NCBI RefSeq assembly: GCF_026213295.1
Contig: NC_079415.1
Span: 21,348,847 to 21,412,846 of the forward strand
Reading direction: 5' to 3'
Source: Gadus chalcogrammus
Taxonomy: Eukaryota > Chordata > Actinopteri > Gadiformes > Gadidae
Length of the DNA: 64,000 bases
Positions 1 through 64,000 of the stretch are shown piece by piece (position 1 is the first letter of the stretch; each line of letters opens with the position of its first letter). The notes beneath the pieces are model-generated. The model searched no databases. It was not told the origin of the DNA and was given only the letters and a program-made list of their open reading frames with translations. Made by a program: the position numbers and the translations under genes.

Positions 1-254
1 AGTTGGGTCAGCACCAGGTTTTTTCAGGATGGGAGTGATGGCAGCCAGCTTGAGAGTGGGGGGTACAGTACCAGCAGTGGAGGAGTTAATTATGTTGGTG
101 ATCATGGGGGAGATGGACGGAAGACATGCTTTGACAAGGGAGATGGGAAGAGGATCGAGCTGACAGGTGGTGGTTTTGGCTTTGCGGATGAGTTCTGAAA
201 CGGTCTGTTCTGTTACTGGGGTGAAGTCAGAGAGGGAGCTGATGAGAGGTTGGC
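1..254 (-). pseudogene. LINE (L2-like) reverse transcriptase fragment
   Basis: Read on the minus strand this piece is open and encodes the linker that joins endonuclease and reverse transcriptase in L2/Rex-type LINEs. The visible peptide runs through [16 protein letters not shown], then [14 protein letters not shown] and [14 protein letters not shown], matching the family pattern 'LDPLPT..LK..ILKKPGLDP'. It also resembles the equivalent stretch of the L2 element at 42565-47926 (CCLDSLPTNLFK, VIKPLLKKRSLD). The 5' part is lost at the hAT element starting at 263 and the 3' part lies off the window. It is a relic, not a gene. Confidence 0.75.
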
Positions 255-262
255 CAGTATAC

Positions 263-1088
263 TAGGGATGGGCAAAATTATTCTTTTACGGGAACTAGTT
301 ATTTCAGTTCAGTTCACTATAACAATTTGTTCGTTTTGATTCGTTCGTTACGTCAGTTTATGTCATTTGACAGGGAATCTCACAGGTGTCTGCCCCCCCC
401 CCCCCCCCCGCGAGACGGCCCTGAGCATAATTTAAATGACTTCTAGGCTCTACCCCCCCGTGAAAATCGACAAGATACACTATATAGTATAACCAAACGT
501 CCCACCAAAATTTATACCACTTGCTTACTCTCTATATGTCATTCATGGTTTTATATTTATAATTTTATATTTTAACTCTTCATTATTCAGGCACTACAGA
601 ACTTTCATGGTCATAAATAAAAAATACGAACTGCAGTTTAATTTCTTTGTTTGTTCTTGAATTGACGTAGAATGGAGCAAAGACTCCTGGGATTGGGAAA
701 TGCGTTTATCCAATAAACAGATGGAGGTCAAGTCTATTTTCGGAAATGTAGGGGGATATATGAGTGGCCCAACGTCGAATGGTATGACCCAAGATACGTC
801 AGACAGAGAAAGCGCGCAAATTCGACAGTACCACCTTGTCATTTGTTTACCCAGGTGCCATGGCATCATTGGCTGAATCTTTGAGAACGTTGTAGACTCA
901 ATCAATAGGTCGCGGGGAGACGAAGCTCTGTTCATTCGTATATTTTAATTACGTGACAATATTTTTGTTTTATGCTAAAAAAAAAGAATCAAAGAACCAG
1001 TTCTTCTTGTTTTGGGGAACCAGTTCTTGTCGTTCAAATTCGGGATTCGTTCGTTGTGAACGAATCGGTCGCGACCGACTCATCCCTA
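263..1088. mobile_element. hAT-type non-autonomous element, 826 bp
   Basis: The ends are tagggatg at 263 and catcccta ending at 1088, an 8-bp terminal inverted repeat. They are flanked by a perfect 8-bp direct repeat CAGTATAC (255-262 and 1089-1096), the duplication size of hAT elements. The subterminal regions are rich in gaac/gttc and ttcgtt words (for example around 300-345 and 1018-1062). A 113-codon minus-strand open frame lies at 594-935 but I recognise no domain in it. A poly-C run sits at about 394-409. It is inserted at the edge of the LINE fragment on its left. Confidence 0.8.
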
Positions 1089-1096
1089 CAGTATAC

Positions 1097-1467
1097 CCAC
1101 TACAATAAAATAGACTACCTGTACTGTTCTCTCTATGTGTTTTACTTCTAAAGTGTTAACATAGATAAACAGCCAGCCAAACTCCTTTTCAAGAGCCAGG
1201 AAGTGAGTGTGCATGCTCCTTTATTGACTTCTTAAACAGCAGGTAAGTCAGGATGACAGCATTGAATCGGAGTGAAAAGTCATTGCTTTCTGAGGGATAC
1301 ACACAAAGGATTACTCAAGGATTAACAGCCATGAGGTGATACAAACACGCCATCATGTCTTCTCTCGTTGTGCTTACACTGTTACTTCCTGCTTCCTGTT
1401 ACTAGGTTGCTTTCAAAATAAAGGCTCCACAATACCTTTGCAACAATAAAACGTTTCAACAGTAACT
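1097..1467. other. Unassigned intergenic stretch
   Basis: No coding similarity, clear repeat or RNA structure was recognised here. Confidence 0.5.
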
Positions 1468-1471
1468 TTAA

Positions 1472-1885
1472 AGGCACCCAGTGCAACTTTCGAGGCTTAA
1501 AAATAAACATTCAATTTCTAGTCTTTTTTACACGTAGTAAGTTTCAATAACTCCATACCATCACATACCGACATTCAAGCAGCAAAGATGAGATGTCGTT
1601 GTGTGGTGAGAACTGATAGAAAATCGATAACAACAACAATGCCGCCATTTTCTTTATTTTTTGTAACCTACAATAAATAAAGCTTAAAAAAATGGCTTCT
1701 CCCCACCGGCGATTGTTGTTTACGATTTTCTATCAGTTCTCACCACACAGCAACGTCTCATCTTTGCTCCTTGAATGTCGATATGTAATGGTATGGAGTT
1801 ATTGAAACTTACTACGTGTAAAAAAGACTAGAAATTGAATGTTTATTTTTCATTGAATGTTTACATAAAGTTGCACTGGGTGCCT
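1472..1885. mobile_element. TTAA-flanked foldback MITE (Kolobok or piggyBac type)
   Basis: The ends aggcacccagtgcaactt and its reverse complement sit directly inside TTAA tetranucleotides (1468-1471 and 1886-1889). The inverted arms are long, roughly 1472-1632 and 1724-1885, and nearly identical, with about 90 bp of spacer. TTAA duplications are made by Kolobok and piggyBac transposases. Because a Kolobok element lies at 38298-50976 that superfamily is a reasonable guess, but the terminal bases differ from it. Confidence 0.7.
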
Positions 1886-2151
1886 TTAAGTGTCGTTTAA
1901 TATCAAACCTATTCAGGGCAGAACACTACCCCACTGCCTGCAGTAGGCATATACGTTAGTGTTAGTCGGCAATATGCCAAAGGACAACCGTATAAAAGCC
2001 TGTTAGTTCTGTTTTGCAGCTGGTTTGATGGTGCATGTAAACCTACAACTTGTTCAACTCTGTGCGTACCGAGCAGATGATAATGGTGTAAACCTCCACC
2101 ATGTTCCTCTCCGTGTGTAATCCTCCACTTTGTTCCACTCCTCGTGTAAAC

Positions 2152-2732
2152 CTAGCCTGGTCCTACCAGACCATCGTACCTCATTTCATTTGTACAGAAG
2201 GTCTGGAACTGCTCAATTGACAAACGTTCACTCACTTGGCGGTGGGTGTCTGTAGAAGTTTTAAAATGATTGGATCTGCCAAGTGCCACTCTGGATCTGC
2301 CATAACCAATCGCATAGCGTTTGGTCGTGACGTATGTCATGCGACGGGACCGGCTCCTTCACCACTAACGGAGCCAGCTGGAAAATCCAACTTTTCCCGA
2401 AGCCGGTGGGGAGAAGCGCCACAACATCATTGCCACCAACAAAACTCTGCAAAGCTTGGTCTTGCTCCGGCTTTAATTGATCGATTTTCGGCAGCGATCC
2501 CACAACAGACCGAATAACTTCTCTCGTATCCTTCTCCATTGTCTTCCTCTGACTACAAATGAAACTGGCGCGCGACCTAGACGTCATCTTTCTCAGCCCC
2601 TCCCTCTGTTCGCTGATTGGACCGCCAGAAAACTGGTTTACATGGAACACATTTACATTAAGCAGACCCAGACCTAGTACTGCAGTGAAATGAAAATCGA
2701 GCGGAAGTAGGTAGGTGGGCGGTGCCAGGCTA
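2152..2732 (-). mobile_element. Small element carrying a RecQ-like helicase exon
   Basis: Ends ctagcctgg and ccaggcta(g) are inverted, and gtgtaaac occurs directly outside both (2144-2151 and 2733-2740). That repeat could be an 8-bp target duplication, but the flanking minisatellite also contains it, so it is weak proof. The interior encodes the start of a RecQ-type helicase on the minus strand. No transposase was found. Confidence 0.5.
2350..2539 (-). pseudogene. RecQ-family helicase N-terminal exon (fragment)
   Basis: From an ATG at 2539 the minus strand reads about 60 codons with the hallmarks of the first helicase domain of RecQ-like proteins: LKPEQDQALQSFVGGNDV (the Q-like region), then VALLPTGFGKS, a Walker A motif that would bind ATP, then IFQLAPLVV. 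RecQ helicases normally run for 400 or more residues, so only the first exon is present here, without DEAH or RecA2 parts. No frameshift is seen inside the piece. It lies entirely within the small inverted-ended element, which implies capture or descent from a larger helicase-bearing transposon. The family is clear; the host transposon class is not. Confidence 0.6.
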
Positions 2733-2857
2733 GTGTAAACCTCCACCTTGTTCAACTCTGTGCGTACCGAGCAGAAGATAACGTGTGTAAACCTCCACCT
2801 TGTTCCATCCAGTGTGTAAACCTCCACCTTGTTCCATCCCGTGCGTCCCGAGCAGAA

Positions 2858-4388
2858 CAGGGTGTCCGCGGAGGTCTTAAAAGTCTTAAAAAGTCTTAAA
2901 TTCATTTTTCTAAATTTAAGGCCTTAAAAAGTCTTAAATTCGTCAAAAATGTCATATGCTGGTCTTAAATTTATAACTCGAAGGTCTTAAATTGGTCGGG
3001 GCAGGGTTATTTAATTTTTTATTTTTCTCGCGGGACTTTTCGGGAAGGAGATGTACGAGGGGCTACTTTCTTGCTAGCTGCATATATAAACGGATGTCTG
3101 CGCGCTTGCTAGCTAGTCTGCAACAATGGGTAAATGCAATGCAACGTCAGTTGGCTGGAAGACGTCCGTTTCCGAGGTTGGCTAGCGTCCGTTGCCAACC
3201 CAGAACAGGCCAGATGCATTCCGTGCAAAAGTAGCCTACATTCAAGCGCGGCACCATGGGGATTAAGGCTGTCGTCAGCCATATGCAGAGCCAAAAACAT
3301 AAAACCTCTGCCAGGAGCCACACACAGACCCCAGCCGTTTCTACGTTTTGCATCTCTGCCAGACGGTCCGCGCTGCTAGCACTGACCTGAGGGTAGCATT
3401 TGGTGCGACACCAACACTGAAAGCGGAGGTGTTGTGGATTCTAAACACAGTGGTCAAGCACCAGTCCTACAACTCGAATGAGGGGATAGGAGATCTCTTC
3501 GGTTTGATGTTCCCTGACTCTCAAATCGCGAGCACCTTTACTGCTGGAAGGGACAAAACGGCGTATATAACTCACTTCGGACCAGCGCCTTTCATCCGAA
3601 ACGAGCGAATCTGCAGCGTCTACAAGGCTTTTGTTTTGATATTTGAGACGTTGAACCACGCCACTAAAAGCAAGCAACTTGACGTGCACGTCCGATATTG
3701 GGTCGAGTGCATTCCCGGTACTTGGGCTCGCAATTCATGGGGCCCCACATATATGGGGGTAAAAGGGATGATGATACATAATATTTTTTAGACAATATGC
3801 AGAATCTTTTCACTTACGAATTAACACGGTCGGCTATTTTTGCCAGCACGCCACCCTAGCCATATTATGGGCAACCGTGTTCCCCTTGGCTGTGATTTGA
3901 ACTTTGAATTCCTCGTAGGAGTTCATAATAATACATTGCTCGCCTTGGATGAAATACACCGCTCTTGCGCGATTTATTTTGCATAAGGGTGAGTCAAATG
4001 ACGCGAGAAACGTCCCTTTTATGTGAACGTGCATTGAACCGGTGCAGCTGCCCGGGGGCCCAGACGCTGTCACCCCCCTCTCAACAACTTACAACTTGGG
4101 TGCACCATGAATACGTGCTGGTGCACCCAAATTAAAAATGTAGGCGCACCAGTGCACCCAAGGAAAAAGTTAGTCTGGAGCCCTGGAGTATCACTTTATG
4201 TTCAATAAACAGACAGAAAGTAAACTTGAATGAGTCTCATTGAGTGACACACATGCTATGCTTGGGTTGTAATACAGCGGGATCCCCCCCACCATCGCGG
4301 GTTTAAGGTCTTAAATTTCATTCAAGGTGGTATTAAAAAGGTCTTAAAAAGTCTTAAATTTGACTTGCTGAAACCTGCAGATACCCTG
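2858..4388 (+). mobile_element. Decayed hAT element
   Basis: The left end cagggtgtccgcggaggtc and the right end gcagataccctg form a short imperfect inverted repeat of the CAGGGT..ACCCTG type common in fish hAT elements. Both subterminal zones are full of 'aggtcttaaa' and 'aagtcttaaatt' words (2872-2995 and 4305-4365). The flank 'gcagaa' precedes the left end and 'cagaagat' follows the right end, so the target duplication is not clean. A transposase remnant lies between. Confidence 0.65.
3126..3780 (+). pseudogene. hAT transposase remnant
   Basis: Near 3150-3225 the plus strand reads SWLEDVRFRGWLASVANPEQ followed by ARCIPCK, a BED-like zinc finger N-terminus typical of a large fish hAT family. 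From 3398 to 3790 another frame reads TPTLKAEVLWILNTVVKHQS, later TAYITHFGPAPFIRNE and LDVHVRYW, the conserved core of the same family. The frames are joined only by shifts, and the C-terminal half, including the dimerisation region, is missing. The gene is therefore dead and belongs to the element at 2858-4388. Confidence 0.65.
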
Positions 4389-5203
4389 CAGAAGATAACT
4401 GTGTGTAACTTTAGAGGTGCCAGTATAAGGATGTTTACCTTATCTTGGTCTCAGCGGATATCAAGTTTCTTTAGGAATGATTATGAGGCGAAATAAATGT
4501 GTTTAAAATGAATAACCAAAATAGCAATGAACGGTAAGATACCATTGTGGGTATATGATCAAATATGATCGATGAACTAAATTCTTAAGATAAGTTATGT
4601 TACGTATTTTAAGCAAATAAGCTGCCCCCACATAGCAACTAGGAAGCAGGATCGAACACATAAGCTGCAATAACTACTCCAGCGACAGATGGCAGCACCT
4701 TTAGACAGGTGAGGAAGGCGTAGCCATTACGTCACACCGGTCACGCCCACTTCACATAGACCACGCCCACTTCACCCTAACAAGCGCGACAGTGAGATTG
4801 GTGTTCAGAAACATCCGGCAGTCCAGACTTGCGAGTTAGATATAGTGGCCCGCTGTTTGTCGCTCACACGCGTGCACGATACAATTCCCCTCCTTTTGCT
4901 TCATAGTTCCCATACCGAAATACTTTAACAAATGAAGTGAGTTAAAAACGATCCGGATTGGACTACTTTCTTCAAGAACGCGGCAGTCACCAGCAACTAG
5001 CTACATAATATTCTAGAATAATATTTATAAGGATATAACAATAATATACTAGAAAACAATAACTTAACATATATTAATATAATTTAATTTAAATTATGTA
5101 GGTTAAAAAGGTAATCTCAGACTGAGGGATTGGAGCCCTGATCAGTCGGACCATGGTGCTTGCTTCTCAGATGGCGACGTGTATGGAATTGAAAGGTGTT
5201 TGC
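4389..5203. other. Unassigned stretch
   Basis: AT-rich sequence with a short direct repeat 'cacgcccacttcac' near 4744-4777. No gene or transposon end was recognised. Confidence 0.4.
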
Positions 5204-5207
5204 TTAA

Positions 5208-5916
5208 AGGGTAATTCCGGCGAAAATTTAACCCAGGTTCTTTTTTGGAATGAAACCCCATAAAATAAGCCATCCAGACACACATTTTTTCGTTGATCAA
5301 CAAGCATAGACCTTCCCCCGAGCAACGCTAACAGCCCAAATGGCTTACATTGCATTGTCTAGGGGCAGTGTGAACGCTTCCAAATCTGCATTTTTTAACT
5401 ACTAATATTGCTCAAAATAGCACCGAGCCTCTCCAGTAGCGTGACTAGGGGACCCTACACATGAAACAAAGTATCAACAACTTAGTTAATGTAACGGGTG
5501 TTTATTAAAAAATACAGTTTTACAAGTCTTTGCCTTACCGGTTGGTCCATGTTTATAGGAAGTCCATAGAAGTCGTTTACCGAATGTACCAGGGTTCAGT
5601 TTAAGGAGGAACATTGTGGAATCTGTAATTCCATGGAAGCGCATGTTAAACTCCAATAATTGTTCTTGCACAACTTGTTTATTCCATCTATTCCAAGATA
5701 GATATTGTCACAAACAGCCATGTATCAAGAGGGACGCCTATTTTGAGTTTAACATGCATTTCCATGGAATTATCAATTCCACAACTTTCCTCTTTGAACT
5801 GAGCTCCGGGCAAGCTCTATACTCGTTGACCAACGAAAAAAAGTGTATGGAGAGCTTATTTTACGGGTTTTCATGCCCAAAAAGACCTTGGGTTAAATTT
5901 TCGTCTGAATTACACT
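5208..5916. mobile_element. TTAA-flanked MITE, 709 bp
   Basis: TTAA at 5204-5207 and 5917-5920 bound ends agggtaattccggcgaaaat and (reverse complement of the right end) agtgtaattcagacgaaaat. The inverted similarity continues inward through 'tttaaccca' and 'gtaaaataagc'. The interior around 5600-5810 is also a foldback (gtttaacatgc/ gcatgttaaac; ggaatt..attcc). Kolobok-type ends are likely. Confidence 0.65.
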
Positions 5917-5920
5917 TTAA

Positions 5921-6368
5921 GGAGCTGGTGTTGGTTTGAATCAACATCTCCATTACAATTATATTAGTTGTTATCAAAATTGACTTCAGTAGCTTGATAT
6001 GGTCTATCTTTCTATTCTGTTCTATATTTTTTATGTCTGTCTCTCCTGTCTGTTTGTCTCACAAAGAAAGAAGACCGTTTCCATCTCTCCTATAAATATA
6101 TGATCTTTTTTGATAGCGGTCAACAATGTAAGAACTTGGTAAGGTGAAATACAAACCGCTGACCCCTGGAATTTTCAATTTACATCGGATGATTTCTGGG
6201 CAGACCGATATCAGTCATGTCATGTCAGTCATCATCATCGATTATTGCTCAATCTCCCATGGTGAGCCATGGGCAACGGGGAGCATGAAAATAAACTTTA
6301 GCTGTCGTGAAGCTCAAGTTCAACCGGAGCGACAGTGAGCACTCATTGGCTGCTGGCTACGCCTTGTG
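5921..6368. other. Upstream region of the LRRC3-like relic
   Basis: Pyrimidine-rich near 6000-6060; no promoter element could be supported. Confidence 0.3.
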
Positions 6369-6764
6369 TGGTGTCCGCCATGATGATGATGATGACAACT
6401 ACAGCGATGATGATGTTCGTGGCCGGCTAGCCGGCTGCCCCCGGAGCTGCCACTGTGTAGAGCGCTACACCTCACTCGTGGTGCAGTGCGTGTCGCGCAA
6501 CATGGAGCACGTCCCGACCGACCTGCCTGTCGATACGGCCGTCCTTCTGCTGTCCTCAAATCGGATCCACCACCTCCCTGCTGACGCCTTGAAGGTAGGG
6601 TTGCATCCGCGATACAGCTTTTGTATTCCCCTCTCGGTTTGACCTATTCCAAGGATTACCAATCGCCACGTTGAACATGGGTAAATTATAAACCACTTAA
6701 CACTGTTAAGTGTTTTTTTTAACTCCACTTAAGGGAGTTTTTTCTTGCCCTTGTGGGGCTAGGG

Positions 6765-6862
6765 TCAGGGGGGTGTCATACATATATGGCCTGATAAGCC
6801 CTTTGAGACTGTACCTGTGATTAAGGGCTTTATAAATAAAAATGAATTGAATTGAATTAAAT
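6765..6862 (+). repeat. LINE 3' tail in the intron
   Basis: The sequence 'ataagccctttgagactgtacctg..agggctttataaataaa' ending in (attga)n is a typical L2/CR1-type LINE 3' end. Confidence 0.55.
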
Positions 6863-7367
6863 GTTTCCAAAAAATGAAATAATTCTCTTTGAATTGTGGA
6901 TAAACTCTTCCAAAGTTTGTATTTCATAAACCTCTGCAAAAGGCCTAAAATGTGACTCCCTCTCCTCCCCAGGGCCTGGGTGGCCTGCTCGAGCTGGCCC
7001 TGTCGCAAAACGCCCTGGAGAGAGTAGAGGTGGGCACCTCCGTGACGTGGCCAACACCCTGCGCTCGGTGGACTTCTCCGACAACTGGCTGGCCGGGGTT
7101 CCCGCGGATGCCTCCGCCGGCGTGCGTGCCGGCGTGCGTGCCGGCGTGCGTGCCTGCGTGCACCTCGCCGGCGGACTTCCACCGGCGGACCACGTTCGTG
7201 GCCATGTTCTGCTGGTTCTCCATGGTGATCTCCTATGTGGTGTGCTACGTGCGCCACAACCGGGAGGACGCCCTGCGCCACATGGACTACCTCAAGTCGC
7301 TGCCCGGCAACCCGGTGGCGGAGATAGGGAGGTTGAGCAGTGAGGACTACGACACAGAGCGGTGTGC

Positions 7368-7375
7368 TCTGAGAG
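7368..7375 (+). repeat. 8-bp target duplication of the giant element, left copy
   Basis: TCTGAGAG directly precedes the first base of the inverted repeat; the identical word follows the other end at 57377-57384. Confidence 0.7.
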
Positions 7376-7412
7376 CAACCTGGTCTCACAGGAATCTGTG
7401 TAATGACTACGG

Positions 7413-7770
7413 ACGCTTAACTCGAAATCCGTGGCCACATCACGGAAACACGCCGATTTCCGTGATGTGTCCACGGAATTCGCTCCAATGCAAGTTAATG
7501 ACACTGATGTTCCGTGGCTCACACACGGATCCCCGTTTCAACGAGCGAGTCGACCACGGGGATTAATTCAAAACCCGTGGTGGTCTCACTGAAACACTTA
7601 AATTCTCCTTGATGTGTCCACGGAAGTTGCTTCAATGCAAGTAAATGACACTGATATTACGTGGCACACACACACAGATTCCCGTTTCAATCTGTGTGTG
7701 TGCCAAAGTTGACCACGGCGGGGGCTTGACTCAAAATCCGTGCTGGTCTGACGGAATCACTTAAACACAT
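7413..7770 (+). repeat. Tandem repeat I in the left arm (~180-bp unit, 2 copies)
   Basis: Two diverged units share the order 'gtgtccacggaa..gct.caatgcaagt.aatgacactgat..gtggc.cacac..gat.cccgtttcaa..gaccacgg..ttcaaaa.ccgtg.tggtct'. The same pair lies in the right arm at about 56990-57340. Confidence 0.7.
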
Positions 7771-7849
7771 TCTCACTCCGAACGCGTCGATTTTTGACGA
7801 ACGGTCAGTGACTTTGGCTTCAGTTTCTGACGCAAAAGGGTACCCCTGT

Positions 7850-8250
7850 GCTTCTTTTTTCGACGCATGGGGTTTTCAACTCGTTACAATGTAACCCCTT
7901 CACGGGGGACCCGACGGCTGCGCATAGAGACGCTATGAGCATTCATCCCATTGGCTAACGGTGGACCTTGCGCTTCTTTTTTCGACGCAGGGGGTTTTCC
8001 ACTCATTGCAATGTAATCCCTCCACGGCAATATATGAAGCTATGAGCATTCATCCCATTGGCTAACGGAAGAGCCGATGGCTGCACATAGAGACGCTATG
8101 AGCATTCATCCCATTGGCTAACGGAGGACCATGTGCTTCTTTTTTCGACGTAGGGGGTTTTCCACTCATTGCAATGTAATCCCTCCACGGCAATATATGA
8201 AGCTATGAGCATTCATCCCATTGGCTAACGGAAGACCCGGTGGCTGCACA
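7850..8250 (+). repeat. Tandem repeat II in the left arm (~163-bp unit)
   Basis: The block 'gcttcttttttcgacg.a.ggggttttc..act' recurs at about 7850, 7973 and 8136, and 'gctatgagcattcatcccat' recurs at about 7933, 8040, 8096 and 8202. The right arm has the corresponding array at 56556-56910. Confidence 0.75.
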
Positions 8251-8266
8251 TTAACGGCGAAGTTAC

Positions 8267-8989
8267 TGTTGGGAAAAAATAACCTGATGAGCACATCACA
8301 TGGCAGACACATTACAATATAGTCAACTCTTGCTCTAACCCAACAAACACAAACATGATAATATATAGTCAGGTCAAGGCCGGAGCTGAAGGCCCCATCT
8401 CCCAGGCTGGCAGATGGTGGACACTCAGACAATGCACCAGTCATCCTCAAGAACGGGAGAGCCACATTCATTTATCACACAGGAGACATTTTGAAGCTCT
8501 CCCCCGTTAGAAGGAACCAAAAGATACCCCTGCCCACACCAGGGGCCTGAGAGCCACATTAAATTATCACACACGAGACATTTCAGGGGGGCACTCCCCG
8601 TTTTAATTTATCACACCGGAGACACGAGGAACTCTCCCCCGTTACGAAGCTCTCTCAGGGCCTGGGAGCCAAGACCAAGCAAAACACACAGAACCACACA
8701 CACCTCAAACGCACACACCTCATCGAGAGGAGGATACAGCATAAAAACTGTACCACACAGGGACTCTTCACCCCTTCTTCTGAAGCAGACCTTCCACGGA
8801 GGCGAAGCTCCGGACGAACCATCAGCGCTGATTAGGGACTTAGACATATTCGATTTCTCACGCTTTATGACTCTGTATAACCGTTGCTACTTTACTTAAT
8901 AAATCCAAGGTCCTCGTGCCGATAGACTTTATTACCTCTCCGTCTCATTTTATCTGGTCCAGTAGCTAGACAGACCGTTTTTCCCCACA
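8267..8989 (+). repeat. 5' LTR
   Basis: It differs from the 3' LTR at about seven positions by eye. A TATA-like 'gcataaaaactg' lies at about 8738 and a polyadenylation signal 'cttaataaatcc' near 8896. Confidence 0.85.
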
Positions 8990-8992
8990 ATT

Positions 8993-9010
8993 TGGTGACC
9001 CCGACGTGAC
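8993..9010 (+). promoter_or_regulatory. Primer binding site, tRNA-Trp
   Basis: tggtgaccccgacgtgac is complementary to the 3' end of vertebrate tRNA-Trp (..cacgtcggggtcacca) at 17 of 18 positions, starting four bases after the LTR. Minus-strand DNA synthesis would start here. Confidence 0.85.
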
Positions 9011-9409
9011 CTTTCGTTGAATTGAACCGCAACTGGGAAACGAGAGACGGAGAGCGGCGCGACCTCGGGACCCCGGAGCACCGGACCGATTCCTGCAGTC
9101 TCACCTCGCGGCCGCCCAACAAAAGGTAGGCAGAACCTGTTGATAAAATCCAAACTCTGCATAGTTATATAGGAACCACATTAGGAGGTGAGACTGTGAG
9201 AGCGGTTCGCTACGGGATATCTCGTGGGGACGAATAGGACTGCATCCCAGCATTTCCCCATAAACCCGATTGACCTTGAACGCGTGACACATCGAATATC
9301 GGCTCGTTGCATGGTGGAAGAATACCCTCGAGACCATAGGGCCTATAAGAATCGGGCATAGTGATACAAGACTACCGATGGCCAAGTAATGGATGTGTAA
9401 TAAATACAC

Positions 9410-9724
9410 TTATGTCTTAAGGGGGTTAGAGTTCCTCGGGTGGGGTTAGAGTCCCCACCTATGTCTTAAGGGGGTTAGAGTCCCTCGGGGGGGGGGGGGG
9501 GGGTTAGAGTCCCCACCTATGTCTTAAAGGGGGTTAGAGTCCCTCGGGGGGGGGGTTAGAGTCCCAACCTATGTCTTAAAGGGGGTTAGAGTCCCTCGGG
9601 GGGGGGGTTAGAGTCCCCACCTATGTCTTAAAGGGGGTTAGAGTCCCTCGGGGGGGGGGGGGTTAGAGTCCCCACCTATGTCTTAAAGGGGGTTAGAGTC
9701 CCTCGGGGGGGGGTTAGAGTCCCC
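9410..9724 (+). repeat. Minisatellite 1 inside the LTR element
   Basis: About six units of 50-60 bp built from 'cctatgtcttaaagggggtt' and 'agagtccctcggggggg', with G-runs of variable length; a partial unit continues to about 9800. Confidence 0.85.
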
Positions 9725-10199
9725 TTCTTTGTTTGTGTATTAAATAATTCTATGTGGTAAGAAGGTTAGAGTCCTTTATCAGGGTTAGAGTCCCTTTGCA
9801 GAGTAAACGGTGCCTAGGGCATGAGTGACACACAGAGAGAATAAGATAAACTAGGCTCGTTGCGTGGTGAAAGAACACCCTCGAGGACTAAGGCTCGCCG
9901 CCCTTGATAAGTGAATCTGAGGCGCCCGAAGAAGCACAACGATTTCTTGGCCATATATTCATTGCATATGCGGGGACTAACGGACAGACACCTGAACTGA
10001 CGCAGACTAGGGATAGCAGAGACCTCTCACCCCCACCTTCACGACCAAAGTGCGTGTGTATGGAGTCGAGAACGAGAGTCGGCGTGGGTGGAAGAATAGG
10101 AGAGCATGGGTGAAAGAGAGAGACAGAGAGACAGTGTGTATGCGCATGAGAGTGAGAGAAAGGCTGTGAGCGACTCTGTGTGTGCGCGTGTACGCAAGA

Positions 10200-10600
10200 G
10201 GTGATGTTTCTGTGTGTGTAAGAGGCTGTGGGAGACAGAAGGAGAGGTCCGTTGATATGTTTCTGTGTGCGTCTGCGAGAGACAGAATGAAAAGTCTGTT
10301 GATATGTTTCTGTGTGCATCTGCGAGAGACAGAATGAAAAGTCTGTTGTTATGTTTCTGTGTGCGTCTGTGGGAGACGGAATGAGAGGTCCGTTGATATG
10401 TTTCTGTGTGCGTCTGCGAGAGACAGAATGAAAAGTCTGTTGTTATGTTTCTGTGTGCGTCTGTGAGAGACAGAACGAAAGGTCTGTTGATATGTTTCTG
10501 TGTGCGTCTGCGGGAGACAGAATGAGAGAAGTCTGTTGATATGTCTCTGTGTGTGCGTTTAGAGGAGACAGAGTGAGAAAGGTCTGTTTAGGTGTGTGTG
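10200..10600 (+). repeat. Minisatellite 2 inside the LTR element
   Basis: Roughly seven units of about 60 bp containing 'gttgatatgtttctgtgtgc' and 'gtctgcgagagacagaatga'. The long minus-strand open frame here (9888-10319) is a by-product of the repeat. Confidence 0.8.
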
Positions 10601-13512
10601 TGAGAGGGAGCGAGAGAGATAGACAAGGAGAGCTAAAGTCGGAGGACGATCGAGAGGGACCATTTTCCCTCTAGAAAGTTGGAGGTAGCGATAGAGTGCG
10701 TGTTTTTCTAACAATGAACGGTTGTTTCAGGACCACGAGAAGGGACTCTGTATGGTTTTCAGGCCCAGAGTGTAATCCCCTTTCCCATATGTGTAGTCCT
10801 CCCATTTGAGGTCCCCGTCCACCATATTTGAAGTCCTCTACTCCACATCATGTTGTAGTTCCCCTCCCTAGAATTGTATGGAAGTTAGAACCTGTGAGGG
10901 TGTTTTGGTTCGGCCTGACGAGGCCTGTACCAATTTCGGTGGTCAGCTTCTAGTTTTGTGTATATAGAAATTTGGAAAGGGGGAGCAGTATTAAGTTATA
11001 TATAATAAAGTGAAAAGTTAATTGTGAATGAAGGGACAGAAGGATCTTTTTGTGTGTGAGAGATAGTTATTAGGTCTTGTTCCATGATGGGGAGTTGAGG
11101 GTGTTGCATTCCAGGCTTATCTGTTAACGGTCCTAGCTGCTGCTTGACCCTAAGGGGAGTGAGGAAGGGTGAGAGAGAGAGAACACATTTCCCCCCCCAT
11201 TTGTCGAGCTACCTTTGTGGTATAGAAGGCCACTAACGCATGTACGTTTTTTCGGTTTAGTGCATGACTTTGGAACAGCGTGGTTTCAGGCGGCTGATGG
11301 TAAACCCACCCATATTGGGCTTTGGATTTGGACATACTGGTTTCGATTTCCCTTCCCAAAAGATTGGTTTCAGTTTGCTGATGCTTAAGGTTAGACGTTT
11401 CGACGTTGGTTGCACCAACGGCGTTCTTGGATTTGCTTATCATTTAATGCGCATGGATTTGACCATTGCGCAAGGGGGGAGGTATTGAGGAGAATTAGGA
11501 CATTTTTTGAAAACAAGGTTTTTCTTCACCATACTTGCAAACAATGATTGACATCCAGCTAAATGAGTGTGAAATATAAAACAAAACAAAACAGTGTTCA
11601 ACAGCTGGGTGGAAGCAGTCCCATCAAAAGACCAAAGTGCGGCTACAGTAATCAAGTTTCTGACTAGAGAAGTCATGCCAAGGTTTGGAATTCCGTCACA
11701 AATTAGCTTGGGCGATAGGGCAGCGTTTATTCAGAAAACACTCAAACAAGTGATTTAACATCTGCATGTCAAATAAAGACTAGTCTGTGTCTACAATCCT
11801 CAAACCACAAGATATGGTGGAGAGAGGAATGGGACGCTTAAGACAAAGATTAACAAAATTAAATTAGAGTACTAAATTAAAGGACTAATGCACTACGACT
11901 GACACTAATGAGTTATCGCGTGAAAACTAACAGAACGACACATCTAACCCCGCATGAAATGCTTTAGGGTCGACCCATGCCTTCACTTAACATTCGAGGG
12001 TCCCAAAAGGGACTTCCATTAGAGTAATTAGAAATAGAATTAAGGAAAATATGTTTGAACATCTAACTGTTGTACATAAGTTTGTAATTCCAGCAAGAGA
12101 AACACAAAGTACTAGGGCCAGAGGAGGAGCCAGATGCAGACACGCCCGGAGCCGACCAACTACCCAAGGATGATGCAATCAGATTTCGGCAGGGATGGAT
12201 GGAGAGCCCAGTGAGCGATGGGCACTACAGGTGCAGCGGGTGCCGTCCAGGCTTACCTGGGGATCGAGTATACACCGGGGAGTTTTGGACGAGGGACCAC
12301 CAGAGGGGCCCGACCTGATCTGGCTGGAGAACATAGAATAGACCCCCTGCACCATTGTCCAAGAGCCCCCACGCAATGCAGCGCACCAATACATGAAGAT
12401 CATCCGGCCCCGGCGTCCTGTTTCCACCACCGTATGCTGAAACCCCACCACCACGCCCCTCCCCCCCCGCCTGTGACGTGCTAGTAACCTCTCCAGGTGG
12501 GCTGCCCCATTCCCGTCCCCGCCAACGGCACCACCCCCCACCCACCTGCTGCACCCACGTCGCCCGGACCAGGGATCTGCGTTCCGGTACCAGGGGCTGC
12601 GGCCCGTTCCCTTAAGGCTTGAGGGCGCCCCTGGCTGTATTCGCTTCTGTACGCTTCACTGTTTTTAGCCGCTCCCATATCTATGCCCGCGTCTACGCAA
12701 CCGACGCCGGGAATGCAAATGTTGTTGTTTATATCGCTGTCCCACTAGATGGAGCTCGGGGATACACACGGGCGAGATTCCAGGGGCCTTGATTGCCCGT
12801 TTATCAGATGAGGTCCTGAGCGCAGTTGAATAAAAGGGTCTAATGCTCAGGTGGCGCCTTGCGTCCACCTGCCCGTGATGACGCTCAGGACTATTCCGTT
12901 GTTCCCGTGCCCCGGGCCTACCCTGGATACCCCATGCGTGTGATTGCTTATTGTTACACGACCGGTTAACTCCTCCTCACATCCTTAGTGTGTGGTCATC
13001 TAGGGATGGGTTGAGGGGGATTGCCATTCGTTGTGTACCTCATACCTTTCTGATATTATTATTATTATTTAGGGACACGTTTCATGGTTACATTTCTTTC
13101 ATGTGATTGTTATTGTGTAGTGTTTGTGTGATTGTTGCATTTTGTTTATATTGTTATTGTTTACTGTTAGTTTTGTTGTTGCATTTTGTTGTTGTTGTTA
13201 TGGTTTGGTGTTGGTTTTGTTGTGTATCATCTGCTGCCAGTATTGTTGGTATTGTCTGCTCGCGATGTAAGGCCGGGGTGGATGCCACCCCCTAGGTGGG
13301 GTGTGTATGGCATACCCATGTCTGAGGCAGGGGTAGCGTTTCTCCCACGTGGTTTCCCCATACACCCGGCCCAGCGAGTTGTTTTAGTCCCATGCTCATG
13401 GTTGTTTGTTTTTATGACCATTTTGCCTTCCTTCTGTAATTTCTAATGGTAGTCCCGCGCTGGAGTCCTATCCCTCGTACCCCTAATGAGTAAAAGTCGT
13501 CTTGCGACGACT

Positions 13513-13523
13513 TGAGGGGGATA
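13513..13523 (+). promoter_or_regulatory. Polypurine-tract candidate
   Basis: ttgagggggata directly precedes the 3' LTR, where plus-strand priming is expected. Confidence 0.5.
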
Positions 13524-14245
13524 TGTTGGGAAAAATAACCTGATGAGCACATCACATGGCAGACACATTACAATATAGTCAACTCTTGCTCTAACCCAAC
13601 AAACACAAACATGATAATATATAGTCAGGTCAAGGCCGGAGCTGAAGGCCCCATCTCCCAGGCTGGCAGATGGTGGACACTCAGACAATGCACCAGTCAT
13701 CCTCAAGAACGGGAGAGCCACATTAATTTATCACACAGGAGACATTTTGAAGCTCTCCCCCGTTAGAAGGAACCAAAAGATACCCCTGCCCACACCAGGG
13801 GCCTGAGAGCCACATTAAATTATCACACACGAGACATTTCAGCGGGGCATTCCCCGTCTTAATTTATCACACCGGAGACACGAGGAACTCACCCCCGTTA
13901 CGAAGCTCTCTCAGGGCCTGGGAGCCAAGACCAAGCAAAACACACAGAACCACACACACCTCAAACGCACACACCTCATCGAGAGGAGGATACAGCATAA
14001 AAACTGTACCACACAGGGACTCTTCACCCCTTCTTCTGAAGCAGACCTTCCACGGAGGCGAAGCTCCGGACGAACCATCAGCGCTGATTAGGGACTTAGA
14101 CATATTCGATTTCTCACGCTTTATGACTCTGTATAACCGTTGCCACTTTACTTAATAAATCCAAGGTCCTCGTGCCGATAGACTTTATTACCTCTCCGTC
14201 TCATTTTATCTGGTCCAGTAGCTAGACAGACCGTTTTTCCCCACA
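13524..14245 (+). repeat. 3' LTR
   Basis: Starts tgttggg and ends ccccaca, about 99% identical by eye to the 5' LTR; followed by ttac and the resumed arm sequence. Confidence 0.85.
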
Positions 14246-14814
14246 TTACAGTGAAATCTGTGACATTCCTCAACACAACTACACCAACGTGTCCTTGTTA
14301 ATTACAAAACATGTATGGGTTAAGTTTATGGGCATCAGTTGTCCTGTTTTGTGTTTTGATTGAGAGAAAAAATCGTTTTTTGATCAGTGTTGGGTAGCTG
14401 AGGTCGTTGCTATAGAGGCCACGTCCGTGCGCTTTTTTTGACAACTGACAGAGCAACCCTTTCTCATCAAAATTACGTTCCTAGAGAACTATTCGGCATT
14501 CTCAATTACGTTTGTCTAAAAAACGTATTTTGTCCGTGATTACGTTTTATTGAACATATTGTAATGACCTCGCCGGTGACATAACGATGTCGAGTCATTA
14601 GTAATTGAAGGAACTTTTAATGAACCAAAACCAGGTCACTGAAACCCGTAACCAACGGCAGTAATCCCACCCAAAACAAACCCCGGTTACCCCGGCAACC
14701 CCCAACACGGTCTCACTCATAGACATCATATAGGTAGACGCCCCCTTCGGCCTTGGGCGGCATAAATCGTCGGCGCCATCTTGGTACGGGAGTTATTTCG
14801 TCTTCGGAGTGAAG

Positions 14815-15760
14815 ATGCCTACTTCATGCGCCGCTTGGGGGTGCACTACCGTCAGGACGATTCAAACGAGATCGCAAGGAATTACCTTTCACAAGTAAGA
14901 CTAAACAATTGTTTCTATTTGTAATTGTAAAATTCAGTCATGTCACGTAGATCATGTGTTATGTTGAGAGCTAAGAGCTGTTGAGACAGCTAAGTTGCCG
15001 CCAGAATCAGACTATAGCTAGTCTAACGTGAAATGGACATGGTGAGCAAAGCCTTATTCTATCGTTCGTCAACAGGAGATAATATTGTCAAGAAATATAG
15101 GATATACAGTATACATATATATATATATATATATATATAATCTACCACTACTTGCTTGTGAGTAATTACAATGTATGTATAATGTAATTATATAGCATTT
15201 ATGGTCGCGACGGAAAGCTGCGTTTCGGCTGAGCGACTGGCCTTAATTTCTCTCTGTGATGTATTTAAAAAAGAGACTAGATTAAAACAAAGGCTCAAAA
15301 CATGCCACTGTATATGTAATGGTTCTACAATATATGAAGGTGTCACGTAATGAATGAAACTACGGAAAAAATGTCACGATACTCTACATGCACCTGTGAG
15401 ATGCACGTGCAGTCAGTCGCCGGCCGAAATTGACGTTTTAAACGTTATTTCTATTTAAATGTTTTTCTTTTTTAAAGATACATCTGTATTATGAATCTGA
15501 CTGACTGGCTAGCTAACCTTTCTCGCAATTTTAAGGTTTCCCAAAGAGAAGCAGTTGAGGAGACAGTGGGAAGTGGCTGTGAAAAGGGAAGACTTTTCTG
15601 CCAATGAGAGGTCAATGCTCTGTAGCCAGCACTTTCAGCTGGAGGATTTTGACCGGACAGGCCAAATTGTCAGGCTCAGGGATGGAACTAAACCATCTGT
15701 GTTCAGTTTCCCAACACATCTCAAAAGAGTAAGTGCATCACTAAACTTGCTGAAAATGGT

Positions 15761-15827
<67 letters not shown>

Positions 15828-18800
15828 CATTTGGAATGATTGAGAATGAGATACACCTGTTCAAGTATTTTGTTCTTCGGTTTTAGAAAGTGCCAGCCAG
15901 GACTACACAAGCCTCAAGGAAGGCTGAAGCGAGCCTTGTAATTGACTGTTCTTTACAATCATTACAAGTCACTGAACCTTCACCTACCTACCTTGTGAGT
16001 ATTTACACTAGCTATGCCCCAAAACAGCAGTGAGCATCATGGCATCATAAACATTACTCACTACTGTTTTGTCCTTTTTTACTAGGAACACCCTTATGCA
16101 TTGCCTCCATCTCCCACTCTTCTCAAGACTAGACTCAGTGAAGCCCTGGCTAGGGTGGAGAGTCTTGAGAAAGAGATGAGGAACTCAAAGGCCCGAGAGT
16201 GGAGGGCGAAGAAAACAGTGCGTTGTCTTCTGGAGGACCTCAGGGGGAAGAACCTCATAAATGAAGAGCTGCACGAGAGGCTTGACTTATACTCAGGTAA
16301 CATTGAAATTAAACTTTGAATGTCAATTATATCTTGGGGCTGTAACCAAAGAAATACAACTGCAATAATGTGTTAAAATGCTTGGCTTGTCTGAATTTCA
16401 TATATCAGACTTAAACTCCAAATACCTGACGTCTGTAATATGCCCCCATTCATAGTTTGAATAGCATCTGGCACAGACAAAAGCCAACAATCATAGTCTG
16501 ATAGCTCTAGCTTCAAGACACACAATAGCCAGGTACCTTTGTTGGCAGGTGTTTATGGGCACCTGTTTAGAGCAATCAGTCATGGTTCCTGGCTTTTGTG
16601 CATCTTTAAGCTAGAGCTATTAAGTCAATGATTGTTGGCTTTGGTCTACAGCCACGACAAGATTACATTTTTCATTCATATGGCCTTGCCTGGAAATAAA
16701 CACATTAGCCTATTGGTGTTTTCATAATGACATTCATACTCTTTCAGTCACTTACTAATTACTCTGTGCTATCTGCATTTCAGATCTTCCATTAGGCCTC
16801 CTGTCCAAACAGGGCCACGAGTACACTAAAGAGCAGAGGGAGTTTGCCCTCACTCTCCACCTGCACGGGCCCAAAGCCTACTCTTACCTGAGAGAGTCTC
16901 TCCACCTCCACCTACCACATCCACATACATTGCAAAGGTATTTGCCATTACATTTAATTGCACTTTATTGATAGGAAATTACTGGTTCAAATACATTTGT
17001 ATTATATTATTGCTACTTAATAATAACTACTTTTTCATTTGATAAAGGTGGATGATCTCTGTGGATTCCAAGCCTGGACTCAACACCATGATGCTGGACA
17101 TGTTGAGAAGAAAAAGAGAGGAAGATCCAGTGAAGTATGGACGTGTGGCGCTCATGCTGGATGGCATGGCCATCAGGAAACATGTCCAGTACAGTCCACA
17201 TTCCCAGAAAATGACCGGATTTGTGGACATGGGGGATGGCCTAAACGAGACAGATATTGCCACTGAGGCTCTGGTTTTTATGGTGGTTGGCCTACAAGGC
17301 CATTGGAAGGCTCCAATTGCCTACTACCTGACCAAGTCTCTGACGCCCGACACACAGAAGGTCCTGCTGGTACATGCGCTGGAGGCCCTGCATGAGCGTG
17401 GCATCCGGGTCATGTCCCTCACAATGGATGGGCATGCATCAAACGTAAGCATGTGCAACCAGCTGGGGTGCCAGCTAAAGGCCAACCCTTGTGAGCCTTT
17501 GAAAACATTTTTCCCCCATCCTGCGACTGGCGAGAGGGTGTTTGTCATGATGGACGCTTGCCACATGTTGAAGCTGGCAAGAAACATGCTGCAAGCGTAC
17601 AGCCCAATCTGTAGCAGAACTGGCCTCATCAACTGGGACTACGTTGTTTGTTTGAACGATATTCAAACAAAGAATGGACTGCATGCTGCCAACAGGGTCA
17701 CTGAAAAGCACATTCAGTTTGACTCACAGAAGATGAAGGTGTCCCTGGCTGCACAGACGCTGAGTCGCTCTGTGGCAGTAGCGCTCCGAACGCTGAGGGA
17801 CCTGGGGTATCCACGCTTCACCCTCTCTCTAGCGACAGCCGAATTCATTGAAGTAAGACTAGATTCAAACATTGTTTTCTTATCAAAGGGTCCTGGCCAT
17901 CTTCTTCATCTTCATCTTCTTCCTTTCTATTTCCTAAACAATTTATTTTAGATGATTGACAGGCTGTTTGACATTATGAACAGCCGCAATCCCCGTGCCA
18001 AAGGATTCAAAGCCCCCCTGGGATCTTTGAATTGGACAAGGAGTGTGGAACTCTTGTCCAGAGGCCGGGAGTACTTAATCAGTTTGGTGATGAAGGATGG
18101 AACTCCCCTTCATCGTTCAAAGAGGTATTTTAAATAGTGACTCTTCCATATGTGCATGCTCTGCTTATGCATGCATATGATGCTCTGTTCTCTTGTTCCG
18201 ATCTTTTTGCTGTCTGCGATTTTTCAGTTCATACAGGTGAATGTGGAAATGTCCATGAAATGTCCATCTACAACTTTCAAACTGACAAAATATTTTCTTT
18301 TTAAGGTACCTGTCTGTCATGGGGTTTGTCATCAACATTGACACCCTAATGCTGATGTGTCCTGAGCTGCTTCAGAGTCAGCAATATATCTGCACCTACC
18401 GGTTCAGCCAGGATCATTTGGAGCTCCTTTTCAACTCCATCAGGGCATCAGGTAAGGATCTCAGAAGTTTCTAAATTAATTAAATTGTCTTTCCAAAAAA
18501 GTCTTTGACGTCTGAAAAGAGTAAATATCGGTATTAAGTGTTGTGTGTTTTTGGTTTTTAGGGGGCTGGAACAACAATCCCTCCGCAGGCCAGTTCCAGG
18601 GCATCTTCCGCCGGCTCATGGTCCGATGTGGTGTCACACCGAGCACTTCAGGGAATGTGGCACCACAGGATGAGACCGTGTCTCTGTCGGCTGTAGAGAT
18701 GTCCTCTCCCTCTGAAACGGAAGAGCTTGAGGTGCCCTTCGTGAATGTGTCTGCGTTGATTGGGGACCACAGCTACTTGCCAACCCGCTTTGGTGGCCTA

Positions 18801-19286
18801 GTGGAAAACGCACTGGTCTACATTGCAGGGTTTGTGGTGCGGCAGGTTTTGAGAAAGCTGTCCTGTGGTGAGTGCCGTGCTAGCCTGGTGACAGATGCTG
18901 CACGCGCATCTTTCGACGAGAGCTACCACCTGCTGACTCTGAAGAACAAAGGAGGGCTGATGATTCCTTCAGAGGGGACAGTGAAGGTGGTCAGGTCAGC
19001 AGAGCGGTTCATTCGCCAGCGTGCATCAGGGCAAGCTGTCAGTGTGTCTGTGATCCAGCAGTTTGTCCGGGCTGACATCTGGACAGATGATGTGTTTCTC
19101 CTCAAGGAGCACATTCAGGACACACAATTTGGCATTGAAAACCACCACTTTGCACTGTTGTCCTTGGTTGTGTCTGTATTTCACAAAATCAGGCTGCACC
19201 ACATTGCAAAACTGAGCACGCTGCAATTACAGACTGGCAACAGTCGAAAAAAGCTCAGCAAGACTATACTTTTTAAAGGGTTCTAG
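14815..19286 (+). CDS. P-element transposase, THAP9-like, 864 aa, nine exons
   Basis: This enzyme would cut and rejoin the ends of its own P element in the nucleus. Exons: 14815-14894, 15536-15728, 15887-15994, 16086-16296, 16784-16937, 17048-17852, 17952-18124, 18306-18451, 18562-19286. Every junction has GT/AG borders and the codon phases add up to 865 codons including the stop. Order: THAP zinc finger (SCAAWGC at the start, MLCSQHF ligands, FPTHLK end), a charged coiled coil in exon 4 (ESLEKEMRNSKAREWRAKK), then the RNase H-like catalytic core with MLDGMAIRKHVQYS and LTMDGHASN, aspartates placed as in P/THAP9 proteins, and a C-terminal YIAGFVVRQVLRKLSCGEC block. Human THAP9 is about 900 aa, so this is full length. 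No stop or frameshift was seen. The catalytic glutamate was not pinned down. The start ATG sits just inside the subterminal repeat. Confidence 0.88.
15109..15138 (+). repeat. (AT)n microsatellite
   Basis: Alternating AT in the first intron of the P transposase gene. Confidence 0.8.
15765..15826 (+). repeat. (TG)n microsatellite
   Basis: About 30 TG units in the second intron of the P transposase gene. Confidence 0.9.
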
Positions 19287-19316
19287 CCTAGATTAAATTA
19301 TTATATAATATCATAT

Positions 19317-19658
19317 TGTGGCGACTCCTACCCCTGGGGAGTCTGGGTAATGGGGTATTCATAACGTTGTTTGGGGAAAAGGGGGTTTATTGTCTTTAGA
19401 TAAGTTGTTTATGTTATTAGGTTAAGTGGGGTTAACGGGTTTGGGGTCTCTATTGTTTGTGTGTTTATTGTGTGTAGTGTTGTCGGCAACCATTACCCGG
19501 AGTCGTATGTCCGTCGGTCAGGTGTGCCGTGTTTTCTGTTATGTGTGCGTGTTTGAATAAAGGCAGCTCTCGGGGTCGTGCGGTGTATTGAGGCACGAGA
19601 GTTGCGCCGCCATTTAAACCTGGGCTCCCGTCTCGTCCTTCCCGCGCTGCTCGCCACA
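19317..19658 (+). mobile_element. Solo LTR, 342 bp, inside the P element
   Basis: Begins TGTGGCGACTC and ends CTCGCCACA, with a short inverted end (tgtggcga/tcgccaca) and a 4-bp ATAT flank on both sides (19313-19316, 19659-19662). A polyadenylation signal gaataaagg lies near 19556. It stands 31 bp after the P transposase stop codon. The AT-rich flank makes the duplication less certain. Confidence 0.75.
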
Positions 19659-20020
19659 ATATATTGTGTGAAATTATATATTGTGTCAATTGCACTGCAT
19701 AGATGTGAAAATGTTATGAGCATGATTGTATATTATGTCAAATTGTACAAATATATATATTATATAATATGAATATATACCTATACTTAAAATATATTAT
19801 ATTGTTTCACATATTATATATATCATATATATGTTATTCCATTGCACATTATACTGAGTCATTATATTATATTGTATTATATATATGCTATGTTATTTAT
19901 ATTACAGTTCAACTATTGAGATGTGTATGTATATATTGAGATGTGTATATTTCTACTGCTATAGAATATATATATATTCTCTTAATATATATAATATATT
20001 TCTCTTAATGATGGTCAATA
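19659..20020 (+). repeat. AT-rich low-complexity tract
   Basis: Imperfect 'atatat/tatat' runs with a repeated 'tattgagatgtgtat' pair (19914-19950); forms part of the P element 3' region. Confidence 0.7.
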
Positions 20021-20579
20021 CGTAGTAACTAAAGAAGCACTATTTCGATAGTTCATAGAGCTCAGTATTTTCAAAGTGCACGGGCTGTGCAAGAAAAGTG
20101 AGCGTTTATCATAGACCCATGCACATGTATGACTGGCGATTTAACTAGCGAGATTCAAAGTAACGTAGAGGCAAATCTTTTTCACACACTTCACGTAGAG
20201 CATAAACCCTTGAATACTCCATGAAATTGGTTGCGAAATGTAAAAGGTTATCGTGATTTTTATCCAGATAAACCGCAGCTCCTGGCAACTTGCGCTTGTT
20301 TTGACGCGTCTGACAGACCTCCGGCTTCAGAGAGCTCCCGTACCAATATGGCGGCGCCGCGTTTCGCCTAGGCAACGGGCTGACGCAGTGGAGGCGGCGT
20401 CTACCTATATGATGTCTATGGTCTCACTCACGTGCAGGCCCCCACCCTCGTGTTCTTCCAAGGCCCTCCCCCAGCTGACCTAATGATTCGCCCCCACACT
20501 GATTGACAAGAAGAACATTACAATACATGCACACAGAACAACTGGCATAACAGACAAAGAAATACAATGCAACACATAA

Positions 20580-21257
20580 AGGTGCGGCCACACCAGACGC
20601 GTATCTCGCGTACTTTTTACGCGAGATACGCGCGTAAAATGTTGCTTGACCATTTTGTGTCAAAAATGGTCACATACGCGCAATACGCGCCATACGCGCA
20701 TACGTCACTCGCCTAGATGAGTCCAATGTCCATGCAAGTGAACGGAGCGTTCCCTCTTCGTCATAACTATCAAACCAAACATCCTTCACATTCACCGAGC
20801 GAATATTATGAAAGTAAAATGCACATTTCTCGCTAGAAATGTTTCCATAAAAGCATTTAATGCCTTAACTATGTTACTATTTCCACACAGAATAAAGAAA
20901 AATGTCGGCCGTATGCTTCTGTCCAAGCTCACTACTCTCTGCCAGTGACGTCGGGTCAAGCTCAACGCTGATTGGGCAAGGCGGCAATCGTCAGACGCGT
21001 ATCTCGCGTACTTCGCGTAAAAAGTTCAATTTTTTGAACTCTTGAAATGTACGCGATATACGCGATATACGCGCGTATAGCGCGTATTGCGCGTAAATAT
21101 ACGCGCCACATACGCGCTATACGCGCGTACAATGTTGCTTATACGCTTAATACGCGTAATACGCGTAATACGCGTATTAAACCAATGGTTCCCTATGGAG
21201 AAAATGGCGATTTGAGACGCGAAGTACGCGAGATACGCGTCTGGTGTGGCCGCACCT
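20580..21257. mobile_element. Foldback MITE rich in tacgcg words, TAA duplication
   Basis: The ends aggtgcggccacaccagacg and its reverse complement continue as an inverted repeat through 'cgtatctcgcgtac'. TAA stands on both sides (20577-20579, 21258-21260), and the empty site in the other arm reads acataacac. A 3-bp TWA duplication points to PIF/Harbinger. The interior has more than ten overlapping 'tacgcg' or 'cgcgta' words and no gene. Confidence 0.8.
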
Positions 21258-21734
21258 TAACACACAAACTATTTAACTGTCCCAGGGTCGCTTCAATATC
21301 GTAAATACGAATTCGTTCTCAGCCTATTTTTGCCATTTATTTACCGTGTTACTATGGCAGAATAAAGAATAAATTCATGCATTATCATTCAACTTGAACA
21401 TGTGTTTTTACAGTATAGAGTGGTGGAGGGATGATGTATGTTGGCAAACCCGGAAGTGAGCGTCGCCCTCGGTTCCCTTGACAAAAAGGCAACGGGTTTT
21501 CCATTGGATTTTGGATTATTGCAGAAAAATCCTCAACTCCTCAAAAACGGAAAATAAATAAATAAATAAAAATAACCGTGCTCCAAAGAACGAAGTGTAA
21601 ACCAATGCATTCTGAATGGGAGTGTTTCTCAGATTTTTCCATGCTACACAACGAAATGTAAACCCATGCAAATAAAGACTTCATGGTCATAATAATTTAA
21701 ATATCATTAATCTACTACTGAGTGTGTAGGGAGG

Positions 21735-21803
21735 TATTCTGACCTTGGGTGTCTTGAAAGGCGCCTCTAAATTAAATGTATTATTATTATTATTATTATT
21801 ATT
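21735..21803 (+). repeat. LINE 3'-tail module in the left arm
   Basis: 'gaccttgggtgtcttgaaag', 'gcgcctctaaattaaatg' then (tat)n. The same module lies inverted at about 51540-51600 in the right arm and a third copy at 23079-23130. Confidence 0.7.
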
Positions 21804-21902
21804 CTATTTTTTTCAACGGGGCTGAATCCAGTCACTTGACCGTCATGGTTGCTATGGTGGTTGCTATCGACCGCCCCCTCTAATACTCGTGGCTCTAAAA
21901 AC

Positions 21903-21990
21903 CATACACATCTTATATGATAGACGGAGCATCGAATGCTACCGCCTACTGGCGCTGACGAGACGCGGGGCCGCCATCTTGGAGTGGTCA
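21903..21990 (+). mobile_element. P-like terminal fragment
   Basis: catacacatcttatatgata resembles the P element end catagacatcatatag, and 'ggccgccatcttgg' about 70 bp inside mirrors the P subterminal motif 'ggcgccatcttggt'. It starts exactly where the two arms of the giant element stop matching. No right end was found; it is cut by the MITE at 22004. Confidence 0.45.
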
Positions 21991-22003
21991 TCCGCTCCAC
22001 TCA

Positions 22004-22692
22004 AGCCGTTTCTCAATTCGCGTACTTGTGCGTGCTCGTCTGCTCGTGGACTCGTGAAACGTCATCAGTCGTTGCCCGAGCACTGTTCCAATTTGAAGCA
22101 CGCATCAAGCGAGTACTGTCGTAAAACCCGGAAGTGTTCTTGATGCGTGCTCGATCTCGCCGTTTCACCAAGCATGCATCGGAGGTGGCTCGTGTGTGCT
22201 TGCAATCGCTATAAATCCCAGGATGCATTTCGCACTCGCAGCAGTACGATGGCGGACAATATGGAGAAGACGCACAACTGTAGCTTAAGTTACTCTTAAC
22301 TTATATATATATTTATATAATATAATAATAATAATATAAGATAACATATAAATATATATAAAGTCGTGTGTGTATGGCTTATACACATGACAGGACACGC
22401 ATATCTTTTCAATTTGTATTCATTCAGAATATTTACATACTATTTGAAAATGAAAGAGGCTGGGATTTTGTTTTATATCATTTGTTTATATTGTTCAGTA
22501 GTATATGCCTAAATGAGGCCGTAGCACAGTTAACGGACGAGCAGAGGTGGTGACGTCATCGAGTCCGCTGCTGTTCCAATCGCAGCTACGTACTCGCGTG
22601 CTCGCAAGTATGTGCTTGAAGTACAGACTTGCCAAGTACGTGCTTGGAAGTCATCGAGTCCGTAGTACGCGTGCTAGGAATTGAGAAACGGC
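22004..22692. mobile_element. MITE with gccgtttctcaattc ends
   Basis: The 15-bp inverted repeat gccgtttctcaattc / gaattgagaaacggc lies at 22005-22019 and 22678-22692, with CTCA on both sides (22000-22003, 22693-22696). The interior has repeated 'gtgctcg' and 'gtacttg' words and no gene. Confidence 0.65.
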
Positions 22693-22984
22693 CTCAGTAG
22701 CCGCGTTTACATGGACACATCTATGCCGCATAGATTTCTATGCGGCATAGAAAATGGTCATGTATACGCCTCATTCGGAATACAATTATCTGTGCGGCAT
22801 AGATTCTATGCCGCATAGAATAGGTGGTGTAGTCCGTTTTAAATCGCCATGTATACACTTATTCCGCATAGATTGGGGTTTAATTTAGAGCCGCCGCAGT
22901 AGTTCGCAATTGGTCCACTGAGCTCCGTCGGTAGGCTACTTTTAAGCACACCGAACTTCACCGCTGTCAAGGCGTCTTTGAGTG

Positions 22985-23130
22985 TTATTCATTATTATTA
23001 CTCTTCATGTTTAACCTCTGTTTTTCTTCTATTCCTAGTCTGTTTTACATAGTTTTGAATGATGACTATATGCTCTGTAAGGTGACATTGGGTGTCTTGA
23101 AAGGCGCCTCTAAATTAAATGTATTATTAT
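22985..23130 (+). repeat. LINE 3' tail inside Harbinger 1
   Basis: 'gtgacattgggtgtcttgaa' and 'ggcgcctctaaattaaatg' ending in (tat)n, the same 3'-tail module as at 21735. Confidence 0.65.
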
Positions 23131-23328
23131 TATATGCCTGATTCACGTCTTTGTTATCACTCCGTTAAAGTAGTCTGGTAAGCGTGTCCGGTTGCTAAGA
23201 GCCGGGACATGGGTGTTTATTAATGACGTGTTCGCGTATCGTATAGTGTCCGCGCGCGTCCGAGATAACTGTAAATTAGTAGGCAGTACGTTTGCAGTCT
23301 AACGTTAAAATAATTCTTATTTAGAGAG

Positions 23329-24583
23329 ATGGCAGCTGTGGTAGTTCGTAATTGGACCTTCGAGGAGACAAATGTCCTCTTGGAAATTCTCAAGGAACAA
23401 GATATCTTCCGAAGGATGGACCAGAGAAGGTTCGACATAGCGACCTTTTAAAAGAGGTGCATCAAAAGTTTAAGGATGCGGGCTATAGTCGCTCAATTGA
23501 GCAGATGAAAAACCGTTGGAAAGTTTTGAAGGCATCCTACCACAAGGCCAAACAGGCAGTTGACAGGAGTGGTGCGGCTCCAACCAATTTTCCATTCTTC
23601 GAAAAAATCAACAGTTTCATCGGAGGACGGCCAATATCAACGTGGAGGAAAATGGAGTGATATTGGTTTTAGAACGGACGAGGACGTGAATGTGACACTC
23701 TGGTAAGTTGTCACCGTTGTTATAAGGTTTAGGATAAATTCATGGGTACCCATGACTTAGGCCTATTGCTTGCTTTTTAGCGATGGTTTGAGGTTGGCTG
23801 ATAATACATGAGAGTAGCCTACTTAATGTTATTTCAAGTAGGCGATCACATACATCCCATGTTAGTTCTTAACACGTAGGCCTATGTATTCTGTGGTAGA
23901 TGATGATGATAGTGACGGCAATGACGCTGTTGGCAACGCTCTGGAGTCAATAGCAGAGGAGACCTCCAACGTTGCCCTTCCTGCTTCAAAAAAAAAGAGT
24001 AAGCCACTGCCTCGGTAGAAAAATAATAAGCCTGTTAAATGTGGGGTTTAGATAAAGTTGACATTGTGAGCTAGGCTACGAGTCATCTGCTTTGTCCCAT
24101 TGTCTTCCACATCATGCCTGATGACCTGATAGTTTAAAGACAAATCATGGGGTAGCCTATATATTTAAAAAGAAAACAATAATAATTTCCAAAACTTATT
24201 TCACTTTTTGTAGGAAAACAGGCATCTGGTTATGGCCGATTTCTCCAAAGCTGGACGGATGAAAAAAGGCTGCAATGGACAGAATGGAGCGAACGCAGAG
24301 GCTGAATGAAGAGCGTGAGGAGAGGGCCATGTCCCGATTTTTAGAAGAAAGTGCTCGTTCAACCGAGCGTTTGGCAGGGCAGATATTTGCGGGCCTCAGG
24401 TCATTGCTTCCACAACCAACTCACCAGGCTCCAAATTTCAGCCCATTTTCTGCCCACCAGTCTTATCCACACACCTACAACTACCCACTGGATAGGCCTA
24501 GATCGAACGAAAGTGCGACACATGATTCAGATCAGTCAAGTGCCCACCAGTCTTATTCCCCACCCTATAGCTACACAGAGTAG
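23329..24583 (+). pseudogene. Harbinger Myb/SANT-like accessory protein (frameshifted)
   Basis: From ATG 23329 the frame reads VVRNWTFEETNVLLEILKEQ, the first helix of a Myb/SANT-like trihelix domain. After a one-base shift near 23430 it continues HSDLLKEVHQKFKDAGYSRS, then NRWKVLKASYHKAK and FPFFEKINSFIGGRP, completing the domain. A later acidic exon (about 23896-23990) and a last exon from about 24215 with MERTQRLNEEREERAMSRFL form a charged helical tail, followed by a proline/tyrosine-rich repeat ending at 24583. The partner transposase converges from the right. The frameshift is the only clear damage, and its parity with the transposase lesion suggests recent inactivation or sequencing error. 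Confidence 0.7.
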
Positions 24584-24795
24584 GCCTAGATCAAGTGAAA
24601 GTGCCACACATGATTCAGATCAGTCAAGTGCCCACCAGTCTTATTCCCCACCCTATAGCTACACACAGAGGCCTAGATCAAGTGAAAGTGCCACACATGA
24701 TTCAGATCCAGCAAGTGCCCACCAGTCTTATTCACCCTCTACACACAGAGTAGGCCTAGATCAAATGAAAGTGACACACATGATTCAGATTACTG
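24525..24795 (+). repeat. ~86-bp tandem repeat, about three units
   Basis: Units contain 'agtgcccaccagtcttattc' and 'ggcctagatcaagtgaaagt'; they code for the tail of the accessory protein in the first unit. Confidence 0.8.
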
Positions 24796-25387
24796 TCTTC
24801 ATGACCTAGGCTAGCATTCTAAATTAACTGGGAACCAGTAATATAAGTAAAAGAACAAGTTGTTGATGTGCAAAGTCATTGATTACATTTATTTCAGACA
24901 TCAATAAAAATCGAACATAGCAAAAATACAAAAGAACATGAAAAGAACGAAAAACAATGAACATGTTGAAATGATTTCTTAAATATGTTGTGTTACAATC
25001 CATCTATATACAATTTGTTATACTATATTTAGAATTATATATCATTTCAAGCCATACATAAATACCATTTAATAGACTATATATTATTTATTTATTTGTG
25101 TAATTTCTGTAATTTATACATAGGCCTATACAATCTATATATCTAGTTTGGTACCATGTTTAACAATTTATAAATATAATACAATCTAATCTATTTACAT
25201 ATAGCTTTATACAATTTGATATGGGGTAGGCTACATTAAAAAACAACAACCGGTTGTTCCCCATCAATGAATAAATTAATTAATAAGATGAGCATATATT
25301 GATGTGAAAATATTGTTATTTATTGTATTATTGTTATTTATTAAATATTTATTCCACCATTATGTTCCCTTAACCTACGTGTTTCAA

Positions 25388-27280
25388 TTAATAGAGATGA
25401 CCACTGCAAAGGGGAAAGTGAGTGGCCATATATCCTGTAACCACGGCCCTTTCGTGGTTACCATGGTCATTAACATTTGCGGGCTGGGCAGGCTGAGGAT
25501 AGATTCCGTCTGGAGTTGCAGCCTCTTCCAACCAGTTTACATGTTCCCTCTGAAGCTGGCAAAAATTGTGCAAAGCACAGCAGGTTGCAATGACAGTCGG
25601 TGTGAATGTGAAGTGAAAGTCACTGCGTTTCAATAGAACACGCCATCTTGCCTTTAGAATCCCAAATGTATTTTCCACCCCAACCCGGAGCGAACTTAGA
25701 TACACGTTGAAAGATTCCTGCTCTGGAGTTAGCCGTGGGGAGCTGAGATGTCCTTTAACCAGCCACGGAAGGAGCGGATATGCAGGATCCACAACAATGA
25801 CTAGCCTGATGCTCTCCCTCGATGATTTTATCACCCTAAAATAAAGAAAGACGGAAGTAAAACATTACTTAATGGGTTAGGGTTATAGGGTTATAATATG
25901 CTTGGTAAACCCAAACCAAGTCTCTCAAGTCGAGCTGCAGGTGTTCATCGCACCACTGGGGTTGCATTGGCCCCTTTTGGGTCTCACCTTAGGCAGTAGA
26001 TGGGCTTTTTGGAAGAGATCCGAGTTGCGGAGAACACTGGCGTCGTGTGCGCTACCGGGCATCTTACAGCTGATGTTCCAGAAGCTGCAACAAGATTTAT
26101 TTTATTATTATTTTTAATTAGGCATACAACAGTTAGTTCCGACCAAGTAGGCCTAGGCCTAATTTGATTTGACAAGAGGTATTCCATGAGTTCTGATATA
26201 GAGTAGCCTAACAGCACTGGGCCTTTTTTTTGCAGGTGTTCTAATAACCGTTAATGTTATTTACGGTCTTTATGTAGCTTACTTTGTAACAAACTTCTAT
26301 TTGTGTTGGAAGAGCCAAATAAATCATTAATAATAAAAAAACAAATCATAATCGGTTGTTGCTTATTACTGTTGTAGAGCTGAAATCAATATAAAACGCG
26401 AGGAGGGAGTGCTGTTGGCTGCTGAATATCAGCGCGGTTGTGATTCGGTCGCAGTTACGAGGCCGTATGGGCCGTATAGGCAGAGTGCCAAAGATAAACA
26501 CAGCCGTTAAATAACTTGCATATCACTGTGAACCAGCCTTTATATTATAGACAGAAAATAGAGTGAGAAAAGTGCAAAAGAGTGCTTACCAAAATTGGTG
26601 GTCGACAACTGCCTGGAGCACATAAGACGGCCAGCCTTTTCGATTGACAAAGTCTTTGTACCCATCTGAAGGGGCAACATGGGGATGTGTGTGCCATCAA
26701 TGATGCCCATCACATTTGGCAAGTGGTAGCTGGCCTCGAATCTGGATGCGATGTAGAGGGCTTCCTCCTCCGTTGGTACCCTTATGAGGTCTTTTATAGG
26801 TCCTTGCACCATACTTTTGCAGAACATATAAACAAACTTCTTAACGGTGCTTTTATGCACCCCGAACTGATTAGCGATCAGCCTATATTCGGCGCTGCTG
26901 CCCAACTTGTAGAGTACCATGGCAACCCTCATTGCCAACGGTATTGCTCTTCGCACAGTTACCTCCTCCGGCGAAATAGTCTTCATCAGCTCGCATAATT
27001 TCATGAACGACTGCCGACTCATCCTAAAATTCTCTCGCCATTCCTTGTCACTAAATTCTCTCAAGACCACTCTCTCCCACCAGTCTTGGCTGCGGACTCG
27101 CATCCAAATTCGTTTTGTTTGCGGCGGAGCTGGGGGTAAATATAAAGATCTTAAAAGAAATTGACGTTGCTGCGCCGTCCTCCTCCTTCTTTCTTGAAGG
27201 AGCAGGGAGAGAAAAGCTCTCTCCTGCTGTGCTTTCATTAAAATTAAATTTAAAATCCCCGATAGTGATAACACGTCCAT
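25388..27280 (-). pseudogene. PIF/Harbinger transposase (HARBI1-like), one frameshift
   Basis: Three exons on the minus strand: about 27280-26590, 26090-25985 and 25835-25395. Exon 1 starts MDVLSL and holds FRMSRQSFMKLCELM, YRLIANQFGVHKSTVKKFVY (a helix-turn-helix) and GIIDGTHIP with the first catalytic aspartate. A one-base deletion near 26665 then shifts to DGYKDFVNRKGWPSYVLQ. Exon 2 has GSAHDASVLRNS with the second aspartate. Exon 3 has VVDPAYPLLPWLVKG and VENTFGILKARWRVL with the catalytic glutamate, then CCALHNFCQ. This is the full DDE_Tnp_4 core. It cuts and inserts the Harbinger element with the Myb-like partner. The ATG at 27415 in the terminal repeat is less likely than 27280. Confidence 0.8.
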
Positions 27281-28149
27281 TATCTCGCCGCCGGTCCAGA
27301 GATGTGTCAGGTGTGCGCGAGGGACATAACGGACATTTTTGTCACTGCCATGTATACAGTTCATTCGGAACACATTTCGGAACAGATCTATGCCGCATAG
27401 AAATCTATGCGGCATAGATCTGCCATGTAAACGCGGCTAGTGTCCCAATTCAGGGGACGCATCCTTCGAAGGCTGCATTCGAAGTATGCGTCGACGCCGA
27501 TTGCGTCACAGCGTCGCGCCAAGTGCTGTCCCAATTCCAAGGGTCCTTCATATGCGGCCTACGAATGCAGCCTTCTTTTCCCGGATTTGAAGGATGCATC
27601 GGCTGTATCCTTCGCGGCCCAACGTATCCCAAGATCCTTCACGGCCCAACGTATCCCTCCCAAGATTCATTGCGCATTCAATCCAAAAAATAAAACAACA
27701 ATGGAGGAGAATGTGGATTTGACTTTTTAATTTAAATGTAAGTATTTGGTTTCCAGTCACTCGAGTATTTAACGATACAAATGTTAAAATACTAATTTGT
27801 ATCGTTAAAAACACAAATAAGTTATCCTTAAAACTTATTTCATTAAAGTAATAGGCAATATAAGTAAGGTAACGTTACAGTTAGTGAAGCTGTAACGGTA
27901 ACTAAGAACACGTTAAGCCCTATAGTTTTAAATTTAAGCGGTCAAAATGGTTTTATTTACTGAAATTGGGGCGATTATATAGATAATTTGCTATTCTGTA
28001 ACGTTAGATAAATGGACCAACGCGAACACAGGTTGTGGACCCTGGTTTTCAGACCGTAACGTTACAGACGTTGGGATTGATTACACAGCTAACTTGGTTA
28101 TTTTGCTATTTAAGCTGCTTTTGTTTGTTAGTGTAAAGTAAAACTAATT

Positions 28150-29284
28150 CTAACATTTGGTTTTGCTTTAGGGAGCAAGGAGCATACTGCTCAATTTATC
28201 AAACTCAGGGGGGAGAACGACGAGCTCTTCACCGGGGTGAAACATTCGGCGAGTGTGGCTTGGGGGTAAGGAAACAATCGTTTATTTATATCGTAAGTTA
28301 GTTTATAAAAATTATTATAGGCCATTTGTATATCTACATTTGACCATCTTGTAAAGGTTAGTTAAATTAGCCCTCATTGAAAAGCAGGACAGATACAACA
28401 TCCACAGAAATCGTTTACTACGATGTCCTATTTTGGGTTATTAAAGAAAGACAAAAAAAAGTCACAGCTCGCATCAGTACTAGACAGCACTCGAAAAACA
28501 CACAAAGAAAAAGGGTGTTTTGACTTCTACTGGTTGTCTTATTATTATGGGCGTCATATAGGATGAGGGCTAATTTAAATGTAACCTTTACAAGATGGTC
28601 AAATGTATATATTATAAATGGCCTATTGTTAACATGGGCTATTAACATGATTGATAAATGTGTCTCTTGTTTTCTCTGATTAATAATCTCTCTGTGTTTA
28701 GGACAATTCTGGAGAAAATAGGCCTGCAGGGGAATGTGACTCCCCTGCAGGCAAAGAAAAAATGGGATAATTTAAAAAAATAAAATAAAGTATGTACAGG
28801 TTATTTTATACATTATTTGTTTTAACCATGCAAGTTAATAAACACTTTTGCTGAAATTTGTTTCGATACTGCTGTTGTTGTTAACTGCCATGATTGATTT
28901 CCTCTGCCTTAGGATTGCAAGTATCCAGGGTCAGGAGAGGGTGTAGGTGGGAAACCCGCTGCTGCCACTTGGCCCTGGTTTGTCCTCATGGATGAGGTAT
29001 TGGGACAGAGGCATTCCACCAACCCCCCTGTCCTAATTGCCTCCATCCCTGAGGACACACCAGGGCCAAGTACGGCAGTGGTGGATTTGGAGGTGGAGGA
29101 GAAGGATGAGGAGGAGAGCAGGTCCAGGAGGAGGTCCAGAAAGAGGGACAGAGAGGACGAAATGTTCGAATTGATTAAAGAGGACATGAGGCTGAACAGG
29201 GAGGGAGAGGAGAGAAGAGCCCAGGAGAGCAGGGAGAGAATGGACCGTTTTTTTTCAATTTTGGAGCGTATTGCTGACAAATAA
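28150..29284 (+). pseudogene. Myb/SANT-like accessory protein of Harbinger 2
   Basis: Exon at about 28173-28266 reads FIKLRGENDELFTGVKHSAS then VAWG before a gtaagg donor. The next exon at about 28702 reads TILEKIGLQGNVTPLQAKKK then WDNLKK, where an in-frame stop interrupts the expected continuation. The last exon from about 28914 reads CKYPGSGEGVGGKPAAATWP then FVLMDEVLGQRH and ends at 29284 with a long charged helix (ERRAQESRERMDRFFSILER). This is the trihelix family found beside fish Harbinger transposases; 'WPWF..MDEV' is a hallmark. The stop in exon 2 makes it non-functional unless splicing avoids it. The first exon start was not found. Confidence 0.65.
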
Positions 29285-29636
29285 TTTCAGTTCTGTTAAC
29301 ATTGTTTATTATTATTATTTAACTTATTTTACTATTTATTATTTAACTTATTTAACTATTTATTAACTAACTTTTTTATTAACTATTTATTATTAACTAA
29401 TTTATTTGTATAAAACTTATAAAACATGTATAACACAATAAAACTATTTACAACAAAACATTCATGTGACTATTTACAACAATTATTATAAAACTACTAT
29501 ATAAACTTATATATATATACTATATACTTGGAAAACTACTATATACAAAAACATAATGATTCAGTAGAGCAGGGAGCCCCTGGTGGTGCTGCTGGACCCG
29601 GATGGGCTGCCACATTAAAGACCCTGGTGTCTCCTG

Positions 29637-29705
29637 TCCGTGGGACATCCAGGGTTGGTCTCCAGAGTGTACTGGATATGCCTCTCTCCACTGTCCACCG
29701 CACCG
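29637..29705 (+). pseudogene. Inverted duplicate of the HARBI1 helix-turn-helix segment
   Basis: The plus strand reads SRVGLQSVLDMPLSTVHRT, a diverged copy of YRVVSRVFGMPRSTVHRI encoded on the minus strand at about 30170-30240. The DNA similarity spans roughly 65 bp (ggtctccagagtgt, ctccactgtccaccgca). It lies in the 3' region of the same element in the opposite orientation. Confidence 0.55.
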
Positions 29706-29889
29706 AATGGGTTTGCAGGGCTGACTCAATCGACGGCTGCCATGTCACTAAAATATATTTGGAAAAGGGCAAGAATAAGAGTGCATACTAAATACTACAC
29801 AACCTTATTTTGACAAAAGAAATCGGGTAAAACTATTCTGCAAAACATTTTAAATAAATAGAAATAGCTTTTCAATTATATTACTTGCC

Positions 29890-30481
29890 TGTATATATTG
29901 GTGGTCAGGGGGGGCCTCCTCCAGGGCAGACACCTCTGCAGACAGCTGGTCCCGCCAGGAAGCACCACTGACTGCCTCCAAACCATCGCCCCCCTCATCC
30001 TCCTCTACATCGTCCTCAAGCTCATCCTCCTCCTCCTCTGGGGCCATGATGTCATCGGCCCCAAGGCAGATGTTGTGGAGGATGGCACATGCTGTTATGA
30101 CCTGAAATGGTAAAGAAAATGATAAAATAAATATAAATATACTTTGTGGCGAATGGCCACCACCTCCTCAGTGACCCTGTGGACGATGCGGTGGACAGTG
30201 GAACGAGGCATCCCGAACACTCTGGAGACCACCCTGTATGATGTCCCACTAGCCAGCCAGAATAGAAACACCAGGATCTCAATGGTGGCACCCCATCCAT
30301 GGCTCCGCTCCTGGCCGAGAAGGTCCAGCAGCACTGCCAGGGCCTCCCTGCCCAATCGGAAATCCGTTTTGGTGTCCTGGCCATTAAAATAACGGTCCAG
30401 GACAGGAACCGTTGGATTGATCCTGCAGTACACGGGTCTGGGCTGTTTAGTGAAAGAAACAGAAGTAAAACTGTTGAACAA
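29890..30481 (-). pseudogene. HARBI1-like transposase lacking its catalytic core
   Basis: Exon 1 on the minus strand (30481 to about 30147) encodes the N-terminus: VLDRYFNGQDTKTDFRLGRE, GATIEILVFLFWLASGTSYR and FGMPRSTVHRIVHRV, the helix-turn-helix. The next open piece (about 30110-29890) jumps directly to VITACAILHNICLGADDIM, the family's C-terminal 'AxxLHN' block, followed by an acidic tail EEEEDELEDDVEEDEGGD. All three catalytic segments (DGTHI, HDSR, ERxFG) are absent, removed by a deletion of about 170 codons. It could not catalyse transposition. An inhibitor-like role is conceivable but unsupported. Confidence 0.75.
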
Positions 30482-30555
30482 TAGCTGGATATTAAGTGTG
30501 GAGAGTTTAGATAGATAATGCTTAAATATATATCTATCTATCGTTATCTATCTAT

Positions 30556-30562
30556 GCAATAG

Positions 30563-30597
<35 letters not shown>
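30556..30597 (+). repeat. (AT)n microsatellite
   Basis: Alternating AT run followed by a second 'atagttatatat' block. Confidence 0.85.
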
Positions 30598-30601
<4 letters not shown>

Positions 30602-30957
30602 TTAATAGTTATATATCAATCTAAGTTACTCAACCTTATTTAGCTGATTAATGACAGAAACATTTTTTTATATTAATGTAAGGTTGAGACTATTTTAAAT
30701 ATGTAGTTATATTGCTGGTTAAAAGTAAGGTAACACAGCTTTACCAATCTGTGGTCGTCTCTTGCTCGGAGCCGAAGATATATCCCCCGTCGGCTCCGGC
30801 GGTGAGTATTCCCCAACTCCTCCAATAAAAGATAAAAGATAAAAAATAAAATTATAATTTCTGGCTCCATTTTTGTTGGTTTCTTTGTAGGTTTATTGGG
30901 TTTCTTTGTTTTGTTTTTTCGCGCTGTCCGGTATAACTTCTGTTTACTAACAGGTCA

Positions 30958-32469
30958 GGGGCCGTATTCACAAAGGATCTTAGGGCTAAAAGTAGGTCCT
31001 AACTGGCGAATTTAGGAGTAACTCCTAAAAATAATGGGCGTGTCACTCTTAAATTTAGGACTCCTAACTTTTTTCACTAAGAGCAATTCACAAAGTATTT
31101 TAGGACTAAAAGTAGCACCTAAGTCTAGGAGAGCTTAAAAGTCCTCAAGAGGACTCCTAACTCAGTAAGACCTATTCACAAAGAATCTTAAAATGCCTGC
31201 GAGACGAAATGTTAGGGTATTCAACTTATTGTGGAGTTAATGCGCAATGCAATAACATCCCCGACTAACAGGAATAATCCGATTAGTCCCGAAATAAAAT
31301 GTTATAAAAATTATAAGTTATAAAAATATATATATAACTTATAAAAAATAAAAATAATTGCGCCATCAAAAGACGAGGACGTGTTCGTCAATAGGAAGAA
31401 AGTGCATTCCATCAACACTCAGGTTGTTTTTGATGCAAATTTTAACATAGCCTACTGGATGTTGTTGCAAAGTGGCCTGGATCTTCAGTTTGATTCGCGC
31501 ATTTTAATGGTGAGCGGTCTGAGGCAGCTTTTTGAGATGTAGGAGTTGGGTGTCACTTGCTGGGTGACAGTGACTATCCATGCAAGACGTGGCTCTAGAC
31601 ACACCCTACCTCAATCCACAACCGGGAGCACAGTTAAAGTGTAACATGTAAGTGATTACGCAGATTACGCTTAGTCCTATGCGTAAAACACATCGTATTG
31701 GCTCTTTGCGAGCACACAAACATACACGAAATGTTGTGGAGAGAGGAATTGGGCAGATGAAACGTCGGTTTCATGTCCTCCACGGCGAAATACGCCTCAC
31801 CCCAGAGAGGGCAAGCACAGTAATCACTGTATGTGCCATTCTACACAACCTTTGCAAGCGGAGGAACATTCCACAGCCAGACGATGATGATGATGATGAT
31901 GATGATGGCGATCAACATTACAAGGAATTTGGCCGTGTGGAACCGAGTGGACTGGCATTTAGGGATCACTTTGAAAACACATTTTAGGTAAACACCTTGG
32001 CACAAATCAGTCAACACTTGGGTAGTTCTCTGTAACATTTATTTTCTTTTAGATTTTACGTATTTTTATTGTTTGCTTTCTCTCTCTCTTGAACGTGCAG
32101 GCTACAACGTCATTATCGTGGTCTGCACAAAATTGTCATCATGCGTGTATTCTGCTAACTGCACTATAACTACTTCATTTCGGAATTCATTTCTAGCCTA
32201 GGCTATTTCCTTGTTTTTCGGTGATTCAGTGGGCTCGTCTGAACAACCAATCACCGAACTGACCGCTTCTAAACTCGTGCACGAGAATTGACGTAATCCA
32301 TAGCAACGGCGCGTCACTCTTAGTTCACTCTTTGTGATTTATCCTTAGTAAGAGTAGGTCTCAGCGGCTTTGTGAATAACTTTTAAGAAAAAACTCCTAC
32401 GTAAAATGTTTTAGCGCGAGTTAAGAGCACTCCTAGCGGTAAAATAAAATGCTTTGTGAATACGGCCCC
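30958..32469 (+). mobile_element. PIF/Harbinger element 3, nested in element 2
   Basis: The ends ggggccgtattcacaaag and ctttgtgaatacggcccc form an 18-bp perfect inverted repeat. AGGTCA lies on both sides (30952-30957, 32470-32475); the match can be read as 6 or, by shifting the ends one base, 8 bp (CAGGTCAG), which is longer than the usual 3 bp of Harbinger. Both ends contain many 'cctaa/ttagga' words. It holds a truncated HARBI1 gene. Confidence 0.75.
31355..31987 (+). pseudogene. HARBI1-like transposase C-terminal half
   Basis: The plus strand begins mid-gene with PSKDEDVFVNRKKVHSINTQ, VVFDANFNI, FDSRILMVSGLRQLFE (second catalytic aspartate), then after frame changes 'GDSDYP' and finally an open piece from 31652 with RNVVERGIGQMKRRFHVLHG (catalytic glutamate) and VITVCAILHNLCKRRN, ending in an aspartate run coded by a (gat)n tract. 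The N-terminal DNA-binding half and first aspartate are missing and at least two frameshifts or stops are present. Confidence 0.75.
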
Positions 32470-32729
32470 AGGTCAGCTGTCCGGAAATGCTCCGAAAGCT
32501 AGACCGTCCCATTTCTTCGGCCTTCGGAGTGTCCTTCGCGATCTACGTAGACCGCATCCTTCGAAGGACGCGGTCTACGAAGGATGCGTCCTATGAATTG
32601 GGACAGTGTAATCCGTTTGGCTGGAGCAATGAACTGTCAGATTTTCATGCGTTACGGGTAGCTATGTTAAAGGCCACATGGTTTGGCGGGTTTTATTATT
32701 CAATACCAATTATACCACACAGGAAATTT

Positions 32730-33115
32730 TGAAGAGTCAATTTTACTCAATTGAGTAAAATTTTACTCCCAAAAAGACAGTATTTGGTCCCAGTCCAAAA
32801 AGAGTAAAATTTACTCTCGTCATAGAGTTATTTCTATTCTATCTAGAGTTCATATTTTACTCCACAAGATTAAAATGTACTCAATTTAGCATAAAGTGAG
32901 AACAACTCCAACACCATTTCACTCAATACAGAGTTGTATTTTACCCTATACAGAGTAGTAACTGCCTCAAAATAGAGTTCCAATTATACTATTAATTGAG
33001 TTGTATTTTACTCTGTACAGAGTAGTAACTGCCTCAAAATAGAAGTCTAATTCTACTATGACTAGAGTTCTATTTCACTCAATAAAGAGTTGTATTTTAC
33101 TCAATTTTGTTTTTA
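32730..33115. repeat. Subterminal gagtaaaa/ttttactc repeats
   Basis: More than ten inverted copies of 'gagtaaaat', and the direct 35-bp-scale repeat 'acagagtagtaactgcctca' at about 32949 and 33015. Confidence 0.75.
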
Positions 33116-33608
33116 ATAATGATAACTCTGGATTAAAATGTTTGAAATAAAAAAGACCAGAAACTGAATATTCAACAATGCACTTTTATTTTTCTTAAAT
33201 GCATATCACATGCACTGAGCACCCATAATATATGAGGGGGGGGAAATGTCTTTCAGGGTGACACATCCCTATAATTTTTTGATAAAAACAAATAGAATAT
33301 TGTAAACAGGTATGCACACTATCACCACAACATCAGTAGCTGCAGATAAGGCTGTAAAATATTGCAATTGCCATCAGCCCAGCCAAAACATATATGCCCA
33401 ATTGGTGGGCCATCACAATTTGGACACAATGTGCTCTTTGAAATTGGGTCGATTAGATAAAACAGGAGAAAATAGGAATAAATTAGAATTTGAGTTATGG
33501 GCAAAGAAATTCAGAATTCCATTGTTCATCTCCAGTGCAATAGTTAGAGCTTAGCAATTATTTTATCACAGGAAACAGTATGGGACAATAAACAAACTTG
33601 AATCATCA

Positions 33609-34136
33609 TTACTGTATGACATCTGCATATCGAATGCTTTGTCCTTCTGCAGTACACACAACTTTAAATGCATAAAAATGCTCATCCATACACAGTGTTT
33701 GGAGAGCAAATGTACACAACAGTAACCTCTCATCTTTAAGAACAACACGGTGGATTTTGTGAAAAACTGGCATCTCATTAAGCACTTTAAGACAAACAAC
33801 TAAACCTGGACGATACATATTTCCATGGTGTTTGGCCCATCTAACATCCAACACCTTAGTGTCAAGTGATACCTGATGAGCCTCTGCTATCTCACAGCCC
33901 TTGTCCATCATGTTTAAAGCTAAATCTTCAGTTGAGGGGCCTTCACCAGGATCACAAGGTCCATGTGCTTTAAGATGCTTTCGAAACCCTGAAAAAGTAC
34001 CAAAGAAACGAGAACAAGCAGGCTGACCACATTTCAGACGAAGTGTCTTTCCTGAACACAGTCCGTGGATCACCTTCAAGTGCTTAATTAGTGAACTGTC
34101 ATTTGCTCGAGGGCCTTTGCAAATAAAACAAAACAT
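33609..34136 (-). pseudogene. EnSpm-like transposase: zinc fingers fused to C-terminus
   Basis: The 175-aa frame starts with two C2H2-type fingers (CFICKGPRANDSSLIKHL with its histidines, then CGQPACSRFFGTFSGFRKHL), the known N-terminus of this fish transposase family. After 'GPSTEDLALNMMDKG' it passes straight to KVLDVRWAKHHGNMYRPGLV and NEMPVFHKIHRVVLKDERLL, which matches the extreme C-terminus of the complete protein at 61980-63998 (TTWVKVHGTEYQIGMFVCTS, NEMPTFNKIINIIIKDDEVF). About 500 codons of catalytic core are missing, yet the reading frame stays open. It could still make a small DNA-binding protein; whether it is expressed is unknown. Confidence 0.7.
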
Positions 34137-34151
34137 CTCAAGGTGTCAAAA

Positions 34152-37100
34152 TCAGTGCAGCATCCGAGCTCTCATCTCTTTGACCCTGGGATTCACCTTG
34201 GTGGTAGCAGTATCAATCTGATAAACTGAGGTTTGCAAGAAGTGGTAGACATTGGCCAGATCCCTGTTGTACGAGGTAGCGAAGACGAAATGAGCTTTAA
34301 AAAGCTCGTCAAAAGAGGCAAGACAATCTGGTGACTGACACGGGATTGCATGTTTGTCGATAACAATGAAATACTTGTGTGTGGCGCTCCTCTTGGTTCC
34401 CACAGCCAGTAGATAGGGTTGACGGCTCTCTGTGATGCTGTCCAGATGCCCTTCAATACTGGTCCCAGTCTGTGAAAAGAAAACTTAATCAGTCTTGCTA
34501 TTAAAATGTATCTGTTGCAGTTTAGGGCCCAATCATCACCACCAGAATCACTTATTGCCACAAAATGCAAGATTTCAGCCTTACATTTTTTATTTTGCTA
34601 AATGTAAAATAAATAGATTTATTCATATCAGCGTATCTGGGGCTGATGGTGATCGATCTGTGGGGAGCCAAATCAGAGAAATATCACACGGCACTCGCTG
34701 ATTACAGATGAGCATGGTCATCACATGATTTCACAAGAGTATAGTTTTAAGATTTAATATTACGGACAGAACAGTGAGCCCTTTTAAACTTTAATTAAAC
34801 TGTAACATTACCTTGACGAATTTCACAAGGTGGTCAATGGCTTGTCTGGCAGAGAGCTTTCCTGGTCTCTTGTTGCTGCCATGAGGTGATGGTGGCATGA
34901 GGTGGATAAGGAGCAAGATGGAGGACATCTCACTGTCCCATCCTGAAAATACAAGAAAATTCAGAAAGACATTCTTACTAAAATGTTTATATTTTTGTTC
35001 CAAACCATTTCCTTCTTCCATTATTATTATTTCTTTAATTTGAGTGTACCATCTTCCAGTTCTTCTGTTGTGGTCACGGGTTTGTTCAAGGACTTTCTGC
35101 CTTTAGTGAGTAGGCCACTTCTCCAGGAACTTTGCAGAGATGTCATCACCAAACATCAGACTGAAATCCTGCACTATCTGCAGACAAGATGGAATACAGA
35201 AAACAACATGGCATATATTGTTAATAGGTGCACCAGAGCTGACCAGGAATGTGATCTGTTTAAGTCATTTTTCATTTCAGCTTGATTTTAATGCAAGGCA
35301 TTCGAAGAGCAACATACCATTCCTGTGATGTCAAGAAATCTTGGAAAGGTGGCGAATATTTCAGAGGACTTCACTGGGTCATGAACCAATTCTTGGCGAT
35401 GGATGAAGGTCTGTTTCATCTTCTCCTTGATGATTGCTTCATCAGTTGTATGCTTCATGAGTGCGATGGCCTCGCAACACTGGGTTTCTGTGGTTAGCCG
35501 ATTTTCCTTACTGAAGGGGGTTCTGTCACCAGAATCTGGACCACCTGTAACAATGATCAGTGAACAGTGACCTGTAACAGTGAAACCACACCCTGATGCA
35601 ATACTTGCTTTACTTCTCAAAATAGTTAAGCCACTTTCACCCATTACACAAACGGCCAAACGGCTTTTTGCTAAACCCCCTGCGATGCACATCACTGTAA
35701 CAAAAAAGCACTATGCACATTAAAGATGAATTGAACATGTGAACTCATAAAAAAAAAAAAATCTAACACTAAAAAATCATGTACCTGTCAGTGGCTGAGG
35801 GTTTCTTTTCTGTTGTCCCTCTGAGGCTTCTTTTTGAAGCATTTTCACTCTCCATGCAAGAAATCCACCCCCATCTACTGGATTGTAATAATGCACCTAA
35901 AAACCAAGAAAGTGTTTATTTTTCCTCCTTAAAAAACGAACACATGTTCTTGTCTGGAGAATTGATGAAATCAAGGTCAACCAGTCTGACATCTGCTGTG
36001 TTCAACTTGTTGAGGTTAGGAGACAAGGTCAGCATTTAGAAATGTTAATAATTTGTTGCAATCTCACTCGGTTTTTTGATCAATACTAGAAGGAATGAGT
36101 GAAGAGGTTAGACTTGTTTTATTTACTTACATAGCCCAAAGTGCCCTGGGGATCGGCCAGGTATGGAAACAAGGCAGTGATGCCCTTTGCGTAGATCCAA
36201 ACAAAAGTACTCCTATGCCGATGCCTACTGCACTATAAAACCATAAATGTTAGGGTTGGATGTTAATTACATGACAACATACCCATGTTCACTCGCCATG
36301 TGTGCAACCAATATCTTCACCATGTCACGTCTTCTGGAATCTGTTAGGCTTTTTTTCCGAGCGTACTCTGTAAGGATCCTCTCTCCTCCAGGTTTCTCCC
36401 TCAGAATCTTTTCAATCATCTAAGTGTGACGGGAAAATAAAGAGGGGATTTGGTGGCCAATTACATTTACAGTGACAAAAATGTAAACCATGCCCCAATT
36501 TACTTGGCCATTTCCCCCCCCTTACCCCTTTTATCAGAATCACCATCTTGATCTCTCCATCTGCAAAGCTTACCCGAGCAAGACGAGTCAGGTCATCTGT
36601 TTCTTTGGCCAGGACTAGGCTGCAAAATGATGGTGTCATCAGAGTCCCCTTCATTTTCTACACTAGAGCTGAGAAAGGAGCTGTTGCTGCTGGCAACGGA
36701 GTGGCTTGTAGAGGGGCTCACTGATTCTAGCATGTTAACATAACGGGTGTGATTATAATAACATGTCATTATTAAGAGGGGATCATCTGTGATAAGAGTA
36801 ATGTAAAAGATCACAATAGATTAGGATGGATCCACACACCAAGCTAGTTATTCCTCAGATGCTTTTTAAGTGTCTGAAGAGGCATGTTTATTCAAAATGT
36901 CATGCAACGTGGATAAGTCTCTCTTTACTATGTTGCATTACAAGGTTAGGACTAAATGGATTATAAGACTCCAAGTTAACAAGTGACTCACCCTCAAAAT
37001 CTGAGCCCTTGGGCAAACAGACTTCAAGCAAACCCAGGTCTGGTTTCATTACAAGAAACGCAAACGCGTCCTCGTCAACTTCAGTGTTCAAATCATCATA

Positions 37101-37618
37101 GACTTTTAAGTCCAAGGTAGGAATTTCAAATTTCTTGGAAACTGAAATCAAAAAAATATTGCACAAGATTCATACTGTTGTGCAATTCATCTTATTATTA
37201 TAGGTCACATCTGTGTCACTTCACATCTGAACCACTTAAAACAATGATTTTATAAGTTTACGAGTGCAATGCTATGAGCTTGCAAATCTGCATTTTATTT
37301 CTTATTTTTAATCATGAAGATTTTTGCAAATCTAGAATATACTTTTACATCAAACATTACCTCAAATCATTCATTTTCTCAGTGTACACGAAACATTTAG
37401 AGATGGGGGTTCCAAAATCAAATACATTATACCTCTAAGGGTCCTTGACGACCACAATAATAATAAATATAAGACATCACCACTAATTTACACATGACAC
37501 CCAGTAGGCTGTGCAGTTTGTTTCACTCACCACACTCCAAAAATGATTTGAAGGTCAGTTGCCCTTCATAACAAATGTATTTCTGGCGCTCTCGGTACTT
37601 CACTCTTACAGCATGCAT
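34152..37618 (-). CDS. Accessory protein of the EnSpm-like element (multi-exon)
   Basis: Minus-strand exons in order: 37618-37535 (VKYRERQKYICYEGQLTFKS, a PB1-like start), 37140-36995 (KKFEIPTLDLKVYDDLNTEV), about 36730-36605 (serine-rich, SVENEGDSDDTIILQ), 36420-36290 (EKILREKPGGERILTEYARK, RRRDMVKILVAHMASEHG), about 36240-36130 (YAKGITALFPYLADPQGTLG), 35550-35320 (ALMKHTTDEAIIKEKMKQTF, LVHDPVKSSEIFATFPRFLD), about 35260-35050, 34945-34815 (GWDSEMSSILLLIHLMPPSP) and 34470-34152 (QPYLLAVGTKRSATHKYFIV, SFDELFKAHFVFATSYNRDL). This is a recognisable but functionally uncharacterised protein found beside this transposase in fish. No stop was noticed in the exons checked, but borders are approximate. 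Its stop lies 16 bp before the transposase start. Confidence 0.6.
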
Positions 37619-37770
37619 CCTTTACGGGGAAAAAAAGAAAGATACTAACATGATATAGAGCACAACAATTCATGCACTGAATGCTACAATTAGAGTATTA
37701 CAAAAGCCCTACCTACAGGTAGACTCGATAGGTCGGTGTAAATGCCTCAATTCAGAGTAAAATACACGTG

Positions 37771-38293
37771 TCAGGCCCCCCCTTCCTGCCCTCGGGGTCC
37801 GACCGGGCCAAGTTTCGGTGCGGAGGTCCCAGTTAGGCCCTAGAATAAGGTATTAAAATTTCAGGGCGGTAGGACCTTCCTATCCCAAAAACTGTTTTTC
37901 CACCACATTCTGAACCATTAGGTCTTGCAGGCTACACTTCTGAGGGGCTTTGTCCAAATGACACTCCATTTGGGAAAACTCTTTTTCTCTAAGGGCTAGA
38001 ACTCCAAATCTCGGATATGTCGTTCACGGGGCCCCGGGAAATGTGTGTAAACATTTTATCATAACTTTTTGTCATTATTAAAGAGAGGCCTGATTCTCGG
38101 ATATGCATGTTGGATGGCTAGGGTGTAGGTCTGGGAAGAACTTCAGGCCAAAATCTTGCAAGCGAGCCGCTGAGTGAGTTGCAACGAGATGGAGCACTTG
38201 CTGAGTCATTTCCTGTAGTGCTGGAGCCACAGGTTGAAGCGTATGCGTCCTTTGAGACCCCCTTTGATATATAAGAGACCCTATACAGCTTAC
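37771..38293. other. Unassigned stretch between two elements
   Basis: No coding or terminal repeat recognised. The phrase 'catttcctgtagtgctggagcc' (38212) resembles 'cacttcctgtagggctagtgcc' at 57818 outside the giant element, perhaps an old dispersed repeat. Confidence 0.35.
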
Positions 38294-38553
38294 TTAAAGG
38301 TGACATATTATAGCTTTTTTTAAAGAAGTTAGATTGGTCTATGGGCTATACAAAACATGTTAAATGAAGTTCTTTGCACAAAATCACTCTCACATAAAGA
38401 GACTTAATCAGCTCTATTTTTGCCAGTTGCAGTCCCTGTCAGATTGAGCTGTTTTGGGCTCTGTCACTTTTATGCAAATTAGCTGTGGCTGGCCACACCC
38501 CATCCATCATACGTTAGTTTGGTCATTATCACACGTGAAAACGCTGAAAGCCA

Positions 38554-39789
38554 TGGCAGCTAACAGTCAACGGCAGCAAACGCAACCGTATATATTTGAC
38601 CCTGAGTCGGACCCAGAGCCAGAGGAGGAAGAGGAGCCACCTGCACAACCGCGACTGCAGCAAGCAGTTTCTGAATGGTTAGTCAACTTTTTTAATCGAC
38701 TTATTTGTTGTTCAACATCACCATCTCTCTTTAGTTGACAGCTTACTGTACGATGTAGCCTATAACTATGTAGCCTAATGTTCCTTATATTTTGAAACAT
38801 GCCATTTCTATACAATATTTTCTTGCATTTTAAACATTACAAAACTCACATTTGTATCATATAGGTGCACTTGTGGAAGTTGTGGGGCAATGCCAACTGA
38901 GGCGGAGAGTGTATGCTGCCAGGAGATTCCACAGGTAGCATTCCTTCGCTACATGTATTTAGCACTAGTTACCAACTATGCGACCATGATAGCACTCATT
39001 TATTTACGTATGCTAGCCACTGTCCTACCATTGCACAAAGTTATTTACTGATACGCTAGCACAGCACTCACCTTACATCATAACTTATAGGTCACACGAC
39101 GTATGGAGCAGCTGGAGGGAATGCCCCAATGCGTGATCGACCATCCAGGGGTGTATCCAGTGTGCCTAAATGTTTATTCTCTACAAACAGCGTGCAATGT
39201 CTACAGAGCTGACCATGGGCCTTTACGGCTACGGGGAATAGAGCAGTACGTTTAATTTCTTATGTTTTTTTTTCCCTAGTATGTACAGTGTGACATATAT
39301 GGCAACATACTGCATTTTTCAGCAAGCAGACTTTAGTCTTACTTTACTTGTGTTCATACAGTAGGTCACTAGCCTTACACTCTAATACATAGAATTGGAC
39401 AATGCCCCAATACTGATTGCTTTCTTTCTTATGTATGATTACTATCTGCAAATACAGCTAGTAGCAAACATGCTCACACAACACATTTAGAAATACAAAA
39501 AAATATTTATTACACAAAGCAAAAATGGAAATAAAACTGATCTTTTCAGCCACCAGGAAATGTGACAATTGTACTTTGTCTGACAGAACTATTTCACTTA
39601 CTAACCAATACAATATTACTTTTAGTCGTTACAGGTATCTTGCCTACAGAAACTTTGAGTTGGTGTTGGGGATTCCTTGGACGCAAAATAAGGGTTGTCA
39701 TCCCGTCGTGTGTGGTCCAGCGTGTTCGTCGACAGTTTCCTGACAGCCAAGGACAATATGTGGGTTTCAGACTGCCTCCCCTGGATTGA
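38554..39789 (+). pseudogene. P2X7 C-terminal (ballast)-like domain protein
   Basis: Exons 38554-38679, 38865-38934, 39092-39245 and 39626-39789. The start MAANSQRQQTQPY leads to an acidic-proline stretch, then CTCGSCGAMPTEAESVCCQE, CVIDHPGVYPVCLNVYSLQT and HRYRYLAYRNF / SWCWGFLGRKIRVVIPSC / VRRQFPDSQGQYVGF. This is the cysteine-rich, zinc-binding intracellular 'ballast' domain known at the end of P2X7 receptors and in many stand-alone fish proteins. No channel transmembrane segments are present, so it is not a P2X receptor. A single extra G near 39662 shifts the frame between AYRNF and SWCWG. Its 3' end overlaps the transposase 3' end by about 23 bp (39767-39789). The role in a transposon is unknown. 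Confidence 0.75.
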
Positions 39790-39944
39790 AGCGAGACACA
39801 TAGCTGGCGATCACCTCCTCCTTCTCTGGATGTTCGAACTCAGAACACAGGTCCGGAGGGATGTGGATTTTCAGAAGGTCATCCCTGTATGCTGCTGGGT
39901 CTTCAAAGACTGGCCCCATGATGAAGCCCATCAATACTTCCACA

Positions 39945-41153
39945 CAGTGGCGATTTTGGTTTGGAAACTCTGGTGGGGCCCATGCAGGAAAATATTATAA
40001 CGCAATCCAGAAATACCACATATTACTACCATCACAAAAAAAACAGTAGCAAGTGACAGAGGGGACCAAAATTGCAGCTGAATAATGCCATCACTCAAAC
40101 GCGAATCTGACGACATATATTAGGCTATTATAGCAATAGCACCACCAAATGGCAGCGTTCAAGATCTCACAATATCAAAACTCAAGAAAACAACAACATG
40201 GCAACAATAAAAACACAACGGCGCACACCCTTTACACAGCAATCAATATACAAAGCCACCACTCACAATATACCAAAAAAATAAGAAGTATGGTTTAAGT
40301 TGCATTAAGTTTGCAGGCCACCATACTGTACAATTAACAATGAATCTAGCTTGATAGAGTGGTTGCCTATTCAGACCTGGATAATCCTGGGTGAAAATTT
40401 AAGTAAGTTTGGGCTAAGATGGTAATTACCTGTGCTTTAAGGACAGTGCTGCCTGGTCTCCTTTGTGTGGCTGAGGTGAAACACAAGCATTTTTTTCCGC
40501 TTGAACAACTCCTGGTTGAACAATCTATTCTTGTCCTTTCCCTCTTGAATAATGATTAAATCCGTCGGGCGATGTGGTCCCAAACGTTTTATCTCCAACT
40601 TCTGTTCAAGTGCTAAATCTCACATGAGACAGATACTCAACACGATTCATCATTTAATGAATGAAACGTCCATTTGTTGTTATTTACTGTAACAGTAACT
40701 GTAACAGTAACTACGTTAGCCAGCTAGCAAGATCAGATCGGCTCCCGCCGTAAACCCCGCCCTTTCTACAAATCAGCCAGTGAGAAGAGCTTTGGGGCAC
40801 TAAACTTCTGGCCCCACCGCCGAAACAGAAGCGGGCGCTGCGCACGCGCTTGCTCGCGCAACAGCACCAGTTTTCTACACTGCAGCAGACGGGGCCACCT
40901 CGGCTGTGCCCCACCCAGCGGAAATGACGAGACGGAGCAACGAACTATTTCACACACAACTACTACACTACAACAATTGCGTTCATCAAATTAAAACTGC
41001 GGACATGTAATTAATTATTAACAATTAATGTATTATTAACTTATGCTCAATGACATTTTTGAAAAAAGAAAAGAAAAGTATAATCGTGCCCTGCACGGCA
41101 GCGTTCTCTGGTGGGGCCGTGCCCCACTGGCCCCTAATGCAAAGACGCCACTG
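39945..41153. mobile_element. hAT-type MITE, copy 1
   Basis: The ends cagtggcg and cgccactg carry the 8-bp duplication CTTCCACA (39937-39944, 41154-41161). The 1209-bp body is nearly identical and in the same orientation as the copy at 55334-56547. The ends also share an inner inverted repeat 'ctctggtggggcc'. No transposase is encoded. It interrupts the last coding exon of the Kolobok transposase. Confidence 0.92.
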
Positions 41154-41479
41154 CTTCCACATATTCTGTGCAATATTTGACAATCACAAACAATTATGTA
41201 AATATGTATAGTTTCTCAATTATTTAATTCTTAATTTTTTACTTATTTATTGTTTTATTTGGCGTGAAGATACTGAAGTGCAATAGTATGCAAAATGTAC
41301 AGGTCTTATTGTTGAATACTAAACATTTTTTTATAACTTACCAAATGTTGTCTCGGTTTTGATGGCTTTCACCCTGCACTCTCCCTTCCTTGCCTTTGGG
41401 AAATGCATCCTGTAGAGAGGTTTTCCAGAGGATGAGGTGGCCTGGTCTCGATCAGCATTCTCATTGTAATGTAGAGCAG

Positions 41480-42190
41480 CCAGGTAGAGTCTTGTACAGT
41501 AAAGATAGGTTCAAGTTCAAGCTTATTATTATAGCCATTTCAACAATATAAAAATACAGTTGATAGGAATGTGTTTTTTTATGCTCACATATATCACCCA
41601 GCAATAATAACAACACAACATAACAAGACAAAAAGCCAAAAACGGCACATAAATAACACATAAATGGTAAGTACAGTAGTGCAAAAAGGGCAAAGTGAGG
41701 TAGACCATAAAGTGATTAGTGCATGTTCAGGTGGCGTATAACTTGTAGATAGGTACTATTCCTAAAAGCGTGATGTTCTACTTGTGATGCTTTTGTACCT
41801 CTGCCTTGATGGTAAGAGTGTGAATAAGTGGTGTGCTGGATGAGAGGGGTCAGGGATGATCCAGCTTTCCTGGAAATTCTGGTGTCATAGTGTGAGGCTA
41901 TGGTAGGCAGACTACACCTGAGGTGTACGCTAAAAATGGGTCATGCCTGCCTGACTAACCCCACATTTCCTCAGCTGACGGAGGAAGTATAGTCTCTGAT
42001 GGGTTTTGGTAATAATGAGACTAATGTTCAGGTTCCATGATAGGGACTGGTGGATAGTGGTGCCTAAGAAACGGAAGGAGGAGACCCACTCCACGACTTG
42101 GCCATTAATGGAGATTGGAAGGTGCTGGCCTGCCTTTTCCCCGAAAGTCAACTGTGAGTTCTTTGGTTTTGGTTGTATTGAGGATTAGAA
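41480..42190 (-). pseudogene. LINE reverse-transcriptase C-terminal fragment and 3' UTR
   Basis: The minus strand reads LPISINGQVVEWVSSFRFLG, LSWNLNISLIITKTHQRLYF and RQLRKCGVSQAGM (42151-41930), the end of a fish LINE reverse transcriptase ('FLG..IS..LSW..N', 'KAQQRLYFLRKL'), followed by remnants of the 'IIKDPSHPGH.LF.LLPSGRRYRS' tail with shifts. It is 5' truncated and lies in an intron of the Kolobok transposase. Confidence 0.65.
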
Positions 42191-42709
42191 CATTCTGTGT
42201 GATGAAAGTTTCCTTTACCTGCAAAGCATCCCAAGGAATGGAAACACTACATTTTTAGGAGCAAATTGCAAGATGACGCTGTGAAACGACTCTAATGATG
42301 AGGTCTGGAAGTGGGGGCTAAGTTTGGCAATGTCCTTGAGGACCCTTTTGATACTCAGCACCTTCTCCAGCTCATAGTTCCTAAAACAGACAAAAATAAT
42401 TATTAAACCGGGAAAAAACAGTTGCCACTCAAGAAATTAGTTGAATCCATAGACTGACTATTTTTCAATGCTAACTATAAATGAGTTATGCCATGTGTTT
42501 GAAGTGTTTGAATCCTAAATGTGACAAAGATACCTGCTATCAGCAGGTATGCCAAGACATTCAACCCACTGAACTACCCAGTGGCAGCAGCAGAGAGAGG
42601 TCATGTTTCCCGAAGCTCCGCTAGGCATTGGAAAAAAATACTTAATTCATCATTTAGATCTACTTTATCTTATTTTATTTCATGATCATAATACCTAACA
42701 GTATATAGT

Positions 42710-44512
42710 TTGTTTTCGTCGTCCTCCATCGCTCGATTCAACAATACATTTTGGCACTTTTTACTCCCGGATCAGACCGCAGAAAAAGCCTTGGACTTTC
42801 CTATCGCCAACATGCCTCTGTACTCGGATATCTCAGGCACGGAGACTGGGAAATGCACAGACTGCACCAAAATGCAACAGAGGGTGGCTTTAATTGAAAC
42901 TAGACTAGCAGCATTAGAAAAATGCAAAGGACCCCTACAGGATACAGTGCCGATGGGTGAGTTTGCTGAGCTCACTCGGATACAGCAAGATGATCAAAGC
43001 TACACTGTATCCTTCCCGAAGCTGGACAAGAGAGAGACAGTTCCAGCTGCGTTTCACTGGCACAGAGTCGGCGCTAAGCCAAAACAACATACCAAAGTGA
43101 ATCAACAAGATCACTCAACGCCAAATGCTAAACTACCCAAAGCTAAAGTTATCAGCCGGATTAGCCCGTCACTGAAATTAACCCTGCCACTGAAGAACCG
43201 GTTCCTGCCACTTCAAGAGTCCACGAACGAGCCTGCCACCCATGCACCCCTGAGCCCCGAGATGCGTCCGGACGGACAGTGCGGACAGAGACGGAACATG
43301 AACCAGTCGCCATGGAGGCGAGCTGCGCATGCCTCGGCCACCTGTGCACCCCTGACCCCTGAAATGTGTCCGGACAGACGGTACGGACAGACATGGAACA
43401 ACCAGTCGCCACGGAGGCGGGCTGCGCATGTGTCTGCCACCGTCCAACAAGGGCCCATCTCAGAGGAAGCAGATGAACCAGACACTCTGATTATAGGAGA
43501 CTCAACCATCAAGGATATAACCGGTAAGAAGATCAAAACATGCAACTTCCCACATGGAATGGTTAGTGATATCAACCATAAACTAGCCAAAATCATATTG
43601 GAAAACCCCAAAATCTCACAGATTATTGTGCATGCAGGATTTAATGATATTCAAAGAGAACAGTCAGAACTTCTGAAGAGGGATTACACTGATCTATTGG
43701 ATACACTGGACAAAATACACATCAACTCATTCATCAGTGGACCCATACCATCAGTTGACAGGGGAATAAACAGATTCAGTCGTCTACTTGCACTGAATAC
43801 ATGGCTTTCCAGAGTCTGCAATGAAAGAGGAAGGGGCTTTATTGACAATTTCAACTTATTCTGGGGGCGCAAATATCTTTTCAGAGCAGATGGCCTACAC
43901 CCAAACAGGTTAGGCTCAAAACTGTTGAGGGACAATCTTCTCTTCTCGCTTTACGCACAGGCCACAATCTTGCCATGGTCTGACGCACAGGCCGCAATCA
44001 GAGCACAGGTTGAGAAGAAGCGAGACTACAGCCTCCCCCACACATCTACTCTGCCACTATCTGACACACAGATAGCAGACAGCCCACAGACCTTGAAGAG
44101 AGACAACAGCCCGCCCGACGCCATCAACACTGTGCCTTCCCCAATCGCTGATGCTGGCTTGACGAGGAACGGCCACCCCCCTCCTCTGCATTACAGACCA
44201 AAGACCTTGAAGAGAGACAACAGCCTGCCCGACACCATGGACACCGTGCCCTCCCCCATCGCTGATGCTGGCTTGGCGAGGAACGGCCACCCCCCTCCTC
44301 ATCTCTCCCATAGCCACAACAACTCCAGCTCCACTGTCTCCTCCCTTTGCGATTTTCCAGCTGAATTTAAGAAACAGGAATATGTAGGCATCAAACTTGC
44401 ATCTGTGTCAATGATAGCATCGCCAGGTCATTCCCACAGGCTGATAACACCAAAGCGGAGGGCGCCCCAGCCCCCCGCCCCCTGTACTGATAGTAGTCCT
44501 GAGTATTACTGA
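42710..44512 (+). CDS. L2 ORF1 protein with SGNH/GDSL esterase-like domain
   Basis: The 600-aa frame is open. The likely true start is MPLYSDISGTETGK (about 42812). An N-terminal CTDCTKMQQRVALIETRLAA segment suggests a short coiled coil. The middle carries a repeated proline/arginine-rich unit (ATHAPLSPEMRPDGQCGQ and ATCAPLTPEMCPDRRYGQ). Residues about 265-430 form the esterase-like domain: TLIIGDSTIKDI (nucleophile serine in GDS), IIVHAGFNDIQ, and FRADGLHPNRLGSKLL (DGLHPN with the catalytic D and H). This domain is typical of ORF1 in CR1/L2 LINEs; its role is thought to concern RNA or membrane handling. The C-terminus repeats DNSPPDAINTVPSPIADAG twice. It lies 66 bp before ORF2. Confidence 0.8.
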   Translation: MFSSSSIARFNNTFWHFLLPDQTAEKALDFPIANMPLYSDISGTETGKCTDCTKMQQRVALIETRLAALEKCKGPLQDTVPMGEFAELTRIQQDDQSYTVSFPKLDKRETVPAAFHWHRVGAKPKQHTKVNQQDHSTPNAKLPKAKVISRISPSLKLTLPLKNRFLPLQESTNEPATHAPLSPEMRPDGQCGQRRNMNQSPWRRAAHASATCAPLTPEMCPDRRYGQTWNNQSPRRRAAHVSATVQQGPISEEADEPDTLIIGDSTIKDITGKKIKTCNFPHGMVSDINHKLAKIILENPKISQIIVHAGFNDIQREQSELLKRDYTDLLDTLDKIHINSFISGPIPSVDRGINRFSRLLALNTWLSRVCNERGRGFIDNFNLFWGRKYLFRADGLHPNRLGSKLLRDNLLFSLYAQATILPWSDAQAAIRAQVEKKRDYSLPHTSTLPLSDTQIADSPQTLKRDNSPPDAINTVPSPIADAGLTRNGHPPPLHYRPKTLKRDNSLPDTMDTVPSPIADAGLARNGHPPPHLSHSHNNSSSTVSSLCDFPAEFKKQEYVGIKLASVSMIASPGHSHRLITPKRRAPQPPAPCTDSSPEYY

Positions 44513-44578
44513 GACAAAAAAGGGTTCAGCCGTAGACAAAGTATAAAGGACGTTTCGCATAATCTGCTGAACCCAAGG

Positions 44579-45985
44579 TTGCCTATGTCGAAACATGGCA
44601 ACTTTTGCATTCCTGCTGTAACCACTAAGAGAGTAAACAAAGGGACACGTAGACACACTGCTAACCTCAAAAATCTCATACATATTTCCTCCAAACCAAA
44701 AACAACCTTAAAGCCTATCAACAACACCATCAGGATGGGTCTACTTAATGTTAGGTCTCTTAATAACAAATCATTTTTAGTTAATGATTTTATTACCACC
44801 TCTAAACTGGATTTTATGTTTTTAACTGAAACATGGCTGGAACAAAATAACAGTGCAACCGTTCTGATAGAGACAGCTCCTCCCAACTATAACTTTTTTG
44901 ATGCATGTAGATCTGGAAAAAGAGGTGGAGGGGTTGCTGTTATATTTAAAAATGATTTTCAGGGGAAACAGATGTTATTTTGTGATTTTCCATCATTCGA
45001 ATACCTTTGTGCTGTATTGAAATGCTCCCCCAGAGTTCTCCTATTAATTATTTACAGGCCACCCACATACTCTGCAAATTTTTTCGATGAATTCACAGAA
45101 TTATTGTCTAGCATCTCCACAGACTTTGACTGTCTAGTTATAACTGGTGACTTCAATTTTCATACTGATGATTTGAATGACAAGCGTGCAAAAAAACTTT
45201 TTACCATTTTGGACACATTTGAACTGTCCCAACATGTGAAAGAGACTACTCATTGTAAGGGCCACACTCTAGACCTGGTTATCACAAAGGGCCTCAATGT
45301 TTCTGATCTCTCTGTGACTGATCCTTCCTTGTCTGACCACTTTTGTGTTTTCTTTAATATATCTTTTATTCCCGACATACAGACAAAATCAAATACTGTC
45401 AAAAAACGGTATATCAATGAAGAATCGTATGTACTTTTTAGAAAGGCCATCTACTTACTACCACCTCTCAACCCATGTTCTGCTGATGATCTTGTAGAAA
45501 ACTTTAATTTGAAAATTTTGAAAATCATGGATGTCATTGCACCGTATAAGGTTAAAACGATTTCTGGAAAGCAAAAGGCACCCTGGAGAAAAGCTGCCTC
45601 TGTAACAGCACAGAAAAAAGAATGCAGGAAGGTTGAACGCATCTGGCGTAAAACAAAACTTCAAATTCACCATGATATCTACAAAGAGAGCCTCCGTGCC
45701 TACAATTCAGACTTAAAAAGTGCTAGAGAAACATTTTTCTCCAATATCATTAAATCCAATAATAATAATGCAAAAACCCTATTTGCAACTGTTGACAGAC
45801 TGACCAACCCCCCAACACAGCTTTTTATACTGATAAAATTGAAGGCATCAGACGCGCCATCAATATCTCCACTTCAAACAAAAATGTTGGACTACCACCC
45901 TGTTCAGGCAAAAGTAAAGTGGCAGGGATGGCATGCTTTAATGTTATTGACTCTAAAACTCTTGTGGAAACTGTTACACAACTAA
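44579..45985 (+). pseudogene. L2 ORF2, endonuclease half
   Basis: This frame encodes the APE-type endonuclease that nicks target DNA: MGLLNVRSLNNKSFLVNDF, LDFMFLTETWLEQ (catalytic E), GGGVAVIFKNDF, LLLIIYRPPTYS, LVITGDFNFHTDD (D, N), and SDHFCVFF (SDH). The linker runs to about 45830 and then loses similarity; the reverse-transcriptase half continues in another frame. A frameshift and some loss between 45830 and 45930 break the polyprotein. Confidence 0.8.
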
Positions 45986-47418
45986 AGCCATCCACCTGTT
46001 GCCTTGATTCTTTACCTACCAACCTCTTTAAGAATGTTTTTGACTGCCTAGCAATAGACATATTGCAGATAGTTAACAACTCTCTCCAGTCAGGCAACTT
46101 CCCAAAAGCCCTGAAAACTGCAGTTATTAAACCCCTTTTAAAAAAGCGGAGCCTAGATACCTCTATTATTAACAACTACAGACCAATATCAAATCTGCCC
46201 TTCATAAGTAAAATCATTGAGAAAGTTGTCCTCCAGCAACTTAATCACTTCCTGGCATCAACTGGTTGTTATGGCACCTTCCAATCAGGATTTCGACCCC
46301 TGCACAGCACTGAGACCGCCCTCATTAAAGTTGTAAACGACATCCGTCTTAACACAGACTCTGGCAAAACCTCAATACTAATGCTACTAGACCTCAGTGC
46401 TGCATTCGACACTGTAGACCATACAATACTTTTGGACAGGTTAGAAAACTGGGTGGGGCTTTCAGGCACAGTCTTAAATTGGTTCAGATCCTACCTACAA
46501 AATAGGAACTACTTTGTTTCCATCGGCGACTTTGTATCAGAATCAACCAACGTGATGTGTGGAGTCCCACAAGGTTTGATCTTAGGACCCTCTTTATTCA
46601 ACATCTACATGCTCCCACTAGGGCAAATCATGCATAATAACAATATTGACCATCATTGCTATGCTGATGACACGCAAATCTATGTATCGCTATCACCAAA
46701 TGACTATCGGCCCATAGATCTGCTGTGCCAGTGCATTGAGCAAGTGAAAGACTGGATGTGCCGAAATTTCCTTCAGCTAAATGAGGATAAAACTGAGATA
46801 ATTGTATTTGGTGCTAAAACGGAAAGGCTTAAAGTAACCCAACACCTACACTCTCTGTCCCTGAAAACCTCAATCAAAGCCAGAAACCTAGGGGTTATCA
46901 TGGATTCTGATTTACATTTCGAAAGTCACATCAAATCAGTTACAAAATCTGCATATTATCACCTTAAAAATGTAGCAAGACTTAGAGGGCTCATGTCCAC
47001 AGAAGACTTACAAAAACTTGTACATGCCTTTATCACTAGTAAGCTTGATTACTGCAATGGTCTCCTTACAGGTCTCCCAAAACAAACTCTAAGGAAGCTT
47101 CAGCTTGTTCAGAATGCTGCTGCTAGAGTTTTAACAAAGACCAAAAAATTTGAACATATTACACCAATTCTTAAATCGTTACATTGGCTTCCTGTAGGTC
47201 AGAGAATTGATTTTAAAATCATGTTGCTAACCTATAAATCCCTACATGGTTTAGGCCCAAAATATTTAACTGATATGCTTCCACTACATAAGCCTTCTAG
47301 AACACTAAGATCTTCTGAGACCAATCTGTTAATTATCCCCCGAGTAAACAAAAACATGGGAAAGCAGGATTTAGTTACTATGCAACAAATAGCTGGAATA
47401 AACTCCCTGAGGATTTAA
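45919..47418 (+). pseudogene. L2 ORF2, reverse-transcriptase half
   Basis: It encodes VTQLKPSTCCLDSLPTNLFK, NNYRPISNLPFISKIIEKVV, QSGFRPLHSTETALIKVVND, LMLLDLSAAFDTVDH (first catalytic aspartate), GVPQGLILGPSLFNIYMLPL and HHCYADDTQIYVSL (the YADD active site), then the thumb and C-terminal region typical of L2. A second frameshift near 47365 separates the last codons, which continue in another frame as SWNKLPEDLRLAPTLSTFKT. Reverse transcription by this copy is unlikely without repair of both shifts. Confidence 0.82.
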
Positions 47419-50400
47419 GACTTGCCCCAACTCTGAGCACCTTCAAAACAAGATTGAAGACTTTTATGTTTGCTTTAGCTTTCTGCTAAATCTTAAATAC
47501 TGTAGCTTTATTTTACTAAAATGCCTTTTTAACTTTCCCTTTATTTTCTATTTTTACCAGAAAAATACATGATCTGATACCAGAGAGAAAGGTTGCTGGG
47601 CTAGAGTCCTAGAAGCTGGGTTAGAGTCCTAGAATATTGTCCTTTAGGTCGGGTTGTAGTCCCGACTTGGGTTCCAGAGACTGTTGATCTGATCTTAAAT
47701 AACTTTCAATTTAATTTTCTCACTTTCTTAAATACATTGCACTTTCAATTTTACTTACTAAAAAGCCTTTTTAACTTTCTATTTTACTAATTTCTTTGCA
47801 TATGTTTTCTTTTACTTATCTATTATTTTATTTTAATGTATAACAATGTTTATATGTGAAGCACTTTGAGTCTGCCTTGTGTATGAAAAGTGCTATATAA
47901 ATAAAGTTGCCTTGCCTTGCCTTGCCTTGAATGTCTTGGCATGAACCATTTAGAGGTGTGTTGATAATATGTAAAATAACACTCAAAAAATATACCTTTC
48001 TCCATGTGCCAGACGTCATAGTACTGGTTGATGCCAGTTTCCCTCAAGAACTTCTGTATTTGCGGGTGTCGGTCTGTCACTATGCAGTCAAGGGTCACCC
48101 TGCGCTCCTCCAACAATGCAAGGCTTCTCTTCAGGCCCTCCTTTTCCATGTGGTAGCTGCCGCCTACCTCGTTGCTCTATGAAAACAATCAGATGCATAA
48201 GTAAATGCTCCCTAAGGGGTTAGTTACTAAGCACTACTTAGCAGTATTTATTTATTGTTACACTAATGTCTCTGTTGCAATATAGCTTGAATGTTATTCT
48301 CCCTTGTAAGTGGCTTTGGATAAAAGCGCCTGCTAAATGACTGAATGTAAATGTAAAAGGTGCCACATGGGCAAATTTGTAAGTTGTAGTGTAAAAAAGC
48401 AACTTACAGTTTGATCAATTCCCACTCACCTGAACCAACTGGACATCTATCACATTGTTGGTTTTCAGGTCCATCACTGTGTAGCTACCAAATTTTGCAG
48501 AGTGGCCTATGAAAACATTGTATAATTTTAAAAGTAACCCTCCTATGGTATTTTATCATATACTCATTTCTGTGCATTATTCAAATACCTGGAGAGTCGG
48601 CTCTCATGTCGCCACCAATTATGGTATTTTCCCCACTAAGGCGCAGCAGCATGTCATCCTGAGAAGCCTTCCATTTGTTGATAATAGCAGGTTCAACATA
48701 TGTACGTGCATGCCGACGAAAGGTGTCGTACAGAAACACTTGAAGGTGCATAGCCGAAGACCTGAATGTGGACATAGATGACAAAAAGGGTTGTTGTAAA
48801 CATTCCTGTAATTGTGTCTGGAGCTGGTAATTCTTATAGGTATTGTTTAGCACTTCATGCTTTATTCAACAATTATGACCAAATTCACTTACCCTTTGCA
48901 TTTTGAAAAATGAGGCTCCACTGACATAGACTGCCACAGAGAGCTGAAGATTGCCGGCTGGCGTGTTATTGAGGAGTGGTTTGCTGTCCCAAGTCCGGCG
49001 GTACTCACAATGGGGGCACTGCTGCACCACCGAGATGAATGTCCCGAGCCGTCTTGATTGAATGGTGCATGGGCGCTGGCACATAGGGCACATCCTGAAC
49101 AGCTCCATAAGGCAGGTCTCATAAACAATGTATTTCTTCACCTCATGGATTGGAGTTGTTGCCACATCTCTGTAAATAAATAGAATTCATGATATAAGCC
49201 ATGATGCATAGCACGAAAACTTGCACACACACAAAGAAATTTGAGTTACTCACGAAAGGTCTGAAATGATAGTATTGCTAGGATCATAGGTGCTATCCAG
49301 CCCTTGACATGTAACTATTGATGAGCTGTCCTCAAGATCAAGTTCATCCTCCTCCTCCACCTCCTTCAGACGAGGTCCCTTTACAGGTGTTGAAGTTAGG
49401 ACAGGCGTCAGGGCAGTGAGGGGAACAGTGGACGTGCCAACACAACAGTCTTTCCTGGACACAGTAGCCTGGACACCTTGAACATAAATGTTGAATATAA
49501 ACAAATCGATTAATTGTTACATCCCTTCTGCAGTACAAATTCAAGCATTAACTGGTGCAATAGCTAGATGGTGAACCTGATCAAAACATTTGTGAGAGAT
49601 CAATCTATGTGCCTTCACTTTTGAAATGAGGCTGAAGAGTCCGTAGAGATAGCTGTGTACCAACAGTGTGTTTTATTATCTCTGGAGGATCTGTTTGACA
49701 ACCAATTTCTCTTGTTGCTGGAAGCAGAAGTGACTGTACTGAAGCCTGAAGGAGGAAAAAGAAGGGGGTGGGGAAATAGTTTACATTTTGAAACCTTACT
49801 TCAGATGAAGCACAACATTTATGACCCACTTGTAATACAAAGTTTTCATTCAACAGCTACAAAGCCTACAGACTGATAACAGGATAAGTCTTGAGATTCA
49901 TCTTTTGTTAGAGTATAGGCACTGATCAGTTGTTTCACCTCAACTATAAATTGTGTAGGGCTACAACAGCAAACCAAGGGCATACTGGCCGCATCCATTG
50001 TGGATAATTTTCAGTCTCGACAAGGTGTAAACAAATAGAAAATCACCACGATGTTTTTCAAGTTAATTTCCAACCCTGCTAGACAACATTTTAACAAGGA
50101 TTACTTTCAGAAATGATCAAGGTTTAAAATGAATCGATCGTCGGTGCACTGCTTTGCTCTATGGAATGGAGAGAAACATTCTAACCAGGTGGAGCACTAA
50201 CGTTAGCTTTGGCTAAATTGCAATATAAGAACATGCTAGTTCATGCTTAACTGCGACAGAAACACGACAACATGTAACAATACAAAATCAGTACCACCAA
50301 GCATTACTTTCAGAAATGTTCAAGGTATAGCTAGTTCGAAAATCAATCCAACACACAGTGGTGCACGGTTCTGCTTTATGGAATGGAGAGAAACATTCTT

Positions 50401-50980
50401 AGCAGACGCAGGTCTAGCAGTAGCTGCTAACGTAAGCTTTAGCTAAACTGCAAAATAAGAACATACTAGTTCATGCTTAACTGCTCAGAAAAACGTTTTT
50501 TTTTAAGTACTTACATCTCCATCTGCTGACTCCACACGGATAGTAGGTACAGAAACCTCTGTCACACGAAGTTTGCTGGCGAATCCAGCTCTGTACTGTC
50601 CAAGATTCTCAAAGCAGTCTTCTGTAAAATGGTTTGCTCAAACCACAAGATTCTTGCCTATTGTTGCAGGGACATGAACATCAAAAATGAAATCGAGCCA
50701 CGCAGTTCTTCGATTTCCCTTGGTTGGGAGAGAATGAAATGATTTGTGTGGCTGTTTGCAGCCAACTACACAACACTTCATGTGGGACATTTTGCTAGCC
50801 ATCGCAATCTTGCCGTTTTTCTTGTGCGAAAAACGGCTGATCAAAGATGGCGGATCTTCAACTAATTTAGAGGGTGTGGACTTGAAAGGTGGGAGTGGTT
50901 CCATGCCAATTTCCCTAACCCGACGTCACATTAGGAGAGCCAACCAAAAAGTGAGTTTTTGTATAATATGTCCCCTTTAA

Positions 50981-51439
50981 ATGTTGTCGACTCAGTCACC
51001 TATTGCATCACTTCCTTTAGGGCTTCGGCCTCCTAATTGATCATTGTAGTAGGCTATAATTGAATGCCTTCTTTCATATATATATGATACCTCCACCACT
51101 GGGACGTGGCAACAATTCTCCAAATCCATATGGGGAGGGGGGGGATGCTTGTGGACAGTAGGGGTTTACCCTAGACATAAATAGGAAGTCAAATCAGGAG
51201 AAGGAATGACCTCTCACAAATATTTATTTAAGAAATTGTTTCAAATAACCCTCCCTCGTTAAATCAATGAGCTTGGTGTTTTGCTTTCAAAAATTAGTTA
51301 TAGAAGAAGTCTAAACTGCAGAAAATAAACACATCCAAGCTGCCTTTTAAGGATACCTTGGAATATCTGTCGATTTTTCAACCATCGGACCCTAGTTTAC
51401 GACAAAAACAACCCAATTGACGGCAGCTCCTTTGCCGCG
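50981..51439. other. Unassigned core sequence next to the right arm
   Basis: Between the Kolobok end and the arm; no gene or repeat recognised. It may be original core of the giant element. Confidence 0.35.
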
Positions 51440-52646
51440 TGGTTTTTAGAGCCACGAGTATTAGAGGGGGCGGTATAGAGCAACCACCATAGCAACCATG
51501 ACGGTCAAGTGACTGGATTCAGCCCTGTTGAAAAAAATAGAATAATAATAATACATTTAATTTAGAGGCGCCTTTCAAGACACCCAAGGTCAGAATACCT
51601 CCCTACACACTCAGTAGTAGATTAATGATATTTAAATTATTATGACCATGAAGTCTTTATTTGCATGGGTTTACATTTCGTTGTGTAGCATGGAAAAATC
51701 TGAGAAACACTCCCGTTCAGAATGCATTGGTTTACACTTCGTTCTTTGGAGCACGGTTATTTTTATTTATTTATTTATTTTCCGTTTTTGAGGAGTTGAG
51801 GATTTTTCTGCAATAATCCAAAATCCAATGGAAAACCCGTTGGCTTTTTGTCAAGGGAACCGAGGGCGACGCTCACTTCCGGGTTTGCCAAAATACGTCA
51901 TCCCTCTCTCCACCACTCTATACTGTAAAAACACATGTTCAAGTTGAATGATAATGCATGAATTTATTCTTTATTCTGCCATAGTAACACGGTAAATAAA
52001 TGGCAAAAATAGGCTGAGAACGAATTCGTATTTACGATATTGTAGCGACCCTGGGACAGTTAAATAGTTTGTGTGTTATGTGTTGCATTGTATTTCGTTG
52101 TCCGTTATGCCAGTTGTTCTGTGTGCATGTATTGTAATGTTCTTCTTGTCAATCAGTGTGGGGGCGAATCATTAGGTCAGCTGGGGGAGGGCCTTGGAAG
52201 AACACGAGGGTGGGGGCCTGCACGTGAGTGAGACCGTGTTGGGGGTTGCCGGGGTAACCAGGGTTTGTTTTGGGTGGGATTTCTGCCGTTGGTTACGGGT
52301 TTCAGTGACCTGGTTTTGGTTCATTAAAAGTTCCTTCAATTACTAATGACTCGACATCGTTATGTCACCGGCGAGGTCATTACAATATGTTCAATAAAAC
52401 GTAATCACAGAAAAAATACGTTTTTTAGACAAACGTAATTGAGAATGCCGAATAGTTATCTGGGAACGTAATTTTGATGAGAAAGGGTTGCTCTGTCAGT
52501 TGTCAAAAAAAGCGCACGGACGTGGCCTCTATAGCAACGACCTCAGCTACCCAACACTGATCAAAAAAACGATTGTTTCTCTCAATCAAAACACAAAACA
52601 GGACAACTGATGCCCATAAACTTAACCCATACATGTTTTGTAATTA

Positions 52647-55203
52647 TTATTATTATTTTTTTTTTAATACTTTATTTTTTAGAATCACCACGTGTCTGTA
52701 CATTCAAATGTACACATGAAACAATGAGACAAAAAACACAACAACATTGACAACAAACTAGACACGCACATAAAGCAACATAAACAAACAAGCAAAACAA
52801 ACAAACAAACAACTACATTGACAACAAACTAGACACGCACATAAAGCAACATACACAAACAAGCAAAATAAACAAACAAACAACAAAAAATAAATAATAA
52901 TAATAATAAAAAAAGAAAAAAAAAAGCAAGCAACGAGACAAGAGACATATAAAACAGATGGAGAAAAATAATTAATAAAAAAATAATAATAATAATAATA
53001 ATAATAGACGAGTAGGATAATCACAGATATAGCATTATGATTAAGTTAATTATAGTAGGTTGACCACTTGGCCCATCTTGAATTGAATTGAATTGAAAAA
53101 GTTTTTATTTCAAACAAGTAAATAATAATAAAAAATAATAATAATAAACAATCAAATAAATGAAACAAGTGGACAGTTACAATAAAGTAATGTTTACACA
53201 CAATGAAAACCACAAAAGAAGAAACTGTCTTACACTTGCTTTACCTGTTCGAAAAGGGGTGAGAAGAAGAAAACTTGAACTCATATACTTTGAGGTTTCC
53301 CCTCATTTTATATGTTATATACTCCATTTTGTGTACCTGCTGAGTGGTGTCCCTCCATTTTTCTATTGTGGGCGGGGTTTTTTGGAGCCAGTGTCTGGAG
53401 ATTTGTTTTAAAGCGGTTATACGCAGCACTCTAAGCAAGTAGTTGTCTTTTTCCTCATGGGGTGTGTCTATGGTCTTTCCCAGCAGTATATAGTCTGTAT
53501 TTAGTTCAACAGCACATCCTACAATGTGACAGATTTCTTTCTGTACCTTTTCCCAAAATATCTGCAATACAGGACATGACCAGAATATATGTTGTACGTT
53601 AGCGTATGATTCTCCACATTCCCTCCAGCACTTTGTTGTGATTTTATTATTGTATTTAGCTTGCTGCACTGGTGTTATAAAGAATCGTGATTGTATTTTC
53701 CACGCATATTCTCTCCAATATGGCGATACAGTAGTTGTGTGAACATTCTGATTCATTTCCCTCCAGCGCTCCTCTGATATGCCTAAATTCAATTCTTCTT
53801 CCCATTTCAGTTTTGCTTTTGTGTCTTGATGTTCACAGTTATTTTCCAGAATAGTATATACTGCCGAAATTTGATTTGGGACTTTGATTTTATCATAATT
53901 CTTTATCAAAAATTGTACTAATGGATGTATGTCTCTGCTGGTCTTGTTTTTAATTTCACTATTTTGAATATAGCTTCTTATTTGTAGAAATCGGAAGAAG
54001 TGGGAATGTGGCAAATCATACTCCTTGCTTAAAGATTCAAATGATTTGATCCCCTTTTCATTCAAGCACTGTCCAAAAATGATCAGTCCCTTTTGTGCCC
54101 AGATATCAAAGGCTTCATCAATTTTATTAGGCATGAATTCGGGATCTTCTTTTATCTCTCTCAGAGCCACCAAGTCTGTCTTTATTTCAACAGTGTTTTT
54201 AATTCTGGCCCAGATTTCCAAAGTATTTCTGATTGATGTATTGTCTTTTACTGGTGCTTTTCGTTGGTATTTTGTACAAAAGGGAATAGTTTTTAATGGA
54301 CCCTGACACATAAACATCTCTATTGTTCTCCACTTTGCTTCTGAACTATGATTTAACCAGGTTCGTATGTGCTGCATTTGTGCTGCCATATAATAGTATT
54401 TCAGGTTTGGGAGAGCAAGTCCTCCCTTCTCCTTTGCCATTTTCAAGGTTTTCATTTTAACCCTCGGTTTTTTATCATCCCATATAAATTTACCAATCAT
54501 TGTATCCCAAATTTTAAAGGTATTTGTGCATAAATATAGTGGTATTGTCTGGAATAAAAACAAAAAACGGGGTAGTACATTCATTCGGACTGCATCTATT
54601 CTTCTACCCAAAGAGCATATAGCTGATCTCCACCTATTCATATCCTGTCTAATATGTGCCTCCAAACATTTATAATTCAGCTGGTACAATAGTTTGTTAT
54701 TCTGTGGTAGTACAGTTCCCAGGTATTTAATTCTGTCCTTATCCCACTGCCATAGATAATTACTCTTTAAATCGCTGTTTACTGGATCTCCTATAACCAT
54801 TGCTTCACACTTCTGTATATTTAGTTTATATCCAGATACCTTACCATAGTTATCAATGACGCGCATTAGAGCTGGTAGTGATTGTTCTAAGTTTGTGAGA
54901 TATACAACCACGTCATCGGCATATAAAGCTAATTTATGAGTTTGCTCTGCTATTTTAAAGCCCTCTATTTCATTAGTTTCTCTAATATATGCTGCCAGGG
55001 GTTCGATACAGATTGCATAAATTAAAGGGGATAGGGGATCTCCTTGTCTTGTTCCTCGTTGTAGCTCGAAACTGTCAGACAGAGTCCCGTTGACTCTGAT
55101 CTGTGCTTTTGAACTACTGTACATAGCTCAAAGCCATTTGATGAAGTTATCATGAAAGCCGAATTTACTGCAAGTTTCAAATATAAAGGGCCATGACACC
55201 CAC
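52647..55203 (-). mobile_element. 5'-truncated L1-type LINE
   Basis: The 16-bp direct repeat acatgttttgtaatta lies on both sides (52631-52646, 55204-55219), and the left arm has the single empty copy near 14300. The 3' end (low coordinates) has a T-rich (att)n border, an A-rich UTR with a duplicated block (aacaaactagacacgcacat at 52751 and 52823) and 'ttgaattgaattgaattg'. Only the C-terminal part of ORF2 remains. Confidence 0.88.
53241..55203 (-). pseudogene. L1 ORF2 C-terminal part (reverse transcriptase and tail)
   Basis: The 627-aa open frame begins MYSSSKAQIRVNG, then LQRGTRQGDPLSPLIYAICI (the RQGDPLSP motif) and ALYADDVVVYLTN (the active-site ADD), GYKLNIQKCEAM, then the long L1-specific tail with WDDKKPRVKMKTLKMAKEKG, GGLALPNLKYYYMAAQMQHI and HIFWSCPVLQIFWEKV. 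Upstream of the ATG the same frame shows CSKFGFHDNFIKWL followed by one stop, so the domain is truncated and broken at its 5' side. Endonuclease and ORF1 are absent. Not able to retrotranspose. Confidence 0.85.
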
Positions 55204-55333
55204 ACATGTTTTGTAATTAACAAGGACACGTTGGTGTAGTTGTGTTGAGGAATGTCACAGATTTCACTGTAACTTCGCCGTTAATGTGCAGCCACCGGGT
55301 CTTCCGTTAGCCAATGGGATGAATGCTCATCAT

Positions 55334-56547
55334 CAGTGGCGATTTTGGTTTGGAAACTCTGGTGGGGCCCATGCAGGAAAATATTATAACGAAATCCAGA
55401 AATACCACATATTACTACCATCACAACAAAAACAGTAGCAAGTGACAGAGGGGACCAAAATTGCAGCTGAATAATGCCATCACTCAAACGCGAATCTGAC
55501 GACATATATTAGGCTATTATAGCAATAGCACCACCAAATGGCAGCGTTCAAGACCTCACAATATCAAAACTCAAGAAAACAACAACGTGGCAACAATAAA
55601 AACACAACGGCGCACACCCTTTACACAGCAATCAATATACAAAGCCACCACTCACAATATAGCCTACCAAAAAAAGAAGTATTGTTTAAGTTGTATTAAG
55701 TTTGCAGGCCACCATACTGTACAATTAACAATGAATCTAGCCTGATAGAGTGGTTGCCTATTCAGACCTGGATAATCCTGGGTGAAAATTTAAGTAAGTT
55801 TGGTCTAAGATGGTAATTACCTGTGCTTTAAGGACAGTGCTGTCTGGTCTCCTTTGTGTGGCTGAGGTGAAACACAAGCATTTTTTTTCCGCTTGAACCA
55901 CTCCTGGTTGAACGATCTATTCTTGTCCTTTCCCTCTTGAATAATGATTAAATCCGTCGGGCGATGTGGTCCCAAACGTTTTATCTCCAACTTCTGTTCA
56001 AGTGCTAAATCTCACATGAGACAGATACTCAACACGATTCATCATTTAATGAATGAAACGTCCATTTGTTGTTATTTACTGTAACAGTAACTGTAACTGT
56101 AACAACGTTAGCTAGTTAGCAAGATCTGATCGGCTCCCGCCGTAAACCCCGCCCTTTCTACAAATCAGCCAATGAGAAGAGCTTTGGGGCACTAAACTTC
56201 TGGCCCCACCGCCGAAACAGAAGCGGGCGCTACGCACGCGCTTGCTCGCGCAACAACAGCACCAGTTTTCTACACTGCAGCAGACAGGGCCATCTCGGCT
56301 GGGCCCCACCGAGCGGAACAGACGAGACGGAGCAACAAACTATTTCACACACAACTACTACACTACAACAATTGCGTTCATCAAATTAAAACTGCAGACA
56401 TGTAATTAATTATTAACAATTAATGTATTATTAACTTATGCTCAATGACATTTTTGAAAATAAAAATAAAAGTATAATCGTGCCCTGCACGGCAGCGTTC
56501 TCTGGTGGGGCCGTGCCCCACTGGCCCCTACTGCAAAGACGCCACTG
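55334..56547. mobile_element. hAT-type MITE, copy 2
   Basis: Ends cagtggcg/cgccactg, 8-bp duplication CTCATCAT (55326-55333, 56548-56555), body nearly identical to copy 1 at 39945-41153. It is inserted into tandem repeat II of the right arm. Confidence 0.92.
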
Positions 56548-56555
56548 CTCATCAT

Positions 56556-57340
56556 ATATTGCCGTGGAGGGATTACATTGCAATGAGTGGAAAACCCCCT
56601 GCGTCGAAAAAAGAAGCACATGGTCCTCCGTTAGCCAATGGGATGAATGCTCATAGCGTCTCTATGTGCAGCCATCGGCTCTTCCGTTAGCTAATGGGAT
56701 GAATGCTCATAGCTTCATATATTGCCGTGGAGGGATTACATTGCAATGAGTGGAAAACCCCCTGCGTCGAAAAAAGAAGCGCAAGGTCCACCGTTAGCCA
56801 ATGGGATGAATGCTCATAGCGTCTCTATGCGCAGCCGTCGGGTCCCCCGTGAAGGGGTTACATTGTAACGAGTTGAAAACCCCATGCGTCGAAAAAAGAA
56901 GCACAAGGGTACCCTTTTGCGTCAGAAACTGAAGCCAAAGTCACTGACCGTTCGTCAAAAATCGACGCGTTCGGAGTGAGAATGTGTTTAAGTGATTCCG
57001 TCAGACCAGCACGGATTTTGAGTCAAGCCCCCGCCGTGGTCAACTTTGGCACACACACAGATTGAAACGAGAATCTGTGTGTGTGTGCCACGGAATATCA
57101 GTGTCATTTACTTGCATTGGAGCAACTTCCGTGGACACACCAAGGACAATTTAAGTGTTTCAGTGAGACCACCACGGGTTTTGAATTAATCCCCGTGGTC
57201 GACTCGCTCGTTGAAACGGGGATCCGTGTGTGAGCCACGGAACATCAGTGTCATTTACTTGCATTGGAGCGAATTCCGTGGCCACATCACGGAAATCGGC
57301 GTGTTTCCGTGATGTGGCCACGGATTTCGAGTTAAGCATC
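56556..57340 (-). repeat. Subterminal tandem repeats of the right arm
   Basis: Mirror image of repeats I and II of the left arm: 'atgggatgaatgctcatagc' recurs at about 56638, 56696 and 56800, and the 'gcgtcgaaaaaagaagc' block recurs at about 56600, 56765 and 56886. Confidence 0.75.
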
Positions 57341-57376
57341 CGTAGTCATTACACGGATTCCTGTGGGACCAGGTTG

Positions 57377-57384
57377 TCTGAGAG
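57377..57384 (+). repeat. 8-bp target duplication of the giant element, right copy
   Basis: TCTGAGAG directly follows ..ggaccaggttg, identical to 7368-7375. Confidence 0.7.
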
Positions 57385-58535
57385 ACATATATAGGAGATT
57401 TTTATTTCTCGCAAGAAATTTGTTCAAAGTTGACCGAAACAGGCTGTGTTTTTGACAGGGCCTCTCGGAAGTGTGGCCAGGAAGACCTTGTCGTTCAGAA
57501 TGTGGTGTAAAAGGCTGTTTTGTAGATAGAAAACTTCTGCTGCTCTGAAACTTGACGTACTTATTGTATGGCTTGAATGGGACTTCCACACCGAACCTTG
57601 GCCCTCTCTGGCACCGGGGGAACCGCGGCTCAGGGCTAGGATTACGCCGCTGCACATGGCCCTTTTTGCAGACTTGAGAGTTTCGCAGTGCTATCCCATG
57701 GTGCCCCCTGGTGGATAGGTTAGTTCCTATCTCTTTCCAATCACTTTAGAGGAATTTATTGCGATGCCTTCGAATTTTCAGTGTGTTTCAATGGCGCATT
57801 TGATGATCCTTTGTGAATCACTTCCTGTAGGGCTAGTGCCCCCAAATTAAGTATTGTATATCCTTGAAGTCACTTATTGTATGTCTATGTCTCTATGACC
57901 CCAATGTTTATCCTTTTTGTAGCCTTTTAGAAGGTTTTTCATCTGCCTTTTACTTTATTGATTGCATTCACGCTTTAAAAACATTCAAAGCGGCATTCAT
58001 TTGCCATGATTATCTTGATAAACAGAATGTGGCTTTGGAATGAATATTTGGTCAGAAGCAAAGCGAGCATAAACTTCAGGGTTGCCCCACTCCCAAAATA
58101 AGCTTTGGAAAAGATATTTGGTCAGAAGCAAAGCGAGCATGAACTTCAAACTTTGCCCAACTCCAACAACTCGCTCTAGTCCGTCGCAAAGAAGAAGAAT
58201 AAATTCATCCCCGGGTCACTCAAAGATATATGTTTTTATAGAAAGAACATCCTCTGACAGCGCTATTAATGCGTCATGATTATCTTGTTTTTATCATTAT
58301 TATTAATGTATTCATAAAAGGAAACATTGGAATGGTTTTCTTTTGTTAGAACTAAAGTGGACGTAGACTTCCGTTGTGCTTTTTCTTTAAGATTTTTTTT
58401 ATTTTAAAGATCCCATGCCATTCTATTTTATGATGCTTTAATATAGGTATTAGTGGGCCACAAACACAGTATTCAAAGACGTCCCCGAAATTCAGCCGTG
58501 GTGCAGAGTTACAGTCACTCCGAAACAGTCGCACA
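57385..58535. other. Unassigned flank right of the giant element
   Basis: This should be the continuation of the host locus at 7375. A 107-codon minus-strand frame (57655-57332) crosses the junction and is not recognised. The direct pair 'atatttggtcagaagcaaag' recurs at 58048 and 58112. No LRRC3-like exon was seen. Confidence 0.35.
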
Positions 58536-58539
58536 TTGA

Positions 58540-59007
58540 GCTTCCCCCAAACTCGCTGTTTCGGTGGGCGTGTCAAGGCAGGTCAAGGAGGAGGGTGGGG
58601 GTGTGGCCCTGAGCAGCTTGGAGCCACTACCATGCGCTCTGTATACGGTGGGCGTGTCAAGGCAGGTCAAGGTGGGGGGTGGGGGTGTGGCCCTGAGCAG
58701 CTTGTAGCCACTGACAGTACCATGCGCTCTGTTTACGGTGGATGTATCGCAATGGCTCGTAGAAACCCATATTATACATATCTATATCATCTAATATATA
58801 ATATATGTTATCACCTGGCCCTGAGCAGCTTGTAGCCACGGTACCATGCGCTCTGTTTACGGTGGATGTATCGCAATGGCTCTTAGAAACCCATATTATA
58901 CATATCTATATCATCCAATATATAATATATATTATCACCTGGCCCTGAGCAGCTTGTAGCCACGGTACCATGCGCTCTGTTTACGGTGGATGTATCGCAA
59001 TGGCTAT
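58540..59007 (+). repeat. Composite tandem repeats (84-bp and ~124-bp units)
   Basis: Two units start 'ggtgggcgtgtcaaggcagg'; then about 2.5 units contain 'ggccctgagcagcttgtagc', 'catgcgctctgtttacggtg' and 'cccatattatacatatctat'. Confidence 0.85.
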
Positions 59008-59009
59008 TA

Positions 59010-59181
59010 TCACGGCCAAAAGCTGTGTGAGCCTCCAGACGATAGGTTATTATGAATCTCAAACGACCGCGTCTACTTCAGATTGATGTGGAAGTGGAAG
59101 AACCAGAGACGTCGGAGAACCCGACGAAGTCCTTTGTGATTCATTATATCGTCTGGACGCGCACACAGCTTTTGGCCGTGA
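59010..59181. mobile_element. 172-bp MITE with TA flanks
   Basis: The ends tcacggccaaaagctgtgtg and its reverse complement (inner part diverging slightly) sit in TA dinucleotides (59008-59009, 59182-59183), suggesting a Tc1/mariner-like or related 2-bp duplication. It interrupts the preceding tandem repeat. Confidence 0.6.
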
Positions 59182-59284
59182 TAATATGTATTATGTAATA
59201 TAGATATCTATGTATTATATGATATTATTTAGATATAGAGCAGAGCTCCAGGACTGTAACGCAAGTGTTGTACACTTCCTTGTT

Positions 59285-59757
59285 ATTTGGATAACCGTTC
59301 TGCTGATGGTGTGATGGCGCATAACACGTCGGACTCTCGTCTCTGGTATTTCTACAACGAGACTCGTAGTGGGGGTTATCTCAGCCATGGTTGACTCCCT
59401 GAAGTAGGCTACATGAACCACGACATGGAGGAGAAAGGGATTGTTGGCCGCGAATGTATCCCGCTTGAGCCCTGCTTCCCGCCGCCTCGGCAGCGGTCAG
59501 CGCTAATCACCGCATCCTGAAGCCGAGGCGGTGGTCCATCGGCAGCGAGGCTCCGGCGGGAGACGACCGCGGTCAACAATCCCTTTCTCCTCCATGTCGT
59601 GGTTCATGACTTCAGGGAGTCAAAGCCAAAGTTCCTTTCCCCCAATTCATTCTCAACCATGGCTGAGATAAACCCCACTACGGGTCTAGTTGTAGAAATA
59701 CCATAGACGAGAGTCCGACGTGTTATGCGCCATCACACCATCAGCAGAACGCTCTGG
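59285..59757. repeat. Foldback repeat with 165-bp protein-like arms
   Basis: The arms 59285-59450 and about 59572-59757 are inverted copies (gttctgctgatggtgtgatg, aacacgtcggactctcgtct, ccacgacatggaggagaaag and complements). The spacer is also partly self-complementary (gccgcctcgg/ccgaggcggt). In each arm one frame reads LVVEIPETRVRRVMRHHTIS or nearly so. Confidence 0.7.
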
Positions 59758-59784
59758 AAGAGTGTGTGCGCATGTGCGTGTGCG

Positions 59785-60110
59785 CGGGCCGAATACGGCC
59801 CTTCTTATTTATTTTCTGGCCCGCAAGAGGTTGCCTGCAGAACTAAAAAAATTAAAAATGAATTAGGAAAATTGTTGCCTGCAAATCAGGTTTGCCTGTG
59901 TAATATATATGACCAGCCAATAAACGCAGAGAATGCTACGGCAACAGGATTACACCCGCTCTGTCTGCACCTGCCATTGCCTCAATCAAGCTCACGTTGC
60001 ATTTTAATGCTTGCGGACCACGGAGAAACTCAATTTAGCTAGGCTAACAACAGCTCCAAGATGTCTCTTTCCAAGCCAAAAAACGTAAGGTTGATGTTGC
60101 AACCATTGGT
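59785..60110 (+). mobile_element. Possible 5' fragment of a hAT-Charlie-like element
   Basis: 'gggccgaatacggccc' and 'ggcccgcaagaggtt' followed about 250 bp later by a start 'atgtctctttccaagccaaa' (MSLSKPK) recalls the 5' end of GTF2IRD2/Charlie-type hAT genes. Only the first few codons match and no transposase follows. Confidence 0.35.
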
Positions 60111-60919
60111 CTTGGTGAAACATTTTATGTATAATATTGTTGCAGTTATATGTATTCTGCTCTTGTTCTCGATAAGGTTAGCTTAGCAGATGGCTAACAT
60201 GAAGTTGGCCCCTTTCTAATAAAAGCCCAGGAAACGTGGAACGGTTTAGGCCTTTGATAAAGTTCCTTGTTTACTTCCAAACTTGTAAAACTGTAAAAAC
60301 ATACAAAACATGAATTTACAATCTGCTCATGTAAATAAATATACAATATACAAAGCTACGATAAGCTAAACAATAGCATTAAACAAAAGAGTATCCATTA
60401 ACATCAGACTTGGTTATCCCGCTAGCTTCAATGGTAATTTCACACTGTAATTCAATGGGAAATGCTACCGCGATTAGCATTGGCGATTTATAAGTAAACC
60501 TTATCATTCCGAAATTAAACAAACATAATTGTTAAGCAACAGAAATGATTCGAATGCTTTAAACATTAATACTCACGGACTAAGACTTTCTCTGGACAAC
60601 CAAAAAGAGAAGGAACTGACATGCTGTGCTCTCTGGAATGTTGCATTAAACTAGGTAACATGGCAACTATGGTAACACAGGAGAGCCAAAACACAACTCA
60701 CTCATGCAATGCTATTGTCAACCAGTAGCCGTCTAGAGCAAAAACAAATTGTGGGGGCAGAACACTCACGCCTGATATTTTATATTATCACTAAGGCTCA
60801 GTCTCATTCCTTTGCTCACTGTCTCAACCCTACATCTCAACCCTACCCCTAACCCTTACCCTCATAGCTCATGCTCATTGCTACCCCTAACGGATCCCCT
60901 ACCAAATGGGACAACCCTA
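60111..60919. other. Unassigned stretch
   Basis: AT-rich, no gene recognised; 'ccctaaccc' type words at 60830-60895 are too few for a telomere-like array. Confidence 0.35.
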
Positions 60920-61308
60920 TACTGCAAAATTGTCAGAGTCAAATTAACACCCACAGTGTTAATTTTAACACCGGCAAAGTGTCTATATGCATCCACTCTC
61001 TCTAGTGTTAAATTAACATTTTAGAAAGTGTTAGATAATTAACACCCAATTTTAGTTGATTTAACACTCTATATTGTTATAAATCAACACTACACCAACA
61101 CTATACGACACTTTATGGTGTTGTATTCACACTACACTGGTGTTGGTGTTAAAATAAAATGTTAAAAAAGAACACTGCTTTCTTCAACACCAACACCAGT
61201 GTAGTGTGAAGACAACAAAACTCAGTGTTAAAAATTACTAATAGTTAACACTACTAGGTGTAAATACCAATGACACTATCGGGTGTCAAATTTCCCAATG
61301 CCCCACTA
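60920..61308. repeat. EnSpm-like terminal region, first copy
   Basis: Starts tactgcaaaattgtcagagt (expected CACTGC) followed by many 'gtgttaattaacac' words and an inner foldback (cactacactggtgttggtgt / its complement). Typical fish EnSpm subterminal sequence. Confidence 0.65.
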
Positions 61309-61584
61309 GGGGGCCTACTGGTTAGCACTTCAGACTTGTAACCGGAGGGTTGCCGGTTCGAACCCCGACCAGTAGGCACGGCTGAAGTGCCCTTGAGCAA
61401 GGCACCTAACCCCTCACTGCTCCCCGAGCGCTGCTATTGTTGCAGGCAGCTCAGTGCGCCGGGATTAGTGTGTGCTTCACTTCACTGTGTGCTGAGTGTG
61501 TTTCACTAATTCACGGATTGGGATAAATGCAGAGACTAAATTTCCCTCACGGGATCAAAAGAGCATATATACTATACTATACTA
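61309..61584 (+). mobile_element. tRNA-derived SINE
   Basis: The head folds like a tRNA: the acceptor stem gcctact (61313-61319) pairs with agtaggc (61371-61377), box A is tggttagcactt, box B ggttcgaac (61355-61363), and the anticodon loop region 'acttgtaa' resembles tRNA-Thr(TGT). The body 'gcccttgagcaaggcaccta' is shared by many fish SINEs, and the tail is (tatac)n. A promoter for RNA polymerase III is thus internal. Confidence 0.8.
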
Positions 61585-61930
61585 CACTGCAAAATTGTCA
61601 GTGTCAAATTAACACCCACAGTGTTAATTTTAACACCGGCAAAGTGTCTATATGCATCCACTCTCTCTAGTGTTAAATTAACATTTTAGAATGTGTTCGA
61701 ACCCCGACCAGTAGGCACGGCTGAAGTGGACTTGAGCAAGGCACCTAACCCCTCACTGCTCCCCGAGCGCTGCTGTTGTTACAGGCAGCTCACTGCGCCG
61801 GGATTAGTGTGTGCTTCACTTCAATGTGTGTTCACTGTGTGCCGAGTGTGTTTCACTAATTCACGGATTGGGATAAATGCAGAGACTAAATTTCCCTCAC
61901 GGGATCAAAAGAGCATATATACTATACTAC
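61585..61930 (+). repeat. Second copy of EnSpm end fused to a truncated SINE
   Basis: cactgcaaaattgtcagtgt repeats the sequence at 60920 for about 105 bp, then jumps at 'gtgttcgaacc' into the SINE from box B onward and ends in the same tail. It is a tandem duplicate of 60920-61584 with about 330 bp deleted. Confidence 0.8.
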
Positions 61931-61979
61931 CTGAAATAAAAGACAAATGGCAGAAATTGTAGAAAAAAGTACCTTTGTA

Positions 61980-63998
61980 TTAAATCAATTTACGCACAAT
62001 ATACATTCTTTCATCATTTTCAGGTGAAAACTGCCTGTCATAAGGTCTATAATACATCAGATCAGCCACACAAATTACACTGAACACATCAGCCACCTCC
62101 TCAATGATGAATGGATTCAGGTGATCATCGAAATGCATGGTAATAACTTTAGTTGCCAAAAGAAACACTTCATCATCTTTGATAATGATATTGATAATCT
62201 TATTAAAAGTAGGCATTTCATTTTTAACACTTGTACAGACAAACATTCCAATCTGGTACTCTGTTCCATGGACTTTAACCCAGGTAGTAGTGGAGACACT
62301 AGACACATTCAAAGTTTGACAAGACCTCAAGACCACACTGCCCTCCAGATTGCTAGTTGAGACATGTTTAACAGGACCAAACTGTAATCTTTTGAAATAA
62401 AAATTCTCCCAATGAAAAGCCAACTGATGCTGATGTTTCTTGACTAATGTTTTGGTTAAGTTTTTAAAACTCTTCACCGACCTTTTGAAGAAGTTGTGCT
62501 TGCCTTCGAATCGCATGCACCACATGTGTATAAGTGGACCTATTTTCCTAATACATCTGGGGTAGTGTATCATCAGATGATGCTTTGGGATGAGCCTCTT
62601 ATCTGTAAACACTAACTTGAAAAGTTTGTGATGGTCAGAAATTAGGTGCTTCAAATAATAAGTCATACCATCTGTTATAACTGGTGAGAATACAATGTTG
62701 ACAATCTGAATCAAAAGCATAATCAAATTCCAATAACTGTTGTTCTGGTCAACTAGGTCTCCGAAAATCAAGGGAGTATTTCGCAGGAGGCACCAAGACT
62801 GGATGGCATTGAGCCCGAGGTCATTGCTATCATCATTAACTTTGACTCCACTGGGTCTGTTCTTTCTCTCACTGTATCCATAGTTAAAGCTCTGAATCCT
62901 TTGAGAGAGGGCATTTAAAGAAATGTAGTGCTTCACCAAATACTGAAAAAGAAGCTTTAACTCGTACTGTACAACACCTTCTAGTAGGTCGTGCATAATA
63001 TCCACTGCATAATTGTCTGAGGAATGAAAAAATTGCAGTGCATTTAGGGGACAGGTTCTCTTAACACCAAATGAGTGAACTAGAGTGGGATTTTGTGCCA
63101 TGGCATTGCAGTGTTCTGAGAAGAGCTCTTTTGTGCGAAGAATTAAGTCTGGGTCATCCTCACTAAAGACTGACTGCAAACGTGTCTTGTCAGTTAAACA
63201 AAATCGACAATAGTAAGTTGCACTGAACGATTCAACCATACCAAAAAGTCCATGTATAGCTAAATTATCCCCAGTAACCTGAATAACAGACCCCTTTAAT
63301 GGTGTATCTGAAAAGGGTACCTGGATTCCCTGCGTCTCCAAAACTTTTAAGTCATGAACAAGAGGCTGTAGGATTGGATCAAAACCATATTTCTTTAAGT
63401 CCTCTGAATGAAAAAGCGCCACAAGATGAATGTTCATCAAAACTGAATTCAGCTTCATTGGCAAATTCCTTAAAATAAAGTAAACACAGCCAAGTTTGTG
63501 AATTCCCTTTTTAGAGCCTATGGGATTGGCCGTTTCAAAATCATCATAATAAAGCTGAATTTGAAGAGCATGTTCTTGCTGTGAAAATAATGGATGATTT
63601 CTGAAATATGAACCATCATTAATGTCTTTGAAAATGCCATCTTCATGAAGCTTCACTTGCTGGAAACAGTTGCTGAGTTCCCGATTAGTAAACATCGACT
63701 CAAGAGTTCCCAAAATAGGCACATAAACAAATTTGTCATTAACAGGAATTTGACTGTATACACCAGTAGTTCTATCCTTGCGTAGATCATAACGCACACC
63801 AAGAACATGCTCTACTGGTTCCACAATTTTCCATTTTTTCTCAAAATGTCTTCGCCTCTTAGTTTCAGTATTGAGGGATGAAAATGGATTTTCAAGCAGC
63901 ACAAAACAGTCTTTAACTTTATTTAGAGTTTGTTCAGTTACCTCAGATGAAAGACATTTAAGAACAGTGTCCTGTGCTTGGACATGGACGTCATTTAC
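61980..63998 (-). CDS. EnSpm-like transposase, C-terminal ~670 aa, open to the window edge
   Basis: The minus-strand frame is open from the window edge (VNDVHVQAQDTVLKCLSS upstream of the GTG at 63902) to the stop at 61980. It contains VPILGTLESMFTNRELSNCF, LGCVYFILRNLPMKLNSVLM, NLAIHGLFGMVESFSATYYC, RFCL (zinc-like CxxC region), DIMHDLLEGVVQYELKLLFQ (the 'DxMHD.LEG' signature of EnSpm/transposase_21-like proteins), SYWNLIMLLIQIVNIVFSP, LIPKHHLMIHYPRCIRKIGP and MRFEGKHNFFKRSVKSFKN. The family in fish has an N-terminal C2H2 finger exon, expected beyond 64000, as seen in the deleted copy at 33609-34136. No stop or shift was seen, so this is a candidate active gene. The superfamily name is inferred from motifs and from the CACTG end nearby. 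Confidence 0.75.
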   Translation of the reverse strand, partial: VNDVHVQAQDTVLKCLSSEVTEQTLNKVKDCFVLLENPFSSLNTETKRRRHFEKKWKIVEPVEHVLGVRYDLRKDRTTGVYSQIPVNDKFVYVPILGTLESMFTNRELSNCFQQVKLHEDGIFKDINDGSYFRNHPLFSQQEHALQIQLYYDDFETANPIGSKKGIHKLGCVYFILRNLPMKLNSVLMNIHLVALFHSEDLKKYGFDPILQPLVHDLKVLETQGIQVPFSDTPLKGSVIQVTGDNLAIHGLFGMVESFSATYYCRFCLTDKTRLQSVFSEDDPDLILRTKELFSEHCNAMAQNPTLVHSFGVKRTCPLNALQFFHSSDNYAVDIMHDLLEGVVQYELKLLFQYLVKHYISLNALSQRIQSFNYGYSERKNRPSGVKVNDDSNDLGLNAIQSWCLLRNTPLIFGDLVDQNNSYWNLIMLLIQIVNIVFSPVITDGMTYYLKHLISDHHKLFKLVFTDKRLIPKHHLMIHYPRCIRKIGPLIHMWCMRFEGKHNFFKRSVKSFKNLTKTLVKKHQHQLAFHWENFYFKRLQFGPVKHVSTSNLEGSVVLRSCQTLNVSSVSTTTWVKVHGTEYQIGMFVCTSVKNEMPTFNKIINIIIKDDEVFLLATKVITMHFDDHLNPFIIEEVADVFSVICVADLMYYRPYDRQFSPENDERMYIVRKLI

Positions 63999-64000
63999 AA

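Follow-up and report, generated by a model that had tools for sequence, protein, structure and literature searches.

A single foldback insertion swollen to 50 kb by nested elements in Gadus chalcogrammus and its plausible link to KDZ transposases

The window analysed here is a 64,000-bp stretch of the Gadus chalcogrammus genome (C4:21348847-21412846 of a 629.9-Mb assembly), and all positions below without a contig or locus label refer to it. It holds an insertion spanning 50,001 bp, with outer ends at 7376 and 57376, which is flanked by exact 8-bp copies of TCTGAGAG at 7368-7375 and 57377-57384. The terminus CAACCTGGTCTCACAGGAAT at 7376 has its counterpart in the complement of CAACCTGGTCCCACAGGAAT at 57357-57376, and the terminus shared by the whole family is CAACCTGGTC. 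The two octamers are identical, and the outer borders and the target site duplication proposed in the initial annotation were confirmed. The left flank carries a reading frame at 6295-7375, which we take to belong to an LRRC3-like gene, and the insertion lies within or just past its coding end. A protein search returned two relatives of this frame, of which the one named comes from Boreogadus saida. In the right flank, a fragment at 57426-57581 resembles the centre of the inserted element (about 72% identity) and is apparently a dispersed repeat, while the repeat at 58404-59719 recurs in two pieces (96% and 88% identity) inside a KDZ transposase locus on C13 (L045:1801-3065). Scanning the window for Rfam families and tRNAs gave no hits.

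The two arms of the insertion, aligned with nested inserts left out, are identical at 2,108 of 2,158 positions (50 differences, 2.3% divergence), in agreement with the net length of about 2.15 kb previously given for them. The subterminal tandem repeats that had been described were also recovered, with offsets of 146 and 163 bp, and they lie inside the arms as in foldback elements. The left arm (plus strand) begins with an outer part bearing these repeats (7376-8266, half-unit positions 1-891) and continues in segments at 14246-14717, 20421-20579 and 21258-21902, the last of which ends the match with the right arm at half-unit position 2079 or so. The right arm (minus strand) comprises an outer part whose terminus equals that of the left arm (56548-57376), a segment at 55204-55333, an inner part at 50977-52646 (half-unit about 941-2538), and the palindrome centre together with the inner part of the right half-unit at 37772-38297. 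The right arm of a shorter copy on C20 served as the half-unit reference, the remaining copies being followable only in part. Mapped on it, the right arm reaches the centre (about 37772) with no loss other than a small central gap, and the left arm covers positions 1-2079 only. The inner ends formerly placed at 21904 and 51440 are true break-points of the arm match, but neither is an element terminus, because 21903 is an insertion point, where the left arm halts and a P-like terminus starts, and because the right arm runs past 51440 to 50977 and then beyond a TTAA-flanked element to about 37772. Judged from this mapping, the window copy is a foldback element with one half complete and the other truncated.

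About 45 of the 50 kb consist of nested insertions, at least seven in number, six of which (the LTR, P, small MITE, hAT MITE, LINE and TTAA inserts) possess their own target duplications. Names from profile searches are limited to the frames of P, DDE_Tnp_4 and reverse transcriptase type, and the remaining type names are presumed from the end sequences. The left arm is interrupted by an LTR retroelement (8267-14245, plus strand; 4-bp duplication TTAC), whose two LTRs (8267-8989 and 13524-14245) show 6 differences in 722 sites (0.8%), by a P element (14718-20420, plus strand; termini CATAGACATC...GATGTCTATG, 8-bp duplication GTCTCACT), and by a small MITE (20580-21257, plus strand; terminal inverted repeats AGGTGCGGCCACACCAGACGCGTAT, 3-bp duplication TAA) that is presumably Harbinger-like. 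The fish P element has identical 25-bp termini and carries P/THAP9-type transposase frames at 17046-17951 and 18525-19286. This transposase (17046-19286) was considered as the foldback's own and rejected, since its host element has other termini and a duplication of its own. The P-like terminus that adjoins the left arm (5' end, 21903-21998, plus strand; CATACACATCTTATATGATAGACG) was so labelled from its likeness by eye to the terminus at 14718. It has sister matches at C23 and C10, and its other end was not found within the window.

Next to it lies a cluster of nested DNA transposons (21999-32605), with members at 21999-22698 (21-nt inverted ends), 22699-27438 (inverted ends, 3-bp AGT, DDE_Tnp_4 frame at 25388-25864) and 27441-32605 (36-nt inverted ends). 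A low-copy repeat with a multi-copy protein follows (32606-37771; frames at 33609-34597, minus strand), and the inserted material up to 37771 meets the palindrome at its hairpin centre. The sampled part of this repeat (35300-37300) has copies on C15, C23 and C7 with 92-96% identity per listed piece, one 880-bp piece on C23 showing 90%, and the protein has 31 relatives in public data and no Pfam match at E 0.01. The idea that the core is captured host DNA was dropped, given that this 2-kb sample is repeated at three other loci, and the transposon ends on much of the remaining core also disfavour it. The right arm is interrupted by a MITE that we take from its ends to be hAT-type (55334-56547; 8-bp duplication CTCATCAT), by a presumably L1-type LINE (52647-55203, minus strand, ends approximate; duplication AATTACAAAACATGT, poly-A side at 52647, reverse transcriptase frame at 53241-55127), and by a 12.7-kb TTAA-flanked element (38298-50976; ends AGGTGACATATTATA...TATAATATGTCCCCT). 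The latter contains a LINE-type reverse transcriptase frame (45796-47418) and a hAT-type MITE (39945-41153; 8-bp CTTCCACA).

The search for an empty site, which the initial annotation had suggested, was answered by a protein of Boreogadus saida that runs on from the left flank to the right, with only one copy of the duplication, in frame, between them (junction residues DYDTEQCALR followed by DIYRRFLFLAR). The joined window flanks match this protein over 83 aligned positions at 85.5% identity, while in the unjoined window the alignment stops at the left border and picks up again at 57378. The protein is an unnamed gene model whose last approximately 30 residues lie in a dispersed repeat. Together with the identical outer octamers, this empty site bears out the view that a single insertion, and not two, took place.

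Sister copies are abundant. With up to 3 mismatches allowed, a 25-base pattern of the end had 499 matches genome-wide (239 forward, 260 reverse; the places of 100 were listed), compared to none for a control pattern. The first 601 arm bases also match many places, several of them as inverted pairs, among the 40 of 658 candidates scored. Other arm pairs, for which a search had been proposed, do exist in the genome, and shorter relatives are among them. Besides the window copy, pairs with both ends in one locus span 553 bp to 10.9 kb, the larger ones holding sequence from outside the half-unit, and the copies read that are free of obvious foreign sequence measure 0.55 to 6.4 kb. The C20 copy is a near-perfect palindrome of 6,364 bp that lacks long reading frames and has flanks agreeing at 6 of 8 positions. 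Each of its half-units is about 3.2 kb long, and the two are 97.3% identical over 3,021 aligned positions, so that long inverted arms make up most of the element. A transposase core common to the family was rejected, as ten core segments share little with one another or with the window among the matches listed. In addition, 148-bp units are repeated at length in a related arm on C11 (L022:253-4424), where a transposon arm is apparently on its way to becoming a satellite, and on C1 (L010:1030-8294) one family copy is apparently inserted in the palindrome centre of another.

The flanking octamers agree at 6 or more of 8 positions in 6 of the 11 end pairs read in the genome (the window pair counted), a level that none of 110 mismatched pairings of flanks attained. 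Exact 8-bp duplications occur in the window element and in a short copy on C16. In the other five pairs only 0-2 of 8 positions agree in register, which indicates that some pairs are not clean insertions; one pair on C16 agrees once shifted by one base, and no agreement exists at four (C1, C22 and two readings at C4). In Galileo, a P-superfamily element of Drosophila, chimeric copies with non-matching flanks are described in the available text of PMC3573991, suggesting that exchange between copies may have occurred here too.

Regarding the size of the insertion, the idea that all 50 kb moved together with the nested elements as a single giant draws on the exact duplication at the outer borders and on a second pair of the same ends on C11, which lie 53.6 kb apart with 7 of 8 flanking positions in agreement. 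However, the sister arms that could be followed are unbroken at the insert sites of the window (half-unit positions 690-3002 in the left arm of C20, 592-2510 in C12 and 591-3002 in C22), C20 and C22 being intact at all seven sites and C12 at six, and no copy with the same large content was found among these arms. Furthermore, each arm insert sits in one arm only, with its own duplication, and the LTR divergence (0.8%) is below the arm divergence (2.3%), as would be expected had the LTR element inserted once the foldback was already in place. The latter figure is no clean clock, since arms differ by about 2-7% between loci; for nesting after landing, the unbroken sister arms are the stronger evidence, the comparison of divergences being weak alone. 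We thus regard transposition as a single giant unit as very unlikely, and the intrinsically giant element envisaged earlier gives way to the alternative raised with it, namely a core filled by nested elements. It is equally improbable that KDZ transposases mobilise units of at least 50 kb in vertebrates, with the window and C11 pairs as cargo-laden giants, although the spacing of the C11 pair leaves a small chance that large units move. Two separate shorter elements in opposite orientation might be suspected from the 29.5 kb, mostly of other repeats, between the matching parts of the arms. Yet the outer flanks have a duplication in common, other copies show no termini at the inner borders, and the empty site covers both arms, so that this reading is hardly credible.

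A single foldback insertion enlarged by nesting leaves the question of its mover, for which the initial annotation had guessed at the relevance of KDZ/Zisupton. The 8-bp duplications fit this group, and two lines of evidence, KDZ exons on C11 and arm blocks near KDZ genes, make the guess probable, not proven. Between the C11 ends lie KDZ exon pieces, which were recognised and picked by eye and then joined; the joined pieces matched the KDZ profile with an E value of 2e-6 (28.1 bits, barely above the cut-off of 26.6) and the CxC3 profile with 3.3e-7, above its cut-off. The interval was read except for about 9.8 kb (C11:61300-71099), an assembly gap starts 9 bases outside its right end, and a DDE_Tnp_4 frame is also present in it. 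It is conceivable that the KDZ gene of C11 is itself an insert, like the P element of the window. The KDZ profile has 22 matches in the genome. On C13, the region upstream of a KDZ gene contains a block that matches arm positions 389-1097 (711 bp) at 93% identity and is adjoined by a different, 193-bp array, and two KDZ copies on C8 with near-equal scores have the arm block at a similar offset (8.3-8.4 kb). In total the block lies upstream of KDZ in three of four copies with near-equal scores, the one on C66 being outside the 17 of 749 block matches listed. The block also occurs with no listed KDZ gene nearby, sometimes as inverted pairs, again among those 17 of 749 matches, which leave out the query's own location. 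For a family pair with its own transposase, which had been proposed as a further search target, the C11 ends with KDZ exons between them are a candidate, but a complete element was not delimited. Among the copies read, none was an intact KDZ element with CAACC ends on both sides close to its gene; at the C13 copy, where 9.5 kb were read, the CAACC end had only three matches, at chance level (5 mismatches of 17). The sole close relative of the C11 KDZ exon, on C70, showed no end and only short dispersed C11 matches in the 3 kb read. A tblastn search of the window with the six C11 exon pieces returned nothing at E 0.01, as is expected of a non-autonomous derivative. With this result and the P transposase assigned to a nested element, the earlier statement that no transposase of the element's own was identified stands.

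Based on these sequence associations, a KDZ/Zisupton transposase is probably the mover of the family. A hAT or P-superfamily transposase in its place is possible, though we consider it unlikely. Duplications of 8 bp can come from all of these groups, according to the accessible parts of PMC12730594 for hAT and PMC10983969 for P; palindromic repeat-armed elements of Atlantic cod are classed as hAT in the text available from PMC12368964, and the P relative Galileo has foldback arms (PMC3573991, in part). On the other hand, the P/THAP transposase of the window belongs to a nested element with other termini and not to the foldback, and KDZ genes are associated with the family twice, the genome-wide transposase search having covered KDZ.

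In the portions of the literature at hand, the nearest report to the window family is gadMor-hAT-1784. As described in the available part of PMC12368964, gadMor-hAT-1784 and -8043, from Atlantic cod inversion breakpoints, are likewise gadid, non-autonomous and palindromic with tandem-repeat arms, but they are classed as hAT and have arms of approximately 600 bp with units of 167-169 bp, against 146 and 163 bp for the offsets here and 148 bp for the units in arrays, and this likeness is one of description only. Galileo, in the excerpt of PMC3573991, likewise has tandem repeats within long arms, two-arm copies devoid of a transposase, and arms that grew longer by recruiting inner sequence; it differs by 7-bp flanking sequences, a P-type transposase and arms of up to about 1.26 kb in the species concerned, against about 3.2 kb in the window family. 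For Zisupton, 8-bp duplications are reported in the accessible part of PMC12730594, and KDZ genes adjoin the arm block or sit between the same ends here, whereas the window element lacks a transposase and is nearly all arm. In Pristionchus, inverted ends of Zisupton were found and target duplications were not, according to the part of PMC9297572 available, and the available text of PMC4022104 holds no mention of Zisupton. Teratorn, Maverick and other giant transposons are likewise tens of kb long, but such giants carry their own genes in the unit (PMC6431247, as far as available), whereas the size of the window element comes from nested repeats. No gadid foldback family with KDZ linkage appears in the titles and abstract openings listed, mostly from non-subscription literature.

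We thus consider it highly probable that the locus harbours one non-autonomous foldback insertion of about 6 kb, swollen to 50 kb by nesting, and probable that a KDZ transposase moved it in trans. This account starts from the observed ends, their duplication, the empty site of a relative and a family of shorter palindromic copies. An almost wholly palindromic foldback with two half-units of about 3.2 kb would have inserted once on the 3' side of the LRRC3-like gene, duplicating 8 bp of target, and would then have grown from about 6 to 50 kb as nested elements entered it independently at least seven times. The inner part of the left half, about 1.1 kb long, may have been lost by a break near the hairpin centre, either through hairpin-prompted breakage or through a deletion around the P-like insertion. 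The KDZ (Zisupton-type) transposase would act in trans on the subterminal repeats.

The insertion is real, single and nested, and it was of ordinary size before nesting. It offers a worked case of how an apparent giant transposon can arise from nesting, and the features that tell the two apart are sister copies, an empty site and the inserts' own duplications. The link to a KDZ transposase is plausible and testable, and the elements described here are probably a foldback family for these poorly described transposases. The family is abundant in a gadid genome, and repeat-armed inverted elements have been tied to gadid inversion breakpoints in the available text of PMC12368964.
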